Source: Heterotrichella gracilis (taxonomy: Eukaryota > Sar > Xanthophyceae > Tribonematales > Xanthonemataceae). Taken from it: a stretch of DNA of 64,000 bases. Position numbers and translations under genes: made by a program. Where the stretch lies: contig JAULBX010012874.1 of the NCBI GenBank assembly GCA_032358255.1, positions 37,019 to 101,018 on the forward strand, given 5' to 3'. Shown piece by piece: positions 1 through 64,000 of this stretch (its first letter is position 1; each line of letters starts with the position of its first letter). The notes beneath the pieces are model-generated. The model ran no database searches and was not told where the DNA came from. It was given only the letters and a program-made list of their open reading frames with translations.

Positions 1-3000
1 CCCCCCCTGCTGAGGCGCCACTAATTAGGGTCTAGGGTTCCAAGATCTAGGGTTTAGGCCCACTGACCTGTCTCCCTGGGCCACTTCATGAGCTGCGCCC
101 CCCTGCTGAGTCGCCAGCGCTGCACCAGCTCCCCATAAATCATGAAGGGGCACACTGCAAAGGGGATTGGAAAAGAGGGGGGGATCAGGGGAGAAATGCG
201 GTATGCAAGGGGATCCGGGGCCTAGGAGGGCCCACCGGCTGGGGAGGGATCTCCAAGAGGCACACTGCACCCCGACCATGCCGTGCACGGCGTGAGGAAC
301 ATGACCGACCAGCAGTATGCCCACAACACCATCAGCATGGCTTTGTGGTCCCGGTCCTGGGGCCCTATCCCCAGAAACCCTAAGGGAAACCCTAGTACCC
401 TACATTCTTGGGCCAGCCTACCCAAACCCTTGCAAAGGGACAACACCCAGCGCATGCAACGCACCTGCGCACCAGATCCGCCCCACAAATGGGTAGATGA
501 AGAACATGACGGGCCACCAGTACGCCCAGAACACGTTCAGCATGGCGTTGTGGTCCCGATCCTGCGGCCCGATGAACAGCAGCAGCACCACCACCGCGTA
601 CACGTATGCCGTGAACTGGAAATTGATCTTCTCGGGCCACCAATCGCTGCGCAGGAAGGTGCGCAGGCGGGGGATGGAGCGGAGCAGATCGGAGCGCCAA
701 CGCGCGGCGCCCTGTGGAAGAGAAACAAATGAATAAAAGGCTACTGAAACCCTTGTCCAACCCTAAATAGAAATGCACACCACTGGTGTGGGTGGGGCTT
801 TAAACCCTATTTGAACCCTGTACGAATCCTGGTCAAAACCTGGTCCAATGCTGGCCACCAGGATGGAGCAGGCCACCACGTGGCGCCATGTGGGGGCACT
901 CAAAACCCTAAACAGACGCTAAAGAAAGCCTATCAATATGGAGCAGAAAGCCCCCCACCCCCTACCGTTTCATTTCCAATCCCCTACCATATCAACCCCA
1001 CACACCGCCGCCACTGGCCACCCACCTGCGCCGCGAACCAAAACACCTCCTCGGGAAGCTCCCTGACCGCTCCCGCACCACCACCACCACCCGCCGCTGC
1101 CACCGCCGCCCCGCCCCCCACCACATTGCTGGCGGTCTGCTCCAGCCCCCTCCGCACCACCGTCTCAAGCTCACGCAGGTTGTTGGGGAAGGCATACGCC
1201 TCCAGCCGCAACACCGCTTCGGGTGACAGGGCGTAGGTCGGGGAGCCGGCTGCCTGGCGCTGCGCCAGGCCCCGCAGGAAGTAGCGCGCGTTGTCCATGA
1301 TGTCGCGTGGGCGCACCCGCAATGGGGGGACCTATGCGGGGGAGGTTGATTAGGGTTTGATTAGGGTTGCCCTTGGAACTTTTTTGGGTTTTTTTGGGGA
1401 ATTCTATTGGGTGCAAAAGGCTGGGGAGCAGGGTATCTATCGCTGCGCCAGGCCCCGCAGGAAGTAGAAAGCGTTGTCCATGATGTCGCGGGGGCGCACC
1501 CGCAGCGGGGGGACCTGGGGGTGAGGGTTGATTAGGGCTTTCATTAGGGGCTTAAAAGGATGAAGGGACTTGCAAGGACTTAAAGTATATTGTGGTGGGA
1601 GAAGTACCTTCCGCTGTCTGAGGCAACACCAAAAGCCTAAACCGTAACCCAAACCCCATTGGTGACCGGATGCGTGCGGCACTGGTGTGCCACTCAGCTA
1701 AGAGGCGTTTGGCAGGCGTGTAGTGCCGTAGTGGCATAACGACCAAACCCCAAACCTTAGAACCTGCATAATGCATAACCCACCAGGATACCCAACCCAA
1801 AACCCTAAACCCTAACCCATCCCTACCTTGATGACTGTGAACAGCGAGTCGGGGAAGTTTGCCAGCTGGCGCTCCCCGGTGACCAGGATGCGTGCGGCGC
1901 TGGTGTTGAACTCAGGGGGGCGGGGGTCATCCGGCAGGCGTGTGGTGACATAGGTCCCCTCCTGGAGCAACTGCTGGAGCTGGGGGACCAGGGAAGGGGG
2001 TGCCTGGGAGAAATCAGGAAGGGCATGAATGGGGAGGGTTAGGGTTTAGGGAGGCATAAGGGCTGTGATCTGCTGCTGGAGCTGGGGAACCAGGAGGCAG
2101 GTGGGCAGGGTAGGGGGGTGACAAAGAGGGTTTGCACGCGGGCGTTCCGCCACGTTTCCCAATCAGCAATTCCCACACCCTTCCCATCTTCCACTCCTGC
2201 AAGGGCACCTCACCAATTGGATGGTGGTGAGCAGCACAGGATAACCCCCCACAGCACGCACCCACCCCCCACCGCTCACCAGGTGGATGTTGTTGAGCAG
2301 CACCGTGCCCCTGCGCACCCAGTGCAGGAGCCCGCGCTTGCTGCCCCGCCCAAACAGCTCCGCACCGTTGCTGTCCAGCCTCTCACAGTAGAGCGCCACC
2401 ATGGGCTGGTCATAGTCGGGGGAGCCAAAATGGATGAGCTCGGCGATGTTGTCCTTCTCGAGGCCAGGCTCGCCGAAAATGAGGACGGGCTTCCTGCAGG
2501 GAGGAGGGGGGGACTGAGTGTAATCCCTAGGGTTGTGCTAGGGTTTTCACTAGGGTTCTACTGTTGTCCTTTTCGAGGCAGGATCGCCGAAAATGAGGAC
2601 GGGCTTTCTGGACGGAGGTGGGAGGGGCGTGGGCGCAAACCCTAGGGTTCTTATTAGGGTTCTCACTAACATATTGCACTGTTTTCTTTGGGGGGGTTCA
2701 CTGGCTGTGGGACGGAGCAGAACCCTAGGTTCCCACATGGCATCTTTGGAAACAATTTTGTAAAATAATAGTACAACCATGACGACACTGGTACTATATT
2801 CCTGTGCTTTCGAAGGACACTCAGGTCAGGGGTTTTGATACCGCACCTAAATGGGTCCCTGGTTAGGATTTCGGGTTTAGGGTTTTGACCACCGCACCTG
2901 TCAGGGTCCCTGGATGCCTGCACAATCTGGCGCCTCAGCCTGTCTGCATACTTGGAGCTGCCCACTATGCCACGCTTGGGCGAGGAAACCCTATAGGGTT

Positions 3001-5268
3001 GAAGCATGACCTGCCGGTTCTGCTCCGTCTGTATGTGTGGGGTGGGGGGGTGGGTTAAGGGGGGCCATGGGTACGAAGGCAGTGGTGGGGACCATGGGAT
3101 CGCGCTACACACGCCATGGTGGGTGGTGGGGGGGTGGGGGAAGGGTGGGACATGGACACGGTGGTGGTAGTGGTGGGTGGTGGTGGGTGGTACCCATAAC
3201 ATCGCCATAAATCCTCGCATACACCCTAAACACCCTACTTCCAGCGCCATCTAAACCCTAAACCCTAAACCCTAAACACCAAACACCAAACACCCACCTC
3301 CAGTGCCTCCTCAGCCGCACACAGCTTTTCGGTCATCTGCATCACCAAAACCCTGAACACCCTACCTCCAGCGCGTCCCTAAACCCCTGAACCCTCAATC
3401 GTGAACCCTAAACACCCACCTCCAACGCCTCCTCAGCCGCGGACAGCTTGTCAGTCATCTGCAGCACCACGTCGATGGCAAACTGGGGGTTGCTGCGCGC
3501 GATGGGGGTCAGCTGATCCCGGGGAATGGACCACAGAGTGCAGGGACTGAGGGTCTCCACCACCAGGCCTGGTCTTTTTCTCAGGAGCTCTTCAAAGTTG
3601 ACCACCCCGCCTGATCCCAGCTCCACCGCCTCGCCTGCACAATAGGTGGTAGTAGGTACGTGGATGCACGTGTTCCAGCAGTGTAGCCAGGTGCTCGGTG
3701 TTGGGTGGAGGGGACACATGGGTGGAGGGATTAGGGTTTAGGGTCTACAGGGTCTATTTCCCCCACCAAAACCATGGCTTCTTCATGAGCAATTATTTGT
3801 TTGTTTGTTTAGTTATGGTGGGGGAAGCCGGTGGTACATGTCCGTGTTAGGTGTGGACGGTCGTTGTGAGAGCCAGTGGGGTTTGCAGGTTGAGGCAGGC
3901 GATGTGTATGTGCCTCGCCTCGCCTCATGTGCACACGACAGCACAGTGCAGGCACCTGCATGAATGCACTGCCATACGTTTGTGCAAAGTACGCACGCCC
4001 CTTGGGGGTACAACAGGCACCACAACTAGCTGCCTACGCTGTCGACTATAATACCCTAGGTAGGGCTTCCTTCGTCCATCGAGCTCCCTCGCCAACCTCC
4101 TCAGTGTAAGCTGCAGTTATTGGCGAGGACGCTTGAGGGACAGAGGGAACCCTGCCAAGGGTATTATAGTAGACAGGGGTATACTAATAATACTGACCTA
4201 CTAATATGTTAGTATTATTAGTATACCCCTGACAGCACTGGCAGCTAAACTGCGTCCCTGGATACCCTTGAGGGGAGTACGTGTTTTGCACATACCTGTG
4301 GCAATGCACACGTGTACATTCTCTACTGTTCTGGGGTACAGTACATCGACGCCCTGTTTGACGCCCAGGGTTACACTCTAGGGTGTTAGTAGGGTTTTCG
4401 GGGGGCATCCAGTCTCGCCTTATCTTGACTGGCAGGCGCACAGTGTGCCGATCAGCAGCTGATCACCGTGCATGCGTTGCAAGGTCTGGCTCAGGTTATG
4501 GTAGCAGTAGCCTATACAACATATGCACCAAGTGTACGCTTCACAAAACCCGGCCCTGTGCCTTGTTTAGACAAGGTTGTTGTTACCCATGCTTGGTAGC
4601 TGGCTACTCACCCAGCCGGGGTATTGTCAAGTAGAGCATGGACCCTAAGGAAACTGGTGGAACACGTTTATGTATGGAGTGGACTGTAGCTGTGCAAGTA
4701 AATGGGGATGGAAGGCCTTGCACTGTGCAATAAGGTGGGAGAGCAACAGCAGTGTTGGCATACCTGAGGCTGGGTTGGTGGCTCGTACGCTCCCCTCCCT
4801 CACAATCAGGATAGCCTGAGGGATGGGCGTGCTGTCCGCCACCTTGACCCCCTCCTCCACCTGGTTTTGGTCCATCACTTGCAGCATCTGGGTGCACACT
4901 TGGGTGCTGTAGGACGAGAATGGAGCGATGCTTTGGAGCCATTCCAGGTCAGATGCGAGCTCAGGAGACAGCTCTGAGTCCTCATCGCCACTAGAAAGAA
5001 CCGATGTGGCTCGTAGGGGAGAGGGTGTTCGCCTGACGAAGGCCTTGGTGGGCTTCGAGGGCGTGCGGAGGTACGGGACATGATGGGTGATGGCGCAAGT
5101 AGAGGCAGGCGTTTTGGTTCGTGGGCGACAGGGCTGTGGCCTAGGACGAGGTAGGAACGCGGTGGAGGAACCAAGCTGCGTTGCTGGGGTTGTCAAGCAC
5201 CCAGTGGCCATGATGGCCATGGTTTGATGGCAAAACACCGAAACACCGAGAAGGATCAGCGATGCCAC
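1..5268 (-). CDS. cNMP-binding / sigma-54-interaction (AAA+) / 4Fe-4S membrane fusion protein, partial
   Basis: Seven exons were read on the minus strand, all in compatible phase: 5268-4764, 3634-3420, 3028-2898, 2493-2280, 2003-1827, 1331-1026 and 711-465. The gene continues past the left edge. The first about 60 residues are Ser/Thr/Arg/Pro-rich like a chloroplast transit peptide; a second in-frame start (MAIMATG) lies 48 bp downstream of the first ATG. Next comes a cyclic-nucleotide-binding fold (ILIVREGSVRA, then VVNFEELLRKRPG and LWSIPRDQL). A sigma-54-activator-type AAA+ core follows (VLIFGEPGLEKDNIAELIH, GAELFGRGSKRGLLHWVRRG, and RPRDIMDNARYFL with AFPNNLRELE). The last visible exon has two hydrophobic segments ending FIYPFVGRIWCA, as in NosR/CcoG/NapH-type 4Fe-4S membrane proteins. 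Fusions of this layout are known in cyanobacteria and algae. The function is unproven; a redox or metabolite sensor in a plastid membrane is inference. The C-terminal cysteine clusters should lie outside the window. Confidence 0.82.
283..366 (-). repeat. Echo of the exon at 711-465
   Basis: This is a degenerate direct copy of about 491-575, the stretch encoding the last membrane segment of the sigma-54/4Fe-4S gene. It keeps the general order of the sequence but not the FIYPFVGRIWC motif. It lies in the following intron and is read as a decayed tandem duplicate, not a functional exon. Confidence 0.7.
1440..1518 (-). repeat. Echo of the exon start at 1333-1257
   Basis: About 76 bp nearly identical to 1257-1333, the start of the exon encoding VRPRDIMDN and its acceptor side. 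The copy sits upstream of the real exon in the same intron, followed by the same kind of GGGTTTGATTAGGG tract. Reading it as coding duplicates RVRPRDIMDN. Confidence 0.85.
1667..1740 (-). repeat. Echo of the exon part at 1952-1878
   Basis: Degenerate copy of the coding stretch around 1878-1952 (shared words: GGATGCGTGCGGC and GGCAGGCGTGT). It sits in the intron just downstream, in transcription order, of its parent exon and is out of frame. Confidence 0.7.
2565..2620 (-). repeat. Echo of the exon start at 2500-2450
   Basis: Copy of the start of the exon encoding the Walker-A-like stretch (LIFGEPG region). Both copies share CGCCGAAAATGAGGACGGGC. One base lost near position 2577 breaks the frame of the copy. 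Confidence 0.8.
3250..3390 (-). repeat. CCCTAAA tract and echo of the exon end at 3470-3411
   Basis: The stretch holds four close CCCTAAA units (about 3250-3280). A degenerate copy (3290-3345) of the exon end follows, encoding the KLSAAEEALE stretch and its splice donor. A third, shorter trace lies near 3360-3380. Confidence 0.75.
4040..4173. repeat. Long imperfect foldback in intron 1
   Basis: Two 55-nt arms (about 4040-4094 and 4119-4173) are complementary at about 80% of positions, with a loop of roughly 24 nt. Matching words at the arm ends are ACTATAATACCC with GGGTATTATAGT and CTCGCCAA with TTGGCGAG. The size and shape resemble a miRNA precursor or a small foldback transposon. It lies in the first intron of the cNMP/sigma-54 gene. 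Confidence 0.75.
4174..4231. repeat. Second, nearly perfect short foldback
   Basis: Arms 4174-4197 and 4208-4231 pair at 23 of 24 positions around a 10-nt loop. The arms are AT-rich (ACTAATAATACT / AGTATTATTAGT). It directly abuts the longer foldback at 4040-4173. Confidence 0.85.
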
Positions 5269-5879
5269 ACGATGGTGAACTCTCTTTGGAAGATACTATC
5301 GCCCCGGCAGCAACCAAGGCTAATAAATGCCTGATGCTCGGCAGAGATCGTAGCAGGAACCTATGATGGGGACACGCTCATTCTAGCTCTCGCACGAACG
5401 GCATGTGTGCCGATGACATATCGCCCAACAGGCGGTGTGACGTACAAAGGGCACTGCCACCACCAGCAACAACTATATACTGTGCTGGATCCAGATCTTC
5501 CTTTTACACCAACAACAGTCTGCCTGCCTTGTGTACACCTTTGGCGAGCTAAAACACCGTCACGTAGCCGTTTCGGAACTGGCCAGAAACCTAGCGTAGG
5601 GCAATGGTCCTCAATGCATGCATACGGTGTTTTAGCCTAGTTGAAGCCACCACAACAGCCCACAAAGCGGCAGTTTGTCGGCACCTCACCCGACGAAAGC
5701 GCTCAACGATTCCCAACTGGTTCTTGACTGTGCTCAGGGCGTTTAAACTCAGCCACGAGGGTTGCCTGGTGCCTAACCCACTTGCTCTCTGTATATTCCT
5801 GCCGTACCTGTATTTGCTCCCTTACACGTCTTTGCACACCATGTGTTGAGCCAGTAACTGGTGGACTCACAGAGCCACC
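5269..5879. promoter_or_regulatory. Divergent spacer between two gene starts
   Basis: About 610 bp separate the start of the minus-strand cNMP/sigma-54 gene and the plus-strand gene at 5880. The spacer therefore holds both 5' UTRs and both promoters. I see no clear TATA box or repeat in it. Confidence 0.5.
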
Positions 5880-7590
5880 ATGGCTATCAAGCTGCGCACG
5901 GCGTTCAGGCGGATACGGCACTATTTGAAGCACGATGTCAAGGAGATAATCAACCCCTCGCCCATGCCTAACCCTCCTGGCTACGTGCCGCCCCCTCCAG
6001 CCACGTGGAAGCAGTTTTTCGAGGCGAGTGGCACGCTTGCTAGGTTTAAGGGGCGTTCCTATAGTTTGCCCACTGCTTTTGCTTGCATGGGATATGCATG
6101 CTTGTCTGGTTTGATGCGTGCCAAGGGTGTACCTATGTGTGGTACCGTATTTGTGCACGATATTGGTGTATGTGTGTGCGTGCACGCATATTATAAACCA
6201 TGGCAGGGATCGCTGCCTGTGTGGGTGTGCAGTGCGTATGCATGGCGGTGTGCATGGTTTCAGCCCAGAGCTGCAGGGAAATATTTATGTGGGCGTAGCC
6301 ATGGTGGCTAATCCTACCCTGCCTGTACGCATATGCATGGCAAGGGTCTGCGGGGTTCCCAGGCCCACCCTAGTTATTTTAGGATCTTCACCTTCCACAT
6401 AACCCTAAACCCCTGACCTTTCACATAATACTACCACCTGTTTGCTGCAGGCGGCTCGCCTGGCATGGGATGACTACCTTGCCACCTGGCGCCCTGAGGA
6501 GGCGCCACCTGTACACCCGGACGCACAGCAGGGGCCACGGGAGCCAACCTGGACGGAGGAGATGGGTAGGTGTTGGGTTAGGGTTTAGGGTTTAAGGGTT
6601 AGGGTGCACACCAGGGAAACAGGTTTCGTGTGTAAGGTGTAGGACGGAAGACCATTGCAGCCAGGGTCACGGTTTAGGCTTTAACCAGCCGCACAATCCC
6701 TCAGCGCAAGCCGGACTTTCCGGGTTTCTGCTTAGGGTTCATCCAGCTAGGCCACAACCCTAAGCCCATGCTGCACTACCCACCTTCCCGTGTTCCCACC
6801 CTCAACCCCCCACCAAACCCCACCCCTTTGTCCCGCAGAGTCTGTCTTGCAGGCAGGGGGCCGCAACCTCCAACCCGCGCTCAGCCGCCTGTACCAGTCT
6901 AAAGTGGGTGTGTTCAAAGACGCAGCCCAGAACTTCGTGGAGGGGTATCGGGAGGGCGTGGCTGCCTCGCATGCAGGGGAGGGGCTAGGGGGGGTGCTGG
7001 AGCAGGTGCTGGGGGGGATGCAGGGGCGGAGGGAGGAGGGGGGGGTGGGGGGTGGCAGTGCGGGTGGGTCAGAGGGGAATGCGGCAGTGCAGGGGGAGCA
7101 AACAGGGGTTGGAGGGATGGGTGGGGTGGGGAGTGGCGTGGGTCCTGGCCCCAACCAGCCAGGGGGTGCCACGTCAGCAGGTGGACAACCCAGGGAGGCG
7201 CACATGGCCGCCACATCACACGGTGATGTCAGCGGGCGGGTGGATGATGTTGGCACACTGCATGCTGATGTCAGCACACCGCATGCTGGTGTCAACACAC
7301 CACATGCTGATGTTAAAACATCGCATGCTGATGTCAGGGGGAGGGTGGACGATGTCAGCACACCGCATGCTGACGTGACCAGGCGGGTAGACGATGTCAG
7401 CACACCGCATGCTGGTGTCAGTGGGCGGGTGGATGATGTCAGCACACCGCATGCGCATGCTGATGTCAGCAACAGGGAAGCAGCAGGAGCGAAAGGGGAG
7501 GACCCTTTGAAGGGTGGTGGGGATGACACAAAAGGTGACGGGGTGCCCAGTGCAGGGGAACCAGGCCTGGGACAGGCACACAGACAATAG
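5880..7590 (+). CDS. Unrecognised protein with coding minisatellite
   Basis: Start ATG at 5880 is in an excellent context (GCCACCATGG). Exon 1 runs to about 6043-6050 (MAIKLRTAFRRIRHYLKHDV start; basic and amphipathic, possibly organelle-targeting). Exon 2 is 6451-6565 (AARLAWDDYLATWRPEE). Exon 3 is 6839-7590 (ESVLQAGGRNLQPALSRLY, then GVFKDAAQNFVEGYREGV). Exons 2 and 3 join in frame. The only good donor near the end of exon 1 (GT at 6044) leaves the frame one base off, so that junction is unresolved; a small exon may be missing. After a Gly-rich linker the last third is a tandem array of STPHADV-like units, ending in a charged tail. I do not recognise the family. Only the N-terminal about 170 residues look constrained. 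Confidence 0.65.
7213..7474 (+). repeat. 21-bp coding minisatellite
   Basis: Roughly ten copies of a 21-bp unit, GATGTCAGCACACCGCATGCT, with variants and GGGCGGGTGGAT inserts. The unit is a multiple of three, so the frame is kept; it encodes (D/A)DVSTPHA repeats with GRVDDV spacers. This is a likely site of length polymorphism. Confidence 0.9.
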
Positions 7591-8478
7591 CTCTAGCGCT
7601 TCAAAACCAGTTGTTTTAGCAAGGGTGTCATGCTTCTGCCACGCAACTGTATACAGGAACCAGCATTGTTGACACGCATTGGTGAGGCATCACCGCACTA
7701 GAGCTCAGCTACTGGGCCGAGCGAGGGGCCTGGCAAGGTGCAGGGTACTGCTTTCATTGTGTGCATGCAAACCGGTATAGCTTGCCAAGACACGTCCCTG
7801 GCTTTGTGCCTTGACGCAACAACTGTTACACAATATTAAAATATCTGATTGAATCTCATATATTACGCTTGGCAATGTCACATGCATGTGACATGGGGGC
7901 CAGCGGCCACCGTGACTGTCAGAATCAACATGATATATTATATCCACGTGGATGGATGCCCAGTCTCTGCTGGCGGCATCCAATTCATAATCTGCACCCA
8001 GACTCAGCCTGAGGCACAAGGAAAACAAGGAAAACACGCCCAAGGCGTGCTAGTACAGTGTCTAAACCGTTTCGCTTCCTCCACACCTATCCAGCCATGG
8101 TCTGTTTACTGCTGCCAGCTGACGGGACATGTTTTCCAACACACACTTGACCAACTTGCAAAAAATGCAAAACATGGATGAGCAAACCCTCTTATAGGAC
8201 TGGAAATTTATTTTGTTTTATTTCTTCTGTGCCGGACTATTATAATCAGTAAAGCCCTGGCTCACAGCTCCCCTCCTGAGGAGTCATACGCCCTGACCTG
8301 AGCGTGATTCCTCCCAGGCTGGCAGACAGCGCTTAGAGAGCGACACACACAAGGCTACTAGCGCTAGCCCACCAACCACCGACCACCTTCCTCATATTAT
8401 AAACCCCTCCTCAGGGCTGCACATCATTTGGCCAAGCACAAGCTTCCTTTGTGCCACAAATCCTCAAGGCAAGTGCTC
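7591..8478. other. Convergent spacer, no gene seen
   Basis: The region lies between the ends of the plus gene (7590) and the minus dehydrogenase gene (8479) and should hold both 3' UTRs. The only distinct element is a 16-bp perfect palindrome, GTCACATGCATGTGAC, at about 7876-7891. Open frames here show no protein-like composition. Confidence 0.5.
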
Positions 8479-11400
8479 TCATGGCTCCTTTGTGGGTGCC
8501 CCGCCGGGTTTGAGCGTAATCTCTTCCGGCACGCAGCGGTCAGACATGCGGAAGGCAAGCAGCGCAGCCTCAGCCACATCACTCCAATCAGTGGCCGAGG
8601 CGGATTCAGACGCCTTCCTACATGCGGCAGGTGGGTGTGGTGTTAGCGAGGGACTGGCGTGGGGCGGGGTGTTTGTGCACACAGCGGTAATTGTTGTGGA
8701 ATTTCATCAGATGTGCAAGGCCGCGCTACTGCGCTACCTTGTGCTATGTATCTGCCTCAAGTATCAATTTAGCCTGATCCGCAATTTGCTCTTATTAAAC
8801 AAATCTAGTCCTTTGACCGTTTATCGAATTGTTCGGACTTGGGGGCGTGGCTGGCTGGGCACCTTCCTGCAGGGTGGGTGGGGTGGGTGGGATCGAGATG
8901 AGGGTGTGGAAGCCGGCGCATGCCCTTGGATCCACCGAGAATGGCCAATGGTGCCGCACCATACCCACCATGCAAGGTCTGATGTGACCATTCCTCCAGG
9001 TACCTCCCCACACGCACCTCATCAAAATCTTTCAAGTCGTCCTGTTAGACGAGGCAAGTCACCTGTACCTCTAGGAACACCCTAGGATACCCTAGCGACT
9101 GCAGGAGGAGCAGGCACGTAGACGATAGATTTCGTCTCAGGGAAGTAAATCAGCAATCGCCTACACGCCTGCTCTGCTGCAATTGCTAGGGCAGCCTGGG
9201 GTTTTCTAGGGGTCCAGGTGCCCTGGGTTGTCCCATACAACGATTTCAAAGGCGTGGATGAGGGGTGTGTAGAGTGCCTTCAAACAGCTGTTTTTTTAGA
9301 ATTTGAAAGTGACGGTCTCCACTAAGCAGAGCACAAATCCAGTGCAAGATGAAAACACTAAATAATGACAGGAAGATAACGGCTCTGCACCACCTCCATG
9401 CACCGCACCTTCCCTTCCCCGTTTCATTGATGTGCAAGTTGATTGTCACCACCTTGATGTTCTTGTCCCTCAGGCCCTGCACACACGGAGGGGGGAGTGG
9501 CATCAGGCAGAGCTCTAAGTAATTACTTGAGAGTAATCATTTAGAGTAATCACCGCTAACAGGCAGAGAGCTCTGAGCAATCACTTGAGCATTCACCGCT
9601 TGATGACAAGCATTGCTTACTGACCTTCCATTATAAGGTTAGGGCACACATGCTGGATACCAGTAGGCAAAGTCACCCAGACCGTGACCCCTCACACTGT
9701 CATACAAACCCTGCCACCCTACACAGGATTTGCAGGCCTTTGAATGATCCTACAACCTATAGGTAGGCTTGCACGTCGTTTTCAAACAGATACACAGTCA
9801 GCCTGACATGACACTTGCATGCACATGAAGCGCTGAGACAGGAATGAACCCTAGAACGGGTTTAACCTCAAAACTTTTAACCAAGAAGACCCTAAACTGG
9901 TATGATGTGCAGCATTGGCTCCTGAGTGAGGCAACAGGAGGTATGGCAACTGGGTTAGACCCAGCAGCCATCACCCAACTGAATCTATGGCTTCTGGGTC
10001 TAACCCAGTTGCCATAGATTCAGTTGCCATCACCCAGTCACCACAGGTGCACCTCGTACCAGCTGAGGGTTTTTTTGGTTGAGGGTTTTGAGGCATGCAC
10101 TTCCGAACCTCCAGGCTGGCACCGGGGGGTAGTCCCTGGGCCATACCTACATGCGCATGCAAAACAGTACTTGGGCGTCCCAGCAATATCGCAAGACTAC
10201 GGGTAGTTGGAAACATAAAAAGGTCTCTTTTCACGTCATCTTCTGTAGCATTGCTGAGACTACCGGTTCCTGCATTCTCCCACTACAGCAGTTTCGCGCC
10301 GCTGCTGATGCTGACAATCGTAAAACTTGCTGCCCCTTTCCACACTTGCTGCCCCTCATTGCTTCCCCTTGGCATCACGAGCATACAAAACCCCAAAACC
10401 CTAAAACCCTTTAGCCCACCTCATAGCAGCTTTTGCTCCAGCCCCTGAGCCCCCACTTTGCTGCCGCATACGCCGCCTCCCCTGGGGCCACATCCACCCC
10501 AGCGGTTGACCCTATGTTGATGATGTAGCCACCTCCCTGCTCCACCATGCCCTGGGCAAATGCGCGGGTGAGGCGCATTGGGGCAACCAGGTTGACGGCC
10601 ACCAGACGGTCCCACTCATCGGGGTTTCCTGCAGGGTATTACTCAGGCTTAGTAACTGTAGCGGTAATTGCAATTATCAGTGGTTGACCCTATGTTGATG
10701 TTGTGGCGCCCCCCCACCCCTGCCTAAGTACTAATGGGTGGACCCTGTCCAATGGGCAAATGCGCGGGTGAGGCGCATAGGGGCAACCAGGTGGACTGCC
10801 ACCAAGCGGTCCCACTCATAAGGGTTTCCTGTAGAGTATTGCTTAGGGATAGTAATTGTAGCGATAATTGCAGTTGCCAGGTCTCGCCAATGCTGTCACA
10901 CAAAGTGTGTTGTGCTTGTCAAGCATATGTCCTGGGCGCAAGTGCTCATGCCAATGCTATGGCTGAGGTCGCATTCAAAAAGGGTTTGGCCAGGTTTTTG
11001 ACAAAGGTATTTGCGTACCGTCTAGCGCAGAGAGGCCTCCCTCCACCTGCCACTTCCCGGCATTATTGACCACCCCCTTGTGCTTGTCAAATATGTCCTG
11101 ACATCATTGCTCACCCCGAGACCCTGGCTGAGGTCACTCTTAAAGAGGGTTTGGCAAGGGTTTGAAAAGGGTTTTGGCTGGGGTTTTGGCTAGGGTTTTC
11201 GCGCACCGTCCAGCGCCGAGAGGCCCCCCTCCACCTGCCACTCCCCCGCATTGTTGACCAGCACGTCTACCCTCTTGTGCTTGTCCAGAATGTCCTGGGC
11301 CCATGTGCTCACACCGGGACCCTGGCTGAGATCGCATTCAAAGAGGTCACAGGAGGGGCAGCCAACCGCCTGCAGGCGGCTGCTAGCCTGCGTGGTGAGG

Positions 11401-12287
11401 AGGTGCATAGTTCAGCGCATCTCCTACTAAACCATAGGTTTTCCAGCTATGCAAACTTTCTTCCTGCAGGCGCATATTATAAGGGTTGTTGGGCAATGAT
11501 TTCAAAAAATAGTTTTTTCTATCAGTGCCTTGGTTGACGTCACATTCAACAAAGTCAAGGAGGCGACTGCTGGTCTGCAGGGATAGGATGGGTCAAATGT
11601 CATTTTAGAACCTTCTTTCTACATAAAAAGAGGAATTAAGGGGGAATATATATATAGAAGGTTAAAAATGCCCGGATGACATTATTTTGGACTCCAGCCA
11701 TGGCTGCATTTGCACTCCATGAGGGCGCTACCTGCCACCACCAGCAGCCCCATCCTGCCTACCCATGCCCTTGGTGTGTGTGCAACCACCGCACACAATC
11801 CTTAAGTCCCCATTCAAGCGCCTCCAATTCATACCCTAGCCTAGGGTTTCCCTCACCTCCTTGAGTTCCCACATGTCACGATCCACCAGCACCATCCGAG
11901 GCCCTCCTGCGTACCCATACCCTAGCCCAGGATTTACAAGTCCCAGGCTTCCCTTCACCGCCCTCAGTCCCACACCCTAGCCTAGGGTTTCCCTCACCTC
12001 CTTGAGTTCGCGCGTGTCACGATCCACCAGCACCAGCCGAGCCCCCTCCTGCGTACCCATACCCTAGCCCAGGGTTTGTAAGTCCCAGACTTCCCTTCAC
12101 CGCCCTCAGTCCCACACCCTAGCCTAGGGTTTTCCCTCACCTCCTTGAGTTCGCGCATGTCACGATCCATCAGCACCAGCCTGGCCCCCTCCTGCGCAAA
12201 CACCTCAGCTATGGCCGCCCCGATGCCGCGCGCAGACCCCGTCACCACCACACACTTGTCCTTCAGGAAAGGGCTGTCACCACCCAT
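8479..12287 (-). CDS. Short-chain dehydrogenase/reductase
   Basis: NAD(P)-dependent oxidoreductase of the classical SDR fold. Secure exons: 12287-12141, with the dinucleotide-binding loop VVVTGSARGIGAAIAEVF at residues 13-30; 11387-11207, with VDVLVNNAG; and 10628-10420, with AVNLVAPM, IINIGSTAG and the YAAAK catalytic Tyr/Lys. These join in phase. The next exon starts at 9476 (GLRDKNIKVVTI). A short exon at about 9041 (DDLKDFDE) and a last exon with SDVAEAALLAFRMSDRCVPE ending at stop 8479-8481 complete the gene; their exact junctions are unresolved. The C-terminal PEEITLKP ending is usual for this SDR group. After VVTIN, where SDRs normally carry PG, the reading is LHINET, so the donor may lie earlier than I can define. 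The substrate cannot be told. No transit peptide is evident, so it is probably cytosolic. Confidence 0.85.
9942..10026. repeat. Nested perfect inverted repeats in SDR intron
   Basis: Arms 9942-9964 and 9994-10016 are perfect 23-bp complements. A second pair, 9976-9990 and 10012-10026, is perfect over 15 bp and overlaps the first pair, so the RNA could switch between two hairpins. It lies in the long intron before the GLRDKNIK exon. Confidence 0.85.
10680..10850 (-). repeat. Echo of the SDR catalytic-exon start
   Basis: Degenerate, internally deleted copy of 10505-10640. It begins again with TTGACCCTATGTTGATG and repeats GGCAAATGCGCGGGTGAGGC. The echo lies on the acceptor side of the parent exon and still carries the same TTTCCTG acceptor-side context. 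Confidence 0.85.
10895..11146 (-). repeat. Two echoes of the SDR NNAG exon
   Basis: The part at 11019-11146 is a clear diverged copy of 11207-11343. It reproduces the dehydrogenase-like stretch with several substitutions and gaps. A shorter third copy (about 10910-10985, TGTGCTTGTCAAGCATATG onward) lies further into the intron. The copies become weaker with distance from the real exon. Confidence 0.85.
11855..12065 (-). repeat. Two echoes of the first SDR exon end
   Basis: The end of exon 1 (CTCCTTGAGTTCGCGCATG, encoding MRELKE) and its donor are repeated at about 11995-12065. A more decayed copy is at 11855-11905. The intervening spacer (CCCACACCCTAGCCTAGGG) is copied too, giving a three-unit array of about 135 bp. 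Confidence 0.9.
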
Positions 12288-12608
12288 GGCGCTGCAAAGG
12301 GGGGGAATGCATTTGGAACGGTGATGAGGTGGGGTGGTAAGGAGGAAAAGGGGTCCCCACAGGGAGCGGTCAGCTTCGATACTGTGACATAGCAGCGGCA
12401 TGGCAGGGGTATAAAGGGGTATAATTTTACTGCACTGACATTGCATGAAGGCTTTGAAAGGCTGCTAATGCGTGGGCGGGTGATGGCCAATGGCGCAGAA
12501 AGAAATACTGCACAGCAGTCCAATATGAGTCATGTTGACAAACCCCTCACAGGTTGTGGATAATATCCCGCAACACTGTGAGGAATTTTTAGGGGACATG
12601 GATGTGAC

Positions 12609-12743
12609 TGGCACAGCTTACAGCTGGTTGTATGCATACAATACATTATTCTAAATTACTACGAATTATTCTACAAAGCAGTTTGCCAATTAGCTGACAC
12701 ATTGCAATGTATTGTATGCATACACCAGCTGTAAGCTGTGCCA
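12609..12743. mobile_element. MITE-like element with nearly perfect 38-bp inverted ends
   Basis: Left arm 12609-12647 and right arm 12706-12743 pair along their whole length with one extra T in the left arm. The arms begin TGGCACAGCTTACAGCTGG and contain the palindrome TATGCATA. The 58-bp middle is AT-rich and noncoding. No clear target-site duplication is visible, so the call as a transposon, rather than a folded RNA gene, is inference. Confidence 0.7.
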
Positions 12744-12850
12744 ATTATTGTGTCCTGTACATGGCATGGCATGCCCTTATCAGCTGCAGCCTCACATATA
12801 TCCCAAGAATGATTTCAACCATTAGGTATGGCAAATGCAATACAGTATCT

Positions 12851-13022
12851 CCCACCGCTCCTTTCCTTGTAGCCAGGATGCACCGCACCGCAGTGTCAGG
12901 CAGTGTTCCCCGTACCTGCTGTAGTGCAGGCAGGGGCAGACCCGGCTGCACCAGCAGGTATAGAGTACACTACCTGAAACTGCAGTGCGGTGCATCCTGA
13001 ATACAGTGAAAGGAGCGGTGGG
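12851..13022. repeat. Long foldback, 56-nt arms
   Basis: Arms 12851-12906 and 12967-13022 are complementary at about 49 of 56 positions, separated by a 60-nt loop. The outer word CCCACCGCTCCTTT and the inner word AGGATGCACCGCA pair exactly. Size and arm identity fit a young hairpin RNA locus or a foldback element. Confidence 0.85.
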
Positions 13023-13785
13023 TAATCCAGCGCTTACTTGAAGGTTGCACCTGGTGTCCTCAGCAGGCTGAACTTTCACTCAGTGACTTCGCCACAAACT
13101 CCGCTGTACTCTGTACAAGTTGGTCCCTTGCGGTTGCTTCCAGGGCTGTCAAATGAGAGGTAAACAACCAACAGGCTTGAAGTGCGTTACGAAGCAGTGC
13201 TAAACAGGCCCCGTGACCCTTCAAGACTTCGCCTCAACAGCAAAAGCTGCGAGATGCACTGTGAAAAATTTCATTTAATGTGAACGGGGATAGGGCATGT
13301 GGATCCCCATGGGCGTTGGAAACTGGTCTGAATCTTGCATATGCATGCGCGTCAGGTTCCGAGCAGTGAAGGTTACTACCCATGCTGCCACATGGCCTAC
13401 CCACATGGACGCCCAACGCCCTCCCCGACTGGTTGGAGGCCATTTTGCCCCTGCATGCTTTTGTGTCGAGGGGAGGGGGCCGATCTCGGTGCGATGGTGC
13501 ACGCAACTCGCCCTGTCAAGTCGTTTAATATCAGCTGCCCATTCGAAGACGGGGCAAGTTTACCGAACAACAGCACGACACAACAACAGCATAGCCCTAT
13601 CTAGCTGAAGCTTTGAAGTTGGTGGGACGTGTTATTCAGTATGTACTTTAGGAGCACTGACAGGGCAAGCACATTGCACCCAGGCTGGACAACACCACTG
13701 TCTTTCGCCACAACTGGCCTGTACCCAGCTTTACAAAAGCCCTAAGGCTTTTAGTGGTCACTGTTGAACCCAGCAGTGTGAAAAC

Positions 13786-16700
13786 ATGGAGGCTGACGAG
13801 GCTCCCGGCGTGGCAAGGACTGGCGTTATTGCCCCAGCGCCCACTGGCTTGAAGAAAGAGGAGCTGGCGCCAGACCCCAAGGTTGGCGTTGAGGTAGTTC
13901 AGTCAGACCCAACCCTCACGCCAGCCCCAATCACCGGTTTGACCAAGGAAGAGCTTGAGAGCTACCCAAAGACCGCAGTTGCTGACCCCATCACGCCACC
14001 TCCTATCACTGGCTTGCCTAAGGAAGAGCTGGAGACCCAGCCAGTGACTGACAGCCCAACCCCTTCTGATGGCACTCCTGAAGATGTCAAGGAGGACACT
14101 GTCAAGGAGGACATTGTCAAGGAAGAGCCAGAGGTCAAGCCCACAAAACCCAACCTCACCCCACCTAAGCACCACATGAAGGCACACTCAGGTATGTGGG
14201 TTTGCTATGCACCTTATAAGAGAAGGCGCAATAGGATTGCCATGACGCCCTGCTCATGAAACCACGGTCATGTATGTGGACCCGTATTTTGACAGCCTGC
14301 GGCAGTGTGGATTTCTCGTTCTCTGTCACCTGCATAAGGTATGGGTGAGGGGAGCCTTCGGAATCCGGATGGGTATGGGGTTGCCGCCTCATGTAGAAAA
14401 TGTTGTTAAATCTGGTGCAGCTGTTCCATGCACAATACATGGTGCTTCTTTCCATATCATTGGCCTTCCTGTCTCACTGCTGCGTGGTCCGTGAGGGAAA
14501 TCTTATGAAATTATGATATGCCTCACCTAACAAATTTCCCGCGCCTTTTCTATATGCACAGGCATGGTGCTGCTGTCCATCGTAGCTGCCTTCCTGTCTG
14601 GCCTGGTCCTGAGGGAGGCCTGGATCTACGGCAAGCCCCACCTCACCAAGGTCAGGGGCACCTGCCTGGATTTCTACAGCTCTGGGGCACCCGTGCGGGC
14701 CTACAGCGTGGAAGACCTGTATGATGGCTTGGGCCCCGCTGGTTTTGGCCATGTGACCCTTGCCGGGCACAAGCAACATGGCGTGCGCCAGATGGAGGTA
14801 TGGTATTGAATTGTGTTTATAATATTTTAACAGAGTCAGTTTAAACTATTAAATATGATCTGCCCATGAGACCCTTGCCGGGCACAAGCACCATGGCGTG
14901 CGCCAGATGGAGGTATGGTATTAAAGTGGAATTTGTAAATTTTTACAGAATCAGGTTATTTTTGTAATGTATCAATGTGTTTTGCCTCAGCCGCATGAAA
15001 AGACAATCGTGCCTCTGTTGCACTAGTACAGTACTTTGGTTAGCAGTATAAAGGGAAAGGTGCGGGGCATGCACAGCGTGTAGTCTACATGTCAAGGCTG
15101 TGCATGCCTTGACACATATAATGAGTGCATGAGCTGGCCAGCAATTACCGTATAGGGTTTAGAGATTAGGGTTTGTGTCTGTGCTGCCCAGATAGTACCC
15201 GTGCGCCGCACTGCTCACGAGGCCCATGGCATGCCGCATCGCAGCCCAATGGTATTAGCGGCTGGGATTTTGCATTGCCTGCCTCGTCATGGGAGCAGCA
15301 CCCACATGCCATAAATAAGTACGGTAGTCCAATCTGAACGCCGTCTGGTGCCTAGAATATGCTTTGATATGCAACATGGCATGTCATAAGTGCATGTACA
15401 GTCATAAGTGCATGTCATAAGTGCATGTACAGCATGCACCTGCCACATGCCACCTGGGTCCTGCCACTGGCACTGCCACTTTCCTTCTGTAAAAGCGCTT
15501 GATTAGCGCTTGTGCCTTGTAGTGTTGGCCCTCCACTGCATAAGACAAACTCTAATCAGGTGCCGCTACAGAATGAGAGTGGGAGTGGGAATGGCTGTAG
15601 TAGTATCACACATGGGGCCACATGGCATGTGGCTCATTGGTGGTTGGTCACACGTACAGACACAGCCATTACCACAGCCACAGGCGAGTCCAGCCTGAAG
15701 GTGCCGCAGCGCAAGGAAAAGGTATCATATGCAGGGGCGCAAGCGTGCTGGCCAGCCCCCATCCACTTGCATCTTAGGTCTGTGAGTGAGTTTAGTGCCT
15801 CCTCTACGTCTATTGTCTCTCCGAGGGCAGACCAAGGAGCAAAGAGAAAGCACGCTACTCTCTTACAGTTCTGGGATGCAAGTTAATGAGGTCTGACCAA
15901 CGCACTTGCACCCCTGCATACTCACTCTTTGCGCTGCAGCGCCTGCATGCAGACTCAGCGGCAAGATTGTAGCCTGCAGCGGCTTCGCTCAATGTTAGGA
16001 TGATGACAGCCGTTGCGGAGGTGGTCCACCTCCAGGATGCAGTTGCATTTCCCTTGCCCCAACCCTCTTTGAGGTGTGCTTAAAGGACATGCACAGGGTC
16101 CCCAACTCACCTTCCCAAGTCACAGTTTGGATTTTCACCCCTCCTCCCCTTCCCCTTCCCCCGTAGGTGTGGATGGTGACGCTTGCCCCTGGTAGCCACA
16201 CCCCCATCCACCACCACGACTGTGAGGAGGTGGTGCTGGTCACGCAGGTGAGGGGGCCAAACCCTTGCCCGGGGTTTGCATTGTATGAAAACCTTTGCAC
16301 AGAATATACCAGTTTGGAGTTGTTTGGCGCAGGGTGGTAATTCCGATTGGACAACTCGTTCCTGCTTTATTAAGGCCATGGTAGGTATACTGGGGTAAAA
16401 TGCGGGTTCACTTGTGACTGTGAGGAGATGGCTCATCTCATGCAAGATTATTAGGGGATTTACCTTGCACAGAGTGATTCCCCACGATTTTGACTCCACA
16501 AAAACCATGCTGTTAATGGTACTTCTAGCAGCCTGGGGACATGAAACACAAATAAGGGGAAAACTGCAAGCACATGTACAGGAAAGTAACTTGGGATTCG
16601 TCTTGCACTTTGGGCCATGCTCGTATTAAGGCGCGGCGTAGAGCGCAAGACCGGTTTCCCAGGTGACTTACCTGTACATGTGCATGCAAGTGCGCCCTGT

Positions 16701-18561
16701 TGGTGTTTGTGCCGCTGGGCTGCATCAGGTGCTCACGTCTGCCCTAGAATTGATCATATTGGGTTCCCTGGCGCCGGGTACCTTGGTCATCAATCTGATC
16801 ATATGTGGGGCCGTTCTTGCTGGTTTTGGTGCACTGGGGCAACTCGTCTGTGTGCGTGTCATTTTCTCTTTTTTCTTCTGGGGCCTGGAAGCCATGTGAG
16901 TTCGTGTGGCATCGCCTCCCCCAACATTGCTCCAAGCTGCTTCTCCCGTTCCATTTCCCCCCCTGTACGGTATACCTGCATTATCTGACATCCAATGCGT
17001 GTGCGCATGCATGCTCAGCCTGACAGTGCGTGTTCCCCAATGGGCAATTGGCAGCATGCCTGCCCCCCCTGCCCCAACCATCACCCTTGCCACCCCTTTT
17101 CACTGTACATACCTTGACATAAAATTTGTTGCGTGCTGACGGTGTGTGCCCTCTTATGTGCTTGCAGGGTACGCTTGTTGGCCGCTACCGCGGGCGCCAC
17201 GAGAGCCAGGTGCACCAGGTGGAGGTGGGGGCCAATGGGACGCTGGTGCTGCTGCCCAAGGTCATACACCAGGTGGGCCCATAAGGAGCATACTCTTTAG
17301 AGTTTAGGGTTAGGGTTTAGGGTTGAATGGAAGGTTGGTGCCGCTGCCCAAGGTCATACACCAGGCGGGTGGGGTTTGAGCGTGGGTGTTGCATGTCACC
17401 TGCTAGGTGTGTTGTGGACATGCTGATGGTAGTCCTGCTAAAAATCATATACCGGGCTGTGGCGGGTTGAGGGTTTAGGGTTGGAGGAAAGGTACTGGTG
17501 CATGTAGCTGATCAGGTATGTTGGGTTGGGTGGCAGGGTGCGCACGTGGTGGGTGGGGTTTGGGAGGGACCGGAGCTTCAAGGTCATGCACCAGGTGAGA
17601 CTTTCCCAGTGTACAGATTCCTGCGTCACCAAGCCGAAACTAGAAAAGTACTGCTGTCAGGTCCAGAGCATGCGTCATACCCATTGTTAGGCTGTTGTGT
17701 ACGGCTGCCAACTGGTCTATGAGGCAGCGCTGGTACAGTGCGTAGTGCAAGGGCGCTGCGTCGTGGTACTGGAGACTGCTGTACATTACAGCAGTACAAT
17801 GGGCATGCCGCATGCTTTGGACCTGTCAGCAATTCTTTTCAGTATGCACAGCACCTTTGTAGCACTGGGTGCAGTGGTGGGCAACAGCCTGCAATGGGCA
17901 TGCCGTCATTCTCACCTGTAGTACTGTATGGTCACAACTTGGTGAATGGAGGAATCTGTAATTTTCCCACTCCCACCTCCATGATATATTTGTAGTGCAG
18001 TATATATATAGCCTTGTCAGCATTATGTGTATGGCATCGCTGACCATCATACCTTGCAGGCAGAGGGGTGCATTTGGTTGGCTTTGCTTCGCATGTGTTA
18101 GCATTTTCAGTTAATGACTTTCATTGATATTTGTTTGCGTGCAGCTGGCGAACGAGGGCAAGGGCGATGTGCAGTTCATCACCTCCCACAGCATGGCGCC
18201 CCTGGTGCAGCACGACTACCCAACCTGGAAAGCCAATGTAGCGATGTGGGCGCCGCTCCCCTGGGAGGTGTGCCCCCCCCGCCAGTCCCCAGCAAAATTC
18301 CTGGGATCTCAAAACGACACTGTGCTGGGTGACAAGGCTGCTGTGAGCGATGAAATCCTTCCCGGACCCCCTGCCAGCGTGGGGGAGGCCCTGCGCAGTG
18401 TGGATGTGCTTGGGGATGTGGTTGGGTCTGCGGCTGGTGGTGATGGGCGTGGGGCTGCTGGTGGTGGTGGTGGTGGGGCGACAGGGGTGGGGCATGGGTC
18501 AGCGGTGGGTGGTGGGGATCTTGGAGGTGGTGTTGGTGATGCTCCCAGGGGGGAGCTGTAG
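13786..18561 (+). CDS. ABP1-like cupin with N-terminal membrane anchor
   Basis: Proposed exons: 13786-14191, 14562-14797, 15572-15721, 16167-16247, 17168-17272 and 18145-18561 (about 464 residues). The 15572 acceptor was chosen because it keeps frame; the start of that exon is the least certain. Exon 1 encodes a soluble head with three TGLxKEEL repeats and VKED repeats. Residues about 137-156 form a single membrane segment (MVLLSIVAAFLSGLVL). The cupin box is PGSHTPIHHHDCEEVV at about 272-287, matching the box of plant auxin-binding protein 1, whose metal ligands are two His and a Glu; the fourth-ligand candidate is the His of PKVIHQ at about 325. HDYPTWKANVAMW parallels the ABP1 tail region. 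The C-terminus is Gly-rich and shows no KDEL-type retrieval signal. ABP1 is a Zn cupin; auxin binding here is not shown. Confidence 0.78.
14869..14922 (+). repeat. Echo of cupin exon 2 end with intact donor
   Basis: Nearly identical copy (one substitution in the core) of 14754-14807, the end of exon 2 plus its GTATGGT donor. Splicing from the echo donor would retain the 125-bp segment. Confidence 0.9.
15381..15440. repeat. Tandem 17-bp-type repeat
   Basis: Three imperfect copies of GTCATAAGTGCATGTACA in a cupin-gene intron. Confidence 0.8.
17336..17372 (+). repeat. Echo of cupin exon 5 end, donor lost
   Basis: Copy of 17241-17275 (CTGCCCAAGGTCATACACCAG). The donor GTGGG of the parent is GCGGG in the copy, so it should be inert in splicing. 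Confidence 0.85.
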
Positions 18562-20125
18562 GTGAAGGGCCATAGTGGGGAGGTCTTAGTGACAGCAACG
18601 CGCACGTGCTGGCACTCGGTCCGTGCACAGTTGGTGTGCATGTATACTAGCAGGAATTATTAGTAAGTCCTCTCGTGGAGAGGAGGATGGAAGAGGAAAG
18701 AAAACATATGCAGTTTGCACCCGTGGGCAAGTTTGATGCCAAGTCGTGCACATTAGATACCAACCAATGCAAGAGAAGCATGGCTTTGGATTGAGTCGCA
18801 TCAGGCCGTCACAACCCAGTGACCGTTCAAGACTCGGCCTAATGCAGCAAATGAAGTACACAAATCACCGAGGCTGATTTGATCAAGCTTGCCATAGCGC
18901 AATGTACTTGTGTTCAGGATTTTGGATTTAGGGTAATTGGCACATGTTTAGGTTTTAGGGGGTGTGCTCTTGTACATACATGTATGGGGTGTGCTTGGAT
19001 AATCGAGCAATTGCTGCTGCCTCGTTGTGAGGGTGTAGGCAAATGGATGCAGTGCGGACCACGCAAATATTGTCACCGATCAAATGCATGCGATACTAAC
19101 GTTATTGGTGTAAAATTTGGCGGGTTTAATGTGGTGCCACAAGGCCAGCTAATGTGGCACAGCCTGTTACAGTAGATAATTTTTTGTGTAACAAGGTGCA
19201 ACTTTTGGCATGACAAGCACTATGGTGAATGTATTGTAACCCACTGCAGAACCATTTGCTCCAACTGGCCTTTCTTGATGATGGAGAAGATGTTACAAAT
19301 GCTCAAGAGGCGTTGGAAGGGGGCGGGTGTCGCTGTGATCTGGTGTCGCTGTGATCTGGTGCCACCAGTGATAGTCACCAAATTAAATTTAGGGCAACTG
19401 GCAACTCGTACGTAATTTCCTTACAACATAACTCCCAGTGTTTGCCTATCAGCGGACCAACTCAACCTGATGGACATGTTGCCACAGGAGTCTAGTACTT
19501 GTCTGAGGGTCCCCATTATTGCCCAACATGTTGCCACAGGCCTGCAGGCATGCTGATCTTGGCAAAAGCCCTGCTGAGGGTTGTTAGGGTGTGGTGAACG
19601 GATTGGTATGTGTCAACCCACGTCTTTGTAAAGTGTATGTCATGGTACACGCCACAGCAACGGCTATATGTTCACTTTACTGACGGTATTCAAGCTGCAG
19701 CAATTCATTCGGGTCGCGTCCGCAGTGGTTATGCACCAGCGTCAGGTGGGTGGCATATGCATGCATGCATGGCCATTCGATATTGACAAAGTGGGGTCCT
19801 GCCCCCGCCTGTGGATACTTGCAACGTATCATGTATGGAAAGTCAGTTGCACTCGTTCGGCAAACCGTTTCTAACGTTCACAGGACGTCCTGACGTTTCC
19901 GTTGTCCTGACATTCTATAGTATACCAACCTCCAGAGTGGTGTTTTCAAAAGGTTCGGCCAGGTGCGGTCACTTACAGCACCAAAGTCTGCTAGTGACTG
20001 AAAATGGGTTTTCATCACCGTGGGCTGTGCACAGGTTGCCAACTGCTGGTGACGAGCATATGCATGCATGCTTGCTGGCTCATAGCTGGCCAACCCACCT
20101 GCAGGTATCACACACCAAACCAGCT
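18562..20125. other. Spacer between cupin and F-box genes
   Basis: About 1.56 kb without a convincing gene. It should contain the cupin 3' UTR and the promoter of the F-box gene. Two ATATGCATGCATGC motifs occur at about 19757-19770 and 20057-20070, the second roughly 55 bp before the F-box start. Confidence 0.5.
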
Positions 20126-21698
20126 ATGGACCCTCCAGCCGTCGTCACAATACAAGACCTCCCCAACGACCTGCTCAGCGCATCTTCGGGACACTGTCAC
20201 TCGACGGCAAGTCCGATTTCAAGCACAGAGCGCAGCTGCAGCTGGTGTGCAAGCGCTGGCACCAAGCCCTGGCAGGCCCCAGTGCAGCTTGGGAAGTCAT
20301 CGAGCATCCACCTCTTAGCCAGCGGTTCCTGGACTGGCTGTGCCCCAAGCTGGCAGCCACGAGGCGCCTCAAAAGGCTATGTGGCACGGCTCAGGGGATG
20401 CTGCGGGTGCTCAACAGCCTCAACCCAAGCTGTCTCACAAGCCTGGACGTTTTCGCGGTATACAATGGTGACAATGCCGAGCAGCTGCTTGTGATTGAGG
20501 CCGCTTTGCGCTTGACATCCCTGACAAATTTGGAGGTGGAGATGTGCTGCACCCCGGAGCAGGTGGCGCCATACATGCCTGCCATATCAGCCTTGGTCAA
20601 CCTGGAGCGACTAGGGATCTATTCCACAAATCCAACGTCTGAAGCGCAGAACTGGTGGCCAGAGCTTCCTTGTCTCCCTAAGCTGAAGGGTGCAGTTGTG
20701 GGGTTGAACGGGGCTGACTACGTGCCCATGCTGGTCCACCAGCCCTCCCTTACAAGCCTGACGTTGTCCCGATTTGACTTTTCAGACGACCCAACAGTAG
20801 GCACATCTTTACGACAGCTCACCCAGTTGAAGACACTAGCTGTGATGGGGAGGGAAGGTGACCCCACCACTGATGGCATCAGGATACCCCCTGGCAGCTT
20901 ACCCACGTCCCTGGACCATCTGCATGTATGCATGCCCGACCCAGGTGTTGACGCCGCGGCACTCCTTCCACCCCTCGTCCATCTAACTTCACTGGTGCTG
21001 CTTTCCTATCCCTGGGAACTTGACAACTTGACCCCTGCCCTGGCCAACCTCACCGGCCTGCGGGAGCTCACGATTGACTCGGATAAGTGGTCCGAGCCCC
21101 TGGTGCTGCCAGTCATGCCTAGCCTCACACTGCTTACCATGGAGGTAATTATTTATTCATTCATTCATTTGTTTGTTAATGTATTTCATTTACAAGATTT
21201 GCTCACCTTTGAGGTAATCATGTATATGTTTGTTTGATTGTTTAAGAGATACAAGATTTATTTGACGGTCACATTCAGGGAGCCAACCCGGGCTCACAGG
21301 ACTGTTGGGATTTATTACACAAGATTTATCTGTTTTATTTAATGTATTCCACCCAAGATACTTATCCATCACTTGATTAATTTTCGTTTTTCCCCTTGAA
21401 GGATTATCGTGGCGTCCAGCTGGAGCCGCCCATCAACCCCAAGCTGCGCATGCCAAAGTGGAGCGGGAGTTTATCAGGACGTAAACTTGGTACTGTGACC
21501 ATCGTGGGGCGCTACAGGAAGTACAGCTTGGTGGTGGATCGGGATGACGGTTTGGTGGTGCAAGCATCGGAGCGCCTGGGGAGGGAAGGAGCAGCAGGGG
21601 CTTTTTCCAGTGCAGGAAGCGAGAGAGGAATGGGAGCAGTGTTGTGCATGGCTACACACAGTCGCAGCAACCAGGCGCTAGCATGTGGGTGGGGGTAG
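20126..21698 (+). pseudogene. F-box/leucine-rich-repeat gene with apparent one-base deletion
   Basis: Reading starts at 20126 (MDPPAVVTIQDLPNDLLS), an F-box beginning. After base 20178 the frame of the F-box continues only one base shifted (IFGTLSL, then LQLVCKRWHQALAG). The LRR part then stays open to 21144 and joins in phase to the last exon 21402-21698. About 300 residues of irregular leucine-rich repeats follow the F-box (for example LTSLTNLEVE, LVNLERLGIY, LTGLRELTID). F-box proteins link substrates to SCF ubiquitin ligases. The single missing base near 20178-20181 is either a sequencing or assembly error or a real disabling change. If translation started at the in-frame Met at 20245, the F-box would be lost. 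Paralogue of the minus-strand gene at 28243-30699, with which it shares the K-x-WHQ...GPSA-W motif. Confidence 0.75.
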
Positions 21699-23229
21699 CG
21701 GTTATTTACAGCCATTTCAAAACAAGTTGTTCCCTCCATACCTCCCCCACTGTCCCCTCCGCGGCCACTATCCCTTCCAACACTGCTTTTTCCTTGCCTT
21801 GGAGGGTTATGGGGTCCCAGATTGACGTGGCTCCGGGGGGATGCGTAGATGCTGTGTCGCCGTATTGGCGCCCGTTGGCGTTCCTTTTCTTTTCTTCTGT
21901 TGTGCCCCAGCAATCACGATCTTTGCTTATGTCCGCGGTTTTTGCAGTGTCTTGTGCATTGATTGATTGCCGTAGGACAAACTTTCTAGTGAAGAACGTG
22001 TGGACGGGGTTGTTGCCAGTGTTGTTGACAGCAATCTTCGTGCCTTTTGTGGAAAGGTATATCTGTGGGGCCAAGCCCTTGAATTCCAGTATACAACTGA
22101 GTGCACAAAGGCGGAGGATTTGGTTCAGAATTTTTGATGATATGGATTATCATAATATATATTTTTTTTGCGTTGACGGCATGTATGGGGCTGTTTTTCT
22201 TTCCTTTCTTAAAGAAAGTTTCTTCCGTGCAGTTGTTGGCAAGTACCACTGTGGTTATTAACCTGCGGCACATTGCACTGCAGCAGCTGGCTTGTGGTGT
22301 GCCGCATTGTGTGGGTCCCTCCCGGGGCATTTTTGTTTCTAGAAAAAATAGCTATTTTTTACGGAGCATAGTAGACTGTGTGCAACTGTAGCCCAGGAAA
22401 AGCAGTGCTGAGCATTCGTGATATGCCATGACAATGTCATGTGTTACACTGTCATTGCGCCCAAGAGTTCTGAAACACCAATATTGAACTATGAAATCAA
22501 CGACACTACACACAGGTGCACATGGCTGCAGCCAGACTGAGTGTGCTGGTATTGCATTGCAAAGCACGTGCTTTGCAACGTACACCACGCGGCATCATGT
22601 CACGCATTGGTAAATGGAATCAGCAAAATATGTTCCGGTTCCGGCAAAAACACATTTGATAGCCCGGAGGAAGAAATGGAGACAATAAAATTCATAATAT
22701 TGACAAACGCAGCGCACAACTCTTTGGTAACTCACGGTTGCCTGGTTATTTTCCTCTCCTCACAGCTTGCACATCCATGTGCATGCACAGATGACCTTTC
22801 AGAGATCCAATGATGCAACCTCACTGATCTGAAGTGCAATCACCACAGCGCTTCAGCAATTGCGTTACCTTCATGCCAGTGGGCACTGCTGGCCAATTGA
22901 AGCCCCAACAAAATTTGCGAAAACCGGGTGCCTGGTGAACCACACCTGTCACCACAAAATTGCTGCCCAAGGCATGAAAATGCAAACACACTGCTGACCA
23001 CAACAGTGCTTCTGCTCCTGGGAAATTTTGATAAGAAAAATTGCTAGCACCCAGCCCTGCTTTGGCCCCCATCAATGCGTGCGACCAGCGGCAACGGGGT
23101 TGGTTGTGCCCCTGCGACTGATTGTAATTTCCTTGTATGTGAGCTTGATTGCTGCAGTTGGTGTTGCTGGGGTGGCGCTTTCCCAGCTGCAGTTACTGTG
23201 GTGCCTGCAATTGTGGTGGTGATGGTGGG
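21699..23229. other. Convergent spacer, no gene seen
   Basis: This lies between the ends of two convergent genes. A 205-codon open frame (21644-22261) overlaps the end of the LRR gene, shows no domain or coding-like bias, and is probably 3' UTR. A 20-bp palindrome TGCAAAGCACGTGCTTTGCA lies at about 22557-22576. Confidence 0.45.
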
Positions 23230-23595
23230 GGTACCATCTGTGCTTGCGCCCAGCCGCCGCCTTCTTGCGTCCCTGCTGCTTACCCCCCTTGTGGCCACTG
23301 CGCTTGCCCTAACCGTTACCATTGCTGTGGGGGCTGTAGCTGTGTTCCTGGCTGTGGCTGTGGCTGTGGCTGTGGCTGTGGCTGTGGCTGTGGCTGTCAT
23401 AACAGCCATTATTGCTTGCGCCCAGCCGCCGCCTTTTTCTTGCGCCCCTGCTGCCTCCCCCCCTTGTACCCGCTGCTCTTGCCCTGGCTGTTGCCATTGC
23501 TGTGGGGGTTGTGGGGGCTGTGGCTGCGTTCCTGGCTGTGGCTATTGCTGTGGCTGTGGCTGTGGGGGCTGTGGCTGTGGCTGCGATCATTGCCT
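23230..23595 (-). repeat. Two echoes of the His/Lys-rich tail, past the stop
   Basis: Two degenerate copies of the about 180-bp unit encoding SHSPRSNGSGQGKSKGGKQQ and GRKKKAAAGRKH lie just beyond the stop codon, at about 23240-23410 and 23415-23595. GTGGCT/AGCCAC runs between them encode HS/AT dipeptide repeats. Together with the real tail (23596-23760) this makes a three-unit tandem array. Confidence 0.85.
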
Positions 23596-26500
23596 TCAGT
23601 GCTTGCGCCCAGCCGCCGCCTTTTTCTTGCGCCCCTGCTGCTTCCCCCCCTTGCTCTTGCCCTGGCCGCTACCATTGCTGCGGGGGCTGTGGCTGTGATC
23701 GGGGTGGTCACAGTGGCTGTGGTCGCACCCCTCCCCATGGTGGTGGTGGTGGTGGTGATCGCCATGGTCCACGGTGCATTCGGGGTCGTGGCAGTGGCCG
23801 TGGCTGGACCCTGGTTCGGTTTCGGATGGCATGGTGAGGGGGGCCAGGGCGATGAGGGATTCGTGGAGGGCCATGAGGCGGGGGAACTCGGGGGATTCTG
23901 TGAGCTGCTCAATGGTCAGCTCTGCATCGGGGTCTGCAAGATGGAGGGATGATGGACATGATCAGAGATGAAAATCAACAGGGATGATGAGGTGTAAATA
24001 GGGCAGCAGAGCATGGGCGGGGAGCCAGGGTGTTGGGGTTTTGTGAGTACGGGCAGATGCTGCGGGGTCATCCGGCAGAGGAATTGTCAAAAATATGCCA
24101 GCTGCTCAATCGGTAACTCCGCATATGGATCTTGACTCACAAACATACCGACAGCATGCAGAGCAGATGGGTTTGCAGAAAAGAGTGTTGAAGAGCTGAT
24201 GTGGGGATCATGGCCTCCCCAACCATCTCCCCTTCCGCTGAAATGCATTTACGCAACTGACTAACAAATAAGGAACACATTCAAGGATACTTAGGGTCCA
24301 GCTGATGTTTTAGGATTTAGGTTCACGTCCAGGGTTTCAGGGTCTCCATCCAGCTCCCCACTCCCGCACCCACCTGCATCCTTGAAATCCTCCACCGCAT
24401 CCCCAAGCGCCTCCCCCATCCCCTGGAAGAACTCGCTGTAGGGCCCCGAGTACCCATCCCCCTTGGCCACCCGCTGCAGCACTCCCCCATACCCCCCCCG
24501 GTGCATGCGCACAAACAGCCCCGCGCCGCCCATAGCGGAAATGAAAAACAGGGACAGCACATTCCTGAGCCCCGAGTCGATCCCCCGCAGGGCCTTGGGT
24601 CCCTGGGGCCGCTGCGCGGCGTGCAGGCCCTCGAACAACACCCCGGCCTGGGTGTCCAAGAAGGCCTTGAGTTTGTCCAACACGCCTGGCCGGGTGAGCA
24701 GCTGGTGCTGGCTGCCGGGGTCGCTGGCAAGCTGCAGGTTGCAAACAACAGGTATAAAGTAACTGGATTACATATCAGTAAGAAGATTCAAACCTTACAA
24801 TAGATAAAGTAAGTACCCAGCCTGTCCTTCAACAGGGGTGTTGGGTGGGATGAGCAGTCAGCGAAGAGAAGGAGCATTAGAATAGTAGCGCACTATTGGT
24901 GCAGCCAACAGCTACAGCTACAGTCACATGCGTGCCCCAAAGGAGGGATGCATCCACCAACAAAGGTCACACGCCATGCACCCCTGTCCTTCATCACCCG
25001 TCACCGACACCCGCCTAAACCCTAGACCCTAAACCCTATTCCCCTACCGATAGCGTGAAAATGATGCCCTCCACTCGAATGCCCGCCCACGCCTCGTAGG
25101 CTTCCTCAAAGGGGTACTCCTCAAGGGGCACATTGACGAGGTCCAGCACGGGGAGGTAGGCGCTGGATTTGAAAAGGGTGTCTTTGACTAGCATGGAGGA
25201 GGGGGTGGAAAACTGGACGGTGCTGCCCAGGGCCTGGAGAAAAATAGGGCAAATGGGAGGTCATTATTAGAGGATTTCATGCGGGGCCAATGCGTACAAT
25301 GAATGAGGTTTGGAGGGGTTTCTGAAGTAGTAGTGACTGCGTTGGTGGGTGATGGTGCTGAGTTTGGGTGACAATACTTTGGGGTGGCATTTATAAGACA
25401 AAAATGGTACATGCTTTTACTAGATCTTAGTAGATCTGAAGAAAAGGTTTTAGAGCAGCACGCAAGGGGTTTTGCGGGTAAAGCTAGAATTTCTTTGCCC
25501 ATTACCTAAACCCTACACCCTTGACCCCCCACCCGCAAGGGTTTCACGCATGGAGCTAGGCTTTTAGCCCCACAACCCTAAGCCCTTAACCCTAAACCCG
25601 CGCACCTGTAGCGCCTGGGGCGCAAGGGTCTCGCGGATGGAGCTAGGGTTTTCCGCCAGAAACCCTATGTAGTCCACCAGGGCTTCCGCTGTCTCCACCA
25701 GGCTAGGGAAACCCTCTAGGTCATGGTTCTGGCCCACATAGGTCTGCACAGCGGTCCACAGGAGGACGATAGCAGCATGGTAGGAATCAAACTGCCTGCC
25801 TCCCTCCGCCTCGCCACACCTGTGGAAAAAAATGGAATTTGTTTATAAGAAACACATCAGCCGAAAGAAAATTTTATATGCTCTGTGCTGCCTGCATAGG
25901 TCCTAGATGCAGGGGGAGTGTGCAGCACACCCATGCACCAATACATGAACAGGAAAGTCAGAAATGGAACAGGACAAGTACTAATTTGACCTTGATTTCT
26001 TTTGAGAAAGAAGCGACCCATAGCTACAGCGCCAACCATGATCGCTGAGACGAGGGTGCACAACCACTTTGTGGGGTTGCCATTCACGCACCTTTTCACC
26101 AAAGAGGTCAGTTCCCGCTGCACGTCTGCATCTGCCATCGCCAGGTGGAAGGCGGGGAGGAGCTTGCCGCTGCGAGCAATTTGGAAAACAATTTGGAAAA
26201 CAATAAGGATGTGACTACTCTCAAGCACTGGTGGAGCAAGAGTCACGGCTGAAATAGCGAGGGCATTCACAATGCAATGAGGGGATGATGGAATATTAAA
26301 TTCCACAAAATGAGGAACTCAACAAACAAATAACTCGTCATCACTACCCATGAACATATGCATGCATAGGCCGGGACCTAGACCAACCTCACCTGTGCGC
26401 CACAAAGAGCAGCAGGCCAGCGGCATGTTTATTTTAAATGAATGTATTAAGAATTGTTTTTCCTTTATATATATAAAAGATTACCTGTGCCCCACAAAGC

Positions 26501-26861
26501 ACAGCAGGTCAGCGGTGGCCAGGACGCTAGATCCAACCCTTCCAGATTGTATTTTCACTTAAACATTCACTCAAATCTGTTTTCTGTTTCCCTTATAAAT
26601 ATATATTTGCAATTACCTGTGCGCCGCAAAGAGCAGCAGGTCAGCGGTGGCCGGGTCGCTAGGGTCTGCGCCCGCCAGGAGGGTTTTCAGCTGCGCCAGG
26701 TTGAGGCCCTCGGTGAGCCTGGGAAGGTGCCAGGTGCCATCTGAGCGCTGCGCGTAGGTGTACAGGGGGTGCAGGGTGGTGTGGAGGGCGGCGCGGTCCT
26801 GGTCTGAGGACAGGTGGGACTGGGCGGCTTGCCAGTCGAAGGGCTGGGGTGCGGGGGCCAT
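23596..26861 (-). CDS. Unrecognised helical protein with His-rich and Lys-rich tail
   Basis: Six exons keep frame throughout: 26861-26617, 26169-26092, 25819-25606, 25233-25048, 24731-24374 and 23933-23596 (472 residues). The start (MAPAPQPFDWQAAQSHLSS) is the only ATG in the exon before a CCACC-rich leader. The body looks fully alpha-helical, with stretches such as YHAAIVLLWTAVQTYVGQ, SLVETAEALVDYIGFLAE, FEEAYEAWAGIRVEGIIF and GLRNVLSLFFISAMGGAGLF. The end is unusual: a cluster of about 20 His with Cys and Asp (HGHCHDPECTVDHGDHHHHH), then a basic stretch (KGGKQQGRKKKAAAGRKH) before the stop. The His/Cys cluster could bind Zn, Ni or Cu, and the basic tail could bind nucleic acid or act as a nuclear signal; both are inference. 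I do not recognise the family. Confidence 0.75.
24062..24130 (-). repeat. Echo of the last exon start
   Basis: Degenerate copy of about 23893-23945 (CAGCTGCTCAATCGGTAACTC versus the parental CAGAGCTGACCATTGAG region read on the other strand). It lies upstream of the real last exon in the same intron. Confidence 0.6.
25535..25568 (-). repeat. Echo of exon 3 end
   Basis: Short copy of 25619-25655 (CGCAAGGGT.TC.CG.ATGGAGCTAGG), placed after the exon end in transcription order, within CCCTAAA-rich DNA. Confidence 0.65.
26388..26530 (-). repeat. Two echoes of the first exon end
   Basis: Copies at about 26390-26425 and 26483-26530 of the exon 1 end (26616-26665, encoding LLLFAAHR plus donor), each preceded by the same AT-rich TTTATATATATA-like spacer. 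The period is about 110-130 bp, and both keep a usable GTAA/GTGA-type donor context. Confidence 0.85.
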
Positions 26862-28242
26862 GGTGGCGGGTGGGTCGTGGTGGGTGGGTGGGGATTAGAA
26901 GGGGAGCAGCCTGGAGGAGCAGAGAAAGTGTTGTCAGATAGTGTGTGGGGGGGGTCAGCCAACAGCGAGGTAAGGTGTGTACCCTAACATACCCTAGACG
27001 CTGGACCCTAAACAGGGGCATGCATGCATGTTGACGGCATTGCCGTAGACTGACAAGAATAGGAGACCCAAACTTGGGTGGGAGAAGAATATAAGACAGG
27101 GCTTTTGAAGTGAGGAGGTAAAGCAAGTGCCAAGAGCAACCACACAAGGCACTGCCTGAGGCTTGTTGCAGGCGTGTGCAGTCTAGACCCTAAAACCCTA
27201 CTACGTTATGTCATGTCCAGTGCTAGTACATAGGGGGCTGCATAGTGCACCCAAACAGGTTTGGAAAAACATGGTGCACCAACTCGCACTAGTGGGCGAC
27301 TTATCTGAAACTTACCACTTGTTAGTGGGTGGAAATTTGATATCAGCTAATGTATTACGCGCTCAGGTGCTAATTGTAGCGTGGTTGATAGCAAGTAAAT
27401 AGCTAAACACCGCTGAAGTGGCGGGAAGGGTGTCGGACGCCGCAGCTTTGAACCACACGAGTGTGGATGGGAATCGAGTAATGTGTGTGGGAATGGGCGA
27501 CGGGCAGTGTCTGGGGAACAGTCCTTACTAGTCGACTGCAGTTTACGAAACATCCACCTCAAAAAGGGCAGCTTTAAACCCACGAACCAGCTGCAAACTT
27601 ATCGCACCACCCGCGATGTTCTACAACATCGTTGGAGGAACCTGTTAGGAGTAAACCGCCGACCGCCGGCCGTTGCCTTCAACGGCCCGCCGCTAGCACC
27701 CAAAAAGAAGTTTCAGTTTGTCTTTTCTTGACGACAAATTGGCTTGATCAATTGACTGCAGAGCTTTGCAACTCGACACTAACAGTCAGCATCTGGATAG
27801 CATCTCGTGCTAGGACAGTTGGTATAATTTATTCTATTACAGCACGTTGCATGCGCTGCTGGTCATGCGTGGGTTTCACATTACGTGTCAGCGTGCACTA
27901 CTCAGGCTGGTCACCCTACAGGCGCTGGCAGCACACGAGTAAGGACATGTATGGTGGTGGGAAGAATGGTGCTGGGTGCGGGAGGTGTGGTGACCAATAG
28001 GGGTATGGAGGGTGCTGGGTTAGGAGGTGTTGGGCTGGCGCGTGGGTTGCGATGCATGAGACTGTGGGCAATGCAATTAATGCGATGCATGAGACTGTGG
28101 GCAACGCAACTAATGGACCACTCAATGTGTAGCAGTCCATTGTGGGCAACTGAATCGCTGACTGTGAGCACAATATATGCTAAATCCCACCATGAACATG
28201 GCACATGACCTGCTAGCCACGGGAGGATGGTTAGTAGTATGG
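26862..28242. other. Spacer, no supported gene
   Basis: About 1.4 kb between two minus-strand genes. It holds a tandem duplication GATGCATGAGACTGTGGGCA (about 28050-28110, two copies and a third weaker one). An 82-codon open frame at 27483-27731 (basic, no domain) could be a small gene, but there is no independent support. Confidence 0.45.
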
Positions 28243-30699
28243 TTAGTAGTAATCGTTGGCACGGTCAGCAAACATCGAGAGGTCCATGTCCACCAAACCG
28301 GTCAACGCAGCAATGCCACGTGGCACGTGGTAGGCAAAACGCGCTCCGTCCTCCCAGCCCATTTCATTCCCCTTTATCCGCCCCAAACTCAACGCCGTGA
28401 GGCAGGGCAGCCCCCTCAGCGCCTCCAAGCTCGCCTCGCTGGCAGCGTTTGGGCTGAATCCGTCCAGCGCCAGGGAAGCAAGGTTGGGGAGGGTTGAGGG
28501 GAGGGCGTCCACCAATGGGAGAGGCAGTTTGGACGCTCTGCTTTGAACCCCAGTACTGAACGTCAGGCTGTGGAGGGAGGTACTTGGGACGATGGGTAGC
28601 GGGGCTGGACGGTGCTCGCCTGCAGGAAATGCCAAATAAGGAAATACGTTTACTATGAACAGTACAATCAAACAGGCCAAGGGGGATGATAAAGTGACCA
28701 CTCCTCAACTCAAGGTGAGGGGCAGATTAGCTGGCGTGCTGATCCCACTATCCCGTCATGCATGAGTACGGTACTCATCAGCCGGGCTGCCCACATTAAC
28801 CCCTTTGATCCGCGCCATGAGGATGCATAATGAGGGCGAGCTTTGAGGCTGGTCATTCCCATTTCTCATGCCCCCTCAATAGTACCCTGCTCACCTGCCA
28901 CATGTACATCACTTTAACCCAATTGCTCCGCACCATGAGAGTACATGACGAGGGCAGGCATTCCCCATGCATGCCCTCAATAGTGCCATGCTCACCTGCC
29001 ACCAATGTCACGTGGCTCAGCAGATGGCCGAGGTAGACCCGCAGCTGTGTGAGGTGCGGGAAGCACGCGAGGTTGGCTGGAGGGGGCAGGTGCACCAGCT
29101 TGAGGCGCTGCAATGACGTCAGTGCACACAGCTGGTTGGACGCCCTCCCCATGCCCTTGGTCAGACCCTCGTACTGTCCCTCGCTGTCCAGGGAGCGAAC
29201 AAAGTCGGGCACAGACAGCTTGAGGCATCGCAGCTGCGTGAGGATGCCCACGTCAGCCAGGCCCTGCTGAATCTGTGGTGGGGAGAAACGTATCAGAGGA
29301 ATGTCAGATGAATATCAGATTATATCAGATAAATCGAATAGGTTAGAGATCAAGTTCACAGATTGTGTACACATCCAAGCCCACGCCAACCACATAGATG
29401 AATCATACAAACACCGTGGTAGCAAACCGGACAATTGATGGAAAGGCATTTGGCAGAAAGACTATTTTTTTGCTTAGGGATGCTGGTTCAGGACCCCATG
29501 GCCCAGCCAATGCCTACCTGTCCCAGCTGTCGCCTACGGCTTTTGAGCCGCGGCGGATACTCATTATACACATCATAAAAGCTAATTTTTATTATTCTTT
29601 AGGGTATTTAGGGTAATACAATTTAATTATTTTTATTTTTATGATTCTCTTTCAAAGGCCTACCTGCCGCTGGGATGCCTCCCACGTGAAGCCCGCCAGC
29701 GGCCGCGGCTCCAAGTGCACCCTTAGCTGCGTCAGATGCACGCATGCACTCAGGGCGGCAAGCACATCAGGCAACACACTGCCCAGGTGCAGACGCCGCA
29801 GCCCCGAGCCGCATGCCAGGATGGATTGGATGGGCCTGCTGGCGCCGTGGCCGCCGGAGGGCTGGTGCTGGTACATTGTTTGGGGGAGCCACATGCGCTG
29901 GACGCAGGCCATGCGGGGGCGCAGCCAGTTGTGGAGGAGGGCGTAGTAGGCGATAGGCGGGAGAGTTGGAGGGAGGCGGAGGCGGACGCCTTCCCCAGCA
30001 TCCTTGCTTTCGGGCGCATCGTCAGCGCGTCCCCCACCTGTGCCAGGGTGGTAGAAAAGGTTGAAGTAATCAGTGTGTTGTTAGCTGAATAATCTCTCAA
30101 CATGTGTTTTTGGCCCTCCCACATCTCTGAAACTCTCGTCCTACTCCTGCTCCTATTCTAGTCAAGGATCCTTGTACCTTTGGACCATACATAGGTGTGC
30201 ACCAACGCAGGGTGGGATTCTTAAGGTGGGTTCACAACCAAGTGGGCGGCAGCAAGCAAGGCAAAACAACAACAAATAGCGCCCTTGGGAGTCAGTATAG
30301 GATCAGCATTCCACTCGCGAACGGTACCCGGGAGAGCGAGACCGGCAACTCTCATCCGCTGGAAATATGCAGACTGTCAACACAAACCAACTACGCAGTG
30401 GCCAACCTGGAAAAGTGCGCTTCTAGGCAAGGGGTGCAAGCCTTTTCCCTCCACACTGCTTCACACTGAGGGTTGCGTCACCTAAACCCTAAACCCTTCA
30501 GCCTCACCTGCACGTCCTCCCACACGGCCGAGGGTCCCTTGCTCAGCTGGTGCCACGCCTTGCACACCAGCGGCACGCACCGAACCCTGTCCCCCAACCC
30601 AACGCGACCCAGTATGGACTGGAGGACGTCAGGTGGCAGCGCGTGGATGGTGGTGGGGGGCACTGGCGCCTCGGGGTGGGGTGCGCCATGATCAGCCAT
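28243..30699 (-). CDS. F-box/leucine-rich-repeat protein
   Basis: Exons: 30699-30508, 30037-29664, 29272-28996 and 28619-28243. The start was set at MADHG because its ATG has a strong context (GTCACCATGG); a longer in-frame start exists at 30819. The F-box is at residues about 20-60 (LPPDVLQSILGRVGLGDRVR, then LVCKAWHQLSKGPSAVWEDV). Irregular LRRs follow (LTQLRVHLE, LTQLRCLKLS, LTSLQRLKLV, LPNLASLALDG, LPCLTALSLG). Exons 2 to 4 join in phase. Exon 1 to exon 2 does not: exon 1 ends on a full codon, while exon 2 needs one base from upstream, so a small exon may be missing or the copy may be damaged. Expected role: substrate receptor of an SCF ubiquitin ligase; target unknown. Sister of the gene at 20126. 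Confidence 0.78.
28796..29005 (-). repeat. Direct tandem duplication at an LRR exon end
   Basis: Units 28796-28900 and 28912-29005 are about 75% alike (CCCTCAATAGTnCC.TGCTCACCTGCCAC). The right unit carries the real exon end and donor; the left one is its echo in the intron. Confidence 0.85.
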
Positions 30700-31721
30700 G
30701 GTGACCGGGGCAGGTGGAAGTAGGATGGGGCGGGAGCAGCTGACTGTACTGGTAGGTGGTAGGTACTGGAAGTGGACCCTAGCCCCGGTCGACACAACCA
30801 GAACAGTGGGTGGTATCAATGGACTCCAGGTGGAAATATGATGGAGCTAGAGTTCACCTCTATCACCTCTACACTGGAATGTACTAGAGGTGTACATCAG
30901 CAACCTGTCAGCTGTAGGAATGTCGTGCGTGCTCTTGGAGTGTTGAGCCTGTCGAGGTACGCTTGCAGCGGTCGAGGTGTTGGTAGGTTGGCTGTTGTAT
31001 CTATGTTAGGCTGTATTTATGTTGCAACCGGTGTTGAAATTGTTGCAGGATGGCTCGAGTGTCAGTCTGGCAGCAGCGCTGTGTCGTGACTGGGAAGAAA
31101 GAGTGGAGTTCACCGAGCATATGCATGCATGCATCTGCAGTCGAGACGGGCACTGCCGCGTGGCAACGCCTAGCACGGTTGAATCGTTCCAAGATCCAAT
31201 TTACACCGCTTACACTGTCAGTGACAACCAGGTGATATCCAGGTTAATAAAAAAAACCCACAATGACTACAAACAAAACTCCTTCCTTCCTTCCAGAGGT
31301 CCTGCAAACTGACAACAACCAACAAACTGCTTCACCGTCCTGCAAACCGTTGTTTAATAGACGTTCCTCTCGTTGCACCACCTCCATACAGTGTGCATGG
31401 CAGTTGGAAGCCTATGCAATGACTTGGGAGCCTCCCATGAAATGAATCGCAACGACCCCGCTGCTTGGCGCACGTTCAAATTTGGCTGTATTGCTGGAAC
31501 GTGTGTGTTTGACAAAGCTCCTCACTAGATGTCAGTCGGAAACAACCCCTTGAACCACATATTTAGGGTTTAGGGTTTTCAAAACACACTTGCAGATGGG
31601 CTAGGGCCCCTAGTAGGGGCCAATTCCCTCAAACTTGGCCTCGCTAAACGCGGGCCAGATTGGGAATAAGCGGCTGCCCCTTGTGCACAATCTCCACCAC
31701 ACCAGCCCAGGCCCCCACCCT
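30700..31721. other. Spacer between F-box and aldo/keto reductase genes
   Basis: About 1 kb holding the promoter of the F-box gene and the 3' UTR of the reductase gene. An ATATGCATGCATGCATC motif is at about 31119-31135. TTACA, the complement of the algal TGTAA poly(A) signal, occurs at 31200-31215, which would give the reductase a 3' UTR of about 500 nt. Confidence 0.45.
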
Positions 31722-34700
31722 TCACCAGGAACCCCCCCTCTCCCACGTGTACACGTCCCCCCTGGGCGCCCTCCCCTGCGCCAGCACCTCCCCTATCCTC
31801 CCCCTATCCTCCTCGTCCAGCTGGAACCCAAACAGCGCCTGGTGATCCGCCACGTGGCTTGCATTCCTTGCCCCAACGATGATCGCAGGCACCATGGGCC
31901 GATCCAGCACCCATCGGGAGGCCACGTTGGCGATGGAAACCCCGTGCTTCTTGGCGACCCCGTCGAGGGTTTCCAGTAGGGTTTGGAACCAGCCCCAGCC
32001 GCCCGCCTGGTTGATGACGCTGGCGTACTTGGACTTGCTGTAGGTGTTGACGGTGACCCTACGGTAGAACAATCGTGGGGGTGAGAGAAACCCTACGGTA
32101 GGGTGTCGTTGGCATACGTGGGCTTGCTGAAGGTGTTGACCCACAGGCTGACAACTTGGCCCAGCTAGACCCTAGCCAGGGACACGATGTCAGTCGACCC
32201 AAAAGCGCCCCTTCCGCAAAACAGACCCTAGCCAGACCCTACTTGCTGAACGGCAGGCTCACTTCAAAACCCTAGCCAGACCCTGCAAGGAACCCTTCAA
32301 AACCCTAGCCAGAGCCTCCGCAGGCCCCAGCCACCTACTTGCTTGCCGGCACCCCCAGATACTTGTCTGTGAGGAATCCCCCTGCGATGACCCCGAATGG
32401 CAGCAGCTGGATGTTGTGCTGCTGGCAGAATGACATCATCTGGTTGTCGGGGCGCCGATCAAGCAGGGAGTACTGGACCTGCACAGATTGTGCGGGGAGA
32501 GGTTTTGGCAAGGGTTTTAGGGAGGATAATTTGGATCTGTGCAGAACGGGGTAATGTAGCGTTTGGCAAGGTTTGGCAAGGGCTTTTATGGGATGCCCCC
32601 AACCAGATGTCCTGGCCGGACCTGTGTGTGCCACCTGGCCATGCGAATATAGATCAGATCTGCCTGGGGCTGTGCGGCTGTAACATGCCCCCCCTTCCCC
32701 CCACCGCCCACCGACCAATCAAACCTGTGTGCTCCTTTAGGCCCTCGGTGTGTGGTCAGGGTGCGTATCCCTGCCGTGCATGCATTAATTGGGAGCATGT
32801 GGAGCCGCTCCACCTGACTCCACATCAGGGTTTCATACACAATTACCTGTCAAATCATGAATCCGATGCCAGTCATTGAATTCTGGCACGCCCTCCCCTC
32901 CCCTCCCACCTGGTTGCTGGCCACCACCACGCCCCCGTCCACTTGCCCTCCCCTCTTCTCCCCCACCCCCCCACCCCCCACCTGGTTGCTAGCCACCACC
33001 ACGCCCCCCTCCATTATCTCCTGCATGCGCTGGGTGTCGAAGTTGGTCAGGCCCACGTGCGCCACCTGGCCTTTGCCCTGCAGATCCGCCAGCCGCTGCG
33101 CAGCGGTCACGTAGCGCCCAATGCTGTAGTCGTGCCAGTAGAACTGCACCAGGTCCAGGCGGGGCATGCCCAGGCGCTGCCGGGAGCCGGATACGGACTG
33201 CGGGTGGGGAAAACCAGGGTCATTGGTGTCACAAAGTAGTCAGACTATGTCCTTGCCCGATCCTGTAGTCGTGCCAGTAGAACTGCAACAGGTCCAGGCG
33301 AGGCATGCCCAGGCGCTGGCGAGAGCCGGATACGGACTGCGGATATGGGTGGGTGAGGTGGGGGTGAGGTGGGGTATGGTCTAGTATCAATGCAGCTGCC
33401 ATGGTGCAGGTATTCATTGTTTTATTTTATTACGTTGCCATTAACACCGGGCCATGCCCAGGCGCGGCCAAGTTGGGAGGGGGGAGGGGCGCGAGGAGGG
33501 CAGCATTACTGCAGCTACCATGTGTACTAGGCATTCTAAAATTTTGCACATTTCACTCCATTACCAGTAAAGCTGCGCCATGCATAGGCGGGGCACCGTT
33601 GAGCGTCCAGTCCACATGTGCTGCCTTGGTCGCCTGATGCCTTGCAGCCACAACCAGAGTACCTTAAAACTAAACCTTGATCCTAATTACCCACAACCAC
33701 CACTCAGCAGAGTACCAGATGTGCACCATGGCAATGCAACCACAGCCCACCATGCACGTATTGTGACAAACCCCCTTCAAGGGCTCAATAAACCCCACCC
33801 ATGGACTTTATGGTTTAGCTTAACCCTACACCCTCACCTGCTCCACAAACTCTGCCTGGTCAGCTTTGTACATGTCCCCTCCAAAGCAGCAGAACTTGGT
33901 CAACACCTGCACATCGTGGGTTTAGGGTCAAGGTTAGGGTTTAGCTGTTGGCGCCTGCATGCATCAGGTCCACGTGGGGCCCCTCAGCAAAAATTGCAAG
34001 ATGCACCTGGTCAACACCTGCACATCCACGTGGGGAGGGTTTAAAATTTAGGGTTGAGGTGTTGACTCAGTGTCTAGGGCTTAGGGTTTAGAATTTAGAT
34101 GTCGATCAGGTTTGCGTACGACAGCACCTACATGGGCCCCTCAGCCATTCAAGTCGAAACGCACATTGCCAAGGCGCATCTCAGCAAGGCATGCAAACGC
34201 CAAGGGGTTCGCAGCACGACATGCAAACTCAAAAACCAGGGCTTCAGTTAATGTTTAAAGTGCCACACACCTGCACGCCCTGTGGCCTCTGCTGCCGGAA
34301 CTGCCCTATCAGGCGCTCACTGGGCCCGTAGATGTCTGCGGTGTCGAGGGTTGTGACGCCTGAATCGGCAAATCGCTGCAAGTCCTGGACAGCTGCCCTG
34401 CCCTCCGTCCGATCGGTGTCTCGTTCACCCCTGAGGAGGGTTCAAGGTTAAGGGTTTAGGGAGGGGGGTGCGCAAAGCTCCTTTAGCAAGGTTGCAGAGG
34501 GGGATGCAGTAGTGCAAGTGAGGTCTAGGCTTTAGGGTTTTGGGTTCAGCGACAAGGGCTTTAGGAAAGTGTGGGCAGTACCCACAAGTGTGATAGCAGT
34601 CACCAAAAAAACAATCCGTTAGCAAGGGTTGTCATGGTAAACTGTGGAATGCGGCACGATAGAGCACGGTGGTGGCGTGGAATTCAACCCTAAGCTAGGG

Positions 34701-35382
34701 TTGAGCTAGGGCCAGGGATACCTACTTGTGGCCTCCAGACAGCTGCCAGCACCCTTTGATGACCTGCACACATGTAAAAAAACACAGCCTTAAACTGTGT
34801 GGTAGCACGTGTATCGAGTGTGCACCCAACGCTGCAATGTGTGGTGCAAGTCCCTCTGGTATGTCTGCATTCAGCGGCTGTGGCATCAAGTGGGTATCAA
34901 GTGCCGTCAAGTACCGCCTATGCCGTGTGGTAGCACTTGGCGATTGTCTGGTAGTGAGCGTACATTCAGTACCGGTGCCAAGGAGCAACAGGCGATGGCC
35001 ACCTGGCTTGTGTAATGATGGGTGCACGTTCAGTACCCGTATTATGCCCCAGGGGGAAGATGCAGTTAGTCACCTGGCTGACCTCCAGTCCTGGCGCCAA
35101 CTGGGCCCTGGGTATCTGGGTTCCAACTGATACTCCTGGCACCAGCACTTCAGCAGCAGCGGCCACTGGTGAAAGCCCAAAGCTAGGCACTATGGTCACA
35201 GCAGCGCCAGCAAGGGTACCCCTCAGCACGTCCCGTCGGTTGCAGGAGGATGGGGTGGATGAATAGTTGTCATTGCTGCTGCACCTAGTGACTGATGGGG
35301 GTGTACGGCGGTGGTGCTGCGGTTGGTGGCACCTGGGTTGGGTGTGTGGCTGGAAGGGCTTGTGGGTCACCAGGCTCCCCAT
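31722..35382 (-). CDS. Aldo/keto reductase with plastid/thylakoid-lumen-type presequence
   Basis: Seven exons in agreeing phases: 35382-35074, 34763-34726, 34430-34271, 33906-33838, 33197-32982, 32478-32339 and 32058-31722 (422 residues). Catalytic tetrad of the AKR family: Asp145 and Tyr150 (TLDTADIYGPSE), Lys173 (VLTKF) and His214 (FYWHDY). Further family marks are HVGLTNFD, VQYSLLDRRP and the NADPH-site helix near VPAIIVGARNASHVADH. The first about 80 residues are a bipartite leader: a Ser/His/Arg-rich transit part, then a twin-arginine motif (NRRDVLRG, Arg49-Arg50), a hydrophobic stretch and an Ala-rich cleavage site (SPVAAAAE). By the known rules of the Tat path this predicts a folded, cofactor-loaded enzyme in the thylakoid lumen or at its membrane; location is inference. 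Substrate unknown. Confidence 0.92.
32086..32150 (-). repeat. Echo of the last reductase exon start
   Basis: Copy of about 32019-32062 (TACnTGG.CTTGCTG.AGGTGTTGAC) on the acceptor side, with CCCTACGGTAG repeated in both units. Confidence 0.8.
32915..32945 (-). repeat. Echo of reductase exon 5 end
   Basis: Copy of 32978-33010 (CACCTGGTTGCT.GCCACCACC) including the splice donor; the decoy donor is intact. Confidence 0.8.
33261..33343 (-). repeat. Echo of reductase exon 5 start
   Basis: 83-bp copy of 33123-33203, more than 90% alike by eye, reproducing the catalytic-His stretch (FYWHDY) and the acceptor side. The reading frame is open in the copy, so it could act as an alternative exon start. 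Confidence 0.9.
34003..34032 (-). repeat. Echo of reductase exon 4 start
   Basis: Short copy of 33893-33916 (TGGTCAACACCTGCACATC) carrying the acceptor site. Confidence 0.8.
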
Positions 35383-36379
35383 TGCAGGTGATAGAGCTAT
35401 ACCACCTGCTAGGCTGTAATTCTACCTCTAGCTGGGGGGTTGGATTGTGAGAAGTAGTGTTTGCTCAGCTAGTTGGAACTCCCTAGGTGGAATGGGCCAT
35501 GGGCCTAAAGTGTGTCTAGCTAGATGTGCGTATAAAGGCAGACGTTGTTCAGCAGTGACGGGTGCATATTGGCATACTCGGCGCTTGCATTACACTCACA
35601 GGTCGTATTCCCCTGTACGTTTTGACACGACTCGCAAATAGTGTGCATGCATACATGGCTATGCATGCATCGTGTCAAGGGGGGAAACATAACTCACAGA
35701 ACAGCATCGCACTTTCTTCAGCGGATGCTGCAACTTCGTAAGTGCTATGCTACAACTTCTTACAAACAGGCGGTTGCAACCTCCACCTGGAAGGAGTAAA
35801 GCCTGACTTTTACCGCTGGTTATTGTGACATCAGTAGGTTTCCCACGAAAACAATGCTAAAATCAGGTCACTTGCATACAACACTGCGCCGTGATCGGAA
35901 AGGTTTTCTTGTCAGAATCACTGCATATCGGTTGGATGTAGCATACAACGGTGGCCTGGCTCTCTCCTTAAAAGTTCTGAGGTTGACACCTGCCTGGCAA
36001 CTTTCCAAAGGAACATGCCAGAAGCATGCCGTTCTCCTAGGCAGCCTCGGACCTAAGCACAAACGAGGAGCCTGTGGGGCAGAACACTGGCGCAATACAG
36101 GTAAAAGAAATTGTAATTGATAGCTCAGTGCCTTGTGTGCTCAGTAGACGGGTTAGCAGGGTCAAGCCGAAAGCAGGAACCTGTTGACTATGCTCAAAGC
36201 ATGCCATCCATATTTCTTGGTAGGGCTGTGTAATGGTCAGGCTGGTGATTGCATTTATCTCCATATTTATATCTTGCAGCTGGAATTCATGTGCAGGCCA
36301 CTGTTCTGAGTTGTGGCAGCCGTGCAGAGGTCCCCTGGTAAATACCAAGCCACCCAGTGTGTCACCAACCAAGTCAACC
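35383..36379. promoter_or_regulatory. Divergent spacer, reductase / gene at 36380
   Basis: About 1 kb between divergent starts. A possible TATA-like word TATAAAG is at about 35531, some 150 bp upstream of the reductase start but on the plus strand. A TGCATGCAT...ATGCATGCA inverted pair lies at about 35643-35669. No gene is seen. Confidence 0.45.
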
Positions 36380-37855
36380 ATGGTGGCCACTGACGCACAA
36401 CGCCACCTCAACCGGGAAGGAAAGACAAATCAAAACCTGCTGATTGCAGAGGCCGTGCCCGAGCCTGGACAGCCAAACAGCGCCGCTGTCCCTGCAGCAC
36501 ACCCCCTTCACCACCCCCGCAAGAACCCTAACCTTAGGGTTTCGGCGGGGCACGTCCGCAGGCTGGATGGCCACAAGTGGCTGCGCCAGCTGGCCAAAAA
36601 CAGCCTCGCACCTCCCCCGGGGCCACAAACCCCCACCGGCTCCGCAGGACCAAGGAGTGTCCACTTCAGAAGTACCGCCACAAAAAGCAGCTCGCAATGT
36701 TTGCCGCCAGCTGGCAGTGTCAAAGGCATCAGCGTGGGTGAGCAGCCGTCACCGCCAGAGTACAATGAGTCTGGTGGCTTTGGATCAAGTCCGGCAGCAG
36801 CAGTGATGCACCGCCCCACAACAATCCAGCTGGGTTGTGTTGGGGCTCCACCCTCCGCCAAAAGGCCCACATCTGTGACGAGCGTTGACAGAGTGTTCCA
36901 GAGCCTGCACGGTGAGTATGGACAGCAACAACTGCTTGCTTATGGGCCCGCTCCTTGCCTATATCCTTGACTTGTGTGTCCACCACCCCTTGGCTAAACC
37001 CTAAACCCTAGACACATGTCCACCATCCCCTCGCCTAAACCCTAACCTAACCCTACAATCATGTCCACCAGTGCCTTGTCTGTTACCGCATCTGATTGGG
37101 AGAACGTTTGTTGAGATTAAACCCTCCTCCTGCAGACTACTTTGCAAGCGCATACGCCAAGCCGCAGCAGCTGACACCTGCACCCAAGGCAATCAGCCTA
37201 GACAGGTGCAGCACCTCCATAGAGTGCAGTGGCGTCACCCCCAGGCCACAGTTCAAGCAGCCCACGCTTTTGCACAGGGTGGCGGGCATGGTTGCTGGCT
37301 GCGTTCAGCCGTTTGAAAGCTGCTTTGCACCTGCCAGGGAGCTTGCACTTCAGCAGGTAGGGTGCCTGGGCTCGGGTGGGTATTGCAAACCCTCAGGTAG
37401 GGTTTCTGCTGGCGTCCGCAGTTGAGACATGTGGTCCACATGCCCACGTGTGTTATGGTTGCAAATCACGCCCTCTGTGGTGGGGTTACAACGCAGTGTA
37501 CGTGACATACTACCCTTGGGGGATTTTGCATGTGAACAATGACAGTGGGCTGCGCTCCTCCAGGTTGTGCTGACGCCTCGCACCCGGCAGGAAGTGGATG
37601 CAATTCCTCGCCCACACATTTTGCACCAAGCCAGGTGAGATGCTATTTCGCTTTATTCTTAATTTACATATTTTAATTTACATATCATTGCAATTTTACA
37701 TTGATGGAGGCAGTACAGGCCCCTGCACAAGCTGCCAACTGCAAGCTCGTTTCCAGTAGGGTGCTTGGTTCCAACCCAGTTGAACATGCTGTGCTTTGTC
37801 ATCGTTTGTGATACTGTTTTCTTGTCTTTTCAGGGTTCCTTCCAGTGCGTGTTAG
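36380..37855 (+). CDS. Unrecognised Pro/Ser-rich protein
   Basis: Exons 36380-36911, 37136-37356, 37564-37634 and 37834-37855 keep frame and give 281 residues. The ATG at 36380 was chosen for its context (AACCATGG); the frame is open further upstream to 36233. The protein is basic and rich in Pro, Ser and Ala, without membrane segments or a domain I know. More ordered-looking stretches are VRRLDGHKWLRQLAKNSL, YFASAYAKPQQLTPAPK and VVLTPRTRQEVDAIPRPHIL. Possibly a disordered nuclear or plastid protein. The tiny last exon (8 codons with stop) is weakly supported; reading on past 37634 is the alternative. Confidence 0.55.
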
Positions 37856-38691
37856 ACGGGAGGGGGGCTTTATTCAACATGGATTACAGAATGATTGCGC
37901 AGCAACCTGTATCTCTGGAGGTGGAAAAAAGCAGCTATTGCAGTAGAGAGACACTCTGTACACTTTGATAGTTGACGCCGATTCGCTCGTAATCCAAGTG
38001 CGCTGCCTTTTAGTGTGGGTATGCGGGTAGAGCATGGCAACTCAGTTTTGTGCTACTTCTTATTGACCAATAGCCCTGCCTAGACAGGGGGTAGGTGAAC
38101 TTTTGCTGAAGATGCGTATCACCATTTGGAAAGCAGCCACAGAAAAAAATAAAAGTGTGCCAAGGTAAAAGTTGGAAGCCAATTCCAAGCTGTAGCTGGC
38201 CAACAATTGCTTTTCTAGTATCGTTCAATTGCAGGTGGAAAAATTACCAGCAATAGAGGTTTGAGTTGTGACCCCCAGTCTTGTTTCGCAACTTTGCCTT
38301 TTTGAAACTCCCTAACTAAGGGTTTTGGGGTTTAAACAGTTTATCTGGGAATGCATTACGCATTGGGTACAGGTATACCATGGTTGGCAAACTCCAAACT
38401 GGCCAGTGATGACAACTACGCTGCTGGATTGCAAGGTGCTTTCGTTCTTTGCTACAGAGAGAGAAGATGTTTGCTTGTTGACAACAGCAGTGCTCAATTG
38501 CAGGAATGCATGCATGCGTTATGGATTGGCATGCATCCACGGTATGCATAACGGTTGTCTGCCCGATAGCACGCGCTGTCTGTTGAAAATAATGGTTCAT
38601 AATGTTTTTGGCAAATTATAAAGCTTCCACCGCAAAACGTGGCCAGCTTTGTACCATGACGTAGCCCATCAATGAGCACGATGGTCCAGCT
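37856..38691. other. Spacer before the LSM10-like gene
   Basis: About 830 bp with no supported gene. It should hold the 3' UTR of the preceding gene and the promoter of the LSM10-like gene. Confidence 0.4.
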
Positions 38692-39048
38692 ATGAGCAAA
38701 CGGAGGCCCACAGCGGAGAGGAGCCTGCTGTGCTTCGTGCAAGCCTTGGAGGGCAAAAAGGTCATCGTTGAGCTGCGGTCTGACGTGGTAATTCGAGGGA
38801 AGTTGGACAGCGTTGACGACCACATGAACCTGGTCATCAGCGAGGCGACCAGTGACAAGCTTGGGAAGCAGACCATGGCCTTTTTGTACGTCCGTGGGCG
38901 GCAGATACGGTACATACACCTGCCAGCCACTTTGGACCCCATCAAAACTGTGGAGGAGCACAGGCAGCGTGTCAGGCAAGCCCTCTTCAACCATGCCAAG
39001 GCCACAGATGTCTTGGGGCCCCACAACCCTCCAAAGCCCAGTCAGTGA
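38692..39048 (+). CDS. LSM10: U7 snRNP Sm-like protein LSM10
   Basis: Single-exon gene of 118 residues. Sm motif 1 is LEGKKVIVELRSDVVIRGKL (about 23-42), followed by DSVDDHMNLVISEA. Sm motif 2 is FLYVRGRQIRYIHLP, where general Sm proteins have RG-x-x-I/V and LSM10 proteins have the RYIHLP/RYVHIP ending. LSM10 with LSM11 replaces SmD1/SmD2 in the U7 snRNP, which cuts the 3' ends of replication-dependent histone mRNAs. Length matches the family (about 120). The start is the first ATG of the frame (CAGCTATGAGC). It is the only gene in the window without introns. An SmD1 assignment is the main alternative, but the C-terminus lacks the GR repeats of SmD1. Confidence 0.82.
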   Translation: MSKRRPTAERSLLCFVQALEGKKVIVELRSDVVIRGKLDSVDDHMNLVISEATSDKLGKQTMAFLYVRGRQIRYIHLPATLDPIKTVEEHRQRVRQALFNHAKATDVLGPHNPPKPSQ

Positions 39049-40021
39049 GACTCGAAACCAGCAGTAACCATCACCCTGTTGTAGGATAAAAGCACCCAAT
39101 CAGCTGTAGAGTATCAGCTTTCAGTCAAATCTGTGGCTCACTACATTGACTGGCAGTGTTTCCCTCCCTTCTTGAGCCTACTTCCAATAATTGGAGTCCA
39201 TGCTTGGCGTTCAGATTGCCAACACCTTTCTCACAGCAGGATTATATTTTTGGGCTGCCATCACTTCTGCAACATGCAAGCTGCCTTGACAACCTTGCGA
39301 TAGTGCTTTATTGTGAATGGCTGCTCTTGCCAGAACATTCTAGCAGTAATAATTACACAGCCAGAAAGTGTCCCCGGATAAACATCCAGTACACCACCAA
39401 CAGCCCGATGAAAGAGCTCAACCAGGGCCACATGTAACCTGTAACCTAATAGTGTTTTGCAGCAAGGGCCCATGTGTGCCAGACTCTTTCCAGTCCAACC
39501 AGCTACGGCAATGTTGTGTCAAATCCAGGGTGGTGCGGTAACCAATATAAGCAAAACACAGCAGTACGACTGAAATTGAGTGAACTCTGTGTACAATCAC
39601 CAATCTGTACAAGCAAAAAGCAACAGCAAAATCTACGGGTACGTTGTGGAACCAATTGGAAAAGCTCCACTATAAATAACAACCTCTGCTTTTCACGGCA
39701 CAATCGCACGGGCGCTTAGGTTGTAACAGCTCAGCTCAACTTGGAGGTAGCTTAAATATGGGTACGTTTCACGGGGAACAATTCAGGTGATAACTTGCCA
39801 CAATAACAATAAAGGCCTCGTCATAACTCATCTTTGAGAGGGTTGGCGTCTGCAAAAATGCGCTGCCCCCATAGCTTAGTACTTCACTCTTAAAAACTCC
39901 CACACCTCAAGTATATGCTTCATTCTATAATAAACTCCCAAAACTCGCCTTCACACTTTCAGTTGCGTTGGCTACCCGCCCTTCATGGGCACCACAGGCC
40001 ACATGAGAGTGGAGCTGCTGG
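39049..40021. other. Convergent spacer with TGTAA signals
   Basis: 3' region of the LSM10 gene and of the small minus-strand gene. Two TGTAA words (about 39434 and 39441), the poly(A) signal of chlorophyte algae, lie about 390 nt past the LSM10 stop. No other gene is seen. Confidence 0.45.
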
Positions 40022-40968
40022 TTATTGGTCACGCTCAAACCTCAGCTTGCGCACTGGAGCCCCCCCGGATACCTGCAGAGCACCCACAAAGCGTTACTTG
40101 CTGGTGCACAACGCTTTGCAGGGCTTCCTGACCGCTGTGCGAGGCAGGTGAGTCACCACTGGACAAAAGTGGGAAGTGCGCAAGGCAGCAGGCCTACCAA
40201 ATTGTGGGGTGGTGTGACCACTGCAAGCACTGCATCCCTTTGCACGCTTCCTAGAAGCAGTGACAAGGGCAAAACCCAGGGCTATCGCTGATACACAGCT
40301 GAAACCCCCTACCACGTGCTACTTGCCCCCTTGTAGGTACTGCTTCACCACGGCATGGGGCGTGGATTGTGACAACTGGGCACTGTTATGCTGCTCAAAA
40401 CACGCTAGCAAAACTACAACGTTGGCAACTATGACACCCAGTGTGCACGGTGTTGCTTTCTGCCTGTGTGCTGCCTCGGTGACCTCCCTAAAACAATCGA
40501 ATGTTCCACCCGGCTAGCGCTGGAAAATTACCTGTCGTCGCTTCCTTGAGGACTTTCTTGGGGCTGGTGGCGGTGAGAGGGGAGGTGACCCAATCCTAGC
40601 TGGAGGGGTGTCCAAAACACGCTCGTGGGCTGCAAGGTTTGCCTGCGGTGGGGGCACAGCACTGTCGGATACTATCGCAGGGCACGATTACCAGCTCACC
40701 AAACGGTGTGCACCAACCCTGTGAGCAAGTGCAGTGGAAACCCACCTCTGGCTCAATAAAAGTGCCGCCCAAGTCAGCATATTGCTGCTGCACATCGATA
40801 TCCTGCGCACCAGACACGTCGGGTTAGCGTCCAGACGAATCGAGCGTTACATCCATATGGAGGCGAAACATCCACTTCAGGCCAACTCACCTCAGGCTGC
40901 GCCATAACAGGGCTGCCCAGCTCCGACGTTCGCTGGCGCTTGGCTCTCGACGGTTTATTCTTTGGCAT
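40022..40968 (-). CDS. Small basic protein, unrecognised
   Basis: Four exons, each a whole number of codons: 40968-40891, 40802-40746, 40642-40532 and 40072-40022, giving 98 residues. Start MPKNKPSRAKRQRTSELG is a bipartite-like basic nuclear signal. The middle, DIDVQQQYADLGGTFIEPE, is acidic. The third exon is Pro/Ser-rich and ends PRKSSRKRRQ. The protein ends VSGGAPVRKLRFERDQ. All junctions have GT-AG ends. It is likely a small nuclear protein; no family recognised. A further exon could be hidden in the 459-bp last intron. It diverges from the Listerin gene. Confidence 0.65.
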
Positions 40969-41837
40969 GGATACCAGGAGGAGCCTCACCACTCTGGGGT
41001 TGGCACCGAGAGATACCAAGCCTGGTACCTTCGCCAGCACAGCACGGGCCAGCAGCCGAAGATTAAACAGCTCGCAACTCGCCCCTTGAACGCAGCAGCT
41101 TACCGTCGGTTAGGATTAGAAGTAAGACAGTGTTTGGCGACGCGTTTAGCGCTTGTGCTCGCCAATTGCCGTTCAATCCTGTCGCTTTGGGCTTCATAAC
41201 AGAGCCCGTGCTGTGCACCTGCGCAGCAGCAGCCAAGTTGGCAAGCAGTACCATTATTATACAACCTTTGCTATGACACGGGGAGGCAGGCATTGACCAA
41301 GGTGGCTTCAAGTTTTTGCCTTGAATAGGCTTGCTGCTGCACAACGCTCACCCTGTTGGTGTTGAAATCAGGGTTTGCATTGTTTGCCTACCGCCTGGCC
41401 TGCTGCCGTGCCCCAATTGATCGGCGGCATCAGCGACATTGCTAGCCTTTGCGTTCGTGGGTTTGTTTCACTGATGGCGTACTGATACCCCGTACCTGAT
41501 ACTTCCAAGCTTTATATGTAAGCAGATTTGGCGTTCCTGTTGGGGTTCTCCCATACGAATTTACGGTCGAGTGCACATATATGCATGCATTGTAGGTCGA
41601 TGCTACACATTCGATGCAGCTGATGTACAGATACACCAACACCTAGTAAATTTAAATTTCCTGGTGTGCAAGACTTCTCTTCTTTGTATTTTGCATCAAT
41701 TAGCTAGCTTCAGCTACACTGTAGGGTGCCCAGCAAACAGCCTCGCCTCTAGTCAACCACTCAGCCACGGCCGGGCAATCTGCCTTTGGAACCGCCATCC
41801 CCAAACAAGTCAGTGGTTCAAGGGGCATCACATCACT
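40969..41837. promoter_or_regulatory. Divergent spacer upstream of LTN1
   Basis: About 870 bp shared by the small basic-protein gene and Listerin. An ATATATGCATGCATTG motif is at about 41575-41590. A 93-codon minus frame (41063-41344) has no support beyond being open. Confidence 0.45.
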
Positions 41838-44800
41838 ATGGGTAAAGGGGACCGCAAGGGCTACCGGCCCTCCAGCAGTGCCAAGGCTGCAGAGCTGGTG
41901 GCGGGGGGCGGCGCAAGAGGGGGAGCGACCGGATTTGGAGGGTAGGGAACGCAGCGACACATGCACATGTAGCAGCACTGGATGATTACCATTCTGTTCA
42001 AGTGCTGTGTGTATCTGCTGACACCAGGGGTCATGTCCGAGAGTGTGTGTGCGTGTGTTGCTGGTGCTAATGCTGCTGCTGCGGTTGACCATTTGGTTAA
42101 CGATATACTTTGGTCAACAGCACCAACGTTTAGAAGAACAAAGACAGACCTTTGCATTGACCCCTCACATCAATCCAATCATTTGCGCCAATGGCAGCAA
42201 TGTGACATGCTGCATCGATGATTAAGCATGACCCGCACAACCGCATGAACCACACGCCATGCCGCAGCCATGCCACTGCGGCCCACGTGGTGCACGCCTG
42301 TCACTGTAACCAACCCACACCCCACCAAATTATATTCTCACCCCCGTAGCTTTCAAGGTGCCCGCCCCACCGCCACCCCACCCCCGCCGGGCGGGTTCAC
42401 ATTCGGCGCCGCATACCTGTCACCTGCGGATGGGGGCGCCTCCGGTGGGGCGCAAGGGGGTGATGAGGGCGATGCAAACATAGGAGGGAATGTGGATGGC
42501 GAGCTGGCGGTGCACCTGCGGCGCCTGAGCAAGAGGGACCCCACCACAAAACTTAAAGCCCTGCAGGTAGACTCCCCAATCCCTGATCCCCAAATCCCTC
42601 ATCCCATGCAATATAGCGACAGCCTACCTCCCATCCCAACCCATCCCATTCCCATCCCCACACTCCATCACCCCTTCGCTCAGCCCAAATTCTCAAATCC
42701 CCAGGCGCTCAAGGCCGCTCTCCCTGGGATGGACCCCGCTGACGTGGCGGCCGCGCTGCCCGCATGGCGCCAGCTGTACCGCCGCCTAGTGATGGACAAC
42801 ACAAGGGGGGTGCGGGTGGCGGCGGGGGAGGTGACGGGGGTGGCAGCAGCGGCAGCGAGCAAGAGGCTGGCGCCGCACTTGCGGGCGCTGGTGCCGGCAT
42901 GGTGGCTGGGACAGGTGGGTGGGTGGGTGGGGTGGGAAGGGGGCGATCTGTGCGGCGGGGGATGGCATGCATGCAGGGCTGGTGATACCGCGGCAGGCAA
43001 ATATGTGTGAATTCCTTAAACCGAGAGCTTACATCTCACCCTCTTGGTGTGTGGATTATGTACATGTCCGCCCCATTCCTTTTGGAGCACTCACAGGGAC
43101 CCCATATTCTGGCAAATAACCCCATTGTGCTTCTCCCTGACCCCCGCAGCATGACCCCTACAGCGACGCTGCAGCAGCGGCCCGCCAGGCGTTCCAGTCG
43201 GCATTCCAGGGGAGTAAGCAGCGGGAGGCGCTGCTGTTCTGCAGGCAAGAGGTGGGTGGTGAAATACTGCACCCTAAACCTTGACCCCTAAGCAGTGGGT
43301 AGCGCTGCTGTCCTGCAGGCAGGTGGGACGTGGTGAAAATTGAACCACAAGTCCTAAATCATACAGCATGAGCAGAAGTGTGGAGAGAATTTGAGCACAC
43401 CCTGAACTTAACATGGTTCATGTATCTGAGATCCCTAGGACAAACTCTAGGGATACGGTAATCTATATGCATCAGGGTACATCCAGGGGTCAACCTCGAT
43501 TAGGGCAGTGCATTGTGGCATGGAACTAGCAATGCCTTGATGGAATTGCCACCTAGTGGCGGATGTGACAAGCGGTGCCCTGTTTTTGGCCGCAGATCTT
43601 TGAGTTTTTGGAGGAGAATTTGCAATCCTCTCCGCAGCAGCTTGGGGATCCCCGCAAGGAGAGCAGCGAGGAGCTGGCGGAGCGCCACGAGCGTGTGCTG
43701 ACGTCATCACTCATGGCGCTGACGTCACTCCTTGACCTAGCCACGTCAGCGCAGGAGCAGCAAGGTAGGCATCGAGTGGATACAAAATTATTTACCCATT
43801 TACTTAAAGGATAGAACAAGAATAGCAGCCTGTCATATATGCCTTGCGCCAACCAGCCCTGTCCTGGCTTTCTGAAAAAAAGCCAAATAAAGACCATTCT
43901 GATAAACAGTTTGAAATATTGAAAATCCAAAGCTAATGAACGTATAGCAATTGTGATCAACCATTTTGCATGCGCAGGGCAAGAGGGGGGCGCCGACCTG
44001 CTGCCGCAAATCGGCAAGCTCCTCTCCCACCCCGCCTTCTTCAAAACCCACCTGGGGTCCAAATCAGCCCCCGTGCGCCGCGCCGCCTACCACTTTATCC
44101 ACAAAACCGCCCAAAATGCGCCGCATCTGCTGGAGGGGCCCATTTCCGAGGCGGCGCCGGCCATTCTGGGCGCATTTTCGGAAAAGGACCCCGGGAACCA
44201 CGGGGCAATGTGGGAAATGGTGCTGTCGTTTGTGCGGGCGGTGCCCGCGGCATGGGGGCATGTGAATGCGCAAAAGGCGGTGCTGTCACGTCTGCTGGCC
44301 CTCCTGCGGCATGGGTTCTATGGGTCCTGGGCGACCTCCTACCCTGCGATGCTCCCCTTCTTCACCTTGCTGCCCAAGGTGAGATTTTATGGTAAATTTA
44401 TACATTATTTTCTAGGATGTACTTATATAGTTTTACGGCTCTTGCGCCACCTCCTGCCTTGCGATGCTCCCTTTGTTCACCTTGCTTCCCAATGTACGGT
44501 CCTTTCCAGTTACATTGAACAAGTGTACCGACAGGACTGTTCCCTGCATTCATGGTAATTCCTGCACTTTGTACTGACTGTGCCTTCTATTTCCGGTCCC
44601 TCTCAGGAGCTTCTGTCCCCAGATCCCCAGCTGGTCACATCCATTCTGGATGGCGTGTGGGCAGGGTGGGAGAGCATCGCGACGCAGCAGGGGAAGTCGG
44701 CAGCAGGGGCGTGCTTCGAGGTATGGCGCCACAATCCTAATGTGAACGCATGCATCCACCATTACTTGTTGTTCTGGATGGTGCATGTGCAGGGTGGGAG

Positions 44801-47800
44801 CGTACTGCAGTACTTAGAGGTGGCGAACAGTGAGCCATGTGGAGAGAGCAAATGACAGTATCAGTGTTGCGTGGTACAGGTACTTGACATATGTTATTCT
44901 AATTTTACAGGAGTGCCTTTACTATTCCCTCGTCACCATCGCGCCCACTGCTGGGGATCCCCAAGCTGCGCAGGCCTACTGTGAAAACCTGCTGGCGGCG
45001 AGTTTTTCCTCCAAAGTCGTGCCCTCCTCCATCACTCCCCCTGGCTCAGCCGCTGATTTGGCTCGGGGAGTGGTGGTGGGTGTGGCGGCCAGGGTGGAAA
45101 ACTCAGGTGGGTGTCAAAATGGGGGGGGGATGTGACATGGCTTGAGAAGAGCTTGGTACCATGCATGTGCAGGGTATGTGCGTGTCCTCTATTTTGGGGG
45201 TTGTGTGATTCCCTTTCATTCGCACATGGAAAAGGCGTGTGTTGCTCTTGCATGCTGGGAGTGGGCACATATCCTTTACAAGAAAACTCTCCGAAAGTGG
45301 ATACCTGTCCAATGTCGAGCCGCAAGCGTGGAAACCCTACCCAAACCCTAATCCAACCCTCGGTGCCAACCAAACCCTCCCTGGCCCTACACAAACCCTA
45401 ATAAAAAACCCTTCCTTTCCTCCCCCAGGCTCCCCCTCCATCCACCCCTTGCTGAGCGCCACCGTGGCTGCTGCTGGCACCGCCACCTGTCATGCCCTGG
45501 AGTCCCCAGGGGGAGATACCCAGTTCAACCACGTGGGAACGCTGCTGCAGGAGCTGTATGAGGCCTGCCCAAACCACAGGGTAGGGTTTTCAGCCCATCA
45601 TTGTTTTTTGTGAAGTGACCATCATTGTACTTGTTATGGGTACATACATTTGGATACATTGTCTATATATCCATGTGATCAGCTGTTCCACTGACATGTC
45701 CAGTGATCCCATTGTATGTGGAGGTTGGGGGGGGTTTCAAATTCCGATCACGTCACTGGTCACACTACACTATCAATCAAACGCGTAGGTTTGCGGGCGG
45801 GGATTCAAGATCCCAACAACATTACCAACCACATGACCCCTGTTTCAGTCACATAGCTGATCTCGTGGCTTTGTTTCGATCACAGTACCGATCATATGCT
45901 CCTATCGCATGTGCAGGATGAGGTGGCAGAGGCTGTACAGACCCATGTGACCCCCACGGTTGTCCCCAGCATTGCGGGTGGTGGCGCACCCCCCCAGGCT
46001 TCAGCCATGCTGGCGCGGCTGGTGCGGCTGATGGGGGGTGGGGTGGCGGCGGGGGTGGCGCTGGAGGCGGCTGAGGGGGAGGCGGCAGGTGAGGGGGGAT
46101 GGGGGAATGAGTGGCTTGTGTCAGAGGGAATACGGGAATCAAAGGTGGAATGCAAAGCGCTGTGCATGAGGGTTGCTGCTGCATGGTGTAAACCATGTGG
46201 TGGCATGGGCAATTGTGGGCGTTTGCCGCTGCATTGCACACCCTGTCGCATGCCCTGTGTAGGTTCTATGCGTATTCATATTACCGTACACATTTATGTG
46301 CCGGCTGCATGTTTTACTCATACTCACCCTTACCCTCCCACCATCACCCACCACCCACCACAATCCTCCCCTGCCCCCCACAGGCGATACCACTGCCCCA
46401 CCCACAGCCACCCCCGCAGCCGCCATCCTGTCCCGGCTGGTGGCGGATGCGACAGCCCGGGGGGGGGGGGGGGTTGCCACGTCAGCGGCCTGCGCTCATG
46501 CCGACCTCCTACTTTCATACTTAGGGCAAGGGGGGGAAGCTGGAGAGGCCCTGGCTGGGGTGCTGGAGGGTCTGGTGGGGACAAGGGGGGGAGAGGTGGG
46601 TGCTGGGGAGGGGGAGGAATGTAGCAACAGGTATGCCATGGTGAGTGGCATGCGGGTGTATGGCATACCTGTTGCTCTAGGGTTACAGCCAAATGGGGTA
46701 CAACCGGTTGGCAAAGCGTCAACCCAGGCACTGTTCACGCCACTGTTAGCACAGTGCATCGTCCCAGGAGGGTGAAGACTGCGCGGAATGGGTAGGGGAA
46801 CGCCTTCCTGCTGCCTTCCCACTGTGTTCATTCACCTTGCACGGTGCAGCGCTCCTGTATGTCTACCTTGGGACTGCACATTACGCATGATCCTAGGTTG
46901 TAGAAGGCGGCAAACAGGGCAATTGTGTGCAATTTTCCAGGTGGTAAAAGGCTACGCTGGGAGGGTGCAAACCGCCCACCTGCTTCTGACAAGGCTCCAA
47001 GACAGCGCCACGTCAGCATCCGATCTGTCGATATGGGGCAGCGCCAGGCTGGATTCACTCGCATGCCAGCTGGCATCGCGGGAGCGGCTGGACGCGGCAT
47101 GTGCGCCCCTGGTGCGCGCGCTGCTGGCGGAAACCCTAGGAGACCATAGGATTGGGTTGCTGGGGCCTGGCGCCAGGTGTCGCGTGGTGGAGCAGCTGCT
47201 GGAGCTGGTGCAGCCAGGGCGAGGTGAGGGGTGTAGGGTTCAGATTTCAAGGCTAGGGTGGAGGGTTGGGCAAGAGAAGGTGGTGGTATGTGTGTGGTTT
47301 GGTTTGCTTATCCTGAGCCCTTGGTTTGAATATTGCCGCTGATTGCCACTGGCATTCGCTCTGTGGGAATTCTTCTCGAAACTGTGGGACCAGTGGTGTG
47401 GGATCCTTACATCCTAAATGACACGGACTCTGCTTAATGCTGACGTGGCGCTGTGTGGTTGGTCCAGATGCCCAGCTGGCTTCCACAGCGCTCGAAGCAG
47501 CACACGGGGCGCTGCCGGACCCCCAAAACCCCTCCAAAACCCTACCGCCGACCTCCCCTGCTACCGACACCCCCGATGCTACCATCCTTCCCCTGCAAAT
47601 CCAGCTGCTATGTCGAACCTTTGAGCTGAGCTGGCGGGTGCCATGTGGGGGGGCCAGGACCAGGGGAGGTCCACAGGATGACCTGGCATCTGGCAGCGAT
47701 GAAGAGGACATTGTGGAACCAACTGAGGCCAATCAAGAGGCGGGCACGGCTGGGGATGCGGCTGGGGATTTGTTGGGACTGACGGCCGCGAGGTTGTGGG

Positions 47801-50800
47801 ATGGCGGGGCGGCCGCGGGGACCCTCTACGAGTCCCTAGGGTCACTGGATGGGGAAGGAGTCAGGGGTGCACTGGTGGATGAGCTGGTGCAGGGAGTGCA
47901 TGCCTCGCTGCATGCGGTGTCAGCGTCGGAAGAGGGGCAGGGCAAGGGGGAAATGGATGATGCACAGGTACAGAGCACCGCGCAGGGTACCGCGCAGAGC
48001 GGTGCGGGGCAGGTCATGGGGCAGGATGAGGCGAAGGAAGATGCGCGGTCAAGGTGGGCAGCGGAGTGGGCTGCTCGCAGCGGGGAGGTCCTGGGCTCAG
48101 TCTGCCCGGACCCTGCGCATCAATCACATGCCATCCGCCAGCTGGCAGCACCTCATGGGTATTGGCCGCACTATGCTTTTGAAGGGCATTCATATGCGAG
48201 GGCATCGGAGGAGAATGCCCAGGCACAGGTAGGTCCAGTGGTATTGCAATGCATGCAGAGTACATGCATGTTTTAGGTTGTGTAAATGCATTGCTACAGT
48301 GGGCTGTTCTCCATATGTTTTGCTTTCCACAGCACACGCACCCCCCTGCATAGGGCGTAATTGCCGAACACATGACAAATATGCGCAAAATGCATGCTTC
48401 TACATGCGGTCGCATGTACCAAAAGCTAGATGTGCAATGTGAGATGTGGCTGTTATCGTTCATTGTTCATCTTGACCACAGGCGGCGCCAGGGGGTTTGG
48501 CATCCTGGGTCCGGCCAGGCGGCGCCATCTCAGCATACATGGCCGCACTCATGCTGGCGCTGGGCCACACCACAACCTATTATCTGTGTAATCATCGTTT
48601 TGTTTAGTCAGTGTGAAGTGCGGCAACCCTGTCCACAGGCGCCACAAGGAGTTGAGGGCCACCCAGGTGGCGCCACGTCAGCACACATGCCGGCACTCAT
48701 GCTGGCGCTGGGCCACACCCTAGGGTTTGAGCTGGTGCTGTTCAGCCAACCGGATCGCACCCCCGTGGCGTGGCTGGCGGTTGAGTTGCTGACTCAGCTT
48801 TGCGCGGATGCCCGCTTGGCGGAGGCCCATTGGCCGGAGCTGCTGGATTTCCTGCAGGTAAGGAGTGCGGGTGTTTTTTTCTGCGCATGTACCCCTTGCT
48901 GTGTAGGTTTTGTCCAGGTTTACCCCTTGCTGTGTATTTTGTCCATGCTTACCCCTTGCTGTGCAGATCTTGCCACGATTTGGCTGTGGCTCCTGCACAG
49001 TGCGAACTGCGATGGGCGTTTCGTGATTCTTCTGTTCGTCATTATTCTGTTTGTTTTGCATGTCTTTCATGCAAGGGTCATGCAAGGGATTATTGCTGTA
49101 TGTATGCAACATTTTGCTGTCTTGCCATCAATCTCTTTCCAACCTCTTTTCACAATCTCAGATGTGCATTCCTCTACCTGTAGGAGTGCGTGGAGGTGTG
49201 TGAGGTTCCGCCTGTGGATGACCTCATAGCCCGCTCAGGAGGGGGAGACCTGCCAGATGCGGGACCCTCAAATGCGCCGGATTTCCCAAATTCTGAGTTC
49301 CAGCTGCTGTGGGGCACATTACAACAGCTCCTGCAGGCCCTCACCCAGAATGGGTCCAATGCGGGGATGGCAGTGGAGTCCAAATCCGAAGTTGAATTTG
49401 AAATTCAGCTGGCGGCATTGAGTCGCTTGCTGAGTGCCCTAGTGGAGACCCCGCAAGGGCTGGGTGTGGCGGTGGGGTTCTTTAGGATTTTTGTTGCCGA
49501 GGCCAAAACCCTGGGGACCCTTCCGCCGCGCGTGGTGGTCGCCGTTCTGGAGGTCCTTGCGCCGGCGATCAGGTAGGAAACCCTGGGGTTCTCTACCCTT
49601 CCCCCACCTTAGTGTCTGAGGAAGACGCTAAAGGTCTCTACCCTTACCTACATTTCGCCGCAAGGGTGCCTACCTATCCAAACTGCCGGCCCCTATGTGG
49701 CTTTTATGTGCCGCAGCACTTGTTTCACGTGCACTAATGTTGTGCTGCCTGTGCTTCTATTGGAATTGCTGCCAGCACAGCCGTGTGACCTAGTCCTGCC
49801 ATTCTTCAACGGTGTATGTCCCAGCATGAGCAGGCTAATTCCTGCACCTCATCCATCCACTAAACTCGCCATCTGCACACTGGGCATGCCACTTCCCCTC
49901 TTGCGCTACCCCGCATCTGTGTGCCAGTTTTTCACCCCCCTTGCTCTACCCCGCATCTATGTGCCAGATTTTAACCCCCCTTGCTGTACCCTACATCTAT
50001 GTGCCAGTTTTTAACCCCCCAACCCCCTCACACACCCTTGTTCCCCATGATTGATCAGCGACTCAAACACCCCACCCCACCCTTCTACAGGTCAACTGCC
50101 AATGGCGGCGGTCAGCAGGCACTGGAGGAATCAGCGCTCGATCAGTTTGCATCGGCTTGGATCGCCCGCTCCCAGCGATTGCCTGCCGTGCTCACCGGGG
50201 CCTACCAGGACGCAACCGCAAGGAGGGATGCAATACGCGCAATTGAGGTCGTGTGTGCGGCATTTCCTCCACCCCCGCTGCTAGCCATGGCGCAGGTTGC
50301 AAAAGGTGGGTGCAGGTTGCATAACTGAAGGGTGACCACTATGTAGGGTTTTTGGGGGGGGGGGGGGGGGGCAAGCCTGTTGCTATAGTGCATGGGGAGA
50401 ATGCGGGTGTGCTGTGCATGTGATGAGGATGTTATAAGGAGGGGAGATTGGTTGCATTTAAATTCCACTTTCATGTACCATGTGCCTGAAAGTGATAGGG
50501 AATGCGCATTGAAGGGTAATCCAGCGGATTTGGCAACCGCAACAATCCATGAAGTCGGCCGTGCAAGGTTTAAACGGGTTGGTTTTCAGCTGCACCCTAA
50601 TAAACCCTAACATGCCCTACTTTGTGGTTCAGGCACAGTGCGGCTGGTGAGCAGCTCGGAGGAGGGGTCTGCCCTTGTGGCCCTCACATTGCGACAAATG
50701 TCGGGGGCCCAGGCCGCCTCGGCACTGCAGGCGGTGCACGCCCGGGCCCAAATGTCGGAAAATTCGGCGGGCCCAAGCCCTGAGCAGCTGCAGGAGGCAA

Positions 50801-53800
50801 CAGCCACAGGTGAGTCCTTGCTGCGCCACATGGTTTGGTGTGTGGCTGTGGCCACATTCGAGTCCTTGCTGAGACCCCTGGTTTCCTGTGTGGCGACCTG
50901 ACAATACTTGCTGCGCCACCGTTTCTTTTTGTCGCCAGATGATTTGAAATATTGCACCCTGCATACTCCACCAATATAGGGTACCCTACATATCCTAAAC
51001 TCCGTCACCACGCTTGTTGAGACGCCTGGTTTCGTCTGTGCCACAGGCGAGTCCTTCCTGAGCCGCCTGGTTTCGTCTGTGGTGACCTACTGTTGGCGCG
51101 ACCTGTCGCAATCCGACTGGACCCTAATCTTGGAACACATCCGGCGCGCGATTTCGGCCACAAATGTGCTGATTGAGGGGGCCACAGAGGTTGTGGCTGA
51201 AACAGCAAGAGAGGTAGCAGAGTCGATTGCAAAATTGGAGCTGGGCAGCAATGCAGTGGCCATCAATTTGCTGCAGCAGCTGATGCGCAAGGGGGTGTTG
51301 GACGGTCAAGAGGCGGCAAGGGCGGAGTGTGGCAGGTAGAATTTTGTCCAGATTTCCTGTCCCTAGTGCTGCCATTTTCTTGTGGCATGCTATCATCGCT
51401 GATAACTGCAAGTTACTGTTTGATGCCGCCAGTGTGGCCTTGTGTGGCCACAGTCAACACCTAGGGTCTCAAAACCATACTCATCATCTAGTGATTCCCT
51501 GGCTTGTAATCCCCTGCTTTCCCACTCTTCTGTTGCCATACCCACTCGAACCTACTCATATGCATCTCGCTTTCCCATCACCATATGATTCCTTCCCCCA
51601 CCCACCATTACGACCCCATCCATTCCAGGCTGGCCGATGCCATTCGCAGCCAGGGGGCCAAAATTTCCGGGGCCCCGGGGCTCCCCGCCGCGCACGCCTA
51701 CGCATTTGTGCACTCCCTGGAGCCCCACTTTGGGACCCTGGTCCCCTCACCCGACACCTGGCGAGCTACCCAGCGCGCGGTGGTGGGGGATGCCGCGCGC
51801 ATGTTGTACGCGGCAGGTGCGCAAAACCCTGACCCAAAACCAGCTGAAAGTCTAGAGGCGTAGCGTGTGGGGAACCCGTAGTGCAAATCCTAAACCCTGA
51901 ACCCTAGAGGCATGCAGCCCCACAGCGCGCGGTAGTGGGTGGTGCAGCGCGCATGCTGTACGGATCAGGTGCGTTACACCCAATGCAAGGACATTGTGGT
52001 GTTGCTCCTGTGTGCGTATATGGGTGGTCCTTGTATTATGCCACGAATGTCAGTTGTAGTATTTTGGAGAATAGGTCTTTGTCGCCAGCCCCTCAATCAC
52101 GTGGAATGCAGGCTCATTCTGGCATGGTTATGTTGTATTGTTTCTGTCCACGTCAGAAAAAGAATTTGATACGTATTCAATTTGTCTTACACATTTATGA
52201 GATTTTTATGATAATACTGTATGACGCATACGGCATTGTCATGTGCAGGCGCTGTGGAGGCCATTGCCTCATCCAGTGGTGCCCAGTGCCCACCAGCAGC
52301 CGCCACCTGGCGGGAGGGCAGCAGAGTGTTCTGGGATGCACTGGCAGACGGTGAGTGGGAATATGGAAAGCCATTGCCTGAGAGTGCCACTCACAGGATC
52401 ACATTCTCCCTTTTAGCACCCTGACTCCCTTCGCTCCCCTTCAGCCGTCGTCACTGCGCTCCCCCTGGTGTAGCCTTGTCCTTTCGCATCCTTATCCCCC
52501 CTAACCCTGATACTTGTGATGATAGAATTTGCCTTCTTTCCCCGCCTTTTACCCCTCAGCGCCCCTCCTGACCGCCCATATTTTCCTCCCATGCAGCGGT
52601 TTCCAACGCGCTCCCCCTTGACCCCGGCCTGGCCCTGGAGAAGGCAGTCGAGGAGGCAGATGGTTGGTCGGAGGACATTGGAGTTGCCCCCCCTGCGGCA
52701 TTTGTGGCCCTGCTGCTGCGCCAGGTGGCGCCTGGTGGGCAAGGGGGGGAGGCCACGTCAGCAGGTAGGGGAGGGACTTCCAAATGGTTCAGAATGCACA
52801 TGATGATGTTGCCTGTTATTTCAACACCATATCGGAAGACAACTGTTATTTGCCTTTTGTCAATCAGACCGTACCCAAAGTGGCTGTCGAAATGCCTGAA
52901 AAATATGTCTCAAGACCAAAGAACAGTGCATGCTTTTTTCATCGGGTTGGTTCCCTGAATGTAAATGATCTTGTGTTGTTATGGTCTTGTAATTGGACAA
53001 TTCCTTACATCTTGTGCAGGTGGCAGTCGAGTGGCAGGTGCCGCGCTGCAGGTGCTGCTCGTGCCCACGCTGCTGGGGAGGGTCAGTGCGGTGGCGGGGC
53101 TGGAGGTAAGGGTTTTGGCTAAGGTTTGGCCGGCATCTACAGCGATTTGGTCAGGGTTTTGCATGCTGCTGCTGGTGCCTGTGTAGCTAGGATGCCTTAT
53201 TGCATTCGCGGGGCTGATGGTCTCACATTGTGCATTGGGGAATGAGTGCTGTAAGTTTGCCCTCAATCCAAAACCCCAAAATGCCCAAACTGCAGGACTC
53301 CCAGCTCGAGGAATTCGACGTCGCGGCCGCCGATGACGTCATCACCACCCTGGAAAACCTGGGGATCCCCTCGCTGCTGGCGCAATCCCTGGCACCCGGG
53401 GCCAACCCCCGCACAGCCCTGCTGGCCTGGGCGCTGCTGCTGGCGCACATGCTGGCGCTGCCTGCTGGAGGAAAGGTAGGGTTTTGAGTTAGGGTTTTGG
53501 GGAGGCTTTTGCATAAGGACTGGGGGAGGACGTATTGGTTTGGGTTGTAGGCTGGGGTGATGTAGGTTTACCGCTCCTGCCGCCACATGTGTTGGCCCTG
53601 CTGCCGGTGGGGATTTTGCAACTGCTGGGATAATATTTGTGCCTTTAGTTGGTGCTCATTTATACTCACAAATGCTTCACCCCCTCTTTACCAGGCTCGG
53701 CGCCAGCTGGCCCAAATCATCCGCGACGCCCACCGCCTGGTGCCGCATTTGATGGACATTTTGGTACCCCTGCTGCCCTTGAATTACGGCCCCGGGGGCG

Positions 53801-55544
53801 CATCTCGCCGCGCCAGCATTGGGGGAGGGGGCACCCCAGGGGGAAAACACAGGGGAGGGGAAAAGGGAGAGGAGGCGGAGCTTGATTTTGTGCAGGAGCT
53901 GAGGATGCTAGGTGGGTGGGGTGGGTGGTGGAGGTTGGAGACTCTGCTGTGGGTGATGGGATGATGCCTCTCAATCACCATGGTATGGGATAAGCCGTTG
54001 CACGAAAGAATCAAGTAGTGTTGGTAAATACCTCTGCCTGTATGTAATTTGGGGCGTCGGTTACCAGATACAAATATGCGGGGAAATCCTGTCAACATCT
54101 CGCACATCATCCGGTACAACCTACAATCACTGCTACAGTAAAAAGTACAGCGTTTTCAATCCCCTGTGCCAACCACATGACTGCCCCCCTCTCCTCTCCA
54201 GGCGCCCCCCACTCCGCCGCCGCGCGCGCCTCCCTGCCCGCCCCCATGTACCGCGCAGCCCTCTGTGCCCTGCCTGCCAGCGTGCGGCTGTGGTTTGCTG
54301 ACATGAGGGACAGACAGCTGGCGGCAGCGCTGGAGAAGTGAGTACCCTAAATCCTGATCTTAAACCCTAAAGCGCTTACCCTGCCAGCGTGCGGCTGTGG
54401 TTTGCTGACATGAGGGACAGGCAGCTGGCGGCAGCGCTGGGGAATTGAGTACCCTGAGCCTAAACCCTACAGCATAACCCTACATGTGAAGGACAGACAC
54501 CTGGGAGCAGCGAGTACCCAAAACTTTCCATTGTCGCTGCCCTTGCCTGCCGCGCGACAGCTGTCAAAGACACAGAATGTAGAAAAGGGATTGCATTACA
54601 ATAGAGATTTCGCAAATAATGTCTTGGCGATGGGCAAAAGGAAATATCCTTGTTTTTGCTATCTCATAATAAGGGAGAGAAACTGCCTCTTACAAGGAAA
54701 CCCTTTTTCCCTCCCCAGGTACACCTGTGAGTGCGTCTCCCCCTTGCTTGTGCGCGCTGAGCTGGCATCCACCACCGCCACCGCCGCAGCCCTCTCCACA
54801 CCCACCTTCACCATACGCGCAAGCGCAGGCGCGCGCGAGGTTGTTGCCACAGCCGAGGTTGAGGAGGGGTCAAGTTTGGAGGTGGCGGTGCGCCTACCCG
54901 CCAGCTGGCCACTCAGGGCGGCGGAAGCAGAGTGCAGGCGGAAGGTGGGTTTTAAGAATTTTGGTTGGGTTTTGGGGGTTGTGGTGGAACAGGGTTTTGG
55001 TAGGGTTTTTGGGGATTAGGGCATGTTTAGCAGCCGGCGGATAGGGCTGGTGTTTTGTGTGTATTAGTTAGATCTAGGGTTTAGGGTTTAGGGTAGCCAC
55101 ATGGCACTAGCTGTTGGCCACATAGTCCCAGGAGCTACTGGTGGGCCATGCCACCACCCCTGCTGGGAATGTATGAAAAGGCGAAAGGCAAAAAAATTTC
55201 CCCTGCCTCCCCCTCCCCACCCTCATCCTCCACCCCCAACCCCCATGCAGGTGGGCGTGTCAGAACCCCGGCTGCGCAAGTGGCTGCTCTCCATCGCCGC
55301 GCTCCTGCGGGGGGCGAACGGGGGCACAGCCGATGCCCTGGCGCTCTGGAAAACCAACGTTGAGCGGGAATTCCAGGGCCTGGAGGAGTGCCTTATCTGC
55401 TATTCTGTGGTGCACCCTACCTCGGGTCAATTGCCCAACCTGGACTGCCGCACGTGCCGGAAGAGGTTCCATGGCGCGTGCCTCTACAAGTGGTTCCGGA
55501 GCAGCAGCAAGAGCAACTGCCCCCACTGCCAGTCGCCGTGGTAG
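41838..55544 (+). CDS. LTN1: Listerin E3 ubiquitin-protein ligase
   Basis: 27 exons, all in phase, 1992 residues: 41838-41941, 42350-42566, 42705-42914, 43150-43251, 43596-43764, 43978-44378, 44607-44720, 44911-45106, 45429-45580, 45917-46088, 46384-46595, 46941-47223, 47468-48228, 48639-48857, 49184-49572, 50091-50305, 50633-50809, 51047-51335, 51629-51816, 52249-52350, 52597-52764, 53020-53105, 53296-53475, 53695-53911, 54202-54337, 54719-54944, 55251-55544. The N-terminus (RPSSSAKAAEL, then GFGGF and LRRLSKRDPTTKLKAL) is the Listerin signature for binding the stalled 60S subunit. The long middle is HEAT-like helices. The last about 55 residues are the RING-CH finger, with C1942, C1945, C-x2-C, H, C, C1985 and C1988 (EECLICYSV ... 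CLYKWF ... CPHC). Listerin ubiquitinates nascent chains stuck on split ribosomes. Human and Arabidopsis proteins are about 1770-1870 residues; this one is longer through Ala/Gly-rich inserts, mainly in exons 10-13. A G15 run lies in exon 11. Confidence 0.96.
43293..43330 (+). repeat. Echo of LTN1 exon 4 end
   Basis: Copy of 43218-43258 (AGCAG.GGG.GCGCTGCTGT.CTGCAGGCA) with GGTGGGACGTGGTGAAA continuing the parental intron start. Confidence 0.8.
44434..44495 (+). repeat. Echo of LTN1 exon 6 end
   Basis: Copy of 44320-44380 (CCACCTCCTnCC.TGCGATGCTCCC). The donor AAGGTGAG has become AATGTACG, weaker but still GT. Confidence 0.85.
46459..46473 (+). repeat. G15 homopolymer inside LTN1 exon 11
   Basis: Fifteen G in a row encode part of ARGGGGVA. 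The frame is right with 15 as given; an error of one base would break the gene, so the count deserves checking. Confidence 0.95.
48480..48590 (+). repeat. Echo of LTN1 exon 14 start
   Basis: Copy of 48631-48725. Both start after a CCACAG acceptor and share CTCATGCTGGCGCTGGGCCA. The copy stays open for about 40 codons (AAPGGLASW...) and so could be an alternative 5' end of this exon, but it would add a frame leading to a stop. Confidence 0.85.
48890..48968 (+). repeat. Tandem repeat in LTN1 intron 14
   Basis: Three units of about 35 bp with the core TACCCCTTGCTGTG, separated by TTTTGTCCA. Confidence 0.85.
49898..50025 (+). repeat. Tandem 41-bp repeat in LTN1 intron 15
   Basis: Three units with core CTACCCCGCATCTATGTGCC and a poly-C end (AACCCCCC). 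They sit in the pyrimidine-rich part just before the acceptor. Confidence 0.85.
50354..50371 (+). repeat. G18 homopolymer in LTN1 intron 16
   Basis: Eighteen consecutive G bases shortly after the donor of exon 16; noncoding. Confidence 0.95.
50808..51046 (+). repeat. Several echoes of LTN1 exon 18 start
   Basis: The start of exon 18 (GAGTCCTTCCTGAGCCGCC, then TGGTTTCGTCTGTGG) recurs in altered form at about 50812-50850, 50858-50900 and 51018-51042 in the intron before the real exon. Confidence 0.8.
51919..51970 (+). repeat. Echo of LTN1 exon 19 end, donor intact
   Basis: Copy of 51769-51820 (CAGCGCGCGGT.GTGGG, then GCGCGCATG.TGTACG) including GCAGGTGCG/TCAGGTGCG. Confidence 0.88.
54381..54456 (+). 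repeat. Young echo of LTN1 exon 25 end, donor destroyed
   Basis: About 75 bp nearly identical to 54273-54348. Of the few changes, one turns the donor GAAGTGAGT into GAATTGAGT, removing the GT. The spacing of 108 bp defines the duplicated unit. Confidence 0.93.
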
Positions 55545-56692
55545 GGCGGGTGTGCAAAAAGGAGGGGGGGGCGCGTGGGAGGACGGACATGCAGTGCGGG
55601 GCAAGTATCCAACTGGGTGTAAGGTACTTAGTGGAATGTTTTAGAAAGCCTTGCGAGATGGGTGCGGCCCTCCCTGCTGCGGATGTTTTCTCATGGGTAA
55701 TCCCTCTGGGGGTGATTCGGGTGTTGGGGTGTTGGAGAGTAAAGTTTCAGTCTAACATATGGGAGACCATGGGGAACATTTGCTAGGGTAATGGCCCTTA
55801 GGCTATGCCTATGGCATGTTGCCAATGAAACCCACAATGAAATGAATGCTTGAATGACCTGCCTGCCTGGCAGTGCAGCGCATATCGATTATCGAGGCTC
55901 AGTGTAACATCCTCTCGAGCATCGCCCCCTGGGCATGTGAAAGATTTGTGGGTGCATCATTCACCGGGGTGGCCCGCAGGCGCTACATGCTGCATCACCA
56001 CTGCCACCCTGGGGGCTGCAAGGGCCTGTGGTGGTGGTCAGTGGAAATACAATCGTTGTGTGTTATGAGGTACAGCATTAGCTGCTAGTGGGTCAATGAA
56101 ATTTTTGCATGAGGATGCAGGGCCCCAGCCCTGATTGTTTGGAAGTATCCTCATGCGTGTCATAATGATTGAGGACAGCGTGTTGGCATCAGTGCTGCCT
56201 CCAGTGCATGAAGCATGTGGAGGTGAAGCAAGCTGCTGCTGCAAAGGCATTATATGCCATTGAGGCACGTGGATGCATCGTGCCCTCTCGGCACTCACAT
56301 GAAACACGTGGATGATCACCACATGTTCTCGCCATCATTAGCGCTGCTAAGTGGAGCCAACGTGCAGCTTCCGCACATCTGTCAGGAAGCTGGGCCCAGG
56401 GGGGCAACAATATGACTAGTTCCTGAAGGCGTCTGCGCTGCAACGTGACGGACCCAAAATCACCTCAACTGAGCGCCTCGGCTGGCAAAACCATGGCATG
56501 AAAGCAGGACCTTTATCTTTGCGCTCCTAGCTGTTTCCAGGGAACAAGAGTGTTCATTCAGCGCCGTAGCCTCTCCCGTTGCGTATAAGGACTTGGGTGT
56601 CGAATTTCGAAGCACTGCACCAGCTCACGATTTGTGGCGCACAAACCCCCACCACAGGCACCTCTCAGCCCCTGCACCCACACACCGCCGCC
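55545..56692. other. Spacer after LTN1
   Basis: About 1.15 kb with the LTN1 3' UTR (a TGTAA word at 55618-55622, about 75 nt past the stop) and the upstream region of the gene at 56693. A TATAAGG word lies at about 56583, roughly 110 bp before that start. No gene is seen. Confidence 0.45.
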
Positions 56693-59395
56693 ATGTCCAC
56701 CCCCCGGCCCAGCGACACCAGGGCGGTCCCAAGGGCTGCGGCTGTCGGGTCGCCCCCCACCAAGGCACAGGTAGGTGCTGGGAGGCCTTCGGGGAAAACT
56801 GGTGGCTTAGCCTATGAGGCGACCATTGACTCAAAGCCTTCTCGGAGACCATCTCACGACTGTCTGTAAATCCCGTCTACAGCGTGCAATGCTTCAGCCA
56901 TCATGCCGTGCTTAGCTGCAAGATGCAAGTTGCATGTATCAGCCATAATAATCATGATATGCAGAGTCAGCTGAGCAGGGAGCTGCTGCAGCCAAGACCA
57001 CGCCTCCCTCAAGGTAAAGAATAATATATGCCATGCGGCATCTCTGAGGGGAATCTCACTTTGGCTGAGGTGTGGAGCTGGCTGCAGCAGCTCCACAGCC
57101 TCCATGTGTGCCCATGCACCCCTACCTGCTATTGTCAAGCTCAGAGATCAAGATGGCTCCGGCATACTTCTTGACAGCTTTGCATGCATCCAGAAGATTG
57201 CACCAGGCATGGTAGGCTGCGTGGTTGATAGAGGTGGCCAAGTCCTTTCCAAACCATGTACTGCATGGGCCATTTGACATGCGGCGTGGTTTGCAGCGGC
57301 CTGGCCATGTGTATCCACCAAGCAGCTTATCATGTCTGATGCAGTCTTCTGCATGCATAATAAGAGCTCTGTCAAAATATGGCACAGGTTGGTTTGGCAT
57401 TTGGCGCATATAATGTGGTTACTGCAAGTATGCTGGCAACCCCTGGCACCATGTTTGGGTTTAGGGTTTTAGAGTTTAAGGTTTAGGGTTTGGGATTTGG
57501 CGCATGTGATGTAGTTACTGCAAGCTTGCTGGCTATCCCTGGCACAGGTGGGTACTAGCTATAGGAAGGCCTTTGAGGCAAACCCGTGGCCCTGTGGCGA
57601 CCAATATTGAGACCATTTCACGGCTGTCTGTGGATACCGTCTACAGCGTGCAATGCTTCAGCCATCATGCCGCGCTTAATTTCAAGCTGCAAGTTGCATG
57701 TATCAGCCACAATAATCATGATATGCTTACTCAGGGAGCTGCTGCAGCCAAGACCAAGGCTCACCTCAAGGTGAGAATAATATATGCATCGCTGATGGGA
57801 ATCTCACTTTGGCTGAGGCGTCTTCCTGGCTGCACCAGCTCCATAGATTGCATGCATGCCCATGCACCCCTACCTGCTGTTGTCTCAAAGCTGTCAAGGT
57901 CAGAGATAAGGCCCTTCTTTTAACAGCGTGCATGGATGCAGAAGATTGCATCAGGCACGGTAGGCTGCATGGATGATATACATAGGCCAGCCCGTTCCAG
58001 AGTATGTTCGCATGGGCCATCTGGCATGCGGCGTGGTTTGCAGCGGCCTGGCCATGTGTATCAACCAAGCACCTTACCACGTCTGATGCGGTCTTCTTGT
58101 GCATGGCAAGCTGACAAGAGGTGGGCCCCGTGGCATTTGGCGCATGTGATGTGGTTACTGCAAGCATGCTGGCAACCCCTGGCACCATGTTTGGGGTTTG
58201 GGGTTTTACAGTTTAGGGTTTAGGGTTTGGGATCTGGCGCATGTGATTTACTTACTGCAAGCATGCTGGCAACCCCTGGCACCAATTTTGGGTTTAGGGT
58301 TTTAGAGTTTAGGGTTTATTGTTTGGAATTTGGCGCATGTGATGTGGTTACTGCAAGCATGCTGGTAATCCCTGGCACCATGCCTGGGGCTCCGTTTTGA
58401 CCCCTTCCAAAGTCAAGGTCAGGCCGGCATGATGCCAGCTTGGGGGTTCTGCGTTTAGGGTTTAGGTTTTGACGTCAAAACTGAGCCCTACACGCTGATC
58501 CCCCACGCTGGCACCATGCCGGGGCTGGACCTTGACTTTGGAAGGGCTCTGCAAAGGGATCAATGTTTGCTCCAAGCCCTTCTTTTTGTTACCCTAAACA
58601 CTGAGCCACGCAGGGGCACTTTTGGAGTTCAAGTCTGACTGCTCTCACGCATATGTATATCTGTTGCATCCGTCAGACGTGAATTGCAAGGTTGCCCCGG
58701 CATGGCACAGTGCTTACGGTGCCAAAGAGGCCGCATGCCGCTTGGTGCCATGCCATGCCATGGCTTCAGCAATGAGGTGCATGGACCCTAAACCTAAACC
58801 CTAGGAAGAGGTGCAAGGACCCTAGTAACCATCTCACCATGAGCCATTTTGATTGGCTATCAATCATCGTCTCTGATGGCTGCAGTTGGGGCAGGCAACT
58901 GCCAACATGTGTGCATGCCATTCACCCAGCCACCACCTCCATTTTCAAGCCCCATGCTGATACCCCCCAATCCCTCCAACCCTTCTGATTTCCAGGCCAT
59001 TCCCCTCACCGCCACCGGGCCAGACGAAACACGCCACGCTAGTCCAATGGCAAAAGATCTTTGACGAGGGCTATAGCTAGTAGTATGTGAAACCGCTAAC
59101 CTTGCATTCTAAACACTAAATGCCCACCCCCTTACTTTTGCGTGCTGACCTCCCCCTGCCCCCCACCCCTGCCACATTCCAGGGGCCCGTCACCGCCACC
59201 GGGTCAGATGCCCCCTCCAACGGCGGCCTGGACTACCGCGGCGACAAGCGCTTTGACGAGGGCTACGTGGCGCCCCACCCCAGCCTGCGCAGTGAGACGG
59301 TGCCTGCATCCGAGCTTCAGCGCGTGATGAGCCGCCCCCCCTACGGCCGCCAGTACCTTGAGAGCGTCACCCCCATACACCGCGCCCCCAAGAAG
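56693..59395 (+). CDS. Unrecognised gene, 5' part
   Basis: Exon 1 is 56693-56770 (MSTPRPSDTRAVPRAAAVGS...PPTKAQ; context GCCGCCATG). Exon 2 is 59183-59395 (VTATGSDAPSNGGLDYRGDK, YVAPHPSLRS, then YGRQYLESVTPIHRAPKK). The two join on whole codons and end at a good donor (AAG|GTGTGT). The 2.4-kb intron is packed with duplications. No further exon could be assigned up to 64000; either the gene continues beyond the window across a very long repeat-filled intron or it is a remnant. The Asp/Arg-rich exon 2 looks conserved in style, but I cannot name the family. Confidence 0.55.
56788..58165 (+). repeat. Two-copy segmental tandem duplication
   Basis: Units of roughly 600 bp, about 56788-57420 and 57553-58165, stay colinear with about 80% identity by eye. 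Shared words include TACAGCGTGCAATGCTTCAG, AATAATCATGATATGC, TCTCACTTTGGCTGAGG and CATGCGGCGTGGTTTGCAGC. They lie in the long first intron of the gene at 56693. Confidence 0.85.
57399..57556 (+). repeat. 96-bp repeat array, first block
   Basis: One full and one partial unit of GGCGCATGTGATGTGGTTAC / TGCAAGCATGCTGGCAACCC / TGGCACC followed by TTTAGGG tracts. The same unit recurs at 58135-58388. Confidence 0.9.
58135..58388 (+). repeat. 96-bp repeat array, second block
   Basis: Two and a half further units (58135-58232, 58233-58328, 58329-58388), each with a telomere-type GTTTAGGGTTTAGGG half. The block marks the end of the second segmental copy, so the array was duplicated with it and then expanded. 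Confidence 0.9.
58990..59075 (+). repeat. Echo of exon 2 start (gene 56693)
   Basis: Degenerate copy of 59177-59265: TTCCAGG acceptor, CACCGCCACCGGG.CAGA, then TTTGACGAGGGCTA. It lies in the intron just before the real exon. Confidence 0.85.
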
Positions 59396-59521
59396 GTGTG
59401 TATAGGCAGCCTAATTTTGGGGTTAGGTAGGGTTCCGTGATTGCCAAGGGGAGTGCATGGACAAAGTGGTGCTACCTCAATGTGGAGACCCTAGGTTAGG
59501 GTTTAGTTTCTAGCTGCAGTG

Positions 59522-59785
59522 CATGATGAGCAGGGCCCCCATACAGCCGCCAGTACCTTGAGAGTGTCACCCCCATACACCGCGCACCCAAGAAGGTAGG
59601 AAACCTATGGTAGGGTTGGTAGGGTATGGGTTTACCATCAGCAGAATGTAAGGCTGGCGCCACTGCCACCACTTGATGGGAGTCCTAGGTTAGGGTTTTT
59701 GAGCGCCGACTGGTGGTGGGCAGGCCCCCATACAGCCGCCAGTACCTTGAGAGCGTCACACCCATATCGCACGCCCAAGAAGGTG
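59522..59785 (+). repeat. Two echoes of exon 2 end (gene 56693)
   Basis: Copies at 59527-59600 and 59722-59785 of the exon end (CGCCAGTACCTTGAGAGCGT, then CCCAAGAAGGT). Period about 200 bp; both keep a GTAGG or GTGAGG donor. Confidence 0.92.
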
Positions 59786-62280
59786 AGGATTTTGGACCAG
59801 GTTTTCAGGGTTTACGGTTCAGGATTCGCGCAAACCCTAGATCCCAAACAGTACCTTAGGGTGGGGTTTGGAGGTGATGGTGTCATTTCCGCCACCATAT
59901 GGAGATCCTAGGTCAGGGTAATTTTTAGAGCTGCAGCGCTTGACGAGCACGCCGCCAGTACCAGCAGAAACTGTCATTGTGACGCTCATACATTGCGCCC
60001 TCAACGATACTTGATATCCCGTGTCCACAATCCATGCTCTAGGTTCCCCACAATCTTCGTGTCCAAAGGATTTACATGTACCCTTGTTGGGTGTGGCACT
60101 TTCTGGCGGTGCTGGGCTTGTGGGGAATCTACGGCAGGGATTGGGGATCGCCTTATTGTGGGGGATGGCGCAGATTCTGCTGTCATACGGGAAACCTAGC
60201 ATAGGTTTCTTAAGTGGGTGATGAGCAGGGGCCCCTATAGCACCGGTATCTATTAATTGTTAACCCATACACCACGAGCCAAGGTACATGTACAGATGCA
60301 ACAATGGGGCAAAGGGAAATTTTGGCTAGGGTGCTGGTAGTGTTGGGAAGTTTGGCCGTGTTCAGAATTAAGGGTTTATAAGCTAGGGTTTGGGGTCTCG
60401 GCAACTGTCCCAGCCCTGGCCACATCAGCTACCAACGCTGCCACACAAACTACGGTAGTGATATGCTGGGCAGGACAACTGAGCAAAAAGGCAAACATGT
60501 GCAGAATTTTTGCTTCGGTGCTCTTGCCCATCATGTGGCTTGTTTGCGTTGCAGCTTCGGTAGCTGATTGGGACAGTGGCCAAGACCCTATACCCTAGGT
60601 TGTAACCTAAAACAAGCCGAGACCCTATAATTTAGGTTCTAAACCCTAAACAAGCCGAGGCAGCACGATGGCACACCACGCGGCAGAAGCAGGCAAAAAC
60701 AAAGACATCACACCATGTGCCGACAAGCACATGTACAGATGCAAAAACAGGGCTGATGGATTCCTAAACTAGGGTTTGGGTAGGATTTAGAATTGGAAGT
60801 GTAGTTCGGTCCTGCGCGCGGTGCCATTGTTCCCACTGTGTTGCCATGGCTAGTGCCCCAGCCCTGCCACATCAGCTGCCGACACTGCCAATGCAAACAA
60901 AGCTATGCGCTGGCCTGCTTGACCATACCCAGGAAGATGGGCCTGCGAGAGTGGAACCTGCCACCAGGCCTGAGCAGGCCGATCTATCCTGGTGAGTCAG
61001 GCAGGTCAGCACGTAGCTTTCTTGCGTTGGGCGGTGATGGGAGCCGTTGAGGGCTGGGCTGATACAGTGGCTGAGGCAGCACAGTGGGGACCCTCACACT
61101 AGATTATAAACCCTGAAAAGTTGAACAGGCCCGGGGCCGGACATAAAATGGGGACGATAGGTCAGCACTATGACGAGGTTGAAAATAATCCGAGGTTACG
61201 GGTTGGCCAGGGATAGAGTATAGGCACAGTGCAGGCGTCGGTGAGTAGTCTCTTGGTGAGTCTTACACGCAATTGCAGCATTCCGGATTTTTTTAATATA
61301 TACATGTCTTTCTTTTATGAGAGAAGGACATGTGCACATGTGCCATGGGGATCACACGGGAAAAGGAAAAAAAGAAAGAGCAGCGTGCTGGCCTGCTACC
61401 TACAGCAGAAGGATGGATCAGTGAGAGAGAAGCCTCTAAACCCTAAACATAAACCCTTAACATAACCCCAAACAGGCCGAGGCAGCACAATGGTCCCCGG
61501 CCCTTTGCAAGCCCATCTATACTGCGTGTGGTGCCCTGGCCCCCACTGCCCAGCACGGCCCTTATGAGCTACCAACCTTACCAACACAAAGAAGATGTGC
61601 GCGGGCGACCGAAACCAAGCAAAGGAGATGGGCCTGCATAGGGCTGGTGGCAGATCCCCCTCCCGCAGGCCTACCTCGTAGCGTGGTTTCGGCCGCCAGC
61701 GCATCTTGTTTGTGTTGGTACGATTGGGTACGAGCTCGTGAGGCCGGGCGCATGACGGCCGTAGGGCTCATGAAGGCAGAGCTGGGGCAGTGGCTGAGGC
61801 AGCACAATGGGGACCCCAACCCAAGATCCTAAACCCTAAGCCCTAGACAGGCCGGGGCAGCACAATTGGGAATGTACCCCCACATTCTCAACCCTAAACC
61901 TAAACCCTAAACAGGCCGAGGCGGCACATTGGGGACCATGGCACATCACACGCAAGACGCATGTAAAACCTACGCTTGTCCCATGCATGGCACGCGCAGC
62001 ACCCCCAAGGTCGGAAACCCTAGGGTAGGATTTTGCTAGGGTTAGATCTTGACCGCAATCAAGCTGTCGTTACGTAGGCGCTTGGTGAGCGTCACACCAA
62101 GGACAACCTAGCTATTATCGGCCTTGAATACTACAGTACCATGTACATGCCCAGTCGAAACTTACATACTGTACAGCACAATGGTACATGTCACGTCCAG
62201 TGCACCATGGGTATCATCGCAGAGGGAAACCTTGTTCAGGGTTTGGGTAGGATTCTGGAGCTGGCAGCTGGACTGGTTCT

Positions 62281-62335
62281 GCGTGCTGTGCTGTGCTGTG
62301 CTGTGCTGTGCTGTGCTGTGCTGTGCTGTGCTTTG
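62281..62335 (+). repeat. CTGTG pentanucleotide microsatellite
   Basis: Nine perfect CTGTG copies (62286-62330) with degenerate ends. Confidence 0.97.
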
Positions 62336-63799
62336 CTGAGCAAGCCGCCTACAGCCGCCAGTACCTGGAGTGCATCTCACAAAATAAATAAATTAAAATT
62401 ATTAGCTATGCAGCCTGTCTTTTAACAGGCGCGTTGGTTAAGAGAAGTTAGCAGAGAGAAAGGCAGTGCGTACATACTGGTGCAAAGGAAGGCACCTGTA
62501 CAGATGCGCCAATGACCCAAGGGAAACCTAGGCTAGGGTTTGGGTAGGGTTGGCAAGTTTGGCAGTGTTAAGTCGTCCCTTGTGCTGTGCCGTGGGCCCC
62601 ATGGTGCTGCCTCCGCCTGTTTAAATTTTAAGGGTTTAGTTTTATAGTCAAAGGTTAAGGATTTTGGGCTGTGCCATGGGTCCCATTGCACTGGCCGAGA
62701 CCCTTAACCCTAGATTCCAACCCTTAAACCCTAAGCAGGCTGAGGCAAGCCAATGGGACAATAGAACTGGACCAGAGGTGGTTCTGCATGCTGTGTCATT
62801 GCCTATTGCACCCAGTTGCTGCCTCCCCCACTGCTCCAGCCCGGCCCACATCTAACACCGGTCCTTTTCCCTGTGTTTTGGCATTGTCCAGACCATTCTT
62901 CTGCAGCCATCTACGTGGGCTGATGTAGGATTGGCGGCAGGCTCCTACTGCACCAGTCCACCAAGGTTGGTTGTAGTGAAGGGTCTGGGCAAAGCCAGTC
63001 ACCGTGCAAAGGACGGGTGTCTGTGTCAGAGGTGGGCTGGAGCAGTGGCCCCCTAAACCCTGAAACCCTACTCTGTTTAGCAGTACCTTTTACAGCACAC
63101 TTGGGCGATGGCACTGCACACAGGCAGCTGGGGCACGGGACAACAGGGCCGAGGAAACCCTAGCTGGGCTAGGGTTTGGGTAGGGTTGGGGAGCTGGTAG
63201 CGTTAAATGGTCACGCGTGCTGTCCCATTGGGCCTATTGTGCTGCCTCGGCCACTGCCCTGGGGCCCAGCCCACATCACTACCGACCCTGCCGACGCAAA
63301 CAAGCGACATGCTGGGTAGGAAATCTGAGCTAAAAATGTAGGCCTGTGCATGAGTTTTGCTCAGTTTTCATTCTGGAGTGTGTCGCTTGTTTGTCGTGGC
63401 ATGGTCGGTAGCTGATGTGGGCAGGGCTGGGGCAGTGGTTGAGACCCTAAATCTAAAATCTTAGGCTGAGGCAGTACAATGGGAATAATGGGACATCATG
63501 CGGTAGAGGCAGGCAAACTAAAACCATCTGTCATGCATGCATGGCAAGCACAGCCCCCCGCAAAAACCCTAGGGTAGGGCTTGGCTATGGTTGGAGATTG
63601 GGCGCAATACAATCGTCGGTTAGTAAACTACCGGTATGTGTCACACTAATCACCGCGCTCCATAAATGTATAAACGTATCCAATTCAATAAGGACATGTG
63701 CACATGCGCCATGTGGATCATAACACGGGAAACCTAGGCTAGGGTTAGGGTTTGCGTGGGTTATGGAAATGGCAGCTGGACTGGTTCTGCCTGCTGCGC

Positions 63800-64000
63800 C
63801 ATCGCTAACATCCTGCTGCCTCCGCCCTAACTGTTTAGGGTGTAGGGTTTAGGGTTTAGGGTTCTGCGTGCTCACCATCACCCCACATCCCGCTGCCTCA
63901 GCAACTGTTTAGGGTGTAGGGTGTAGGGTTTAGGGTTCTGCGTGCTCACCATCACCCCACATCCCGCTGCCTCAGCAACTGTTTAGGGTGTAGGGTTTAG
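63800..64000 (+). repeat. 74-bp telomere-linked tandem repeat
   Basis: Two nearly identical units starting GTTCTGCGTGCTCACCATCA at 63861 and 63935, plus a diverged one before. Each unit ends in three or four GTTTAGGG/TGTAGGG words. The array runs off the right edge. Confidence 0.92.

Follow-up and report, generated by a model that had tools for sequence, protein, structure and literature searches.

About one intron in eight in a 244-kb sample of the genome of the xanthophycean alga Heterotrichella gracilis (47 of 381) holds a copy of the end of its adjoining exon (SW score of at least 46). These exon-border echoes are real and lie above chance. In our view it is highly probable that they stem from short tandem duplications which span one splice junction, are nearly neutral, persist and lengthen the introns.

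The sample consisted of a window of 64 kb (the whole stretch of DNA presented here) and 18 ten-kb loci; 95 of the 381 introns lie in the window. Exons were called with a self-trained HMM on sequence alone, and exons and introns are predicted throughout. Exon ends were compared with their own intron, an SW score of at least 46 defining an echo and one of at least 34 serving as a looser cut-off. Reverse-complemented exons, three shuffles and three permutations to other introns were used as controls. Single-junction units (n = 60) were drawn from 61 clusters pairing an exon with noncoding DNA at a spacing of at most 300. The p-values are optimistic, since they treat events within the same gene as independent.

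Scores of at least 46 were reached at 29 of the 381 5' ends and at 24 of the 381 3' ends. None was obtained at this cut-off with reverse-complemented exons against the 381 introns (3 and 1 at the looser cut-off) or in any of the three shuffles of exon end against intron, and the permutations of exon ends to other introns gave 0, 1 and 0. The sequence-only reading had described exon borders as copied in the neighbouring intron, to be compared with exon-like matches in random introns. In the 244-kb sample echoes proved far commoner than such matches (47 introns against 0 in shuffles and 0-1 in permutations). Comparison of exon ends with the intron next in the list gave 4 and 11 matches, in line with echoes that are themselves called as exons, and with the intron two places away 0 and 1. 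No dispersed family was seen when exon ends were compared with other introns of the 381. Recognisable tandem copies account for 9.4% of the intronic bases of the sample. Four of the 47 introns with an echo measure less than 150 nt, and these could be spurious introns within repetitive coding sequence.

In the window, 14 of the 95 introns score at least 46 and 20 at least 34. Seventy-three direct-repeat pairs (offset 40-1500) were found there, against 0 in a dinucleotide shuffle, and in 28 out of 39 repeat clusters an exon sequence is matched to noncoding DNA or to another, separately predicted exon. The earlier count of more than twenty introns was about right, given the 20 introns at the looser cut-off and these 28 clusters.

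The following cases were delimited by HMM calls for the presumed functional borders and by repeat alignment for the echoes. On the reverse strand, a gene with a sigma-54 interaction domain carries its functional copy, comprising an intron end and the start of exon 1026-1331, at 1240-1366, and a 3' splice site echo at 1423-1549 (85%, spacing 183) that keeps its AG and of which 1449-1514 was called as exon. The 3' splice border of exon 2214-2493 (2447-2552) is echoed at 2562-2668, with 96% identity in the exon part and homology along about 59 of the 68 nt of intron flank. The 5' splice border of exon 3420-3634 and its flank (3350-3469) have an echo at 3223-3347 (79%, spacing 127), in which a telomere-type tract lies at 3251-3280 and a segment at 3298-3336 was called as exon. 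An echo at 3360-3380 that had been described as barely visible is part of this larger unit. In SDR exon 10420-10628 (adh_short, PF00106, 1.3e-44) the 3' border at 10553-10675 is echoed at 10753-10875 (87%, spacing 200). The 5' border of SDR exon 11207-11387 (11165-11346) has two echoes within 10910-11148 (10978-11148 against 11165-11346, 77%; 10910-10983 against 11275-11346, 78%), and that of SDR exon 12141-12260 (12113-12196) has two tandem ones at 11830-12053, with a period of about 141 (11830-12053 against 11971-12196, 93%). Two 5' splice site echoes of exon 26617-26843 lie at 26391-26530, its border being at 26587-26662 (26459-26530 against 26587-26662, 80%; 26391-26423 against 26615-26647, 94%). 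The 3' border of aldo/keto reductase exon 32910-33197 (33116-33203; PF00248, 1.7e-39) is echoed at 33255-33342 with 93% identity, the intron flank not being recognisably homologous.

The forward-strand cases are all echoes of 5' splice borders. That of exon 14562-14797 (14746-14843) recurs at 14861-14958 with an intact decoy GT (87%, spacing 115), and that of exon 17168-17272 (17234-17277) at 17326-17369, where the decoy GT has decayed to GC and a telomere-type tract, recognised by reading the sequence, separates border and echo (17301-17325). In a gene with a listerin-like C-terminus, the border of exon 43978-44378 (44315-44380) is echoed at 44430-44495 (82%). The border of exon 54202-54337 in the listerin-like gene (54273-54373; the C-terminal stretch of the gene contains PF23009 and RING PF13639) has an echo at 54380-54473 (87%, spacing 107), in which TT has replaced the decoy GT, and a weaker third copy of 26 nt (85%) at about 54487. 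Two further copies of the border of predicted exon 59183-59395 (59313-59398) lie within 59512-59789, one at 59512-59601 and the other at about 59713-59789; each was called in part as exon, and 59313-59601 aligns with 59512-59789 at 74%. The copies that the earlier reading had cited at 10895-11146, 11855-12065, 26388-26530, 54381-54456 and 59522-59785 are all present. A CP26-like exon of locus L030 had as its best matches chlorophyll-binding chains in 9is4 and 6kac, the latter a Chlamydomonas structure; taken by itself, this match pointed to a green alga, probably a chlorophycean.

Repeat pairs spaced at 40-300 bp are direct in 167 cases and inverted in 4, and the spacing quartiles of 113 clusters are 97-184 bp. 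Of the 61 exon-versus-noncoding clusters, 60 contain one junction (31 5' and 29 3' splice sites) and 1 contains a whole exon. In 41 of the 60 units homology of the intron flank exceeds the 95% null and extends over a median of 82% of the flank; in the other 19 the flank is not recognisably homologous. These alignments show most units (41 of 60) to be tandem duplications, contiguous and some 60-250 bp long. Introns that carry an echo exceed the others in length (median 406 versus 271 nt, p = 4e-6). Growth of introns by tandem duplication across splice junctions, as proposed earlier, is supported by the direct, mostly contiguous copies and by the greater length of the echo introns. An intron part shorter than 35 nt beside the authentic site was seen in 1 of the 60 units, against 28% at random; given an intron part of at least 36 nt, the position of the junction matches random placement (KS p = 0.27). 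This pattern of at least 35 nt, which like the telomere-type repeats described below adds to what the sequence-only reading had observed, probably reflects a filter imposed by splicing signals, that is selection, which we infer from the pattern. Likeness between the 5' and the 3' junction of a single intron, as a tandem duplication that creates a new intron would leave, was seen in 10 of 346 introns (at least 90 nt, score at least 36) and in 0 of the permutations, but the exons on either side are often echo copies themselves.

The spare copy appears to decay mostly as a neutral pseudo-exon. Mismatches between exon and echo amount to 7.9, 8.4 and 18.8% at codon positions 1, 2 and 3. Stops are created by 4 single changes, where 3.1% (about 10) would be expected, and some past constraint on the echoes is possible. 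Decoy splice sites are created, as the earlier reading had described, and are often intact (GT in 18 of 31, AG in 23 of 29). Selection against the decoy GT was considered and rejected: the seeming deficit (18 of 31 against 24.3 expected) vanished with echoes aligned up to the junction, among which GT is kept in 13 of 17 (13.4 expected) and AG in 19 of 19 (15.0 expected). Two elements of the earlier description were not borne out. Weakening of copies with distance is not a rule, as the nearest echo scores best in 11 of the 21 arrays with at least two echoes and not in the other 10. Nor is a continuing process supported: very recent copies are scarce, with 2 of 92 exon-spanning clusters at least 95% identical, although the assembly may have collapsed such copies.

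It is improbable that the echoes serve as functional alternative ends of exons or as mutually exclusive tandem exons. Several copies are open and HMM-called, 33 clusters are of a split type with both members in exons, decoy sites often survive, and synonymous changes are in excess among single exon-echo differences (165 of 338 versus 29% for random changes), an excess due largely to the exon's own silent changes. Against this, the 61 exon-versus-noncoding echoes contain 27 indels, of which 25 are not multiples of 3, and the reading frame is not kept in these echoes. An origin in mis-assembly is far less probable still: contigs of mixed origin do exist, but the divergence of most copies, 5-30% with indels among the differences, is not what mis-assembly readily produces. 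A more serious alternative, to which we give somewhat less than an even chance, is that the emphasis on exon borders is largely a detection bias, duplications within intron interiors being equally frequent and fading faster as two neutral copies. Intron flanks are far more diverged than the exon parts copied in the same event, and only 16 of 60 flanks would alone reach the detection score. Yet simulations predicted 91 and 108 intron-only clusters where 16 were observed, with flanks fading at only about twice the rate of exon copies, and 35.5 were expected against 9 observed when exons and internal introns of at most 600 nt were considered. Under the strictest detectability (16 of 60) the gap narrows to about 17 expected against 9. 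Real flanks fade faster than the simulated twofold rate, and the excess at exon borders is therefore claimed more weakly.

Many echoes are accompanied by telomere-type repeats. No other 7-mer class of the introns is as strongly enriched as TTTAGGG (1599 observed versus 162 expected; z = 112, the next class reaching 18), and tracts scoring at least 28 occur in 92 of 381 introns. Exact matches to four telomere units number 209 genome-wide, overlapping matches and contig ends included, and the pattern read backwards gives 0. In pooled models the density of such repeats is 11.7/kb in introns, 3.1/kb in predicted intergenic DNA and 1.1/kb in exons. Arrays of telomere repeats stand at the start of contigs C70 and C140, and a telomerase RNA-binding domain is encoded in the genome. 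In 37 of 60 units a heptamer is situated between the functional border and its echo; the figure for echo-free introns matched for side and length is 19% (p = 7e-13). TTTAGGG is enriched 4.4-fold compared with 0.5-2.5 for eleven other 7-mer classes. The length-stratified odds ratio is 3.8 (p = 2e-4), the echo segments having been read in both directions and the control in one. Within the same intron, for which 23 of the 60 units were usable, the echo end has a heptamer in 16 and the other end in 8 (Fisher test with ends unpaired, p = 0.04). Units with the heptamer between border and echo and none on the far side of the echo number 18, against 1 with the opposite arrangement. Tract density is 50.2/kb in the homologous flank and 51.7/kb in the unaligned stretch adjoining the copy joint, so insertion as filler at the joint does not by itself account for the tract. 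A model in which telomere repeats are put in just there is not supported, given this equality of the pooled densities, although several clear cases of a tract at the joint occur among 26 joints inspected.

Ordinary tandem duplication by replication slippage or end joining, in which telomeres play no role and the tracts are splicing-compatible sequence in tolerant introns, comes close to an even prospect. G-runs after the 5' splice site and a branch-site-like CCCTAA before the 3' splice site would suit splicing. Units at 3' splice sites have 97 C-strand and 4 G-strand heptamers, those at 5' splice sites 95 G and 65 C; echo-free introns follow the same trend, and selection on splicing thus also acts. 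Loss of the tract at the decoy and its retention at the authentic site would likewise yield 18 versus 1. Ordinary duplication also accords with equal tract density in flank and joint, and with the covariation, over 19 loci, of telomere density in echo-free introns with echo fraction (Spearman 0.55, p = 0.015). Against it stand the height of the telomere class above the next, the twelve permuted units of the same bases, which mark a mean of 3.3 and a maximum of 9 introns versus 92, and the contrast within single introns, whose echo end is richer than the other (63.8 versus 15.5/kb, 23 units).

In the duplication mechanism that we favour overall, head-to-tail duplications of about 60-250 bp would arise within genes. 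Those spanning exactly one junction and leaving some 35 nt or more of intron at the authentic site would be nearly neutral and persist because the outer junction, we infer, is still used. A retained duplication would lengthen the intron, and its spare exon border, with the decoy splice site, would decay like a pseudo-exon. The sequence itself shows that the copies are direct and in most units contiguous, that they follow the one-junction and 35-nt patterns, and that their decay looks largely neutral. As to how the duplications originate, we tentatively suggest, at rather less than even confidence, repair of staggered breaks by fill-in and end joining, with TTTAGGG repeats added at the break or destabilising it, which would explain the tracts beside echoes. 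CST, which takes part in fill-in at breaks, is also a telomere complex. The stronger claim, that telomere-associated repair drives intron growth in this lineage, each event duplicating an exon border and seeding TTTAGGG, we regard as unlikely.

Tandem genomic duplication is reportedly a route of intron gain in the Rogers model and in Gao and Lynch 2009. The sequence-only reading knew of no standard class for the echoes; duplication across an intron-exon boundary is in fact described for a potato RdRp gene (PMC4974935), and tandem genomic duplication is counted among intron-gain mechanisms in a review (PMC3443670). The potato case is likewise a local direct duplication over an intron-exon border, but it makes a new intron and is single, whereas here an existing intron mainly grows while the copy decays, in 47 of 381 sampled introns and with serial copies. 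Interstitial telomeric sequences (ITS), according to PMC7215372, are inserted at double-strand breaks, 3 of 66 horse loci showing a target duplication and nothing else, and human intronic ITS are compatible with random insertion. They share with our case telomere repeats in introns and not in coding exons, and direct duplication of the target, in their case at staggered breaks; here, by contrast, duplications of some 60-250 bp abound, the tract extends outside the joint, and intronic density exceeds that of predicted intergenic DNA (11.7 versus 3.1/kb). Fill-in by CST/Pol alpha-primase at breaks with 3' overhangs, followed by end joining, gives small tandem duplications (PMC8355091) that are also short and direct; these come from induced breaks in mouse and human cells, are introduced there as shorter than 100 bp, and telomere repeats are not mentioned in the portion of that source available. 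Introners (PMC9860276) similarly affect many introns of one genome, but echoes match their own adjoining exon, other introns giving 0-1 of 381 per side at a score of at least 46. Among the matches listed from the open-access literature, no title or opening of an abstract reports telomere-type repeats as a general intron feature or exon-border echoes at such density in an alga. The duplication process is known; its density here and its association with telomere-type repeats are unusual and look new.

Intron lengthening and the origin of decoy sites are usually inferred from isolated cases, and 244 kb of this genome offer dozens of copies of graded age. If telomere-associated repair is involved, intronic TTTAGGG would be a marker of past breaks and would account for the top 7-mer class of the introns. 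Should the telomere link hold, intron growth and telomere-marked break repair would be testable in one organism.

The assembly comprises 68.5 Mb in 903 contigs, with the window located at C130:37019-101018. Beside the window, 24 loci were drawn (19 plus 5, the first 19 being of 10 kb each), and the six with a GC content of 33-37% (L007, L008, L009, L018, L019 and L021) were excluded from every gene-level count, the working set thus being the window and 18 loci (244 kb). These low-GC loci lie on contigs of the same assembly and, apart from L007 (contig C1), were assigned by GC; L007, the one of the six that was looked at, carries tightly packed bacterial-type two-component genes, so that a bacterium probably lives with the culture or contaminates it. 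Since annotation was absent, a splice-aware HMM was trained on the 244 kb itself, and all exons and introns are therefore predicted. It returned 427 exons and 405 introns, with a median intron length of 280 nt and GT-AG sites of ordinary consensus; 381 introns are flanked by two exons.

The window gene models yield recognisable proteins, with Pfam matches of five stretches to a short-chain dehydrogenase, an aldo/keto reductase, PF23009 plus RING (presumably listerin), LSM and sigma-54 interaction domains. The last of these, in a predicted protein on the minus strand (1-5220), is accompanied by a cNMP-binding match below the curated cut-off (25.4 versus 27.5 bits), a combination that is, to our knowledge, unusual in a eukaryote. 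Chlorophyll-binding proteins gave 43 matches; together with the PDB matches of one of these proteins, they were taken to point to a green alga. A predicted coding exon contains an in-frame minisatellite (7212-7471) with a repeated D-V-S-T-P-H-A peptide, and nested tandem arrays with offsets of about 764 and 97 occupy 56845-58389, where the gene models have no domain support. Three hairpins (12851-13022, 4039-4176 and 9930-10028) look MITE-like: their arms, 42-71 nt long and 81-88% complementary, enclose short loops.

The sequence-only reading had claimed that exon borders are copied, as echoes, within the adjacent introns, and had proposed comparing introns with their flanking exons against shuffled sequence. 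Self-comparison of the window gave 73 direct pairs at offsets of 40-1500, and a dinucleotide shuffle none. On the 244 kb, the first or last 150 nt of each exon were aligned to the exon's own intron. Matches scoring at least 46 were found in 29 of 381 introns on the 5' side and in 24 of 381 on the 3' side, 47 introns altogether, against none at that score for the reverse complement or in three shuffle runs. Exon ends aligned to other introns gave 0, 1 and 0 matches in three permutations, and 0 and 1 with introns two further on; the 4 and 11 matches in the next-listed intron are expected, because some echoes were themselves called exons. The claim is thus borne out. Pairs were also present in two of six small loci around chlorophyll-binding exons.

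Clusters with a spacing of up to 450 (n = 117) joined exon and noncoding sequence in 63 cases and two predicted exons in 33; 16 were intron-only, 4 lay inside one exon and 1 was intergenic. Among the exon-versus-noncoding clusters with a spacing of up to 300, 60 of 61 included exactly one splice junction and one a whole exon. These 60 units (31 at 5' and 29 at 3' splice sites) were used for all unit analyses, the 33 both-exon clusters being omitted. In the alignments, the exon end is duplicated in one block with the splice site and the flanking intron sequence; this flank is homologous beyond the 95% null in 41 of 60 units (median flank coverage 82% in those 41). Given the direct orientation, the adjacency and the inclusion of the flank, the simplest reading of the units is tandem duplication across splice junctions, in agreement with the earlier proposal. 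In some introns, copies had also been said to weaken with distance; the nearest echo was the best in 11 of 21 arrays of at least two echoes. Nor is the class new: tandem genomic duplication over an intron-exon border (PMC4974935) and as a route of intron gain (PMC3443670) is in print. In the literature searched, mostly titles and the beginnings of abstracts, we found neither such an echo density, nor the intron-remainder rule described below, nor an association of echoes with telomere repeats.

Random placement predicts 35% exon-plus-noncoding and 44% intron-only clusters, whereas 92 and 16 of 113 were seen; simulated fading predicted 91 or 108 intron-only clusters. With detectability taken from real flanks, 35.5 intron-only clusters are expected and 9 were seen (exons and internal introns of up to 600 nt); under the harshest detectability (16 of 60 flanks), our own arithmetic gives about 17 against 9. 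From these graded calibrations an exon-border excess of about two- to fourfold is likely, yet not proven.

Only one of the 60 units has an intron part of less than 35 nt separating the authentic site from its echo, against 28% of random placements; with a minimum of 36 nt imposed, the units lay as expected at random (KS p = 0.27). This would most simply reflect a selective filter, by which an authentic site has to retain its own intronic signals: at 3' splice sites the branch site with the pyrimidine tract, at 5' splice sites the signals close to the 5'ss. In the exon part, echo-versus-exon mismatches at codon positions 1, 2 and 3 amounted to 7.9, 8.4 and 18.8%, and 25 of 27 indels were not multiples of three. 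Single changes were synonymous in 165 of 338 cases (29% of random changes) and gave stops in 4 of 338 (3.1% of random changes). This decay is broadly that expected of a neutral copy against a constrained exon; given the excess at third positions, the echoes may have been under some constraint in the past. The duplications would, as had been suggested, create decoy splice sites, of which 18 of 31 still have their GT and 23 of 29 their AG. Where the alignment reaches the junction, 13 of 17 GT (13.4 expected) and 19 of 19 AG (15.0 expected) are retained, so there is no sign of decoy purging.

TTTAGGG/CCCTAAA is the most enriched 7-mer class of introns in the 244 kb (1599 versus 162 expected, z = 112), followed by a class one base different (z = 18). 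We take it as the telomere repeat because two contigs (C70 and C140) start with its arrays; a telomerase RNA-binding domain is encoded. Tracts (for example 3251-3280 and 17301-17325 of the window) scored at least 28 in 92 of 381 introns, while twelve permuted units did so in 3.3 introns on average and in 9 at most, and tract density under pooled background models was 11.7/kb in introns, 3.1/kb in predicted intergenic DNA (19 kb) and 1.1/kb in exons.

These tracts go with echoes. Of the 60 units, 37 carried one in the stretch from border to echo; in side- and length-matched echo-free introns the share was 19% (p = 7e-13). The length-stratified odds ratio of tract and echo was 3.8 (p = 2e-4). 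Density was 47.6/kb in the stretch from border to echo, 17.2/kb at the corresponding position on the far side of the echo and 10.1/kb in controls; 18 units had tracts solely in the first of these places and 1 solely in the second, while 19 had them in both and 22 in neither. Within the same intron (23 of 60 units, where both ends could be compared), the echo end had 63.8/kb (16/23) and the opposite end 15.5/kb (8/23; unpaired Fisher p = 0.04). The 7-mer ratios were 4.4 for TTTAGGG and 0.5-2.5 for eleven other classes. Echo frequency varied strongly among 19 loci, with 0/17 introns in L016 and 7/18 in L024, and tracked the telomere density of echo-free introns (Spearman 0.55, p = 0.015). Of four loci around exact telomere tracts, two (L038 and L039) were packed with tandem pairs, 9 in the one and 7 in the other at a spacing of 40-450, and the remaining two had none.

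Fill-in of a staggered break followed by end joining produces small tandem duplications (PMC8355091). Breaks can also take up telomere repeats, alongside direct target duplication (PMC7215372), duplication alone accounting for 3 of 66 horse loci and further loci being complex. Together these processes would yield such an arrangement. A pure insertion model is nevertheless disfavoured, as the homologous flank and the joint are equally dense in tracts (50.2 and 51.7/kb) and the strand goes with the splice side: 3' units contain 97 C-strand versus 4 G-strand heptamers and 5' units 65 versus 95, and the preference for the G-strand near 5' and the C-strand near 3' splice sites also appears as a trend in echo-free introns. 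The association fits as well with a tract that makes the DNA prone to breakage, or with one that is tolerated or used as a splicing signal. We propose only tentatively, and with rather more doubt than confidence, that telomere-type repeats may form part of the cause.
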